Origin: a virus
Length of the DNA: 35,520 bases
Virus record (IMG/VR): IMGVR_UViG_3300032011_000051
Span: 1-35,520 of that record
Strand: one strand, 5' to 3'
A program made the translations under genes and the position numbers. Positions 1 to 35,520 of this stretch are shown here, one piece after another. Position 1 is the stretch's first letter. The number at the start of each line of letters is the position of its first letter. Under the pieces are notes generated by a model. It searched no databases, had not been told where the DNA came from, and saw nothing but the letters and a program-made list of their open reading frames with translations.

Positions 1-1
1 A

Positions 2-1675
2 GATAGACACATTCTAACTTATAGAGATTTAGACGGTCAGTTCTATGACAACGAGAAAGTTACATTCAACGCAGCTGATTCATTCTATACTATAAAGGGA
101 AATAACTTTGACGGTAGAGGATTGTACGCAGGTGAAGGTATAATCGAAGAACAAATAGTCGGAGATTATGGAACACTTAACGCAAACGCATCAAGAATCC
201 AAGACGGTCTACTATATCAAACTCACTCATACGTTGTCAAGGTCGGAGAGTCAATTAACAAATGGAGAGGTATTGTAAAAGACTTACTTCACCCTGCAGG
301 CCATATTGTATTTGGTGAAGTTGCGATTCAAAAAAATATAGACAGTGCAATGACTTCTACATTCAGACCTGTTATTGTTATTAATGCAGAACCATCATAT
401 AATTTTTCTTTAGAAGGTGAAGAAAGTTTACTGAGAGACGATGTCTCAGAAATAATGTTAGAAAGTTCTCATGAAACATATGTATTAGACGAGGACGGAA
501 ACCCAACTTCTGAATTGTCGCATTATGACATGAGACATAATATAGTATTAGAAGAAGCACCCGAACAAGGAGCGATTACATATAAGAGAACTACTACTAA
601 GATATACACAATTGCAGAAAACATATTATTAGAAGATAATCATGGTCTCTTAATGGAAGACGGAAGTACTGTTGACTGCGAAGATTTTATAACAGCACTT
701 GACGTATTCGCTTTATTAAGAGAGGCAGGACAACCTGCATATAACACCGACCCAAGAACAGGTAACGCAGTATCATCATTCGCAATGGTTGACGGTATTC
801 AGACTGGTGAAGGAACAGAAATGTACGACTCTATGATGAGAAGTCGTCATTGGAACATTAATGTTATTAATTCCTTTGCAACTGTATATGGAGCTCAGAG
901 TTCACCAAGACTAGACAACGTGATGTCAGTATTGAACATTGCAAATAAAGATTATGATTGGTTGGTCATAGAAAATGAACAACGACCTAGAGACCAAGGC
1001 AAGGTTATTCAGATAAACACACCAGTTGAAGAAGACTTAATATTAGAAGACGGTGGTTTGATATTAGACGAACCTGTACCAAATTATTTAAGAATGGACG
1101 ACAGACTTGCAGAAAATGTATATCATCAAGGAGAGTTTGGTGAAAGAATTTTAGGTGAAGACGGAAGTGATTTAATATGTTTAGAAGATGCAACCACAAC
1201 TTTAGAAATAACACACTTCACAACAGAAAGAAGTATAGAATTAGAAAGTGGTGGTTTATATTATGAAGACGGAGATAGAGTAGTATCTGAAACAGAACAA
1301 GTCTTTATTCAAGAGGATATGTCAGAGGTTGGAATAACTTCATATGTTCCTTTTGGAAGTACTTTTCGTTCACTAAATACTATTACAGGTCAACAGACTT
1401 ATAACATTGCATATCTATTTAAACAGGAAAATGGAACTGCAAGCAATTCAGGAACACATGGAGATGACATTGCATTAGAAGACGGAATACCTTTCGGTGA
1501 ATCGGATTACAATAGTGCAGGTAGTTCGTTCCTAATGAGAGAGGATTCAAAACCTGAAGGATTGAGAATGCAGGATTTAACAGAGTATTATCCGAATATG
1601 TTTATCCCTGAATTTGAAAACCAAGAAAGAAAAAGAACAAATATTACATATAGCGCATACATTAAGTCTGCCTAA
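2..1675 (+). CDS. Large virion structural protein with acidic LEDG-type repeats (5' partial)
   Basis: The reading frame is open from the first bases of the window, so this is the C-terminal ~557 residues of a longer protein; the first internal initiation-like codon (TTG, 122) is not a believable start. Near the N-side of the visible part is a segment with YQTHSYVVKVGESINKW and LLHPAGHIVFGEV. I associate that segment with large tail/baseplate proteins of marine T4-like phages. The rest is rich in Asp/Glu and carries repeated short motifs such as ILLEDNHGLLMEDGS, LILEDGGLILDE and IALEDGIP, consistent with stacked beta-strands. It lies directly before gp8, where cyanophages encode baseplate wedge (gp53-like) and structural proteins. 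Function is therefore inferred as a virion/baseplate component; the exact T4 equivalent is uncertain. Confidence 0.7.
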   Translation, partial: DRHILTYRDLDGQFYDNEKVTFNAADSFYTIKGNNFDGRGLYAGEGIIEEQIVGDYGTLNANASRIQDGLLYQTHSYVVKVGESINKWRGIVKDLLHPAGHIVFGEVAIQKNIDSAMTSTFRPVIVINAEPSYNFSLEGEESLLRDDVSEIMLESSHETYVLDEDGNPTSELSHYDMRHNIVLEEAPEQGAITYKRTTTKIYTIAENILLEDNHGLLMEDGSTVDCEDFITALDVFALLREAGQPAYNTDPRTGNAVSSFAMVDGIQTGEGTEMYDSMMRSRHWNINVINSFATVYGAQSSPRLDNVMSVLNIANKDYDWLVIENEQRPRDQGKVIQINTPVEEDLILEDGGLILDEPVPNYLRMDDRLAENVYHQGEFGERILGEDGSDLICLEDATTTLEITHFTTERSIELESGGLYYEDGDRVVSETEQVFIQEDMSEVGITSYVPFGSTFRSLNTITGQQTYNIAYLFKQENGTASNSGTHGDDIALEDGIPFGESDYNSAGSSFLMREDSKPEGLRMQDLTEYYPNMFIPEFENQERKRTNITYSAYIKSA

Positions 1676-1678
1676 TGT

Positions 1679-1715
1679 TATAAATAACAATAATGCATAA
1701 ATAGTATTATAAATA
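1679..1715 (+). promoter_or_regulatory. Triple late-promoter cluster before gp8
   Basis: Three late-promoter-like octamers lie in tandem: TATAAATA at 1679-1686, CATAAATA at 1696-1703 and TATAAATA at 1708-1715. TATAAATA is the T4 late-promoter -10 element, recognised by the gp55/gp33/gp45 machinery. The last copy would start RNA near 1721, just at the GGAG Shine-Dalgarno (1721-1724) for the ATG at 1734. Which copies are active cannot be told from sequence. Confidence 0.7.
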
Positions 1716-1733
1716 TCTGAGGAGATTAGAAAA

Positions 1734-3206
1734 ATGGCAGCAATTATTACCGAAAAGTTTAGAGTACATAACGCTAAACAATTCAAAGAAGATTTTGGAG
1801 AAAGTGCTTCTTCAACATATGTGTTTATAGGACGTTCACATTCGTGGCCGACAGACACTTCACCACCAACACCAGTTAACGGAACTTCAGAGGAAGTTGA
1901 TGCATGGGCAGACATGACTGCATTGAAAAAAGTTGGTACTGCTGATGTGTCACATGGATTAACAAGATACGATTGGACTTCAGGAGTTAAGTATGATGAG
2001 TATGCACATGACATTAGTGCATCTAACACATCTAGTTCTACTTCTGCAACATCTTTATACGCATCAAGATTCTATGTAATGACTGATGAGTATCATGTTT
2101 ATAAATGTATTCGAACAGGAAGAGCAACTGGTGGTACAACTGTAGCATCAACTGTTAAACCAACAGGAACCAGTGCAACTGCATTAGTTGAAACCTCAGA
2201 CACTGGTGCTACCATGTATGGTTACCTTTGGAAATATATGTATACTGTAACTGCCTCAGATACAATTAAATTCGTAACTAATGACTTTATCCCAGTTAAA
2301 ACAATCGGTGCATTGGCTACAGTAGACGGTGCTAGTGGTGCATTAGGAACAACTGCAACAAATGACGGTTCTTCACAATGGGACGTTGAGAATGGTGCAG
2401 TAAATGGTGGTTGTCACCACGCAATTGTTACCAATGAAGGTTCAGGTTACAATAACAACACTTATAACGAAGTTGCAGTAGTCGGTAATGGTTCAGGTGG
2501 TAAAGCAACTGTTGTTATCGCAGGTGGTAAAGTAACCCACGTTACATTTACAGGAACAAATGCAGCTTTTGGAACAGGATATACAGAAGCACAAATAATA
2601 ATTGCAACAACTACGACAGGATTATCAGGAATTGGTGGTGGTAATGGTGCAACAGTTAAAGTTGTAATATCACCTCAATACGGACACGGTGCAGACCCAA
2701 TACAAGAAATGGGTGGAAACCACGTTATCGTAAACTCAAGATTAGAGTTCGGTGAAGGTGGTGGAGATTTCCCAACTGATAACGACTTCAGACGAATTGG
2801 TTTACTTCAAGACCCATTCTCAACTGGAACAACAGTTGCGACTGCAACTTCACTAGCAGCTTATCACCAAATGACTGTATCAGATGCATCAGGCTTATCG
2901 GTTGACGATGTTATTAGAAGTGCAAACGCAGATGCATCAGGTGTTAAAAATTCTCGAATAGTTTCTATTACTGGAAATGTAGTTTCTCATATACCTATCG
3001 CTGATAGTGCAGGTGGATTTAGTAACTTTGCAGCTACAAATAATGTTTTCTTGGGAAGTTCAAACAAAGGAACTGTATCAAGTGTGAATGCAGCCTTCCC
3101 TGAATTAGTAAAAAATTCAGGACAGATAATGTATATCGAGAATAGGGGTGCAGTAACAAGAGCGGCAGACCAAATCGAAGACATTAAGTTAATCATTGAA
3201 ATGTAA
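1734..3206 (+). CDS. gp8: Baseplate wedge subunit gp8 (expanded)
   Basis: This is a baseplate wedge protein of the contractile tail. The N-terminus (IITEKFRVHNAKQF, then YVFIGRSHSWP and a YDWTSG segment corresponding to T4 PRRDWGD) and the C-terminus (GQIMYIENRGAVTRAADQIEDIKLIIEM, matching T4 gp8 GEMIYMENRPPI..DQTEEINILF) identify it. At 490 residues it is about 150 longer than T4 gp8 (334). The excess is a Gly-rich beta insertion at about residues 203-317 with GSGY/GTGY turns, and a second module near 361-435 containing SGLSVDDVIRS. Start: ATG 1734 with GAGGAG about nine bases upstream and a late promoter at 1708. It is followed closely by the other baseplate gene at 3255. Family identity is firm; the role of the insertions is unknown. 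Confidence 0.88.
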   Translation: MAAIITEKFRVHNAKQFKEDFGESASSTYVFIGRSHSWPTDTSPPTPVNGTSEEVDAWADMTALKKVGTADVSHGLTRYDWTSGVKYDEYAHDISASNTSSSTSATSLYASRFYVMTDEYHVYKCIRTGRATGGTTVASTVKPTGTSATALVETSDTGATMYGYLWKYMYTVTASDTIKFVTNDFIPVKTIGALATVDGASGALGTTATNDGSSQWDVENGAVNGGCHHAIVTNEGSGYNNNTYNEVAVVGNGSGGKATVVIAGGKVTHVTFTGTNAAFGTGYTEAQIIIATTTTGLSGIGGGNGATVKVVISPQYGHGADPIQEMGGNHVIVNSRLEFGEGGGDFPTDNDFRRIGLLQDPFSTGTTVATATSLAAYHQMTVSDASGLSVDDVIRSANADASGVKNSRIVSITGNVVSHIPIADSAGGFSNFAATNNVFLGSSNKGTVSSVNAAFPELVKNSGQIMYIENRGAVTRAADQIEDIKLIIEM

Positions 3207-3210
3207 TTAT

Positions 3211-3227
3211 AGGGGAGTAAATCCCCT
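3211..3227 (+). terminator. Hairpin after gp8, weak terminator candidate
   Basis: AGGGGA (3211-3216) and TCCCCT (3222-3227) form a perfect 6-bp GC-rich stem with a five-base loop, five bases after the gp8 stop codon. There is no T-run behind it, so it may only slow polymerase or protect the gp8 3' end. Confidence 0.3.
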
Positions 3228-3254
3228 GTTAACTAAAATTTAGAGTTAAGGAAT

Positions 3255-6200
3255 ATGACTGAAAAGACAGATTTAAATGTATCCCCCTATTATGACGATT
3301 TTTCGGAAGACAAGAACTTCCATAAGGTATTATATCGTTCAGGTAGACCGTTACAGTCTCGTGAATTAATACAATCCCAATCTATCCTTCAAAACCAAAT
3401 CGAAAGATTTGGAGACCATATATTCAAAGAAGGGTCTATTGTTCAAGGTTGTCAATCAGGACTTGATTTAGAACTCTATTATGTAAAGGTTAAATCTGCA
3501 AACCCAAATGCCGAAGGTGATGCAAACTCAGAAACATATAGAACTGCATCAGTAGGAAAATATTATCAAGGAAAAACTTCAGGTGTTGTTGCACAAGTTA
3601 TGACAACGTCTGCAGAAACTTCAGATGATGCACTTACTCTTTTTGTAAAATATGTAAGACAAGGAACAGATACTAAAAACTCATTCACATTTACACCTGT
3701 AGAAGAAATACAAGAGGTTACTTTGGGTGCAACTGGAACACCTAGTGTTGTTACAGCAAATAAAAATGAGTTCGAAGTTAAAGCAAAAACAGATGCAGAC
3801 AACCCAAATGGTTTAGGTTCTGTTGCAAATATCAAAGAAGGTATTATATTCATAAGAGGATTCTTTATCAAGGTTCCAGCACAAGAACTTATCTTAGAAA
3901 AATATTCAGGAGCTCCTTCATATAGAATAGGTCTTACTATTAAAGAATCACTAATCAGTGAAGTATCTGATACTTCTCTATTAGATAATTCACAAGGTAC
4001 TTCAAACGAGAACTCTTCAGGTGCAGATAGATTAAAAATAGAGTTAGCATTAAGTAAGTACTCACTTACTACTACAGACGATACAGATTTCGTTGAATTG
4101 ATTCGAGTCAATAAAGGTATTATTGAAATCGCAATCAACAAACCAATTTACGGTGCAATCGAAAACACAATGGCACGAAGAACATTCGATGCGAGTGGTG
4201 ATTTCGTTACACAACAATTCACGCATAGTTTAAGAGAACACTTAGACGACACTACAAACAGAGGTTTCTACACTAAAGTAAATGGTGGAACTGAAGATAG
4301 ATTTGTTATGCAAGTGTCGCCAGGTAAAGCATATGTTAAAGGATATGAGATTGATAAAGTTGGAACATCAACAATTGCATTTAAGAAAGCAAGAGATGCA
4401 ACAAGCTTAGACAACGCAAATACTCCTGTTAGAATAGGTAATTACATTAAGATTAAAAATGCACACTCACTTCCTGAGTTTGGAAATGAGGGTGGAGAAG
4501 ATAGTACTGAACCATTTAAACCAATAGAGATATGGGATTCTACAATTCCAGTGACCAGTCCTGTAGGTGGAACTAAACCTACTTCAGGTCAGATTGGACT
4601 TGCAAGAGTAAGAAATATCGATTTAGATACTGGTACATCTTCTTCAGGAATTTATACTGATGCATCTAGACACCAACTGTACCTTTTCGATATTAAGATG
4701 TTTACAAAGATTACAGGTACAACTGCAACTGCAGCTTTTGCTGTAGGTGATAAGGTTGTAGGTTCTATTTCAGGTGCAACAGGGATAGTCGCAGTTGCAG
4801 CTTCCGCTGGAGCTGCATCTATATTAGTTCATGACGTTGTAGGAACATTTACAGCTGCAGATGCTATATCAGCAGTCGGAAAAAACGATACTGCTGTAAT
4901 CGCAAACGTTACTGCAGTTAGAACATATAATATTGACCGTGCAAGGTCAGTTACACAAACACCTCTTAATGGTGCAAGAGAAATCTTTACTGCAGACATT
5001 TATGCAGACCAAGACAATACACTAACAGGTAGTTGTACTATTACTGGTAATACTGCTCTTACAGGTTTCGGAACAAAATTTACTACACAACTTAAAGAAG
5101 GCGACATCATTATGGATGGGGCAGTTCCGCCTGTTGAAAGAGTGGTTGCATCAATAACAAGTGATATAGCCGCTACTATTGGTGGAACTGGTAATAACCT
5201 TACCAACGCAAATTGTACACGAAGAAGGGTAAGAGTATTCAATCAAGACCAAACAGCTGCAATTGCATCATGGCCAAGAGATTGGGTTAAAACCCACAAT
5301 GGTGAATCAATACAAATAAGAAGACAAACAACTGTAGAGATTGGTTCAGGTGCTTTCTCAATTTCAATTAGTAACGGAACTTTTGCTGCTTTAAATACTG
5401 ATAACTTTACAATCGCAGTTGCAGAAGAGAAAGCTGGTGGAAGTTTCTCTAAAGGAGACCTTCTAAACATAGAAGATATGACCACAAACGTAAGTGGTTC
5501 AGGTGGTGGTTCAGGTCAAACATTAGCAGTTAGTAATATAAACGTAAACAATAATGATGCAGTTCTTAAGATTACATATACTGCAAATGTTGTAGACCCA
5601 GTTTCAAGAAGTAAGACATTAAGAAGTGCAAGATGTCTTGGAGTAGAAAGTAATAGGGTTGCCAATGGATACTACGGAACTGCATATGACGATGAAGAAA
5701 TATCACTAGGTGTTGCAGACGTACATAAGATTCGAGGAATTTATGAAGCAACAGGTGGTGCAACTACACCATTACCACCAAGTGCAACATTTACAGTTTC
5801 TTCAGGTTCTTTTGTAAACTATGAAACTGTTATAGGTCAAACTTCTAACGCACACGCAATTATTATTGCAACTGGTGGAACAACATACTTCTACTATATC
5901 TCAGGAACATTAGTAAATACTGAAAATGTGGTTGGTCAGACTTCAAATGCAATTGCAACATTAAGTAATGTAACTGCAGGTGGACAAAATATTATGTCAA
6001 GATACTTCTTTGACAATGGTCAAAGAGACGGATACTATGACATTGGGAAATTAACATTAAAGACTGGAGCTCCAAAACCAAATAATAAAATTCTAATAGT
6101 ATTTGATTATTTCACACCTTCAGGTGCAGGAGATTACTTTGATGTATCTTCATATAATGCGATAGAATATAAAGATATACCAGTATATTCACCAAGTAGA

Positions 6201-9200
6201 GTGGACTTAGGTGGTTTAGAACCTGATGGAACATTTGAACTTTCAGATTGTGTTGACTTTAGACCAGTTGTAGGACAAATTATTGGAACAACTACTTTTG
6301 GTTCTAACAACGCACAAGACGTAACAAACCCAGTAGACCTATCACATAGCACTAACGGTGCTGTTTACTCACCATTCGGGTATACTACAGGTAGAAGTTT
6401 CTTAGGTGCAAGAACAGGTATTGCTGAGACTAATACAAACACAAACGATATGCCAGTATCAGGGTCAAGTGTGGTGGGTGATATATCATTCTACGTTGGT
6501 AGATATGATAAAGTGTTCTTACATAAATCAGGTAAGTTCCAAATATCGGAAGGAACACCTGCATTATCACCAACTAAACCAAAATCAGTCGATGACAGTA
6601 TTGAAATGTTTGACCTTTACATTCCACCTTTCACAAAGAATTTAAAGAACATAAGAATTAGGTCTAAAGACCACCGTAGATTTACCATGAGTGATATTGG
6701 TAGAATTAATAACAGGGTTACTAACCTAGAAAGAGTTACTTCTCTATCTTTACTAGAAAGAGACACTCAAACAAAACAGATTTTAGATGGAGACGGATTT
6801 GATAGATTTAAATCAGGTTTCCTAGTGGATAACTTCAGAGGACATAGGGTTGGTGATGTAACCCACCCTGATTACGAATGTGCGATAGATGTTAAAGCGG
6901 GTGCAATGAGACCACAATCTTATCAATCATTCTTTGACATTGAGTTAAACACTTCTTCTTCTACCAGTTATCAGAAGACTGGTGATTTAATTACACTACC
7001 ATATACAGAATCAACCTTTGTACACGCAGATAAAGCTTCTAGAATAAGTAATGTTAACCCTTATAGTGTATTCTCATTCATGGGTTCACTTAAGTTATCG
7101 CCTGCAACAGATATATGGCATGACACTACACAACTTCCTGAAGTAAGAATTAACAGAGAAGGTAACTTTGATGCAATTAAGTCTACAGTAGAAAATTCAT
7201 TAGGAACAGTTTGGAACGCATGGCAAACAACATGGGTCGGAGAACCTACTGTAGTATCAACTGAAGTTCAGTCAACTTCAAATGGTTCTTGGTCAGGAGA
7301 CCCAACACAAGGTGGTGAGTGGCAAGCAGGTGAAGAAGTAACTAGAGAGATTACTGAAACTGTAGAAACACAAACAAGAACAGGTGTAACAACAAGTGTC
7401 GTAGAGGACTTTGTTGAAACTAGAGGGGATAGAATAGTAAGTGTTACTCTTATTCCTTTCTGTAGAGCAAGAACAATTACACTTGACGGTGAAAACTTAA
7501 AACCAAACACAAACCATTACTTCTTCTTTGATAGTATAGATGTAAATGCATATGTTAGACCTTTCAGTACAACATATTCACAAGACAATGGAACCTCAGT
7601 TGGTTCACATTGTAAAACAGATGGAGCAGGTAGAATAAGAGCATACTTTGAATTACCTAATAATCCTACGCAAAGCTTTGCAACTGGTATGAGAGAAATG
7701 AGAGTAACTTCAAGTTTTTATAACTTACCTAACCCTGCATCTGCTTGTGCTGAAGTTTATCAAGCACAAGGACTATTGCAATCGTCTCAAACCGAAATTA
7801 CTTCTACAAGAAATGGTAGAGTTGTTTACGAACAAATGAATGAACAAAGAGACATAATTTCAAGAGGGGAATCAATAAACGTAAACCCAGTAGACGAAGA
7901 TGCACCACCAATTCCAGTTGATACAACGGAACCTGATCCAGTTACAGGTGGTGGGTTCCCGCCTGCCCCACCTAGTGGCCCAGGCAGAGCTCTTGATGAA
8001 ATGGATTTATGGGAACCTGATAGATGGATGGATTTCAGAGAAATGAGAGGTTGGAGAGACCCACTTGCACAATCATTCTTAATAGATTCAACTGGTGGTA
8101 TGTTTATGTCTTCAGTAGACTTATACTTCCAAACTAAAGATGACACCTTGCCTGTTTCTGTAGAAATCAGAACAATGCATAATGGTTATCCTGCAAATGT
8201 AGTAGTACCATTCTCTACTATAACAAAGAATCCTGCTGATGTCAACACTTCAACAGATGGTTCAACTGCAACAACATTTACTTTCGAATCACCTGTATAC
8301 TTGGACGATGGGGTCGAGTATTGTTTCGTAGTTTACACTAACTCAGATTCGTACAACTGTTTTGTATCAAGAATGGGTGAGAAAGACCTTGCAACAGGAC
8401 AAACAATCGCAGAACAACCATACGCAGGTTCATTGTTTAAATCACAAAATAACAGTACATGGACTGCAGAACAAACAGACGACTTAAAATTCCATTTGAA
8501 ACGATGTGTATTTGATACAACTAAGATTCCTTATGTCTCTTTTGACAATGCGGCCATACCTACTCAGATAATACAAGATAATCCAATACAAACATTCTCA
8601 GGTCAAGACTATGTTAAAGTTTATGCTTACTCACACGGTATGTATCACACTAGTTCAAGCACTACAATTGCAAATGTAAAAGGGGACACTACAGGTTCAG
8701 TATTAACAATAACTGCAACAAACAGTGGCGGAACTCCTGCAGACGGAACATATACTCCTGCAGTTACAGGTGGATCAGGTTCGGGTATGACGGTTGAAAT
8801 TGTAGTATCAAGTTCAGGTTCATCTATTGTAACAAAAATCACAAATCCTGGCTCAGGATACAAAACAACTGATAACAACGCAGTATGTACAAACTATAAT
8901 GGTGCTTGTGATTTAGCTGTTGCAATAAATTCAGTTGGTGATACACTAGGTGGAATGCCAGTTGACGCTATAAACGCATCATTCAATGCATTGAAGAATA
9001 TCGGAATAGATACATTCTGCGTAACTCCTTCATTGTCTGCATACAACTTTAAAACTGGTTACACTGCAACTGCATCAACAGTAGGTGGTGGAGAAAGGGA
9101 ATGGGCTAAAGATGATGATTCTGACAGTGCCACTTACAATCAACAAATAGTTGTTGGTGGTGTTACAGCAACAAGAGATTTTTACTTTGATACACTACAC

Positions 9201-9935
9201 ACAATGATACCTAATATTTCTGCACAAGGAACTAAGATAAGTGCAACAGTTAAAACTACTCCAATGTATTCACCTGAAGGTTCTATAAGTGGAACAGTTT
9301 ACACTAAAGGCACTACATCAAAACCCATTACGTTAAATGATAACTCATGGTTCTCGCACCCAAGTGTGATTGCATCACCAATTAATGAAACGAACAACAT
9401 GAGTGGTGTTAAATCATTTGAAGTTGGACTGCAATTATATTCCAATAATCCTAATATATCACCTGTTATAGATGTTGCAACAATTGGTGGTTTAGGTATT
9501 ATGAACAGAATCAATAATATTGATAGTTCTTCAGATGTACCTACAGGAACCACATATATCGATTCTACGCAACCTGACGGTGATAGTAATGTTATGACAT
9601 ACATCACTAGAAAAGTGTCTTTAAAGACTCCTGCACAAGGACTGAGAGTAACAGCAGACTTCTTTAGACCACCAACAACAGAATTAAAAGTTTTATATAA
9701 AGTTCTTAATAATGATGACGAAACACCGTTTGATGATTTGGGTTGGAAGTATTTCAACACTACAGGTGCTCCTGATACAACAACAGAAGCAGATGCGAGA
9801 AACTTTAAAGAATATGAGTTCACTACAGACGACTTAAACGAGTTCAGTGCATTCTCAATTAAAATAGTAGGACAAGGAACAAATACATCAGTAGTACCAA
9901 TGGTATCTGCACTTAGGTGTATTGCGATTGCATAA
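3255..9935 (+). CDS. Giant baseplate/tail-fibre-like structural protein (DUF4815-type N-terminus)
   Basis: A 2226-residue virion protein, the largest in the window. The N-terminus (LNVSPYYDDFSE, then FHKVLYRSGRPLQSRELIQSQ and IERFGDHIFKEGS) is the hallmark of the DUF4815 family in marine T4-like phages. The middle holds small beta modules, including a duplicated VIGQTSNAHA / VVGQTSNAIA element near residues 850-920. Around residue 1600 are the signatures DPLAQSFLID and MSSVDLYFQTKDD, typical of large cyanophage tail/baseplate proteins, followed by a GSGSGMTV..NPGSGYKT module. The C-terminus (TADFFRPPTTELKVLYKV) is a conserved beta domain. Start: ATG 3255 with TAAGGA just upstream. The stop TAA overlaps the next ATG (9935). 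It probably links the baseplate to fibres; the precise role is inferred from family and position. Confidence 0.75.
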   Translation: MTEKTDLNVSPYYDDFSEDKNFHKVLYRSGRPLQSRELIQSQSILQNQIERFGDHIFKEGSIVQGCQSGLDLELYYVKVKSANPNAEGDANSETYRTASVGKYYQGKTSGVVAQVMTTSAETSDDALTLFVKYVRQGTDTKNSFTFTPVEEIQEVTLGATGTPSVVTANKNEFEVKAKTDADNPNGLGSVANIKEGIIFIRGFFIKVPAQELILEKYSGAPSYRIGLTIKESLISEVSDTSLLDNSQGTSNENSSGADRLKIELALSKYSLTTTDDTDFVELIRVNKGIIEIAINKPIYGAIENTMARRTFDASGDFVTQQFTHSLREHLDDTTNRGFYTKVNGGTEDRFVMQVSPGKAYVKGYEIDKVGTSTIAFKKARDATSLDNANTPVRIGNYIKIKNAHSLPEFGNEGGEDSTEPFKPIEIWDSTIPVTSPVGGTKPTSGQIGLARVRNIDLDTGTSSSGIYTDASRHQLYLFDIKMFTKITGTTATAAFAVGDKVVGSISGATGIVAVAASAGAASILVHDVVGTFTAADAISAVGKNDTAVIANVTAVRTYNIDRARSVTQTPLNGAREIFTADIYADQDNTLTGSCTITGNTALTGFGTKFTTQLKEGDIIMDGAVPPVERVVASITSDIAATIGGTGNNLTNANCTRRRVRVFNQDQTAAIASWPRDWVKTHNGESIQIRRQTTVEIGSGAFSISISNGTFAALNTDNFTIAVAEEKAGGSFSKGDLLNIEDMTTNVSGSGGGSGQTLAVSNINVNNNDAVLKITYTANVVDPVSRSKTLRSARCLGVESNRVANGYYGTAYDDEEISLGVADVHKIRGIYEATGGATTPLPPSATFTVSSGSFVNYETVIGQTSNAHAIIIATGGTTYFYYISGTLVNTENVVGQTSNAIATLSNVTAGGQNIMSRYFFDNGQRDGYYDIGKLTLKTGAPKPNNKILIVFDYFTPSGAGDYFDVSSYNAIEYKDIPVYSPSRVDLGGLEPDGTFELSDCVDFRPVVGQIIGTTTFGSNNAQDVTNPVDLSHSTNGAVYSPFGYTTGRSFLGARTGIAETNTNTNDMPVSGSSVVGDISFYVGRYDKVFLHKSGKFQISEGTPALSPTKPKSVDDSIEMFDLYIPPFTKNLKNIRIRSKDHRRFTMSDIGRINNRVTNLERVTSLSLLERDTQTKQILDGDGFDRFKSGFLVDNFRGHRVGDVTHPDYECAIDVKAGAMRPQSYQSFFDIELNTSSSTSYQKTGDLITLPYTESTFVHADKASRISNVNPYSVFSFMGSLKLSPATDIWHDTTQLPEVRINREGNFDAIKSTVENSLGTVWNAWQTTWVGEPTVVSTEVQSTSNGSWSGDPTQGGEWQAGEEVTREITETVETQTRTGVTTSVVEDFVETRGDRIVSVTLIPFCRARTITLDGENLKPNTNHYFFFDSIDVNAYVRPFSTTYSQDNGTSVGSHCKTDGAGRIRAYFELPNNPTQSFATGMREMRVTSSFYNLPNPASACAEVYQAQGLLQSSQTEITSTRNGRVVYEQMNEQRDIISRGESINVNPVDEDAPPIPVDTTEPDPVTGGGFPPAPPSGPGRALDEMDLWEPDRWMDFREMRGWRDPLAQSFLIDSTGGMFMSSVDLYFQTKDDTLPVSVEIRTMHNGYPANVVVPFSTITKNPADVNTSTDGSTATTFTFESPVYLDDGVEYCFVVYTNSDSYNCFVSRMGEKDLATGQTIAEQPYAGSLFKSQNNSTWTAEQTDDLKFHLKRCVFDTTKIPYVSFDNAAIPTQIIQDNPIQTFSGQDYVKVYAYSHGMYHTSSSTTIANVKGDTTGSVLTITATNSGGTPADGTYTPAVTGGSGSGMTVEIVVSSSGSSIVTKITNPGSGYKTTDNNAVCTNYNGACDLAVAINSVGDTLGGMPVDAINASFNALKNIGIDTFCVTPSLSAYNFKTGYTATASTVGGGEREWAKDDDSDSATYNQQIVVGGVTATRDFYFDTLHTMIPNISAQGTKISATVKTTPMYSPEGSISGTVYTKGTTSKPITLNDNSWFSHPSVIASPINETNNMSGVKSFEVGLQLYSNNPNISPVIDVATIGGLGIMNRINNIDSSSDVPTGTTYIDSTQPDGDSNVMTYITRKVSLKTPAQGLRVTADFFRPPTTELKVLYKVLNNDDETPFDDLGWKYFNTTGAPDTTTEADARNFKEYEFTTDDLNEFSAFSIKIVGQGTNTSVVPMVSALRCIAIA

Positions 9936-10159
9936 TGGCAACAGTTAAGACTCGGTATATTCAAGTAGAGGGACACTCAAATTTACTTAGAGATGAGAGT
10001 TCAACTGCAATAGTAAGTAACGATATGAGTTCTTATGAACTACATAAAAGAAGAAGAGAAACATTTAAGGTTCAGAAGAACGAGATAAATACATTAAAGG
10101 ATGAAGTAAGTGAAATTAAAAATTTATTACATACATTAATAGAGAAGGTAAATGGCTAA
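9935..10159 (+). CDS. Small conserved coiled-coil structural protein
   Basis: A 74-residue protein beginning MATVKTRYIQVEGHSNLLRD. Its TAATG start overlaps the stop of the 2226-residue gene, so translation is likely coupled; an earlier in-frame TTG (9917) lies inside that gene and is less likely. The second half (residues about 40-72: ETFKVQKNEINTLKDEVSEI..) is highly charged with heptad-like spacing and predicts a coiled coil. Small proteins with this N-terminus follow large structural genes in marine T4-like phages, but I know of no assigned function. A baseplate-fibre connector or trimerisation piece is a guess. Its stop overlaps the next gene by eight bases. Confidence 0.7.
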   Translation: MATVKTRYIQVEGHSNLLRDESSTAIVSNDMSSYELHKRRRETFKVQKNEINTLKDEVSEIKNLLHTLIEKVNG

Positions 10160-11387
10160 AACAGTAGACCAATTCAGTACAATAGAAGACTTCAGAAAGA
10201 AGTACAACGAACTTGCAATAGATGTAGGGGACAAGACTGGCCTACGAACAACTAATACTGCAACAGTAATTGATGCACTTAATAGTTTAGAAGATAAAGC
10301 ATTCTTCTTTCAAGAGTTTGTTTATACTGCAACTGCAGCTCAAACAACATTTACTGGTGCTGATAGTGCAGGAAACCACCTTAAATTAAGAAAAGATAGA
10401 CTTCAAGTATTTAAAAATGGTGTTCATTTAATAGAAGGAACAAACTTTAACATTACTGGTGCTGATACTGCAGGAAATTATACAAATATGGTTTTGACTG
10501 CAGCTGCGAGTGCAGGTGATATTGTTATTGTCTATGCATTTACTGGTTCATACTTAGGGACTTCTGATGGTACTGCTGGTGGTGGTGGACACTGGACAGA
10601 AACAGCTGCTGAAACAATTTATAACCTTAATGATGCAGGTATTATTTTAAATGGAGATGGTTCTCCCAACCAAACAGTAGAACTACAAAGTGGATACACT
10701 ATTCAACTTGCAGGTAAGACATACTCAGAAGGTGATATGTTATTTGCAAACAATAAGAGTGTCACTACAAGTGGAAGTGGACGATTTGTTGGAGACTTAA
10801 ACGGTAATGCAGACACGGTAACAAATGGTGTTTACTTAAACTCTACTCAAACAGTGACCAATAAAACACTGAGTGGTTCGAATAACACTTTTCAAAATAT
10901 ACCAAACAGCGGATTAGCAAACGATGACGTTACTATAGGTTCAACTACAGTTGCTTTGGGTGCTACTGCGACAACTTTTACAGGTCTGACCAGTGTAACC
11001 TCAACAACATTCGTTGGTGCCTTAACAGGTAATGCGACAACTTCTTCGACAACTGCAGCTATAACTGGACACAGTCTTCAGAATTTAGCAAACGTAAGTG
11101 CAAGTGCAACACCCTCTTCGGGACAAGTATTATCTTGGACTACTGTAGGAGGCGGTTCATGGACAAACTCAAACCCAGCTGCAACATTTACACAAGCAGA
11201 TGCTAGAGGCGCATTGTCAGGTGGAGACGGTATAGATTATAACAGTTCTAGTGGAGTAATAAAAACAGACCATGCAAACGGACTAACTATTGACAGTGGA
11301 AAAATTGAACTCGATTACGAAACTGTAAATTCAGCACCAGGCGGTGTTGGTAGTACTGCGACAGGACACTTATGGTTCGTCATATAA
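10152..11387 (+). CDS. Tail fibre-like protein
   Basis: A 411-residue beta-rich protein. Residues about 55-135 contain FVYTATAAQTTFTGADSAG..LQVFKNGVHLIEGTNF and GDIVIVYAF, a recurring module of phage fibre proteins that is also present at 16659. Downstream are low-complexity Thr/Ser/Gly/Asn strands, including VYLNSTQTVTNKTLSGSNNTF and LTGNATTSST, typical of trimeric fibre shafts. It ends with GGVGSTATGHLWFVI, a common C-terminal fibre form. It starts eight bases inside the previous gene with AGAGAAGG upstream. It probably forms part of a distal fibre or baseplate spike; the receptor role is inferred only from position in the fibre cassette. Confidence 0.7.
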   Translation: MAKTVDQFSTIEDFRKKYNELAIDVGDKTGLRTTNTATVIDALNSLEDKAFFFQEFVYTATAAQTTFTGADSAGNHLKLRKDRLQVFKNGVHLIEGTNFNITGADTAGNYTNMVLTAAASAGDIVIVYAFTGSYLGTSDGTAGGGGHWTETAAETIYNLNDAGIILNGDGSPNQTVELQSGYTIQLAGKTYSEGDMLFANNKSVTTSGSGRFVGDLNGNADTVTNGVYLNSTQTVTNKTLSGSNNTFQNIPNSGLANDDVTIGSTTVALGATATTFTGLTSVTSTTFVGALTGNATTSSTTAAITGHSLQNLANVSASATPSSGQVLSWTTVGGGSWTNSNPAATFTQADARGALSGGDGIDYNSSSGVIKTDHANGLTIDSGKIELDYETVNSAPGGVGSTATGHLWFVI

Positions 11388-11396
11388 GATTATGTT

Positions 11397-12359
11397 ATGT
11401 CTAAAGAAATATTTATAAACACTGGTACTAGTTTTCAACAACAGTATATTGCGAGACAACCTGCGATTGGAACTGCTCCTATTACTGCACAATATGATGC
11501 ACAAGGAAATGCAAGTCAGCAGTCTCCGTTCACTTACGCTCACAGGTCACCGTTCACTTATAGAAATCCTGTAAATAGTCAGACACCTTATATCGCAAAC
11601 GCAAGACAACCTAACACTTACAGAAATCCTGTAAACAGTCAGTCTCCATATATTGCTAATAGTCAGACTCCATTTACATATGCACGACAAGCTCAAGCAA
11701 CGTATCCGTATGCTGCTAGCGACCAACAACCGTATCCTTACAATGCGAATAGTCAGACTCCATTTACCTATCAACACAGGACTCCGTTCACTTATAGAAA
11801 TCCTGTAAATAGTCAGACTCCGTTTAACTATCAGGCAAGACAGCCTGGAACTTATAGAAATCCTGTAAATAGTCAGACTCCATTTACATATAATCACAGG
11901 ACTCCGTTCACTTATAGAAGTCCTGTAAATAGTCAGACTCCATTTACATATAATCACAGGTCGCCATTTACCTATCAAGCAACAGGGACACAACCTTACA
12001 TTTACACATTCACTTCGAATGGAGATGTTACTAGATATGAACCTGGCGGAAAGATTAGTGTTTATTTTCAAGCAACAAATATGTCTCCAGCTTTGAGTCT
12101 AGATGGAGATAGTTTAACTGTTTATTCTCATCGTGACGGTGGTGGATTAAAATTATCTTGGAGTAGTCTTAACACTAACTGGACAACTTGTCGGATCGGG
12201 TCAAGTTCTTCAAATTATACTACATTAACAAGAACCACAGATTTTACTGTTACTGGCGGTATTCATCATACTGGGGCATCTCAAGGTGCCATTGTAGGCA
12301 GCCCGATTTATATTCCGAATAGTAATGGTGCATCTTTGTACTTTGCTTTACTAGGTTAA
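11397..12359 (+). CDS. Repeat fibre A: Pro/Tyr/Asn-rich repeats with C-terminal beta domain
   Basis: A 320-residue protein of unknown family. A short N-terminal cap (residues 1-38) precedes about 160 residues of repeats built from four-residue blocks: SQTP, FTYN, HRTP, FTYR, NPVN, ARQP, GTYR, YIAN. Residues 205-320 are non-repetitive and beta-rich (DVTRYEPGGKISVYFQATN, then SLTVYSHRDGGGLKLSW), plausibly a tip domain. No signal peptide is seen and I find no clear Shine-Dalgarno. The oxygenase gene begins one base after its stop codon. It sits among fibre genes and shares repeats with genes at 13113, 21162 and 22613. A virion fibre or adhesin is inferred. Confidence 0.65.
   Translation: MSKEIFINTGTSFQQQYIARQPAIGTAPITAQYDAQGNASQQSPFTYAHRSPFTYRNPVNSQTPYIANARQPNTYRNPVNSQSPYIANSQTPFTYARQAQATYPYAASDQQPYPYNANSQTPFTYQHRTPFTYRNPVNSQTPFNYQARQPGTYRNPVNSQTPFTYNHRTPFTYRSPVNSQTPFTYNHRSPFTYQATGTQPYIYTFTSNGDVTRYEPGGKISVYFQATNMSPALSLDGDSLTVYSHRDGGGLKLSWSSLNTNWTTCRIGSSSSNYTTLTRTTDFTVTGGIHHTGASQGAIVGSPIYIPNSNGASLYFALLG
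11512..11982 (+). repeat. 12-bp-lattice tandem repeats in repeat fibre A
   Basis: Blocks recur at multiples of 12 bp. The CACAGGACTCCGTTCACT block at 11775 returns at 11895 (120 bp), and an AGTCAGACTCCATTTACA block at 11872 returns at 11932 (60 bp). Synonymous differences between copies leave the peptide units unchanged. Confidence 0.85.
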
Positions 12360-12360
12360 C

Positions 12361-13113
12361 ATGAATAATTTAATATACAAATATACGATTGATAATCATA
12401 AAGAACTTAATAAGAGTCTTTTAGATTTCTTTGACGCTTTACCTACTCAAATTGGTAATCAAGATTATAATTTAGGAATTACTAAATTTGATGGGCATAA
12501 CCACCCTTCTTCCCCTATCTTACCAACAGGTTGGCAATACCAAGACTCAATTAATGATTATACTGGTGGTAGTGGAGATATTGATGAATGGGATATGAAT
12601 GTAAAGGGGTATCCTCATATAGAATATAAGAAAATGTTCTTAGATGCTGTAGAGAATAAATTTCATGACCACGCAAGGTTTCATATACAGCCAGAAATTA
12701 CTGGTTTAGAATATAAATTTAATATTATGCATATGTGGTATCACCAAATGTTTCAATCAGATTATATCAGTTGGGATAATCATCAATGGTGTCAATGGTC
12801 AGCAGTATATTTTATAGAAGTACCAAATCAAAAGTATATTACAGAATTTTTGAATCCTGAAACGCAAGAAATTATACAACCTAAAGCTGAGGAAGGAGAT
12901 ATGCTTATATTCCCTTCTTGGTTATTACACCGTGCCCCTAAAATGGAAACGAATGAACGTAAAAGTATTATAGCTTGGAACATGGACGTATGTTATGTAT
13001 TCCCGAAAAATCATATTAAGAGTTTAAAAGAGTCGCACCCAAATAATTGGAGTAATAACTATAAATATGAAGTCAAACAAGCAAAACAAGTAGACTATTT
13101 GGGGGTAGCGTAA
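12361..13113 (+). CDS. 2-oxoglutarate/Fe(II) oxygenase-like protein between two repeat-fibre genes
   Basis: A 250-residue protein resembling the putative 2OG-Fe(II) oxygenases (PF13759-like double-stranded beta-helix) of marine phages. Visible signatures are the first metal region SWDNHQWCQWSAVYFIEVP (D139, H141), the strand EGDMLIFPSWLLHRAP with distal H190, and NERKSIIAWN with the 2OG-binding Arg R200. The first motif reads D-x-H where relatives have H-x-D or H-x-H, so activity is likely but not certain. Its ATG is one base after repeat fibre A, and its stop TAA overlaps the ATG of repeat fibre B. These junctions suggest coupled expression with both. Hydroxylation of fibre Pro, Asn or Tyr is my inference; no substrate is shown. 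Confidence 0.7.
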   Translation: MNNLIYKYTIDNHKELNKSLLDFFDALPTQIGNQDYNLGITKFDGHNHPSSPILPTGWQYQDSINDYTGGSGDIDEWDMNVKGYPHIEYKKMFLDAVENKFHDHARFHIQPEITGLEYKFNIMHMWYHQMFQSDYISWDNHQWCQWSAVYFIEVPNQKYITEFLNPETQEIIQPKAEEGDMLIFPSWLLHRAPKMETNERKSIIAWNMDVCYVFPKNHIKSLKESHPNNWSNNYKYEVKQAKQVDYLGVA

Positions 13114-13829
13114 TGCCTATAGGACAACAACCATATCCATACCCTGCAATTGGACAGCAACCTTCTATTGGTAATGCGAGACAACCTAACACTTACAGAA
13201 ACCCTGTAAGTGGTCAACAACCGTCTATTGGTAATGCGAGACAGCCTGGAACTTATAGAAGTCCTGTAAATAGTCAGACACCTTATATCGCACAAGCAAG
13301 GCAGCCTGGAACTTATAGAAGTCCTGTAGCTGGACAACAACCGTCTATTGGTCAAGCGAGACAGCCAGGCATATATGTAAGACAGGGACGATTACCATTT
13401 ACATATTCTAGACAAGGGCAAGTAACGTATCCATATATTGCACAGGCAAGACAGCCTGGAACATATCAGTCAAGACAGCCTGGAACTTATAGAAGTCCTG
13501 TAAATAGTCAGACTCCGTTTACATATCAAAACAGACAGCCTGCAACTTATAGAAGTCCTGTAAGTGGACAACAACCTTATATCGCACAAGCAAGACAACC
13601 AAACATTTATCAGGTTCCCTATACGACACAGTACACATTCCAACAACCGTATGCATATCAGGTAACTTATCCAACAACTAGAACTATTGGGCCTCTTGCA
13701 AAAGTTAAAGGGGTATTCGTGAATGATGGTGGAACTTTAAGGAAGTTGGATAAAGTTTATGTGAACGATGGAACACCTACTGTAAAACAAATTCACCAAT
13801 CTGTTCCTTCGGCACAGTATCAAACATAA
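13113..13829 (+). CDS. Repeat fibre B
   Basis: A 238-residue protein almost entirely repetitive up to about residue 188. Its units include GQQPSIGNARQPNTYR, SPVNSQTPYIAQ and ARQPGTYR, the same alphabet as repeat fibre A, with only one Leu and no acidic residue or Lys in the tract. The C-terminus (about 190-238) has two VxVNDG strands, KGVFVNDGGTLRKLDKVYVNDG, a pattern common in phage fibre/head decoration proteins. The start overlaps the oxygenase stop (TAATG). Function is unknown; a fibre or virion-surface protein is inferred from paralogy and position. Confidence 0.65.
   Translation: MPIGQQPYPYPAIGQQPSIGNARQPNTYRNPVSGQQPSIGNARQPGTYRSPVNSQTPYIAQARQPGTYRSPVAGQQPSIGQARQPGIYVRQGRLPFTYSRQGQVTYPYIAQARQPGTYQSRQPGTYRSPVNSQTPFTYQNRQPATYRSPVSGQQPYIAQARQPNIYQVPYTTQYTFQQPYAYQVTYPTTRTIGPLAKVKGVFVNDGGTLRKLDKVYVNDGTPTVKQIHQSVPSAQYQT
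13116..13677 (+). repeat. Repeat tract of repeat fibre B
   Basis: Recurring blocks encode ARQPGTYRSPVNSQTP and GQQPSIG. A stretch near 13248-13276 is nearly identical to one near 11838-11880 in repeat fibre A, so repeats are shared between genes as well as in tandem. Confidence 0.8.
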
Positions 13830-13834
13830 TTTGG

Positions 13835-13842
13835 ACTAAATA
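13835..13842 (+). promoter_or_regulatory. Late promoter, predicted leaderless start for 13848
   Basis: ACTAAATA is followed by exactly five bases (GTAAT) and then ATG. By T4 late-promoter geometry (element at -13 to -6), RNA would begin at or next to the A of the start codon. No Shine-Dalgarno is present. Confidence 0.55.
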
Positions 13843-13847
13843 GTAAT

Positions 13848-14186
13848 ATGGCCATTATTGCAAATATTTTTATAGACCAAGGCGCAGATTTCTCAATAAC
13901 TGTAGATGTATCTGATGTAAATGGTAATCAGTTAAATTTAGCGGGATATACTGCGGCTGCACAAATAAGAAAGACCTATGAGTCTTCAACACTTAGTGCA
14001 ACTTTCACCACAGCTATATCAAATCCAACAACAGATGGTCAGGTAACTTTGTCCTTAACAGATACAATAACTAAGGCATTATCGCCAGGCAGATATGTAT
14101 ATGACTTGATAGTAACAGACGCTTCAAGTATATCTACTAGAGTAGTAGAGGGACAAGCAATTGTAACACCAGGCGTAACGAGGTAA
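13848..14186 (+). CDS. BppU-N-like Ig-fold fibre/baseplate protein
   Basis: A 112-residue single domain: FIDQGADFSITVDVSDVNGNQLNLAGYTAAAQIRKTYES, then GQVTLSLTDTITKALSPGRYVYDLIVTD and a C-terminal VTPGVTR. This is the pattern of the N-terminal domain of phage baseplate upper protein (BppU, PF10651-like), an Ig-like module that attaches receptor-binding parts to the virion. Here it stands alone. It is preceded five bases away by a late-promoter element and has no visible ribosome site. It probably serves as a fibre-attachment or decoration domain. Confidence 0.65.
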   Translation: MAIIANIFIDQGADFSITVDVSDVNGNQLNLAGYTAAAQIRKTYESSTLSATFTTAISNPTTDGQVTLSLTDTITKALSPGRYVYDLIVTDASSISTRVVEGQAIVTPGVTR

Positions 14187-14190
14187 TATT

Positions 14191-14433
14191 ATGGCAATTA
14201 AAGGAACATTAAGTAGAGTCGCAACTATAGGCGGAAACGTTGTTGGGGCAGGAAATGTTCGTGCAAAACAAGTCGCAATTGGTAACGCAAATACGACTGT
14301 TAGTTTAGCTGCGAAATCTATTCAGGAGTTAGCAGATGTAAACGCTTCTGAAACAGATGACGGACTTTTGACATATAATGCAACAACTGATAAGTGGGAA
14401 ACCACTACTAACCTTGACGGCGGTACTTTTTAA
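14191..14433 (+). CDS. Short fibre-like protein ending DGGTF
   Basis: An 80-residue protein: Gly/Ala/Val-rich N-half (IGGNVVGAGNVRAKQVAIGNAN), then IQELADVNASETDDGLLTYNATTDKWETT, a motif often seen in phage tail fibre proteins (a beta hairpin of the form GLLTYNA.T.KWE). The C-terminus DGGTF recurs at the end of the 14994 protein, with nearly identical DNA (GACGGCGGTACTTT), and as DGGTI at 18917. It starts four bases after the previous gene behind an AACGAGG ribosome site. Probably a small fibre adaptor or a fibre remnant kept as a separate gene. Confidence 0.55.
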   Translation: MAIKGTLSRVATIGGNVVGAGNVRAKQVAIGNANTTVSLAAKSIQELADVNASETDDGLLTYNATTDKWETTTNLDGGTF

Positions 14434-14449
14434 GATAGGAAGAAAATGA

Positions 14450-14833
14450 GTGAAATGGATATTTACAATATTGCTTCTTGTGTCTGCAGCTGGTAGCTGC
14501 GAACCTTTAAACGCAAAATCAAAAGACTGGACTGAAAAAGAAAGAAAGCTTTGGCATTCTTATATAGCCTTATCTACAATCGACACAATTCAGACAATAA
14601 GAATGATAGATTGTCAGAAACGACCACACTGTCCACTCGTAGAAAAGAATCCAATATTAGGTAAAAGACCTGAGAAGCATGATCTAATTGCTCTTAAACT
14701 CGTGGGCAATGCAATTATCTACAATCTGTTAGATAGAGATGATGTTGATAGAGAGAAAGCTCTCAAGTGGTTGAATGGTACTCAGGCATTTGTGGTAACA
14801 CATAATGGCTTCGCATGGTACAAAAGATTCTAA
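14450..14833 (+). CDS. Small exported protein (signal peptide, possible lipoprotein)
   Basis: A 127-residue protein starting at GTG 14450, preceded by AGGAAG (14439-14444); the nearby ATGs are in other frames. Residues 1-16 (MKWIFTILLLVSAAGS) are a signal sequence, and C17 gives a weak lipobox (A-G-S-C). The mature part has WHSYIALSTIDTIQTIRMIDCQKRPHC, then EKNPILGKRPEKH and an apolar helix (LIALKLVGNAIIYNLL). It does not resemble the fibre proteins around it. A periplasmic or membrane-associated role in lysis or host alteration is possible, but I do not recognise the family with confidence. Confidence 0.6.
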   Translation: MKWIFTILLLVSAAGSCEPLNAKSKDWTEKERKLWHSYIALSTIDTIQTIRMIDCQKRPHCPLVEKNPILGKRPEKHDLIALKLVGNAIIYNLLDRDDVDREKALKWLNGTQAFVVTHNGFAWYKRF

Positions 14834-14850
14834 TGTAGGCATTTCAATTG

Positions 14851-14858
14851 TCTAAATA
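14851..14858 (+). promoter_or_regulatory. Late promoter for the structured leader of 14994
   Basis: TCTAAATA, a T4-like late element, predicts an RNA start near 14864 and hence a leader of about 130 bases before the ATG at 14994, much longer than at the other late promoters here. Confidence 0.5.
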
Positions 14859-14863
14859 CTAGT

Positions 14864-14993
14864 ACAAACATCAAGGATACCAACCAGTGAGGTATCGACC
14901 CACATAGTGAGTGGACTGTTAAATTTATAATGTAATCACGACCTGAATAGTGCAAGGTCACAACAATAATTTAATTTTATAGGAAATATAAAA
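14864..14993 (+). promoter_or_regulatory. Structured 5' leader with three hairpins
   Basis: Three short stems follow one another: GATACC/GGTATC (14876-14881 with 14891-14896), CCAC/GTGG (14900-14903 with 14911-14914) and GACCT/AGGTC (14940-14944 with 14955-14959). The loops are alike (AACCAGTGA, ATAGTGA, GAATAGTGCA), each holding AGTG near its 3' side. A Shine-Dalgarno AGGAAA lies near 14981. No ORF of note is present. It could be a cis-regulatory or protein-binding leader, or a small RNA; I match it to no known class. Confidence 0.45.
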
Positions 14994-16634
14994 ATGGCAA
15001 CAGTAATTCAAATCAAACGAAGTACAGGAGCGAGTGCGCCAGCTACGAGTAATCTAGCAGAAGGCGAATTAGCATATGTACAGGATAGGTCGAATAGTGG
15101 TGCTGGGGCAAAACTATACATTGAGTCAGTAGATTCTGATAACTCTACGGCACTGATTCACGCAATCGGTGGTAAGTATTATACAGATATGCTTGCTGGT
15201 TCAAGTGCAACTCCTGCCAACTTTAAAGTTGGTAATAGTGCAACTGCAGGTGCGAGTCTTCAACTTTTAGAAGATTCAGATAACGGAACAAATTTTGTTG
15301 CGTTAAAAGCTGCTGATACTTTAGGTTCAAGTGTAACTTGGACATTGCCTTCTGCTGATGGTTCAGCTAACCAAGTTATCGGAACCAACGGCTCAGGAAC
15401 CCTTTCATTCCTATCAACAACATCAACAGTCGCAGGTGCAACAGATACTAATCTAACAACACCAGCTGACGGTTCAATGATGTTATACGATACAGGAACG
15501 TCTAAATGGATAGATAATATAATGTCAGGTGATGCTACTATGGCAGACACTGGTGTTCTAACAATCGCTGCTGGTGCAGTAGAGAATGCTATGTTAGCAG
15601 ACGACGCTGTCGGTGCTGACGAATTAGCAGCTTCTGCAGTTGTATTCGGTTCTTTAGCAGGCGCTTTAGTTCAGACTTCAGGTGAAGCATTCGCAGATAA
15701 CGATACAACCGTTATGACTTCTGCAGCTATCTTGGACAAAATCCAAGCAACTGCAACACTAGAAGACTTAGATGTCGCTGGTGATTCAGGAACAGGTGCA
15801 GTAGATTTAGACTCTCAATCATTAACAATCGCTGGTACAGCGAACGAAATTGAAACAAGTGCAAGTGGACAAACTATTACAGTAGGTCTACCTAACAACG
15901 TAACAGTTGGTGGAAACTTAACAGTAAGTGGAAACATGGTAACTGATGATATTACAACGGCAACGTTGACTACTTCAGGAAACTTAACAGTTACAGGTAA
16001 CTTGGCAGTTAATGGAACTACAACAACAGTTAACTCTACTACAGTTAATATCGCAGACCCAGTATTCGAAATCGGTTCTGATTCAAGTGATGATAACTTA
16101 GACAGAGGTATCAAATTTAAGTACAACTCAAGTGGTGCTAAAATTGGTTTCTTTGGTATGGACGATTCAACAGGTAAATTTGTCGCTCTTACAAGTGCAA
16201 CAGATACTTCATCAGTGTTCTCAGGAACAGCGATGCCTGCTGTATTTGGTGCATTAGAAATCAGTTCAGCTGCAATCACGGGTTCTATCTCATCTTATGC
16301 AGGTGGAGCTCCTACAGACGGACAGGTACTAATTGGTGATACATCGGGTGGAGTTTTTGATAAAGCAACACTTACTGCTGGTGACGGAATCGACATCACT
16401 AACGGTGCAGGTGCAATTACAATTGCAACTGAAGTATCCAGTGCTTCAAATCTAGGTTCTGTAATTATCGCAGTTGGAGAAGGTATGGACGTTGCGTACT
16501 CAGGTGGTACTGCTACTCTTTCAGGAGAGGATGCAACTACTGCTAATAAAGGTATCGCAAGTTTTGCTTCTGCAAACTTCACGGTAACTTCAGGTGCAGT
16601 CGCAATAACAGCTTTAGACGGCGGTACTTTCTAA
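14994..16634 (+). CDS. Tail fibre-like protein with Mtd-like N-terminus
   Basis: A 546-residue protein. The N-terminus (VIQIKRSTGASAPATSNLAEGELAYVQDR..KLYIES) has the phage fibre opening seen in Mtd_N-like domains, probably the virion-attachment part. Next comes LPSADGSANQVIGTNGSGTLSF, a module shared with 16659 and 17983. Further on is a shaft segment (LTVSGNM..LTVTGNLAVNGTTTTVNSTT), then IADPVFEIGSD..RGIKFKYNSSGAKIGFFGMDD, a widespread fibre domain. It ends ALDGGTF. No chaperone-type peptidase domain is visible at the C-terminus. Start: ATG 14994 with AGGAAA upstream and a long structured leader. Host recognition is inferred. Confidence 0.72.
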   Translation: MATVIQIKRSTGASAPATSNLAEGELAYVQDRSNSGAGAKLYIESVDSDNSTALIHAIGGKYYTDMLAGSSATPANFKVGNSATAGASLQLLEDSDNGTNFVALKAADTLGSSVTWTLPSADGSANQVIGTNGSGTLSFLSTTSTVAGATDTNLTTPADGSMMLYDTGTSKWIDNIMSGDATMADTGVLTIAAGAVENAMLADDAVGADELAASAVVFGSLAGALVQTSGEAFADNDTTVMTSAAILDKIQATATLEDLDVAGDSGTGAVDLDSQSLTIAGTANEIETSASGQTITVGLPNNVTVGGNLTVSGNMVTDDITTATLTTSGNLTVTGNLAVNGTTTTVNSTTVNIADPVFEIGSDSSDDNLDRGIKFKYNSSGAKIGFFGMDDSTGKFVALTSATDTSSVFSGTAMPAVFGALEISSAAITGSISSYAGGAPTDGQVLIGDTSGGVFDKATLTAGDGIDITNGAGAITIATEVSSASNLGSVIIAVGEGMDVAYSGGTATLSGEDATTANKGIASFASANFTVTSGAVAITALDGGTF

Positions 16635-16658
16635 GGTACTCATTAATAGGAGTCAAAA

Positions 16659-17480
16659 ATGGCAACAGTTATTCAATTCAAAAGGAGTTCTACACAGAAC
16701 GCCCTGCCAACTACGAGTGATTTATCACTTGGTGAGTTAGCAGTAAATACCTATCACGGTAGGTTTTACACTGAAAAAAATGACGGTTCAGCAGCCATTG
16801 TGGAAGTTGGGAGTAATCCTAAAACTTTTACTATCAATGATGCCTTAACGTTTCCGACAGCAGATGGAACAAGTGGACAAATCCTTTCAACAAACGGTTC
16901 AGGTACTATAGGTTTTACTGATGCAGCTTCATCAGGATTAACAACCTTTATCTATACTTGTACTGGGACACAAACAGTGTTCTCAGGTGCCGATGACAAC
17001 AGTGCTACTTTAGCATACACTGTTGGACTGGAAGGAGTTTACTTAAATGGTGTAAAACTAGTAGCAGGAAGTGACTATGTCACAACTTCAACTAGTGTAA
17101 TTACACTACAAGCAAATGCTGTGTCAGGAGACATCGTACAGGTTGTAGCGCAGACTTCAGTTTCAAACTTAGTTCAGGGGTATTATACTACTTCTGCTCT
17201 AACAGCGACAACTGCAAATCAAGTGTTAAGTTCGAACGGAGTAGCAAATAAGTCAATTAAATATGTCATATCTGCAACCCATTCAACAGGAACACACGCT
17301 GCTGAAGTATTATTAATAAACAACGGTACGAATGCGTATTTCACTCAATACGGTGATGCATACTCAGCGTCTTCACTATTTACTTTATCTTCGGATATCA
17401 ATAGTGGAAACATGAGATTGCTAACAACACCTGCGAATACAAATACAACATTCAAAACCTTCCAAATTAGATTAACATAG
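16659..17480 (+). CDS. Tail fibre-like protein, Mtd-like N-terminus and shared C-domain
   Basis: A 273-residue mosaic of three modules. The N-terminus VIQFKRSSTQNALPTTSDLSLGELAVNTYHGRFYTEK is Mtd_N-like and paralogous to 14994. The middle FIYTCTGTQTVFSGADDN..GVYLNGVKLVAGSDY repeats the module of the 10152 protein. The C-terminal ~75 residues (IKYVISATHSTGTHAAEVLLINNG..INSGNMRLLTTPANTNTTFK) are shared with the next two fibre genes. Start: ATG 16659 behind AGGAG. It is probably co-transcribed with 14994 and 17493, ending at the terminator at 17924. Confidence 0.7.
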   Translation: MATVIQFKRSSTQNALPTTSDLSLGELAVNTYHGRFYTEKNDGSAAIVEVGSNPKTFTINDALTFPTADGTSGQILSTNGSGTIGFTDAASSGLTTFIYTCTGTQTVFSGADDNSATLAYTVGLEGVYLNGVKLVAGSDYVTTSTSVITLQANAVSGDIVQVVAQTSVSNLVQGYYTTSALTATTANQVLSSNGVANKSIKYVISATHSTGTHAAEVLLINNGTNAYFTQYGDAYSASSLFTLSSDINSGNMRLLTTPANTNTTFKTFQIRLT

Positions 17481-17492
17481 GAGAATTAACAA

Positions 17493-17903
17493 ATGGCTAA
17501 GACAAATAGTTTTAAAATCGCTGAGTTAATTCGTGGTATTCAGTTTGATGTCGCAACAGATGTTATAACTACTACTAAACATATTAACTCTAAAAGTAAG
17601 AAGGTTGGTAACCAAACTAAAACGTCAACAGCACAATTCAGTTTAGATACATTTTCGAAAACAGATTATCGAGCTGCAAGATACATTATTGCAATGAGTC
17701 AAGGTACAAACTTTCACTCAACTGAAATAATGTTGGTGCAAGACGGTTCAGTAGTCACATTAACTGCATATGGTACTTTAAAAGATACCAACCTTGCAAC
17801 AATTGATGCTGATATTAGTGGTTCAAATGTTCGTTTATTGGTCACGCCTGCGAGTAATACCTCAACGGTCATCAAATTTGATAGAACATTGGTAGATGCT
17901 TAA
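17493..17903 (+). CDS. Fibre tip-like protein consisting mainly of the shared C-domain
   Basis: A 136-residue protein. After a short N-terminal piece (AKTNSFKIAELIRGIQFDV), residues about 50-136 match the C-terminal domain of 16659 and 17983: YRAARYIIAMSQGTNFHSTEIMLVQDG..DADISGSNVRLLVTPASNTSTVIKF. It is thus close to a free-standing copy of that domain, possibly a tip or decoration subunit. Start: ATG 17493 with AGGAG six to ten bases upstream. It is the last gene before a strong terminator. Confidence 0.65.
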   Translation: MAKTNSFKIAELIRGIQFDVATDVITTTKHINSKSKKVGNQTKTSTAQFSLDTFSKTDYRAARYIIAMSQGTNFHSTEIMLVQDGSVVTLTAYGTLKDTNLATIDADISGSNVRLLVTPASNTSTVIKFDRTLVDA

Positions 17904-17923
17904 TCTTCAATAAATCATGATTT

Positions 17924-17955
17924 AAAGGGGCTCTTCGGAGTCCCTTTTCTTTTCT
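17924..17955 (+). terminator. Intrinsic terminator with UUCG tetraloop
   Basis: AAAGGGGCTC (17924-17933) pairs with GAGTCCCTTT (17938-17947), ten pairs with one G-U, closing a C(UUCG)G tetraloop and followed by a T-rich tail to 17955. It lies 21 bases after the 17493 gene and is the clearest factor-independent terminator in the window. Confidence 0.92.
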
Positions 17956-17969
17956 GCATACTTTTAAAG

Positions 17970-17977
17970 TATAAATA
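17970..17977 (+). promoter_or_regulatory. Late promoter, predicted leaderless start for 17983
   Basis: A perfect TATAAATA is followed by GTACT and then ATG 17983, immediately after the terminator. RNA would start at about the A of the start codon, and there is no Shine-Dalgarno. Confidence 0.7.
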
Positions 17978-17982
17978 GTACT

Positions 17983-18816
17983 ATGGCTACTCAATCCAAA
18001 TTTTACGCAGACTTAGGTATTAAATCGTTAACCCACACTGAGATTGATGGTAATCTTACAATTGGTGGGAATCTAACGGTACAAGGTACACAAACAATAA
18101 TCGATTCTACAACAAGTTCAGTTGTGGATTCCATGATGGAACTTGCGAGTGGAAACACTTCTGCAGATTTAATTGATATTGGTTTTTATGGAAACTATAA
18201 TGACGGCTTAAGTGGTGAAAGTGGTGTTTCTGAATACACGGGTTTATTCAGAGATGCAACAGATTCAACATGGAAGTTATTTGACGGGTTAGAAGTAGAA
18301 CCCACAACTACAGTTGATTTAAGTGGAAGTAATTATGCTCTTGCAGATTTACTTGTTGGTGATTTAACTGCAACAACAATAACTGCAACAAATGGTCTTA
18401 CAGGTAATTCCATAACCTTTCCAACCAGTGATGGAACAAATGGACAATTTATAAAAACAAATGGTAGTGGTGCATTATCATTTGGAGATGCAGGTGGTCT
18501 TACAGAAGGAACACTAACAACAACATCAACGTCTCAAGCAACTTTGGATTCATGGGCAATCGCAAGTTACAGAAGCACAAAATACCAAATTCAAGCAAGT
18601 GATTCGACTTCGGGTGAATACCACGTTATCGAAATACAAACTTTACATAATGGAACTACAGGATACCATGTTCAATACGGAGAAATGCATACAGGTTCTT
18701 CTCCTCTTGCAACATTTACTGTAGATATTAACATTGGGACACTTAGACTCAGGGTAACACCTGCAAGTACTAATTCTACAGTGTTCAAATTTAAGAAAAT
18801 AGAGATTGCAGTATAA
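17983..18816 (+). CDS. Tail fibre-like protein
   Basis: A 277-residue fibre mosaic. The N-terminus (SKFYADLGIKSLTHTEIDGNLTIGGNLTVQGTQTIIDS) is a short attachment piece plus shaft strands. Next is a MMELASGNTSADLIDIGFYGNYNDG..GLFRDATDSTWKLFDGLE domain, equivalent to those in 14994 and 19150. Then comes ITFPTSDGTNGQFIKTNGSGALSFGDAG. The C-terminal ~85 residues (YRSTKYQIQASDSTSGEYHVIEIQTLHNGT..LRLRVTPASTNSTVFKFKK) are the shared C-domain. It starts a new transcription unit with a likely leaderless message. Confidence 0.7.
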   Translation: MATQSKFYADLGIKSLTHTEIDGNLTIGGNLTVQGTQTIIDSTTSSVVDSMMELASGNTSADLIDIGFYGNYNDGLSGESGVSEYTGLFRDATDSTWKLFDGLEVEPTTTVDLSGSNYALADLLVGDLTATTITATNGLTGNSITFPTSDGTNGQFIKTNGSGALSFGDAGGLTEGTLTTTSTSQATLDSWAIASYRSTKYQIQASDSTSGEYHVIEIQTLHNGTTGYHVQYGEMHTGSSPLATFTVDINIGTLRLRVTPASTNSTVFKFKKIEIAV

Positions 18817-18864
18817 AATAATTAAGAAAGTTTTATTAATCATGGTTTGGCAAGACAATATTTA

Positions 18865-18872
18865 ACTAAATA
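18865..18872 (+). promoter_or_regulatory. Late promoter before 18917
   Basis: ACTAAATA lies 44 bases before ATG 18917 and gives a predicted leader of about 40 bases that contains the AGGAAA ribosome site at 18906. Confidence 0.5.
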
Positions 18873-18916
18873 ATGGTATAGTTTTATAATAAACCCACAT
18901 ATAATAGGAAAATTTC

Positions 18917-19150
18917 ATGGCAACTCAAAACAAATTCGTTATAGAATACGGGCTAAAAGTAGGAACAGCTGATGTAATTGATAGTTCAGGTAAGTTAGCA
19001 GCTGCCGCTTTATCAACACTAGACTCAGATGACTTATCAGAAGGTTCCACAAATTTATACTTCACGACTGGAAAAGTCGATACCCATTTAGCAAATGCTT
19101 CGGCCGCAAAGACTATCAATAATGTGGCAATTGACGGAGGCACAATCTAA
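18917..19150 (+). CDS. Short fibre-like protein ending DGGTI
   Basis: A 77-residue protein: MATQNKFVIEYGLKVGTADVIDSSGKL, then LSTLDSDDLSEGSTNLYFTTGKVDTHLA, a segment that recurs in phage fibre proteins. It ends NNVAIDGGTI. Its N-terminus resembles that of the next protein (FNVKNGLSVGGVEVINSSG), so the pair may be a duplicated attachment module. The stop overlaps the next ATG (19150). ATG 18917 is preceded by AGGAAA. Probably a minor fibre component. Confidence 0.55.
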   Translation: MATQNKFVIEYGLKVGTADVIDSSGKLAAAALSTLDSDDLSEGSTNLYFTTGKVDTHLANASAAKTINNVAIDGGTI

Positions 19151-21108
19151 TGGCAGGAGAAAAGAATTTTAACGTAAAGAACGGTCTATCCGTTGGTGGT
19201 GTAGAGGTAATTAACTCATCAGGTGACTTGGTCGCTGGTGGAGTTGGAACTGCAGTAAACGAAGCAATCGCAGATAAGATTGGTGGAATAATCAGTGCAA
19301 CAGGTGGTGCAACTGCAACATACAATGACGGTGCAGATACAATCGTTATTGATGTACCAATTACCGATGAAGACAATATGGCGTCAAACAGTGCAACGGC
19401 ACTCGCCTCTCAACAATCAATTAAAGCATATGTAGATGCAGTTACAACATCACTTAACGCACAAGATTTAGATATTGCATCAGATAGTGGAAGTATTGAT
19501 GTTGATTTAGATACTGAATCGTTTACTATTGCTGGTGGTGCAGGTATTGACACTTCTGCAACTGGAACTACACTAACAATCGCAGGAGAACTTGCGACAG
19601 AAACTAATGCTGGTATCGCAACATTTGACGGAACAGACTTTACAGTCTCAAGTGGTGATGTCACAGTAAACGCAGAGAGAGTTCAAGACATTGTCGGTGC
19701 AATGGTATCGTCAAATACAGAGAGCGGAGTTACAGTTGCATATCAGGACGGAGACGGAACGCTTGATTTTACAGTCGGAACACTTAACCAAAGTACTACA
19801 GGTTCTGCAGCTACTTTAACAACTGCAAGAACTTTAGCATTTACAGGAGATGTAACAGGTACAGGTAGTTTTGATGGTTCTGCTAACTTATCAACTGCAT
19901 TAACTATAGCAGCCAATAGTGTTGCATTAGGAACAGACACAACAGGAAATTATGTAGGAACAATAACTGGTGGAACTGGTGTTACTTCATCAGCTGCAAC
20001 AAGTGGAGAAGGTACAACACATTCACTATCCATTGGTCAGGACATTGCAACTTCAGCTAAACCCTCATTCGCAGGTGTTACAACAACTGCGGCTTCTACA
20101 ATCGGTGGTCATATCCTACCGACCACAGACGATACTTACGATTTAGGTTCTGCAAGTAAACAGTGGAGAGATGTCTTTGTTGGGCCAGGTTCATTATATG
20201 TTAACGGTCAGAAAGTGGTTGAAGACGATTCAGGAACAATTACAATTTCTGCAGACTCTAACCAAAACGTAAAAGTATCAACTTCAGGTTCAGGTGATGT
20301 TGAATTAGACCCAACAGGAACTGGTCAGATTGAATTGAAAGGCCCAGTACAAGTTACTGCAGGTTCTAACATTTCATCTTCAGACGGAAACGCAATTGCA
20401 TTCTCAAACTCAATTGACGTAGATGCAATCGAATCAAGAAGTGCAAATACTAACTTAACTTTGACTGCAAACGGAACTGGTGTTGTTGCACTTAACGATA
20501 ATGTAACAATTGCAGGAACGCTAACAGTTTCAGGAACAACAACTACAGTTAATTCAGAAACAATTAACCTTGCAGATAACATTATTGTTCTTAACTCAAA
20601 CTTCACTTCAGGTTCACCTTCAGAAGATACTGGTTTCTCAGTATTAAGAGGTGGAAGTGCAACTAAATCCTTTATATGGGATGAATCAGAAGACGAATGG
20701 TCAGTTGGTTCAGAAAAAATAGTTGCAGGAACATTTGAAGGAAACCTCGTTGGTAATGTAACTGGTAACGTAACAGGAAATACTTCAGGTAGTTCAGGTT
20801 CAACAACAGGTAATGCTGCTACAGCGACTATTCTTGCTAGTGCAAGAACAATTGGTGGTGTATCATTTAATGGTAGTGCAAATATCAACTTGCCAGGTGT
20901 TAATGCATCAGGTACTCAGAATACTTCAGGAACAGCTGCTGGATTAAGTGGTTCTCCAAATATTTCAGTAGGTACAATCGCTTCAGGTGCGATTACAATC
21001 ACTAACGCAACAAATGCTGGTGGAACTGCAAGAAATATTCATCAATCTACTTCTGCTCCTACAGGTGGTGCAGGTGCAGTTGGTGATTTGTGGGTATTAT
21101 ACTCCTAA
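19150..21108 (+). CDS. Long tail fibre-like protein
   Basis: A 652-residue Thr/Ser/Gly/Ala-rich beta protein. The N-terminus KNFNVKNGLSVGGVEVINSSGDL is followed by many short strands, for example SFTIAGGAGIDTSATGTTLTIAGE and TARTLAFTGDVTGTGSFDGSANL. Around residue 315 is LPTTDDTYDLGSASKQWRDVFVGPGSLYVNG, a well-known fibre motif. Around 455 is TLTVSGTTTTVNSETINLADNIIVLNSN, then a WDESEDEWSVGSEK domain. The C-terminus IHQSTSAPTGGAGAVGDLWVLY is also typical of fibres. The TAATG overlap with 18917 suggests coupling. It probably forms a long fibre shaft with adhesive parts. Confidence 0.75.
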   Translation: MAGEKNFNVKNGLSVGGVEVINSSGDLVAGGVGTAVNEAIADKIGGIISATGGATATYNDGADTIVIDVPITDEDNMASNSATALASQQSIKAYVDAVTTSLNAQDLDIASDSGSIDVDLDTESFTIAGGAGIDTSATGTTLTIAGELATETNAGIATFDGTDFTVSSGDVTVNAERVQDIVGAMVSSNTESGVTVAYQDGDGTLDFTVGTLNQSTTGSAATLTTARTLAFTGDVTGTGSFDGSANLSTALTIAANSVALGTDTTGNYVGTITGGTGVTSSAATSGEGTTHSLSIGQDIATSAKPSFAGVTTTAASTIGGHILPTTDDTYDLGSASKQWRDVFVGPGSLYVNGQKVVEDDSGTITISADSNQNVKVSTSGSGDVELDPTGTGQIELKGPVQVTAGSNISSSDGNAIAFSNSIDVDAIESRSANTNLTLTANGTGVVALNDNVTIAGTLTVSGTTTTVNSETINLADNIIVLNSNFTSGSPSEDTGFSVLRGGSATKSFIWDESEDEWSVGSEKIVAGTFEGNLVGNVTGNVTGNTSGSSGSTTGNAATATILASARTIGGVSFNGSANINLPGVNASGTQNTSGTAAGLSGSPNISVGTIASGAITITNATNAGGTARNIHQSTSAPTGGAGAVGDLWVLYS

Positions 21109-21116
21109 TAGTGGGG

Positions 21117-21124
21117 TATAAATA
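21117..21124 (+). promoter_or_regulatory. Late promoter before the Hint repeat fibre
   Basis: A perfect TATAAATA lies nine bases after the 19150 gene. The predicted leader is about 32 bases and includes AAGG (about 21149) before ATG 21162. Confidence 0.7.
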
Positions 21125-21161
21125 CCATATTAATAATTTAAAAACTTATAAGGCAGTATAG

Positions 21162-22613
21162 ATGGCAACAGGAAAACAACACGTCAAAACACCTACAGGT
21201 TGGAATGCCACACAAGGTGCGTGGGTAAAGACGGGTGGAACGACTTGGAAAGCTGCAGAACAGGTTTATGTAAAGACTGGGCCTTCCACTTGGAATAACG
21301 CTTCGGGTCAGACTTCAGTTCAACAACCTTATCCATACATTGCTAATAGTCAGACTCCAAGTATTGCGAACGCACAACAACCTTATCCATACATTGCTAA
21401 TAGTCAGACCCCAAGTATTGCGAATAGACAAAATCCGTACCCTTATATAGCAAATGCTCAAGCTCCAAGTATTGCGAACGCTCAACAACCTTACCCGTAT
21501 ATAGCAAGCAATCAGACCCCAAGTATTGCGAATAGACAAAATCCTTACCCGTATATAGCAAGTAATCAGACTCCATATATTGCGAATAGACAAAATCCTT
21601 ATCCGTATATTGCGAGCAATCAAACACCATATATTGCTAATGCACAACAACCTTATCCGTATATTGCTAGTCAACCTACAACATATGCAAGACAAGGTCA
21701 GACACCTAGTACATATCAAAACAGGAATCCATTTACCTATAGAAGTCCTGTAAGCGCACAGCAACCTTATATCGCAAACGCAAGACAGCCTGGAACATAC
21801 AGACACCCATTTACATACAGAGTTCCTTATATCGCAAACGCAAGACAGCCTGGAACATACAGAAACCCATTTACATATAGGGTTCCTTATATTGCTAATG
21901 CAAGAAATCCATTCACATATAGAAACCCATTTACATACAGGGTTCCTTATATCGCAAACGCAAGACAACCATACATTGCTAATGCAAGACAGCCTGGAAC
22001 ATATAGAAACCCATTTACATACAGAGTTCCTTATATAGCAAACAGTCAGAATCCATTTACCTTTCAACAGAGGACACCAGTTTCGTATGCATATCGTAAT
22101 CCATACACTTATCCGTATGGTGGCGGTGGTGGTGGGTGTTTCATTGCTGGAACACAAATTTTGATGGCTGATAACAATCATATGAACATAGAAAACGTTA
22201 ATGTTGGAGATGCAGTAATGACATTTGACTTTAGTCATGGTAAACTTATGCCTCAGAATGTTACTGAGGTCATGGTTCCAAGAGAAAACATAAAAGTTTG
22301 GAACGTAGAATTATCAAATGGAAAAACACTAGGTGTAACAGGTGGACACCCAATACACACTGATTCAGGTTGGAAATATGCGAATCAGGAAGAGTGTGAT
22401 ATTGAGTTAAAAGACGTTGATTGGGGAATAGAACTAAGTGGAGAACTCGCAGTAGGAGACGAAGTCTTTACAGTTGGTCAATCAGGGGTAACAGTTAACT
22501 CCATAACAGAAAATGGAACTGCTACAGTCTATCATTTAACTTCCGTTGAACACACTAAAACATACTTTACAGAAGGTGTGTTAGTTCATAACGGCGGGGG
22601 GAATAAAAGATAA
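21162..22613 (+). CDS. Repeat fibre C with C-terminal Hint autoprocessing domain
   Basis: A 483-residue protein in three parts. Residues 1-50 carry three VKTG strands (GAWVKTGGTTWK, QVYVKTGPSTWN), a phage virion-protein pattern. Residues 52-318 are Pro/Tyr repeats (QQPYPYIANSQTPSIAN early, then 20-residue units containing YIANARQPGTYRNP). After six glycines comes a Hint domain, residues 326-477. It has Cys326 as first residue (CFIAGTQILM), the VGDAVMTFD strand, the block-B motif TGGHPIHT with TxxH, and a final YHLTSVEHTKTYFTEGVLVHN ending His476-Asn477. The next residue is Gly, not Cys/Ser/Thr, and only GGGNKR follows. This suits cleavage or ligation at Cys326 rather than canonical splicing. 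Its stop overlaps the next ATG. Confidence 0.82.
   Translation: MATGKQHVKTPTGWNATQGAWVKTGGTTWKAAEQVYVKTGPSTWNNASGQTSVQQPYPYIANSQTPSIANAQQPYPYIANSQTPSIANRQNPYPYIANAQAPSIANAQQPYPYIASNQTPSIANRQNPYPYIASNQTPYIANRQNPYPYIASNQTPYIANAQQPYPYIASQPTTYARQGQTPSTYQNRNPFTYRSPVSAQQPYIANARQPGTYRHPFTYRVPYIANARQPGTYRNPFTYRVPYIANARNPFTYRNPFTYRVPYIANARQPYIANARQPGTYRNPFTYRVPYIANSQNPFTFQQRTPVSYAYRNPYTYPYGGGGGGCFIAGTQILMADNNHMNIENVNVGDAVMTFDFSHGKLMPQNVTEVMVPRENIKVWNVELSNGKTLGVTGGHPIHTDSGWKYANQEECDIELKDVDWGIELSGELAVGDEVFTVGQSGVTVNSITENGTATVYHLTSVEHTKTYFTEGVLVHNGGGNKR
21318..22115 (+). repeat. Repeat tract of repeat fibre C, 60-bp period in its second half
   Basis: From about 21765 to 22040 the DNA repeats every 60 bp (20 residues); CCTTATATCGCAAACG recurs at 21765, 21825 and 21945, with a diverged copy at 21885. 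The first half uses shorter units encoding QQPYPYIAN and SQTPSIAN. The tract has no Asp, Glu, Lys, Leu, Cys, Met or Trp. Confidence 0.88.
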
Positions 22614-23473
22614 TGGCAATCGGACAAGCACAACAACCAGTAATCGCTAATACCCAGCAACCTGCCATTGCTTCAGCTAGGCAGCCTGGAACTTATAACG
22701 CAAGGTATCCTGCTAATGGACAGTCTCCTAGTAATAGTCAGAGTCCATTTACCTATAACGCAAGGACTCCGTATACCTATAACGCAAGGTATCCTGCGAA
22801 TGCTCAGTCTCCTAGTAATGCGAGACAACCGTTCACATATAACGCAAGGTATCCTGCTAATGGACAGTCTCCTAGTAATAGTCAGAGTCCATTCACATAT
22901 AACGCAAGGTATCCTGCGAACGCAAGACAACCTAGTAATAGTCAGAGTCCGTTCACATATAATAATAGGAGTCCATTTACCTATAGGAATCCTGTAGCTG
23001 GACAACAACCTTATATTGCGAATAGACAAAATCCATATCCATATATTGCTAGTCAACCTACAACATATGCGAGACAAGGACAGACTCCATTTACATATAG
23101 TAATAGGCAGCCAGGAACGTATGCTAGACAAGGTCAGACACCTACTACATATCAAAACAGACAGCCTGGCACATATGCTAGACAAGGTCAAACACCTACT
23201 ACATATCAACATAGAACGCCTGGCACATATGCGAGACAAGGTCAAACACCATTTACCTATCAACATAGAACACCAAGTACATATGCTAGACAAGGTCAAA
23301 CACCAACGACTTATCAACATAGAACGCCTGGCACATATGCAAGACAAGGTCAGACACCGTTCACATATCAACATAGGACGCCTGGAACTTATGCCCGACA
23401 AGGTAGAACACCAGTCATTAGGTGGGATAGTACACTATCTCAACAATGGCCTGCTACACCAGTTACAAGTTAA
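22613..23473 (+). CDS. Repeat fibre D
   Basis: A 286-residue protein that is repetitive nearly end to end. The first half uses units such as TYNARYPANGQSPSNSQSP; the second uses an 18-residue unit, GTYARQGQTPTTYQHRTP, repeated about six times with a perfect 54-bp spacing in places. Until about residue 266 it contains no Asp, Glu, Lys, Leu, Cys, Trp or internal Met, so it is strongly basic through Arg. Only the last 20 residues (VIRWDSTLSQQWPATPVTS) differ. It has neither the Hint domain of its upstream paralogue nor the tip domain of repeat fibre A. The start overlaps the 21162 stop (TAATG). The function is not recognised; a fibre partner of the Hint protein is possible. Confidence 0.62.
   Translation: MAIGQAQQPVIANTQQPAIASARQPGTYNARYPANGQSPSNSQSPFTYNARTPYTYNARYPANAQSPSNARQPFTYNARYPANGQSPSNSQSPFTYNARYPANARQPSNSQSPFTYNNRSPFTYRNPVAGQQPYIANRQNPYPYIASQPTTYARQGQTPFTYSNRQPGTYARQGQTPTTYQNRQPGTYARQGQTPTTYQHRTPGTYARQGQTPFTYQHRTPSTYARQGQTPTTYQHRTPGTYARQGQTPFTYQHRTPGTYARQGRTPVIRWDSTLSQQWPATPVTS
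22616..23415 (+). repeat. Repeat tract of repeat fibre D, 54-bp period in its second half
   Basis: TATGCTAGACAAGG occurs at 23120 and 23174, 54 bp apart, with further diverged copies to 23400. A segment near 23042 (ATATTGCTAGTCAACC and following) is almost identical to one near 21660 in repeat fibre C. Confidence 0.88.
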
Positions 23474-23484
23474 TTCTTGTAACT
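23461..23484 (+). terminator. 9-bp hairpin at the end of repeat fibre D
   Basis: AGTTACAAG (23461-23469) and CTTGTAACT (23476-23484) are perfect inverted repeats with a six-base loop. The stem spans the stop codon, and its right arm overlaps the next late promoter. It lacks a T-run, so it may be a weak terminator, an RNA end-stabilising stem or a regulatory element. Confidence 0.4.
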
Positions 23485-23489
23485 AAATA
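23482..23489 (+). promoter_or_regulatory. Late promoter before the glycosyltransferase fusion
   Basis: ACTAAATA gives a predicted RNA start near 23495, directly on the AAAAGGA ribosome site of ATG 23507. Confidence 0.5.
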
Positions 23490-23506
23490 TTGAAAAGGAT
23501 TATATT

Positions 23507-25027
23507 ATGGAAAAAATTACTACACTAGAGCAAGCTCAATCTCTTATCACCAAAGAAACTATGGACGCCTTACATTTAGGTTCCCTTAATATTGGTGAAA
23601 CAGATAAAGAATCATATAAAATCATACAGTGGTTGTTTGAAGAAATTCTTCCACCACTTAAAATCTTTAAATGGGGTGATACACTTCAATTAAGAAAAGA
23701 AAAAAGATTCATGAGTTTTAATGGTCTATTAGATAAGTCTAATTATTATCATAGGTATCTTCCTCATGGTTATTCTAGTTTAAACATGGTGGGAAATCAC
23801 GCAGGATTCGGATTCCAAAAAGAAGATGAAGAAGTTAACATTTTAGATACTGTTGTAAATGTTAGACCGTCTCATAAAGAAGACCCAAGAGTAAAAGAAG
23901 TAGTAGGTTCTTGTTATTACCATAGTGCAAAAGCACACTGGTTAACTCAAAGTATTCAAGAAGAAGGACTTTGGGCACCAATTCAAGGTTATACAACAAA
24001 TCCAGTTGATGACCTAATTCAATTAACAATCCACCCAGGCTCTGTTCGTTCTTGCGTATTTGAAGAAATGGAAAATGACGATATGGAGTGTATGATATGG
24101 GATAAGACTGGACAACTCTCAGATTTTCCAAGTACAACACTTGATGAAGTATTAGAGTATTGGGGCGATAAACTAGACAAAAGAGGAAGACATAAAAATA
24201 TTGCATTCCAACTATGTCGGGGTGTGATAGAATGGCAAACAGATTTAGCAGAACTTGGATTTAGAGATGATGTCTTTAAGTTTAATAAAAAGGTTCATAA
24301 ACTTTCTGCAGGTAAACCACTAACCGTTTATATCGGTTATGATAGTACAATGAATGATTTAGAGAAAGTGTGTGAAAAGTCAATCACACAAACAATCTCA
24401 GATGCACATTCACTGGGTGAGTTTCAAGAGTACACTAGATTTAGTCCAACCATTAAATTGCTTGACATTTCTAAACTTCCCGATTATAATAGGGAGTACG
24501 CAAATCAAAGTACTGAATTTACATACAGTAGATTTCTTATACCACACTTAGAGAACTATGAAGGGTTTAGTCTATTTGTGGATAACGATTTTATATTTAA
24601 GAAGTCATTACTACCTATGTTCTATTATCTAAATCCTGATGATGCAGTTGCGTGTATCAAATACCCACAATATAAACATGACGAGTCTAAGTTCAATGGA
24701 GAAGTAAACATAGATTATCCATGTAAATTGTGGTCTTCAATGATGTTTTTCAACAACAGTCATGAGGACTGTAAGAAGTTAACACCTGAAGTTGTGAACA
24801 CTTGGACAGGAAAACAACTACATCAGTTCGAATGGACTAATGCAATATCTGAAATACCTCAAAAATATATATTTGTCGAAGGTTATGACAACCCTGAAGA
24901 GAAGTGGGATTACACTGGGATTCATTACACTAGGGGCGGGCCTTGGATAAATGATATGAATTTTGACTCTATAAATAATCTTGAAGTATACAACAAGTAC
25001 AAAAACCTCTATGACTCCACGCAATAA
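23507..25027 (+). CDS. ParB-like region fused to a GT-A (GT8-like) glycosyltransferase
   Basis: A 506-residue two-part protein. Residues about 115-215 contain VNVRPSHKEDPRVKEVV, LTQSIQEEGLWAPIQGY and HPGSVRSCVF (H176-R181). This order recalls ParB/sulfiredoxin-like domains with a HPGxxR-type motif, although the assignment is tentative. Residues about 270-500 look like a GT-A glycosyltransferase: LTVYIGYDSTMNDL at the start of the fold, STEFTYSRFLIPHL, then SLFVDNDFIF with a DxD motif (D359, D361) for metal and nucleotide-sugar binding, and the late GIHYTRGGPW segment. Start: ATG 23507 with AAAGGA upstream and its own late promoter. It follows four repeat fibres, so glycosylation of fibres is a reasonable inference; host surface or phage DNA are other possible acceptors. 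Confidence 0.65.
   Translation: MEKITTLEQAQSLITKETMDALHLGSLNIGETDKESYKIIQWLFEEILPPLKIFKWGDTLQLRKEKRFMSFNGLLDKSNYYHRYLPHGYSSLNMVGNHAGFGFQKEDEEVNILDTVVNVRPSHKEDPRVKEVVGSCYYHSAKAHWLTQSIQEEGLWAPIQGYTTNPVDDLIQLTIHPGSVRSCVFEEMENDDMECMIWDKTGQLSDFPSTTLDEVLEYWGDKLDKRGRHKNIAFQLCRGVIEWQTDLAELGFRDDVFKFNKKVHKLSAGKPLTVYIGYDSTMNDLEKVCEKSITQTISDAHSLGEFQEYTRFSPTIKLLDISKLPDYNREYANQSTEFTYSRFLIPHLENYEGFSLFVDNDFIFKKSLLPMFYYLNPDDAVACIKYPQYKHDESKFNGEVNIDYPCKLWSSMMFFNNSHEDCKKLTPEVVNTWTGKQLHQFEWTNAISEIPQKYIFVEGYDNPEEKWDYTGIHYTRGGPWINDMNFDSINNLEVYNKYKNLYDSTQ
24970..24977 (+). promoter_or_regulatory. Possible late promoter inside 23507 for downstream genes
   Basis: A perfect TATAAATA lies inside the 3' end of the GT gene, 85 bases before ATG 25062. 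It could drive the 25062-29197 enzyme group, but AT-rich coding DNA can produce this octamer by chance. Confidence 0.35.
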
Positions 25028-25061
25028 TATGGTATAATAGAGAGATTATAGGAAAATTATT

Positions 25062-25631
25062 ATGAATGTAAAAAACGCTTTAATATTCACGGAAGATAGC
25101 AACCTCTTTGTCAGAAAACCTAACGGATTGGAATACGAATTTCAAAATGTCGACAAACCTGAATTAGGGTTTGAATATGATATGTTGGTGTATGATGATA
25201 TAGAAATCAAAATCATGAAGTGGGACAGAGAACAAAATTTTGATATGCAAGAAAAACTAGACCTATCTGATGCAGAAAAAGAAATGGTTGAACAGTATAT
25301 TGCAAATTCAGAACCACCTTTGGGAACTAATTTAAACAATCAACTTATGTCAAGGTTAAATGAACAGGTTGGAGATTATCTAAAAGAAACTATTGATATG
25401 CATGGTTTTAGTGATTTAGGTGAGGTTACTTTTGCAGGTAGAGAGGGTTCTAACCACCCATTTAGGTCTAATGCAAGAAGGGTTATGGAATATGGTGATG
25501 CACTATACAGTGTATTAGACCAAATATGTGCAGAAATTAAAGCAACTCGTGAAGATACTTTAAAGGAATTGGACGAGTATTCAATGCATATACCAGCACC
25601 AACTAAACTGCCAGACCACCAACAGAGTTAG
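25062..25631 (+). CDS. Possible tail-fibre-assembly-like protein
   Basis: A 189-residue protein. Residues 1-60 form a beta-rich part (ALIFTEDSNLFVRKPNGLEYEF, YDMLVYDDIEIKIMKW). The rest is helical: LSDAEKEMVEQYIANSEPP, then DMHGFSDLGEVTFAGREGSNHPFRSNARRVMEYGDALYSVLDQICAEIKA. The last stretch has the HGF..(S)...F...A....YGDALY..LDQI layout seen at the C-termini of many phage fibre-assembly/chaperone-like proteins. That similarity is a pattern judgement, not a confirmed match. ATG 25062 has AGGAAA upstream. It precedes a dioxygenase with only one base between stop and start. Confidence 0.45.
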   Translation: MNVKNALIFTEDSNLFVRKPNGLEYEFQNVDKPELGFEYDMLVYDDIEIKIMKWDREQNFDMQEKLDLSDAEKEMVEQYIANSEPPLGTNLNNQLMSRLNEQVGDYLKETIDMHGFSDLGEVTFAGREGSNHPFRSNARRVMEYGDALYSVLDQICAEIKATREDTLKELDEYSMHIPAPTKLPDHQQS

Positions 25632-25632
25632 T

Positions 25633-26343
25633 ATGGAGATTGTTCATTTAGATGAACCTTTCAAAATACAGACTTTACCCTTAACAAAAGTTTATGTATT
25701 AGATGATTGGTTGGCTCAACCATTACATCATCATTATGATGAAAGAATCTCTCTTGATAACATATGGAGTAAGACAAATCAAGTCAGTAGTGGTTCTTCA
25801 ACTGGTTTACCACACCATAGTTTTTGGGGTGCAACATTTTTTAGAAACTTTCATAAAATCGATAAAGATGTCAGAATCGAAGACACTTGGTTTACAAATT
25901 ACTTAGATAGAAGACTTCAAACTGAGTTTGGTTTTAAATGGGTAAGGTTTCAATACGCAGGCCTAAATAGTCAGACTCAAGGATTACAGGGAACTACACA
26001 TCAAGATTGTGCAGAAGAAGACAGTTGGAATCTTTCATTTCTATATTACCCAAATAGATATTGGAATCCTGCGTGGGGTGGAACATTAAGATTATATGAT
26101 AAACCTCAACAGGGTTTAGACGGTAGAGATGAACATATTAAGAATCACCAAATAGGTGAGATTGATTTTAAACCAAATAGACTTATTATGTTTGACGGAA
26201 GAATACCACATGGTGCAGATGCACCCGACCCAAGTTCGAGGTACATGGATAGACGTTCATTAGTGGTTCGTGGAGACGAGGTCAGATTAGAAGAAGAGGG
26301 GGAAAATTATCATGCCGATGATAGACTTTCATACATACGATAA
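25633..26343 (+). CDS. 2OG-Fe(II) dioxygenase, prolyl-4-hydroxylase-like
   Basis: A 236-residue enzyme of the P4H-type 2OG/Fe(II) family. The facial triad is complete: THQDC with H123-x-D125, the distal H193 in MFDGRIPHGADAP, and the 2OG-binding basic residue at R207/R208 in DRRSLVV. Between them are the expected core strands WNLSFLYYPNRYWNPAWGGTLRLYD and IDFKPNRLIMF. These enzymes hydroxylate Pro or other side chains using O2, Fe(II) and 2-oxoglutarate. The ATG at 25633 follows the 25631 stop by one base, and the 3' end overlaps the next gene by 32 bases. With proline-rich repeat fibres just upstream, they are the obvious candidate substrates; that link is inference. Confidence 0.8.
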   Translation: MEIVHLDEPFKIQTLPLTKVYVLDDWLAQPLHHHYDERISLDNIWSKTNQVSSGSSTGLPHHSFWGATFFRNFHKIDKDVRIEDTWFTNYLDRRLQTEFGFKWVRFQYAGLNSQTQGLQGTTHQDCAEEDSWNLSFLYYPNRYWNPAWGGTLRLYDKPQQGLDGRDEHIKNHQIGEIDFKPNRLIMFDGRIPHGADAPDPSSRYMDRRSLVVRGDEVRLEEEGENYHADDRLSYIR

Positions 26344-27223
26344 AGAAACTTTAAAGAATTTTAAACCAGTTCTTGCAAAGTCTGTTACACCTGATTGGTG
26401 GAAAAAAGGAAAGGTCGCAGAAGTTGTAAACGGTGTAGTTAATAAGACTATAAGGTCTTGTCCTGCAATGCAAGATTGGTTATCTTCAGGGTATCTTATT
26501 CTTGCAAATAGAGATATATTAATAAGAAACGGTGTAACAAATGAAGATTCTGATTCTAAATCTTATCACACTGAAGATACAGTCCATGTTGAAATGGAGA
26601 AATATTCATCTGCAACACACCCTAGTATACAAATGCATGATGCATTTAACTATATGTCTACTATGGATGCACCAGTCAAAGATGCATTCAAAATGTCTAA
26701 TGCATGGTGTATAACTACACCACCAGGCTATTCTTGTTTCTACTTAGACCCTTTCTTATTTCAGAATGATTACTTTGCGACATGGCAAGGTATTATTGAT
26801 ACTGATAAGTTTAATACAAATAAAGACAATTCACAAATTATTCTATACCCCAAAGTAGACCATTCATTTGTTATAACAAAGGGTACACCTATTTGTCAAA
26901 TCATTCCATACAAAAGAGAAGAATGGGTTGCGACATATACTGTTAAAGACCATGAGTCTTATGTAACTAATCAATCAAAATACACTACAGAACACCCTGA
27001 TAAACGTATGACGGTGACTGAGTTATCTAGGATAGGTTTTGGAGATGAATCCACTCATATGGCAGGCCCTTATAAAAGAGGGAAAGTTTGGGAACCAAAA
27101 CATAAGGATTTCAAAGAAGATTTAACAGAATGTCCTTTTGACCCTAATACTGGTGAAATGAAGAAAGACTTTAAAGAAGAACAACTAAAAAGAACGGATT
27201 TAAATTGGGACGGACAAGAGTGA
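26312..27223 (+). CDS. Conserved phage protein with dUTPase-like beta signature (DUF6065-like)
   Basis: A 303-residue protein. It has WWKKGKV, then TIRSCPAMQDWLSSGYLILANRDI, FKMSNAWCITTPPGYSCFYLDPFLF, GIIDTDKF and HSFVITKGTPICQIIPYKREEW. The order TPPGYS, then G(I)IDTD, then F.I.KG.PI.QIIP.KR recalls the beta-barrel core of dUTPase/dCTP deaminase proteins (GVID.DY..., F.V..GDRIAQL), but the catalytic motifs are not evident. I associate the overall pattern with a DUF6065-like phage family of unknown function. The C-terminal 60 residues are Lys/Glu-rich. ATG 26312 lies within the preceding gene behind a GAGGGGG site. Its stop overlaps the next start (GTGA). Confidence 0.55.
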   Translation: MPMIDFHTYDKETLKNFKPVLAKSVTPDWWKKGKVAEVVNGVVNKTIRSCPAMQDWLSSGYLILANRDILIRNGVTNEDSDSKSYHTEDTVHVEMEKYSSATHPSIQMHDAFNYMSTMDAPVKDAFKMSNAWCITTPPGYSCFYLDPFLFQNDYFATWQGIIDTDKFNTNKDNSQIILYPKVDHSFVITKGTPICQIIPYKREEWVATYTVKDHESYVTNQSKYTTEHPDKRMTVTELSRIGFGDESTHMAGPYKRGKVWEPKHKDFKEDLTECPFDPNTGEMKKDFKEEQLKRTDLNWDGQE

Positions 27224-28497
27224 ATATACTAAATTTAAATCTTCCTCGTTGTCATTTTCATACTTTGATAGAATTAGTAAATTCTGGCCATACAGTTTAC
27301 AGTAATTGGACGTATGTAAATGAATACGAATCTTCTCTTGGTATAACCCCTTTAACTGAAGAAGAAAATCGTAGGGTAACTGGTCTTGGTAAGTATTCGC
27401 CAGAAAGAGTGGAAGATATACCCATTCAAATAAGTGAAAAAAGAAAGATAGAATCATGTGCATTTATAGAAGGACTTATTGATAAGTACAACATTGATAT
27501 TCTTCAAGTCTGTATTCCTGATATATCTTTTTTACATACCTATTTTAAAGATAAAGTTAAGTACATAGGCCCAACAGAAAAATCAGGTCGTCTAGAAACA
27601 GACAAGTTATTTGCAAAAGATACAGCTAAGCAACTTGGGGTAAGGGTTCCTAATATTGTTAAACACGGAAAATATTTAGATGAAGATTATTGTGAGGGAC
27701 TTTCCTTTCCATGTGTAGAGAAAGCCTCTCATATTTGGTATCCTGCAATAGTGATTAATAGTGAGGAAGACATAAAACCCCTTAAAGATTTGAATACCAA
27801 CCCTGAATGGCCGAGATGTATAAATGCAGATTATTTCATAGAAGAATATTTGCATGATATGATAGAAACAAATGTATTCTTTGTAGTTTCAAATGGAGAA
27901 TATTCTATAACTCATACCCAAGAGATAATAGGTGAGGGGTTGAATAAAGGTGTAATCCCACAAGTATGGTATTTCGACACATATGTGAAACCATTAAGTC
28001 CTTCCGTAGATAAGATAGTCAGAAAAGAGTCTGAAAAATATTTAGAACATATCGCTAAAATGGGTGGAAGTTGGGAAGGAAGTTTTTGTGGTGCCTACAC
28101 TTCTAAAGGAGAATGGTATTTCTTAGAACTGAATGTAAGACCTGATATATTTAATAGTACACCTACATTTATGACTGGTGATGAATATCTAAAAGGTATG
28201 TTTGAAGATGTATCACTGTTTGAAAAGGCTTGGGAAAACAAAGATTGTAGAAAGTATTTAATTACAAGTGATAGTGATAAAAATGAGTACCCTATATATC
28301 TGCATGATAAGTATAATGTTGCTTATCCTAATAATTTGTCTATAAAAGACAACAAATATTATATTAGTGAGTATGGTGTAGGAAACATCAGTGATAGAGG
28401 AACGGTTATATCAGACCACAATATTCCAATAGAATTTCTAAAAGAAGTTGAAGAAACAACTGTATGGAAGTTCAACAGAGACCCAAATGGCAGTTAG
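27220..28497 (+). CDS. ATP-grasp family ligase
   Basis: A 425-residue protein. The N-terminal part (INLNLPRCHFHTLIELVNSGHTVY-like strand-helix, then IDILQVCIPD) is a Rossmann-like pre-ATP-grasp domain. KYIGPTEKSGRLETDKLFAKDTAKQLGVRVPNIV is the classic entry to an ATP-grasp fold, as in PurD or carbamoyl-phosphate synthase. Later come YFIEEYLHD and WYFLELNVRPD, where E and N would bind the metals. These enzymes form C-N or C-S bonds through an acyl phosphate. The start is taken as GTG 27220, overlapping the previous TGA, rather than the in-frame TTG 27205. The substrate is unknown. It ends 11 bases inside the next dioxygenase gene, suggesting a linked pathway. Confidence 0.65.
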   Translation: MNILNLNLPRCHFHTLIELVNSGHTVYSNWTYVNEYESSLGITPLTEEENRRVTGLGKYSPERVEDIPIQISEKRKIESCAFIEGLIDKYNIDILQVCIPDISFLHTYFKDKVKYIGPTEKSGRLETDKLFAKDTAKQLGVRVPNIVKHGKYLDEDYCEGLSFPCVEKASHIWYPAIVINSEEDIKPLKDLNTNPEWPRCINADYFIEEYLHDMIETNVFFVVSNGEYSITHTQEIIGEGLNKGVIPQVWYFDTYVKPLSPSVDKIVRKESEKYLEHIAKMGGSWEGSFCGAYTSKGEWYFLELNVRPDIFNSTPTFMTGDEYLKGMFEDVSLFEKAWENKDCRKYLITSDSDKNEYPIYLHDKYNVAYPNNLSIKDNKYYISEYGVGNISDRGTVISDHNIPIEFLKEVEETTVWKFNRDPNGS

Positions 28498-29197
28498 ATT
28501 ACTATTCCCAACTTATGTATTCCATAGGAACTTCACGCAAGAAGGCTTACCTGAAGATAAGGGATTTTCAAAAGAATATTGTCTAATGTTGCGAAACGAA
28601 ATGGACGCCATGAGAAGAAGAGACCCAAAAGGAAGACAACTCTCTAATCAATATACAGGTTGGCAATCAAAAGATGGGTGCGAAAGAAGCCCAACTTTTC
28701 AGAAATGCATGAATAGAATAGAACAATTTTTTATTGACGAAGTAATGCCTTTTCATGGACTTAAACCTTCAGAGTGTAAGTTAGATATAAACAATTCATG
28801 GGCAAACATTAACAATAATGGTGCTTGGAACGCACCACATTTACATAATGGTTGTTGGTATAGTGGTGTATTCTATATTCATGGAGACGGTGACGAGGGT
28901 CGTATATCAATGATTGATACGCATCAAAAGGTGGCTGCAGATTTTCCACATAGTCTTAGAACACCAACTTCTTCATATTTTGAACCCTATACTGGTGAGT
29001 GTATATTATTCCCAAGTGGTCTCATGCACATGGTAGAACCCAACCCAACAAACAAAGAGAGATATAGTATATCTTTTAATTGTACCTTAAAATATCTAAA
29101 CGATGATGCAATATTTTGTAAAGGTCTTGAAGCTGATAACTATAACCCCGATGAGTTTTTATTTGATATAGATGATAAAGGGAACGCAATTAGATAG
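28487..29197 (+). CDS. 2OG-Fe(II) oxygenase-like protein (PF13759 type)
   Basis: A 236-residue protein starting MAVRLLFPTYVFHRNF, a start common in this phage/marine family. The in-frame TTG at 28448 gives a longer form but lies deep in the upstream gene and is less likely. Metal and cosubstrate residues are visible: APHLHNGCWYSGVFYIHG (H118-x-H120), GECILFPSGLMHMVEPN (H181) and KERYSISFN (R192). This matches the putative 2OG-Fe(II) oxygenase family in which H-x-H replaces H-x-D. It overlaps the ATP-grasp gene by 11 bases. It is the third dioxygenase-like gene in the window, and its substrate is unknown. Confidence 0.78.
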   Translation: MAVRLLFPTYVFHRNFTQEGLPEDKGFSKEYCLMLRNEMDAMRRRDPKGRQLSNQYTGWQSKDGCERSPTFQKCMNRIEQFFIDEVMPFHGLKPSECKLDINNSWANINNNGAWNAPHLHNGCWYSGVFYIHGDGDEGRISMIDTHQKVAADFPHSLRTPTSSYFEPYTGECILFPSGLMHMVEPNPTNKERYSISFNCTLKYLNDDAIFCKGLEADNYNPDEFLFDIDDKGNAIR

Positions 29198-29205
29198 TTT
29201 GATTA

Positions 29206-29213
29206 TCTAAATA
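29206..29213 (+). promoter_or_regulatory. Late promoter, predicted leaderless start for 29219
   Basis: TCTAAATA, then GTACT, then ATG 29219: the same five-base spacing as at 13848 and 17983, again without a Shine-Dalgarno. Confidence 0.55.
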
Positions 29214-29218
29214 GTACT

Positions 29219-29479
29219 ATGGAAATCATCATAGACGCTCACATTATTTGGAATGTAATCTTAACGCTTATTCTAGCCCCCATCGGTTTTTTGGTGAGGA
29301 ATATTGTAGCTGAACAACAAAGAATATCTATATTAATCAATAGGACAAGAGAAGAAGTTGCCAAAGATTATGTTACTAGAGACCAAATTGAGAAAGACTT
29401 CCAACGTTTAATTGATTCTATGGAAAGAATAGACGAAAAGATAGATAGACTACAATCTAAGACATACTTCCAAGAATAG
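29219..29479 (+). CDS. Small membrane-anchored coiled-coil protein
   Basis: An 86-residue protein. Residues about 8-30 (HIIWNVILTLILAPIGFLVRNI) form one membrane helix. The remainder, from EQQRISILINRTREEVAKDYV to ERIDEKIDRLQSK, is a charged helix with coiled-coil heptads. Small proteins of this shape are common before the neck genes of marine T4-like phages, and I know of no proven function. A holin/spanin-like or virion-membrane role is possible. Its start lies five bases from a late promoter and has no ribosome site. Confidence 0.6.
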   Translation: MEIIIDAHIIWNVILTLILAPIGFLVRNIVAEQQRISILINRTREEVAKDYVTRDQIEKDFQRLIDSMERIDEKIDRLQSKTYFQE

Positions 29480-29491
29480 GTTCCCAAACGT

Positions 29492-29499
29492 TATAAATA
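29492..29499 (+). promoter_or_regulatory. Late promoter for the neck-terminase operon
   Basis: A perfect TATAAATA gives a predicted start near 29505 and a leader of about 29 bases holding GGAA before ATG 29534. The genes from 29534 to 34472 are nearly gapless and probably share this transcript. Confidence 0.72.
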
Positions 29500-29533
29500 G
29501 TAATAGTTAAGATTATTACTACTGGAAACTATT

Positions 29534-30349
29534 ATGGCAGCACCTAATTCAAAGGCAACATTTAAAGATTACATCAAGAGAGCATTAGGAGCTCCTGTTG
29601 TTGAAATTAACATCGATGACGACCAATTAGACGATAGAGTCGATGAAGCACTGCAGTATTTTCGTGAATTTCATTACGATGGGAGTATCAAAACCTATCT
29701 AAAACACCAAATTACTCAAGCAGAAATTGATTCATTTAAAACTAATGAATCACACGCAGCTGCAACAACTGGAACTCAAGCAATCGCAAACCAAACTTAC
29801 GGAGAAGGTAAGAACTATTTAACACTACCCGAACACGTTCTTTCAGTAATTAACCTATTCCCATTTAGTTCGGGAACACAATCTAATATGTTTGATATTC
29901 AGTATCAACTTAGACTAAATGACTTGTGGGATTTAACTTCTACAAGTGTAATGTACTACTCACAAGTACAATCACACCTTGCATTATTAAATCAAATGTT
30001 GGTAGGTCAAATACCAATAAGATATAATATGCATTCTAATAGATTGTATATTGACTATAATGCATCAAAATTGACTGCAGATGAGTGGATTATCATAGAA
30101 TGTTACAGAAAGATAGACCCAAATGATATGACTGATGTCTATAACGATATGTGGTTAAAGAAATATGCAACCCAAAAAGTTAAATATCAATGGGGTCAAA
30201 ACCTTTCTAAGTTTGGTGGTATTGCACTACCAGGCGGTGTAACTCTAGATGCAGAACGTATGATGACTGAAGCACAAGAAGAAATCACAAAACTAGAGGA
30301 AGAGTCAAGGTTAAATTACGAAATGCCTGTTATGGACATGATGGGATAG
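29534..30349 (+). CDS. gp13: Neck protein gp13
   Basis: A 271-residue T4 gp13 homologue that joins the head portal vertex to the tail with gp14. Diagnostic parts are TFKDYIKRALGAPVVEINIDDDQLDDRVDEALQYFREFHYDGS at the N-terminus, LTLPEHVLSVINLFPF, and the C-terminal KKYATQKVKYQWGQNLSKFGGIALPGGVTLDAERMM, all typical of marine T4-like gp13. It is the first gene of the neck-terminase block behind a late promoter, with gp14 five bases downstream. The order 13-14-15-16-17-18 is that of T4 apart from the inserted acyl carrier protein. Confidence 0.87.
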   Translation: MAAPNSKATFKDYIKRALGAPVVEINIDDDQLDDRVDEALQYFREFHYDGSIKTYLKHQITQAEIDSFKTNESHAAATTGTQAIANQTYGEGKNYLTLPEHVLSVINLFPFSSGTQSNMFDIQYQLRLNDLWDLTSTSVMYYSQVQSHLALLNQMLVGQIPIRYNMHSNRLYIDYNASKLTADEWIIIECYRKIDPNDMTDVYNDMWLKKYATQKVKYQWGQNLSKFGGIALPGGVTLDAERMMTEAQEEITKLEEESRLNYEMPVMDMMG

Positions 30350-30353
30350 AGTC

Positions 30354-31211
30354 ATGCCGACTAACGTATTTTTCAACCATGCAGTTAACACCGAACAACA
30401 TCTTTATGAAGATTTGGTTGTCGAGTCTTTACGAATGTATGGACATGAAACACATTATCTACCTAGACAAATAATAGAAGAAGACACCATATTAAATGAA
30501 GACGTTCAGTCAAAATTTGGTGATGCATATTCGGTTGAAATGTATATTGAAAATTCTGAGGGGTTTGAAGGTGAAGGAGACTTAATGTCTAAGTTTGGTG
30601 TCTCAGTTAGGGATACTGCAACCTTTGTAATCTCATTAAGAAGTTGGGAAAGGTTTATATCTTTGGATTCTAACCTCGCAACATCATTAAGACCAAACGA
30701 AGGGGATTTAATACACTTCCCTATGTCAGGTTCAATGTTTGAAATTAAATTTGTAGAACACGAGAATCCATTCTATCAAGTCGGTAAACTATTTGTATTT
30801 AAATTACAATGCGAATTGTTTGAGTACAGTGGAGAAGACTTTGATACTAATGTTACAGATATTGACCTTATCGAAGACGAACAAGCATATCATATTGATA
30901 TGACAATGGCTGGTGGTGGTTCAGGTAACTATGTCGCAAACGAGAATGTTAAATTGAGTTCAGTTGTAGTAGGAGAAGTTATTTCTTGGAACCCAACAAC
31001 TAGACAACTTAAAATTAGAGATAACACTAAGACACTTGTTGTCGGAGATGTACTTGTCGGTGCAGACGGAAGTGCATCACATACAATCTCAAGTATTGTA
31101 GATGTAATGACTATGAGTAATGACGGAGCTGCAGATAACTTAGACTTTGAGACTAAGGCAGACAATTATTTAGATTTCTCAGAGACAAACCCATTCGGTG
31201 AGGTAACATAA
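30354..31211 (+). CDS. gp14: Neck protein gp14 with extra beta module
   Basis: A 285-residue T4 gp14 homologue (head-tail connector). The match to T4 is visible in VNFNHY/VFFNHAVNTEQHLYEDLVVESLRM, HETHYLPRQII, FGVSVRDTATFVIS, NEGDLIHFPMSGSMFEI, PFYQVGK and FEYSGEDF. Residues about 194-252 hold an added module, VVVGEVISWNPTTRQLKIRD..LVVGDVLVGADGSASHTI, a small beta domain found grafted onto several marine phage structural proteins. The acyl carrier protein ATG overlaps its stop (TAATG). Confidence 0.87.
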   Translation: MPTNVFFNHAVNTEQHLYEDLVVESLRMYGHETHYLPRQIIEEDTILNEDVQSKFGDAYSVEMYIENSEGFEGEGDLMSKFGVSVRDTATFVISLRSWERFISLDSNLATSLRPNEGDLIHFPMSGSMFEIKFVEHENPFYQVGKLFVFKLQCELFEYSGEDFDTNVTDIDLIEDEQAYHIDMTMAGGGSGNYVANENVKLSSVVVGEVISWNPTTRQLKIRDNTKTLVVGDVLVGADGSASHTISSIVDVMTMSNDGAADNLDFETKADNYLDFSETNPFGEVT

Positions 31212-31426
31212 TGGTAGAAAAAATAATTTCAGAAGTACTTGGTTGCGACCAAGGCTTAGTTCAAGACAATTCAAACTTGGTTAAAGACTTGGGTGCAGAC
31301 TCACTTAACATTGTTGAAATTGTTATGCAATTAGAAGAGGAGTATGGTATAGAAATCTATGACGAAGATGCAGAACAACTTCATACAGTTAAACAAGTAA
31401 AAGATTACATAGAGGCGAATGCATAA
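31211..31426 (+). CDS. acpP: Acyl carrier protein between gp14 and gp15
   Basis: A complete 71-residue acyl carrier protein. The phosphopantetheine site is GADSLNIVEI with Ser31 in the DSL motif, followed by the acidic recognition helix (VMQLEEEYGIEI) and the closing VKQVKDYIEA helix. Helix 1 (EKIISEVLG) and the LVKDLGADS approach are canonical. No residues needed for modification are missing, so a host AcpS-type transferase could convert it to the holo form. It overlaps gp14 and gp15 by one base on each side (TAATG junctions), so it should be made as a late protein at structural-gene levels. Possible roles: tuning host lipid synthesis, carrying an acyl or aminoacyl group for a modifying enzyme, or a virion part. 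None is shown. Confidence 0.9.
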   Translation: MVEKIISEVLGCDQGLVQDNSNLVKDLGADSLNIVEIVMQLEEEYGIEIYDEDAEQLHTVKQVKDYIEANA

Positions 31427-32475
31427 TGTTTGGAACGCATTTCTATCATGAAACTATTAAGAGAAGTGTATCTATTTTTGGTACACTCTTTAATAATATT
31501 ACGATTAAAAAGACTAAAGCAGACGGTACGGTTCTTGCACAACAGATAGTTCCTATATCATATGGGCCAAAAGCAAAATGGTTAGCGAGACTTAATGAAG
31601 AAGCAAATCTAAGTGATAACAATAGAAGTGCAATCAGTCTACCTAGACTTGCATTTGAAATCACTGGATTCCAGTATGATGCAGATAGACAACAAAATAA
31701 ACTAATCCGAACAGAAAAAGGTGGACTAAACGCAGATAAATCTAATCGGGGATTTCAATACGCACCAGCGCCTTATACAATAAGTTTTACACTTAGTGTT
31801 CTTGCAAAACAAGCTAATGACGGACTTCAAATTGTAGAACAGATACTTCCTTATTTCCAGCCTGAATATACAGTGTCTATGAAGATAATAGACGACATGA
31901 GTGAGGTTAGAGATGTACCAATTACACTTACAGGTGTAGAAATGACAGATACCTATGAGGGAGACTTTACAGAAAGAAGGGTTATAGAACATACACTTAC
32001 CTTTGATATGAAACTATACTTCTTCGGGCCAATCTACAACGGTAAGATTATTAAGAACGTTATCGAAAGAACATACATTAATCCTGATGTAACTAAAGGT
32101 TTCTCAACCACGCAGATAACAGAATCAGGACTAGTGAAAGAAGTTAAACACTATGAACCTGCATTCGGAGAAGTTGCAAGCGCACAAAGTTCAAGTACAA
32201 CAGTTACTTTTGCTAGTGCAATAAATAGTTCTATAAGTGTTGGAGACGAAGTGTTCGATACAGGTAATGCAACGAATCCTACAGTTAGTAGTATTGCAAA
32301 TAATAAATTGACAATTGTATTGTCAAGTGCAATAACACTTACAAGACCAACTACACTTAAGTTTGTTGGGTCTGTTGACCCTGAAGATACTTTCGTAGTT
32401 GCAGAAACAGTGAATTTCTATGATGACGGAACGGGTAAAACATACTCAGACAATCAGACAGAAGATGCGAGTTAA
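31426..32475 (+). CDS. gp15: Tail completion and sheath stabiliser gp15
   Basis: A 349-residue T4 gp15 homologue that caps the tail tube and holds the sheath top. Recognised by MFGTHFYHETIKRSVSIFGTLFNNITIKK (T4: MFGYFYNSSFRRYATLMGDLFSNIQIKR), VPISYGPKAKWLARLNE, LPRLAFEI, QIVEQILPYFQPEYTVSM and RRVIEHTLTFDMKLYFFGPI. It is about 75 residues longer than T4 gp15. The extra C-terminal portion (about 248-312) is a beta module with INSSISVGDEVFDTGNATNPTVSSI. The start overlaps the acyl carrier protein stop. Confidence 0.87.
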   Translation: MFGTHFYHETIKRSVSIFGTLFNNITIKKTKADGTVLAQQIVPISYGPKAKWLARLNEEANLSDNNRSAISLPRLAFEITGFQYDADRQQNKLIRTEKGGLNADKSNRGFQYAPAPYTISFTLSVLAKQANDGLQIVEQILPYFQPEYTVSMKIIDDMSEVRDVPITLTGVEMTDTYEGDFTERRVIEHTLTFDMKLYFFGPIYNGKIIKNVIERTYINPDVTKGFSTTQITESGLVKEVKHYEPAFGEVASAQSSSTTVTFASAINSSISVGDEVFDTGNATNPTVSSIANNKLTIVLSSAITLTRPTTLKFVGSVDPEDTFVVAETVNFYDDGTGKTYSDNQTEDAS

Positions 32476-32478
32476 ATT

Positions 32479-32880
32479 ATGGCAAAAGATATTGATTCTA
32501 AATTGGATGAAATCCTAGATATTTCTACCGATATACAAAAAGAAGCTAAAGTAGTTAAACTACCTGCACTTCAACGTGCAGAGTCGGTTGATAACGACTA
32601 CAAATATGGTCGTGAGACCCTCTATAACCTCGTAGAACGGGGACAAGATGCAATAGACGGTATATTAGACCTATGTAAGGAAACAGAACACCCTCGTGCA
32701 TATGAGGTCGCAGGACAACTTATAAAGACAGTTGGTGATACTGCAGAGAAACTTCTAGACTTACAAAAGAAAGTAAAAGAACTAGAAAACGAAAACCCAA
32801 ATCTAAAAACACAACACAATCACCTATATGTGGGAAGTACTTCGGACTTGCAAAAATACTTGAAGAAAAATAAAGAATAA
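32479..32880 (+). CDS. gp16: Terminase small subunit gp16
   Basis: A 133-residue T4-like small terminase, which forms the ring that recognises DNA and regulates the packaging motor. It has the acidic helical N-terminus (IDSKLDEILDISTDIQKEAKVVK), then DYKYGRETLYNLVERGQDAIDGILDLCKETEHPRAYEVAGQLIKTVGD, the conserved central oligomerisation region of marine gp16, and a coiled-coil-like AEKLLDLQKKVKELE. It starts three bases after the gp15 stop and overlaps gp17 by one base. Confidence 0.88.
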   Translation: MAKDIDSKLDEILDISTDIQKEAKVVKLPALQRAESVDNDYKYGRETLYNLVERGQDAIDGILDLCKETEHPRAYEVAGQLIKTVGDTAEKLLDLQKKVKELENENPNLKTQHNHLYVGSTSDLQKYLKKNKE

Positions 32881-34472
32881 TGACTGATGCGAAAAATGAG
32901 GGGTATCTTGGTAATACCTTAATTAAAAAGGCTGGAGTAGATATTCAGTATACAGAAGAAGAGTTGAGTGAATACATTAAGTGTTCCAAAGACCCAGTAC
33001 ACTTTATTGAGAACTACACCCAAATCATATCTCTTGACGAAGGTATGATTCCTTTTAAACTTCGTGGGTATCAAGATAAACTAATACAACACTTTAATGA
33101 TAATAGATTCAATGTAGTTCTTGCGAGTAGACAGTCGGGTAAATCAATCACTTCTTGTGCATATCTAATATGGTACTTACTGTTTCACCCTGAAGTTACT
33201 GTTGCTATCCTTGCGAACAAAGGTGCAATCGCAAGAGAAATGGTTGCTCGTATCGTAACGATGTTAGAGTCTGTTCCATTCTTTTTACAGCCTGGGGTTA
33301 AGATTCTAAACAAAGGTAACATAGAGTTTGCGAATGATAGTAAACTGGTTGCAGCCGCCACGTCTTCAAGTTCGATTCGTGGTCTTTCAATTAACTTACT
33401 ATACCTCGATGAGTTTGCATTCGTAGAAAATGCAGAGGAATTCTATACTGCGACATATCCAGTGGTAACATCAGGTAAAGAATCAAAGGTTATTATTACT
33501 TCTACTGCGAATGGTGTGGGTAATATGTTCTATAAGATATACGAAAGTGCCGTCCATGAACAATCAGAATATAAACAATTTACAATTAATTGGGACGATG
33601 TTCCAGGCCGAGATGCAAAGTGGAAGAAACAAACTATTGCAAACACTTCGGAAACTCAGTTCGAACAAGAGTATGGGAACTCATTCTTAGGAACGGGTAA
33701 TACACTTATTAGTTCTAATTGTTTGTTGGGTATGAGAGCATTAGATGCAGAATGGGGTAAGGAAGACTTCTCCATGTATAAACAACCTGCAGAAGACCAC
33801 ACATACGTCTGTACGGTTGACGTTGCAAAGGGAAGGGGTATGGACTATTCTACCTTTACAATATTTGACATTTCAACACAACCTTTTGAACAGGTTGCAA
33901 CGTATAGAAACAGTATGATAAGTCCCATGCTGTTACCTGATATTATAAATAAGTATGCAAGTGCGTATAACAATGCATTAGTAATTATTGAGAACAATGC
34001 AGAAGGTGGTATGGTGGCAACACAACTACACTTCGATATAGAATATGATAATGTTTTTGTTCAAGGTATGACCAAAACTGAAGATATTGGTGTAACCATG
34101 AACAAGAAAATTAAAAGAATAGGGTGTTCTACGTTAAAAGAGTTGTTAGAAGAAAATAGACTCTCATTATGCGATAGAAACACCATTACTGAACTTATGA
34201 CATTCATAAATAAAGGTATGTCGTTTGAAGCGGCAAAAGGGTATCATGATGATTTAGTAATGAATTGTGTACTATTCAGTTGGTTTGTTACCACTGAATA
34301 TTTTCACCACCTAACCAACCATCAAATTAAAGACCTTTTGTACGCAGAACAGCAAAAATTAATAGAAAACGACCTACTACCTGCAGGTATCTTTGGAGCT
34401 GGAAATCAGACACCCGAAGCCACATCATTCGTTGATGACGAAGGAGATAGGTGGTATGTTAAAGGAACATAA
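32880..34472 (+). CDS. gp17: Terminase large subunit gp17
   Basis: A 530-residue packaging motor. The N-terminal ATPase has FKLRGYQDKLI (Q-motif region), Walker A SRQSGKS at residues 83-89, Walker B LLYLDE with D177 and E178, and the coupling motif TSTANG. The C-terminal RNase-H-like nuclease has D314 in TVDVAKGRGMDYS, a second acidic/Asn site in VIIENNAEGG, and D457-D458 in GYHDDLVMN. Length and motif order match gp17 of T4-like phages. Its TAATG start overlaps gp16. It cuts concatemeric DNA and drives it into the head. The tail sheath gene follows behind its own late promoter. Confidence 0.96.
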   Translation: MTDAKNEGYLGNTLIKKAGVDIQYTEEELSEYIKCSKDPVHFIENYTQIISLDEGMIPFKLRGYQDKLIQHFNDNRFNVVLASRQSGKSITSCAYLIWYLLFHPEVTVAILANKGAIAREMVARIVTMLESVPFFLQPGVKILNKGNIEFANDSKLVAAATSSSSIRGLSINLLYLDEFAFVENAEEFYTATYPVVTSGKESKVIITSTANGVGNMFYKIYESAVHEQSEYKQFTINWDDVPGRDAKWKKQTIANTSETQFEQEYGNSFLGTGNTLISSNCLLGMRALDAEWGKEDFSMYKQPAEDHTYVCTVDVAKGRGMDYSTFTIFDISTQPFEQVATYRNSMISPMLLPDIINKYASAYNNALVIIENNAEGGMVATQLHFDIEYDNVFVQGMTKTEDIGVTMNKKIKRIGCSTLKELLEENRLSLCDRNTITELMTFINKGMSFEAAKGYHDDLVMNCVLFSWFVTTEYFHHLTNHQIKDLLYAEQQKLIENDLLPAGIFGAGNQTPEATSFVDDEGDRWYVKGT

Positions 34473-34521
34473 ATAATAGAGAATGTAAATCGGTGTGTTA
34501 GATACTGTATTGTTATAAATA
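34468..34521 (+). promoter_or_regulatory. Late promoters for tail sheath gp18
   Basis: CATAAATA (34468-34475, overlapping the gp17 stop) and a perfect TATAAATA (34514-34521) precede gp18. The second is flanked by the inverted repeat TACTGT (34503-34508) / ACAGTA (34524-34529). The predicted leader of about 36 bases contains AGGAG (34552-34556). Confidence 0.72.
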
Positions 34522-34562
34522 AAACAGTAAACAATAACTTTTTACATTAACAGGAGAAAAGT

Positions 34563-35520
34563 ATGGCATTTCAAGTATCACCAGGCGTACAGGTCAACGA
34601 GATTGACTTAACGAATGTTGTACCAGCAGTTTCTACAACTACGGGTGCATTCGCTGGTTCATTTCAATGGGGCCCTGTTGATGAAGTAATAACAGTTTCA
34701 GATTCAAAGGGCTTAGTAGACACATTTGGTCAACCTGTAAATACAGATGCAGGTGCAGAGAATTTTTACACAGCGGAATCTTTCCTAAAGTACGGTTCAT
34801 CACTCAGAGTAGTAAGAATAAACTCAAATGGTTTAAAATCTGCTAACGCAAGTGGTGGGGCATCTTTACTTAAACATCATGATGACTATGTTAACACATA
34901 TAAAGCAGGTGGACAGGCAGGAACTGTTGGAAAATTCATTTCAAAATACGCAGGGGTTAAAGGTAATTCATTAAAAGTTTCGACTTGTGCATCTAGTGAT
35001 GCATACTTCAACAATACAGTAACCACTACAGGTGGTGCAGAAGCAGTTGGACAAACTTTAATTACAGTTACAGCCTCGAACGTATTCACATTAAGAGATA
35101 TAATCACGTTTCCACAAACGCACACCACTCAATATAGAGTGTTAGCTCTTCCTTCAGCAACAACAATCACTATCGAAGCATTGGATCAACCTGCTGGAGT
35201 TGGATTAACAACTGCAGTTGCAAACGGTGCTAATATCGATAGATATTGGGAACACTACGGTTTATTCAGTAAAGCTCCAGGCAAATCAGGAACATCAACA
35301 GCTGCTGGTGGTTCCGATGACGAAATTCACGTTGTAGTTATAGACGAAGACGGAACATTTACAGGTACTGCAAACACTGTATTAGAAACATTTGGTTTCT
35401 TATCATGTGCTTCAGACGGTAAAGACGCTCACGGTGCTTCAAACTACTACAAAGACGTATTAGAAGTAAAATCAGACTATGTATACTGGGCAAGTCACTC
35501 AACAGGAACACACGCAAGTG
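34563..35520 (+). CDS. gp18: Tail sheath protein gp18 (3' partial)
   Basis: The first 319 residues of the contractile sheath protein; the frame runs off the window. The N-terminus AFQVSPGVQVNEIDLTNVVPAVSTTTGAFAGSFQWGPVDEVITVSD is diagnostic for T4-like sheath proteins, followed by FYTAESFLKYGSSLRVVRI. Residues about 152-205 contain a beta segment (VGQTLITVTASNVFTLRDIITFP..YRVLALPSATTITIEAL) that looks like an added module. The later FSKAPGKSGTS and HVVVIDEDG..TGTANTVLETFGFLS belong to the conserved sheath core. ATG 34563 has AGGAG about seven bases upstream. Its own promoter fits the high copy number needed. Confidence 0.93.
   Translation, partial: MAFQVSPGVQVNEIDLTNVVPAVSTTTGAFAGSFQWGPVDEVITVSDSKGLVDTFGQPVNTDAGAENFYTAESFLKYGSSLRVVRINSNGLKSANASGGASLLKHHDDYVNTYKAGGQAGTVGKFISKYAGVKGNSLKVSTCASSDAYFNNTVTTTGGAEAVGQTLITVTASNVFTLRDIITFPQTHTTQYRVLALPSATTITIEALDQPAGVGLTTAVANGANIDRYWEHYGLFSKAPGKSGTSTAAGGSDDEIHVVVIDEDGTFTGTANTVLETFGFLSCASDGKDAHGASNYYKDVLEVKSDYVYWASHSTGTHAS

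Follow-up and report, generated by a model that had tools for sequence, protein, structure and literature searches.

The analysed window is a stretch of 35,520 nt, positions 1 to 35,520 of the IMG/VR record IMGVR_UViG_3300032011_000051. It comes from a T4-like, pelagimyophage-like virus, a member of a clade of widespread marine phages akin to SAR11 phages. CsgG is present in 10 of the 11 long contigs of this clade, and psbA in none of the 11. VrlC of phage HTVC008M is matched at positions 3255-9935 of the window, and the locus described here sits in the structural region, between VrlC and the neck genes, which is the position of the pelagimyophage host recognition cluster. The locus encodes four repeat proteins, three 2OG-oxygenase-like proteins, a GT-A fusion protein and a weak ATP-grasp candidate, all of which an earlier sequence-only reading had located correctly. 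That reading had overlooked a Hint domain on repeat protein C, the genes at 25062 (Y) and 26312 (X) within the block, and the two-residue register of the repeats. All features described below are on the plus strand.

Repeat protein A (11397..12359) has a run in even register that is unbroken from residue 20 to residue 192 (11454-11972) and is followed by a globular C-terminal domain of about 115 residues. The repeat runs of proteins B (13113..13829) and D (22613..23473) comprise residues 5-181 (13125-13655) and 7-269 (22631-23419), respectively. In protein C (21162..22613), the run of residues 54-316 (21321-22109) is followed by poly-Gly and then by the Hint domain. The repeats are composed of Pro, Tyr, Asn, Gln and Arg, with an [RQ]xP-type motif that occurs 14, 15, 18 and 21 times in A, B, C and D, respectively, compared with 0.4-1.1 times in shuffles of each protein. 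The repeat spacings are even in 4731 of 4805 cases (98.5%), which amounts to a strict two-residue register, and the Pro content of the repeats is 27.8% on one parity and 0.0% on the other. One face consists of Pro, Gln, Arg, Thr, Asn and Ile, and the second of Tyr, Ala, Ser, Phe and others, without Pro. With even spacings and Pro on one parity, the repeats do not have the three-residue period of a collagen-like or polyproline-II chain. The strict register, with Pro on one face, argues against a collagen-like or disordered chain and for an extended β-type fibre. Judged from its sequence, the repeat would be an extended chain whose register fits such a fibre, and we infer that the four proteins most likely serve as shafts or linkers within the fibres that recognise the host. 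The intertwined β-fibres of the T4 gp5C/VgrG type are built on a VxGxxxxx octapeptide, with short even-length repeats and alternating faces. Compared by sequence, the present repeats share the short even-length units and the alternating faces, but they have mixed Pro-containing units of 6, 8 and 10 residues instead of an octapeptide. No record carrying repeat B was found among the isolate phages of INPHARED, no GTDB genome was found with patterns of repeat D, and a search of the PDB with repeat D gave no matching chain at E values up to 10. Two of the matches of repeat D in Pseudomonas and Vibrio phages were inspected and found to be unrelated SAASNTG repeats with a motif score of zero. A match of repeat A to Cementoin was below the cut-off (25.5 against 27 bits) and compositional.

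The Hint/intein-like domain forms the C-terminal part of repeat protein C (residues 326-483; 22137..22610) and scores 30.3 bits with the Vint profile (cut-off 27). It has the N-terminal Cys (Cys1, right after Gly6), the His block (HPIH) and the C-terminal His-Asn, then Gly, of this type of domain. A Hint-type C-terminus is found in 35 distinct proteins among the relatives. The gap of one base between repeat A and the oxygenase gene OX1, and the TAATG overlap between OX1 and repeat B, which the earlier reading had pointed out, are both real; a TAATG overlap also joins repeats C and D. A T4-type late-promoter-like box, TATAAATA (21117..21124), a consensus match only, is located 45 bp before repeat C, and the next such box before a gene start is at 29492. 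There are nine such consensus matches on the plus strand and one on the minus strand. Judged from the sequence, repeats C and D and the genes that follow them are probably expressed together as late transcripts.

The glycosyltransferase gene, GT (23507..25027), encodes an N-terminal domain fused to a GT-A/GT8-like domain. The N-terminal domain appeared ParB-like by eye. GT remained below the cut-off of glycosyltransferase family 8 (PF01501; 19.8 against 24.3 bits). The match to phrog_28018 (E 7e-42) and the GT-A DxD motif, D359-x-D361, which is invariant in 11 aligned rows, support the GT-A domain. A repeat gene directly precedes GT in 189 of 195 rows, the remainder being mostly at contig starts. 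The second oxygenase gene, OX2 (25633..26343), encodes a prolyl-4-hydroxylase-like protein that is over the cut-off of 2OG-FeII_Oxy_3 (PF13640; 33.4 against 27 bits) and matches the prolyl 4-hydroxylase 6t8m of the PDB at E 0.002. The complete H-x-D...H...R set that had been assigned to it is borne out, with H123-x-D125...H193...R203 kept in 10 of 10 aligned relatives; profile and motif together identify a P4H-type 2OG-Fe(II) oxygenase. OX1 (12361..13113) and OX3 (28448..29197) both belong with 2OG-FeII_Oxy_5 (PF13759; 39.7 and 71.3 bits, respectively, cut-off 27). OX3 also passes TIGR02466 (94.7 against 62.5 bits), which OX1, a match to phrog_81, does not (41.2 bits). Since OX3 has HxH in place of HxD (HLH/HKH) and OX1 has no HxD/E within the aligned stretch, the iron site of both is not the textbook triad. 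PF13759 is matched two to six times per contig, and 2OG oxygenases are common in the genomes of this clade.

Four further genes complete the region. Y (25062..25631) encodes a conserved protein with no match in Pfam, PHROG or INPHARED. X (26312..27223) is predicted to have a dUTPase (β-clip) fold, with a weak match to DUF6065 and the motifs GIIDTD and GTPxCQIIP. An AlphaFold model made with 87 alignment rows (10 rows gave a pLDDT of 33) has a VIA Z of 9.2 over 119-129 residues, the top rows all being dUTPases, and a Foldseek E of 0.005; the Pfam dUTPase profile reached only E 0.16, in one member. According to this model, X is dUTPase-like and no obvious protein modifier. The putative ATP-grasp ligase (27205..28497) has no Pfam match, and its sequence support is weak, with phmmer giving biotin carboxylase at E 0.005 and PurD at E 0.03. 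It is an accessory gene of the window species and one close relative (2 of 105). Throughout the clade, the small protein h (29219..29479) is the one encoded between OX3 and the neck gene.

Synteny was compared in the 105 distinct relatives that have both GT and the neck gene. The order repeat-GT-Y-OX2-X-OX3-h-neck is found in 99 of them, and the others have one insertion or a split GT. Y is present in all 105 and no block member is lost in any, whereas accessory genes come and go. Repeats that often occur without any of the enzymes, which the sequence-only reading had named as evidence against itself, were looked for; each of the 77 distinct relatives with repeats and sufficient upstream sequence has GT, Y, OX2, X, OX3 and h. 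The sister phages, which are HTVC008M-like, lack both the repeats and the block in 11 of 11 cases, while neck, gp15, gp17 and gp18 are retained. On the neck tree, the gain of the block is one change with a support of 100/99. Because the block arose once, the co-occurrence gives no independent support for an action of the enzymes on the fibres, and it was discarded as statistical proof. The order repeat A-oxygenase-repeat B, formerly regarded as the tightest evidence, does not hold that place. A and B are directly adjacent in 24 distinct relatives and OX1 lies between them only in the window species, as a private, lineage-specific insertion, and the arrangement was rejected as core evidence. 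With the backbone accounted for, the divergence of repeats C and D still covaries with that of GT (partial r 0.34, 0 of 500 permutations), and the unlinked repeats A and B show no covariation with GT or OX2; the covariation follows linkage. The region has gained extra enzymes in single lineages, namely OX1 here, an amidinotransferase and a PRMT-like methyltransferase. The Arg content of the repeats does not differ with the presence of the PRMT-like gene (0.089 vs 0.094).

The host recognition cluster of pelagimyophages is nonsyntenic between phages and carries GT8-type enzymes between VrlC and the neck (PMC7029224). The present locus resembles it in position, in its fibres and GT8-like enzyme, and in the clade contigs with CsgG and without psbA, but its fibre-GT-Y-OX2-X-OX3 order has stayed fixed throughout a deep clade. 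At the corresponding position, between fibres and neck, HTVC008M carries four genes for 2OG/phytanoyl-CoA dioxygenases. These are on the opposite strand, and HTVC008M has no counterpart of the repeat proteins and no homologues of GT, Y, OX2 or X. In mimivirus, a lysyl hydroxylase and collagen glucosyltransferases are reported to modify viral collagen (PMC9546862). The likeness, a virus-encoded 2OG hydroxylase and glycosyltransferase with repetitive structural proteins, is a works-like analogy only: the enzyme families are different, and the repeat here has Pro on one face of a two-residue register and not Gly-X-Y.

The likeliest single reading, unproven and in our judgement somewhat short of an even chance, is that the enzymes of the block may chemically decorate the fibres. 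We infer that the fibres are the substrates, as the sequence-only reading did, and that interpretation as a whole is partly supported. GT would add sugar to the fibre proteins, and OX2, perhaps with OX3, would first make the hydroxyl groups that accept the sugar, either ahead of shaft folding or in the course of it. In many lineages, the Hint domain of protein C would cleave or transfer the C-terminus of that protein. OX1 and the ATP-grasp protein would be optional additions, and X and Y are assigned no role in this mechanism. Fibre modification is favoured by the fixed order of the block at a site where other pelagimyophages are hypervariable (PMC7029224), by the joint absence of block and repeats in a sister clade that retains neck, gp15, gp17 and gp18, by the invariant OX2 catalytic set and GT DxD, by the covariation of C/D with GT, by the even register, by the entry of extra enzymes in single lineages and by the mimivirus precedent (PMC9546862). 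The single gain, which leaves the association unreplicated, argues against it, as do the lack of covariation of A and B, the dUTPase-like X, the abundance of 2OG oxygenases and their place beside replication genes in cyanophages, the oxygenases of HTVC008M without such repeats, and the unchanged Arg content.

It is possible, though unlikely, that GT and its helpers alter the host surface polysaccharide in the course of infection and so prevent superinfection or renewed binding to the receptor, with the position of GT next to the fibres reflecting a joint host-recognition cluster and no substrate relation. GT8-type enzymes between VrlC and neck have been read so (PMC7029224), and isolate relatives of the GT domain are found with other sugar or group-transfer genes (KdsA/KdsB, an amidinotransferase and 2OG oxygenases in S-SCSM2R, methyltransferases in Mosig). 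However, GT is one fixed gene that immediately follows a fibre gene in practically all relatives, probably late-transcribed and fused to another domain, whereas LPS gene sets vary between phages. Rather unlikely is a block without a common task, a core order inherited from one ancestor in which OX2, OX3 and X serve nucleotide, DNA or 2-oxoglutarate metabolism. Its single origin, the predicted fold of X and the vanishing of repeat-GT covariation for unlinked repeats agree with this, as do the cyanophage 2OG oxygenases, which adjoin gp44/gp45 and have been proposed for the 2OG/nitrogen response or DNA repair (PMC3037559). The retention of every block member while accessory genes come and go, the tight spacing with overlaps and the expected late, not early, expression speak against it. 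DNA hypermodification, in which a 2OG oxygenase hydroxylates a base, GT glucosylates it and X shapes the nucleotide pool, is very improbable: the enzyme classes and the dUTPase-like X recall the hydroxylate-then-glycosylate logic of TET/JBP systems, but OX2 and OX3 are of P4H/Oxy_5 families, no TET/JBP family was matched, and the late structural region, not the replication region, is where these genes are located.

Fibre modification could be carried further by analogy, at a distinctly lower probability: the repeat proteins would represent a novel type of fibrous protein in virions, a chain of two-residue register with all Pro on one edge, matured by dedicated late enzymes through hydroxylation, glycosylation and Hint processing, a logic like that of extensin or mussel adhesive proteins, in a phage. 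The register rule defines a class of fibre sequence without a match in PDB, Pfam or PHROG, and it yields structural predictions. Since the phages are pelagimyophage-like and their long contigs carry CsgG, a gene reported for pelagimyophages, the bacteria that they infect may belong to the most abundant of the ocean. The 2OG oxygenases and glycosyltransferases of marine T4-like phages have so far been assigned to metabolism or to LPS, and a block that locks such enzymes to one type of fibre offers a concrete, testable substrate.

The 35,520-base window is a whole IMG/VR virus record and comes from the structural gene region of a T4-like myovirus, with gp8-like (1734), VrlC-like (3255), gp13/gp14-type neck (29534 and 30354), gp15-like (31426), large terminase (32880) and sheath (34563) genes. 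The gp14 and terminase proteins share 37-45% identity with their counterparts in Pelagibacter phage HTVC008M and cyanophage P-TIM40. In eleven long contigs of the clade, psbA was not found, and ten carry CsgG, the curli secretion channel gene reported to be typical of pelagimyophages (PMC7029224); CsgG occurs in the same phages as the N/Q/Y-rich repeats. The clade is here called pelagimyophage-like, a name that includes no host assignment.

All genes on which the sequence-only reading based its proposal, that enzymes hydroxylate or glycosylate repeat fibres, were found in place. The four Pro/Tyr/Asn/Gln/Arg repeat proteins, A (11397-12359), B (13113-13829), C (21162-22613) and D (22613-23473), all on the + strand, have motif counts of 14-21, far over the 0.4-1.1 of shuffled sequences. 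The oxygenase-like gene OX2 (25633) convincingly encodes a P4H-like enzyme, with its HxD...H...R residues conserved. The other two, OX1 (12361) and OX3 (28448), are members of 2OG-FeII_Oxy_5 but show no HxD/E. The GT-A glycosyltransferase fusion, GT (23507), does not reach the Pfam cut-off for GT8, but its DxD is invariant and it strongly matches a PHROG family, while the gene at 27205 can be assigned only weakly to the ATP-grasp ligases. Repeat C also ends in a Hint domain that had been overlooked, with a Cys directly behind poly-Gly, an HPIH block and a terminal His-Asn. This Hint/intein-like domain occurs in 35 distinct proteins of relatives, in some lineages and not in others; those without it often have, between C and D, an 86-100 aa protein with no assigned function.

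Successive [RQ]xP sites lie an even number of residues apart in 4731 of 4805 cases (145 non-redundant proteins), and a single register is held through the entire repeat run, 173-263 residues, in all four window proteins. Face 1 is composed of Pro (28%, a column fixed by how the unit is defined), Gln (20%), Thr (12%), Arg (12%), Asn (10%) and Ile (9%), and face 2, which has no Pro, of Tyr (22%), Ala (17%), Ser (9%), Gln (9%) and Phe (8%). Most units have 6, 8 or 10 residues, with face-1 letters [RQ]P[TN], [RQ]P[TI]N and QPPIN. The two-residue register would speak for a chain that is extended and beta-type, and against one that is collagen-like, polyproline-II or disordered. The third base of the Pro codon is not the same in 60% of unit pairs, and units of identical peptide sequence are on average 1.8 of 24 nucleotides apart, so that recent duplication alone does not account for the copies. 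Searches of PDB, Pfam and PHROG returned no family that explains the repeats. In Vibrio phage 1.185.O (MG592551; L357:1541-1758), the stretch annotated as 'CRISPR spacers' lies over a SAASNTG repeat that codes for protein, and the annotation is probably wrong. A PRMT-like (protein arginine methyltransferase) gene, absent from the window, lies before the large terminase, between the small gene g32479 and gp17, in 16 of 84 lineages (L045:9367-10128, L307:18419-19213 and 14 further lineages), with PDB matches to PRMT1/PRMT3 (E 4e-12 and 3e-9); the Arg content of the repeats does not track its presence.

Relatives were gathered with queries not biased to repeats, namely the neck, GT, OX2 and X (26312). 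Between GT and the neck, the order GT-Y-OX2-X-OX3-h-neck, where Y (25062) is a conserved protein and h (29219) a small one, is kept in 99 of 105 distinct relatives; two of the others have an added ATP-grasp gene, two a split GT, and two one added gene that is 2OG-like by eye and has no Pfam match. A repeat gene directly precedes GT in 189 of 195 rows, the remainder lying mostly at contig starts. The arrangement repeat A-oxygenase-repeat B, previously taken as the strongest evidence, proved lineage-specific, since OX1 is between A and B only in the window species; elsewhere A and B adjoin directly (24 distinct relatives) or enclose a small protein with no assigned function (2), or a single repeat gene is present at that place (6). 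An amidinotransferase-like gene is inserted among the fibre genes of some relatives (L013:11310-12212, which matches inosamine-phosphate amidinotransferase at E 1e-30, and L208:1551-2432).

The outcome named beforehand as refuting, repeats frequently without any of the enzymes, was not seen: 77 distinct necks come with the full seven-member block, and with 11 every member is missing except for stray oxygenases. The HTVC008M-like sister clade shares the neck, gp15, gp17 and gp18 and misses the repeats and the whole block. On a tree built from 104 neck proteins, a single change (support 100/99) accounts for the block, and the block-repeat association is therefore one evolutionary event. A serious rival to fibre modification is that core genes without a common task were inherited together. 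Repeats C and D diverge in step with GT more than the backbone accounts for (partial r 0.34, 0/500 permutations), whereas the unlinked repeats A and B show no significant covariation with GT (0.09), so that linkage is enough to explain the former. Modification of the host surface is another serious rival. Oxygenases of the 2OG type are numerous elsewhere in these genomes, those of cyanophages sit near replication genes, and HTVC008M has four between fibres and neck and none of these repeats. Another marine phage with oxygenases beside fibres is Synechococcus phage Sf-CH1b (L358), in which a run of P4H/2OG dioxygenase genes lies directly behind a tail-collar gene.

Boxes of TATAAATA, the T4 late-promoter consensus, number nine on the + strand and one on the opposite strand. 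Repeat C has one 45 bp upstream, the next ahead of a gene start precedes the neck genes, and a CTAAATA variant stands before GT; by this consensus match, repeat C to OX3 probably form one late unit. The AlphaFold2 model of X (87 sequences, mean pLDDT 84) best matches dUTPases (Z 9.2; Foldseek E 0.005), and its GIIDTD and GTPxCQIIP, judged by eye, look like dUTPase motifs, which weakens the claim that every block gene modifies protein. The block of fibre and enzyme genes is real and deeply conserved, and its repeat is unusual. That these enzymes modify the fibres is the likeliest single explanation, one to which we give somewhat less than an even chance and which we offer as a proposal.

Follow-up and report, generated by a model that had tools for sequence, protein, structure and literature searches.

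Why should a repeat-rich protein from the tail-gene region of a phage end in a complete autoprocessing domain that is followed by only six residues? The question is raised by one gene of a 35,520-nt (35.5-kb) IMG/VR virus record (IMGVR_UViG_3300032011_000051), which is referred to here, at its full length, as the window. The source of the window is a marine T4-like phage. The window carries a T4-like structural set (baseplate wedge, tail fibres, neck, tail sheath stabiliser, and both terminase subunits), and its 2226-aa protein is closest to counterparts in Methylophilales phage Melnitz and Pelagibacter phage Mosig. The gene of interest, fibre A (21162..22613, plus strand, as are all its parts given below), encodes 483 aa comprising an N-extein, a Hint domain, and a 6-aa tail; "fibre" is used as a putative designation, based only on the repeats and on placement in the tail-gene region. 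The protein begins with a conserved N-terminal piece (residues 1-55, MATGKQHVKTPTGWNATQGAWVKTGGTTWK...; 21162..21326), followed by short repeats rich in Pro, Tyr, Ala, and Asn (PYIANxQ or NPFTYR type; residues 56-319; 21327..22118) and by six glycines (residues 320-325; 22119..22136) directly N-terminal of the Hint domain (Cys326-Asn477; 22137..22592). The translation of the latter part is ...NPYTYPY-GGGGGG-C326-FIAGTQILMADNN...VTGGHPIHT...VYHLTSVEHTKTYFTEGVLVH476-N477-GGGNKR*, in which the TxxH of block B is TGGH (residues 393-396; 22338..22349; invariant in A1) and block G is His476-Asn477 (22587..22592). The DNA of the GGGNKR tail (22593..22610) is also the purine-rich stretch just before the next gene, fibre B. 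An earlier note had placed a complete Hint domain at 22137-22592, and its coordinates and residue numbers proved exact in the translation. Also as it had described, the translation has Cys326, TGGH, and His476-Asn477 intact, six glycines before Cys326, and a C-terminal domain in which Gly follows Asn and GGGNKR is all that remains.

The identity of the domain was supported by family, structure, and profile searches. With whole fibre A as query, Pfam returned Hom_end_hint (E = 3.5e-7) and Vint (E = 4.3e-7, above its cut-off), and with the isolated domain Vint, Hom_end_hint, and Hint each exceeded the cut-off. The C-terminus of fibre A is a complete Hint domain, well beyond chance. An AlphaFold2 model based on an alignment of 47 viral-contig Hint domains (pLDDT 90.6, pTM 0.86) superseded an earlier weak run on 6 sequences (pLDDT 75), and the comparison with Hint structures that the earlier note had proposed gave the expected fold. 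In Foldseek searches against the PDB, BUBL1 BIL2 (6y75) ranked first (E = 6.5e-10, TM 0.84 by target) and the C. thermocellum BIL ranked fifth, ahead of all inteins, with Hedgehog further down. Profile searches showed the same order, with E values of approximately 2e-26 for the BILs 6y75 and 2lwy, 5e-16 for the best intein, and 7.5e-5 for Hedgehog (1at0). Among known kinds, the A-type BIL domain comes closest, ahead of Hedgehog and the canonical inteins. The likeness to both Hedgehog and BIL domains drawn in the earlier note was therefore right for BIL, and the Gly-Cys-Phe junction is Hedgehog-like, but Hedgehog is not the nearest relative.

The catalytic residues were conserved throughout. 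Cys1, TxxH, and His-Asn were kept in all four divergent types of fibre A Hint, at identities down to approximately 31%, and the residue after Asn, Gly478 here, was Gly, Ala, Met, or Phe in fibre A relatives. Among 45 distinct viral Hints with HN, the +1 residue was Lys in 18, Gly in 9, Ala in 6, and Thr in 1, and never Cys or Ser. Several viral Hint proteins terminate exactly in ...VHNK* or ...VHNKK*, Lys being the most common +1 residue (18/45). Gly occupied position -1 in all 16 distinct fibre A Hints of the set collected with the N-terminal head, the only set unbiased for the Gly-Cys junction, since a pattern search selects for that junction. Residue F:4, which is Asp in inteins and Asn in most of these phage Hints, is His in fibre A, and because it is neither Asp nor Asn, reaction rates could differ. 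The His at F:4 would also suit a Hint that is catalytically dead and serves as the structural tip of the fibre; we consider this very improbable, because a tip would not need the C1, TxxH, and HN that persist in four types at approximately 31% identity. Pairwise dN/dS values of the Hint ranged from 0.13 to 0.45 with unchanged catalytic residues, which indicates that the domain is maintained by selection.

The presence of the Hint varied among orthologues. When viral contigs were scanned with the fibre A head alone, ignoring the Hint, 59 contigs with an orthologous gene were recovered. A Hint profile matched strongly at 21 of these loci and not at the other 38 (37 complete and 1 truncated), and it detected no decayed or displaced Hint in the Hint-less fibre A loci. 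Most Hint-less orthologues terminate in short, often Gly-rich tails (PYPYGGGGVPPGFNPGDLK, YTFGGFGGFGGFNIR, PPGGEKE); the tail at L173 is APYPYGGGGVPPGFNPGDLK. As most orthologous fibres do without the domain, the Hint does not answer a general maturation need, and the suggestion in the earlier note of a maturation route, taken as a need of such fibres generally, was not borne out. At L189-L199 the fibre A head and the fibre B end are fused in one ORF without Hint; thus, one-gene and two-gene forms of the fibre system both exist. Fibre B precedes fibre A at L185, L205, and L253. On the last of these, contig JAAXIF010000105.1, fibre B and the neighbouring genes accompany a fibre A-Hint of type H2; the contig sits in the bin of a Sphingobacteriales MAG and probably derives from a phage. 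No isolate with fibre A was found, a repeat search giving one weak match to a Pseudomonas phage; in the stretches checked, neither repeat motif nor Hint occurred in Melnitz or Mosig, which are the closest isolates as judged by the 2226-aa protein. The nearest Hint matches in isolates were mostly genes annotated as helicase or terminase.

The same architecture was also found on other proteins. A scan of viral contigs for Gly-Gly-Cys-Phe-x-Ala-Gly-Thr gave at least 119 stretches, and among the matches listed a C-terminal Gly run plus Hint was also carried by proteins other than fibre A. The clearest case among them was a siphophage minor tail protein (phrog_2048), unrelated to fibre A. In cultured Roseobacter phages this protein ends ...EIVWGRKSS*, and in an uncultured relative (L036) the end reads ...EIIWGRSSSNT-GGGGGGG-Hint-KKDEGIGNKNEQQK. 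The portion before the Gly run looks like a complete functional protein. This speaks for a domain appended to the C-terminus, and it speaks against a classical intein. Hint-VHNK* is likewise the end of a 1312-aa protein of phrog_358. At L090:8802-10574, one protein contains three tandem Hints joined by the linkers HN-KG-C and HN-KGGGG-C, and its third Hint is followed by a Gly/Ser-rich stretch and then a likely membrane segment. A frequent marine viral Gly-rich protein (L034:8004-9446 and many further loci, including L039, L042, and L045) has a C-terminal domain that starts GGCFIAGTMISM...DIGD and contains GTHMV, with no His-Asn end; it is possibly a diverged or B-type-BIL-like Hint. This family matches GGCFxAGT and was not accepted as BIL, because the HN end is missing and no PDB entry matched convincingly.

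Hint-less fibre A orthologues mostly stop after a short tail, and the minor tail proteins of isolates stop where the uncultured relative continues into Gly7-Hint, which argues for a Hint that was appended to the C-terminus and not for an intein that separates two required exteins. The reading that we favour, with a probability of approximately 0.6, is that fibre A is a precursor whose C-terminal, A-type BIL-like Hint removes itself. The Hint would fold first, and His396 of TGGH would activate the Gly325-Cys326 bond. Cys326 would then attack in an N-to-S shift, leaving fibre A as a C-terminal Gly thioester, which either water or the amine of the short tail, released as Asn477 cyclises, would resolve. 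With the 152-aa domain gone, the product would be a repeat fibre with a bare Gly-rich end, much like what Hint-less orthologues encode directly. Self-removal is the most economical reading because Hint-less orthologues fill the same slot, and it is favoured by the intact C1/TxxH/HN, the BIL-like fold, the lack of a +1 nucleophile, and the all-or-none presence of the domain. Against it, the same Hint-less orthologues leave unexplained why the Hint is kept. The earlier note had called canonical splicing unlikely, and no Cys, Ser, or Thr is indeed present at +1, but this does not by itself exclude splicing: papers cited in PMC4031507 report that BIL domains splice without a +1 nucleophile. Splicing that re-joins GGGNKR to fibre A is therefore possible.

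Instead, an amine (Lys or N terminus) on another fibre, a baseplate protein, or the cell surface could attack the thioester at the terminal Gly and thereby anchor fibre A covalently. Such conjugation, which we regard as rather unlikely, has a precedent in the nearest structural relative: BUBL1 BIL2 joins a ubiquitin-like domain to the side chain of a Lys by an isopeptide bond, and several substrates can receive the domain (PMC8616854). A flexible Gly run would be well suited to conjugation, and the occurrence of the Gly-run and Hint architecture on unrelated tail proteins also speaks for it. However, nothing found points to a particular acceptor, and orthologues at the same gene position that have no Hint manage without such a bond. 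The obvious partner would be fibre B (22613..23473, plus strand), which has fibre A-like repeats and no Hint and ends RWDSTLSQQWPATPVTS; its ATG overlaps the fibre A stop codon (TAATG). But fibre B has no distinctive N terminus, its start lies in frame 0, 1, or 2 relative to fibre A, so that no fused precursor is conserved, and in type H2 loci it is upstream. The variable frame and the H2 order also led us to reject, as a general model, a single fibre A-Hint-fibre B precursor made by read-through or frameshift in which the Hint splices A to B. The second-last residue is Lys in all type H1 tails (GGGNKR, GYYGKH, GFHEKR, AWEKF...). It was not counted as a built-in nucleophile, because this stretch of DNA doubles as the purine-rich leader of gene B, and type H2 tails, which have no gene B downstream, lack this Lys. 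More broadly, a Gly run plus BIL might form an ATP-free, enzyme-free module that couples tail proteins through a C-terminal Gly to virion or host-surface amines in uncultured marine phages, fibre A being one of several tail-protein families so equipped; we hold this to be doubtful.

The gene order fibre A, fibre B, glycosyltransferase-like gene (23507..25027, plus strand), and 189-aa gene is kept among relatives, with fibre B ending RWD...QWPATPVTS. Next after the 189-aa gene in the window is a gene with a 2OG-Fe(II) oxygenase domain (prolyl-hydroxylase-like superfamily; 25633..26343, plus strand). The conserved succession of repeat protein, glycosyltransferase, and 189-aa gene suggests that the proline-rich repeats may be hydroxylated and glycosylated in a collagen-like manner. 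Further 2OG-Fe(II) oxygenase genes are located at 28448-29197 and 12361-13113 of the window. In Pfam, a 320-aa tail-region protein (11397-12359) matches Cementoin (transglutaminase-substrate repeats) just below threshold, which likely reflects no more than short-repeat similarity.

The conserved glycosyltransferase-like protein served as marker for a gene tree, on which Hint state changed at least three times. The fibre A Hints form one clade relative to other phage Hints (support 95/90), with several long branches, and this grouping is compatible with a single origin followed by repeated losses or by lateral exchange. Between L151 and L180 the dS of the Hint (0.21) was below that of flanking coding regions (0.86, 1.60, and 1.19), which supports exchange of the Hint between these lineages. 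The same observations, together with the sporadic all-or-none presence in fibre A loci, could be explained by a selfish passenger, a small Hint that spreads among fibre genes by recombination and endures only because it splices or cuts itself out harmlessly. We consider this explanation improbable: the domain has no homing endonuclease and no conserved C-extein to restore, it sits in a variable protein, at an end that varies as well, and since tail fibre genes recombine in any case, exchange does not prove selfishness.

Because close fibre relatives lack the Hint and unrelated tail proteins have it, the distribution suggests that phages complete or attach tail parts in a way not yet described. 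In the open-access literature searched, outside which many subscription papers lie, no paper on a C-terminal BIL of phage tail-region proteins was found. If true, self-removal or conjugation would allow phages to make a defined Gly C terminus, or covalent cross-links, with a domain that they encode themselves, and could yield new protein-ligation tools.

Self-processing Hint domains of phages are reported as inteins in enzymes (such as terminase, helicase, and RNR). These inteins are common in phages and share their fold with the fibre A Hint, but they interrupt conserved enzymes and carry a +1 nucleophile, neither of which is true of fibre A. Assignment to the class 1 inteins was rejected, as Gly478 occupies the place of a +1 Cys, Ser, or Thr and, instead of two conserved exteins, there is a C-extein of 6 variable residues; Pfam found no family match to a homing endonuclease, optional in that class, in the 152-aa domain. 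Pretoxin HINT (PT-HINT) was likewise rejected, with a match below cut-off and GGGNKR in place of a toxin domain. The Hog-Hint of Hedgehog (PDB 1at0) is a C-terminal autoprocessing domain after a Gly-Cys-Phe junction, and so is placed the fibre A Hint. However, the match is weak (profile E = 7.5e-5), the Hog domain has no HN end, and fibre A, with only GGGNKR after the Hint, lacks the sterol-recognition region.

A-type BIL domains, reportedly the subject of work by Amitai in 2003 and Dassa in 2004, are the class that the domain fits best. The predicted model and Foldseek gave the Hint fold, the N-terminal Cys, TxxH, and C-terminal His-Asn are present without Cys, Ser, or Thr directly after Asn, the C-terminus is variable, with Hint present or absent among orthologues, and profiles favour BIL over the best intein (approximately 2e-26 vs. 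5e-16). The C. thermocellum BIL (PDB 2lwy) has the same Cys1, TxxH, His-Asn, and non-nucleophilic +1, and with 6y75 it is the best profile match. A-type BILs end in His-Asn and occur in variable regions of non-conserved proteins (PMC7765530), they lack a nucleophilic +1 residue (PMC7664689), and they have no endonuclease. The fibre A Hint differs from them in closing a phage tail-region protein, with oligo-Gly before it and a 6-aa tail after it, and in that orthologues without Hint exist. The nearest fold is that of Tetrahymena BUBL1 BIL2 (PDB 6y75, 6tmm), which shares the intein-like C-terminal end and whose crystal construct has Gly residues directly before position 1, as in fibre A; it differs in being eukaryotic, in lying between two ubiquitin-like domains, and in that the second of these supplies a known Lys acceptor.
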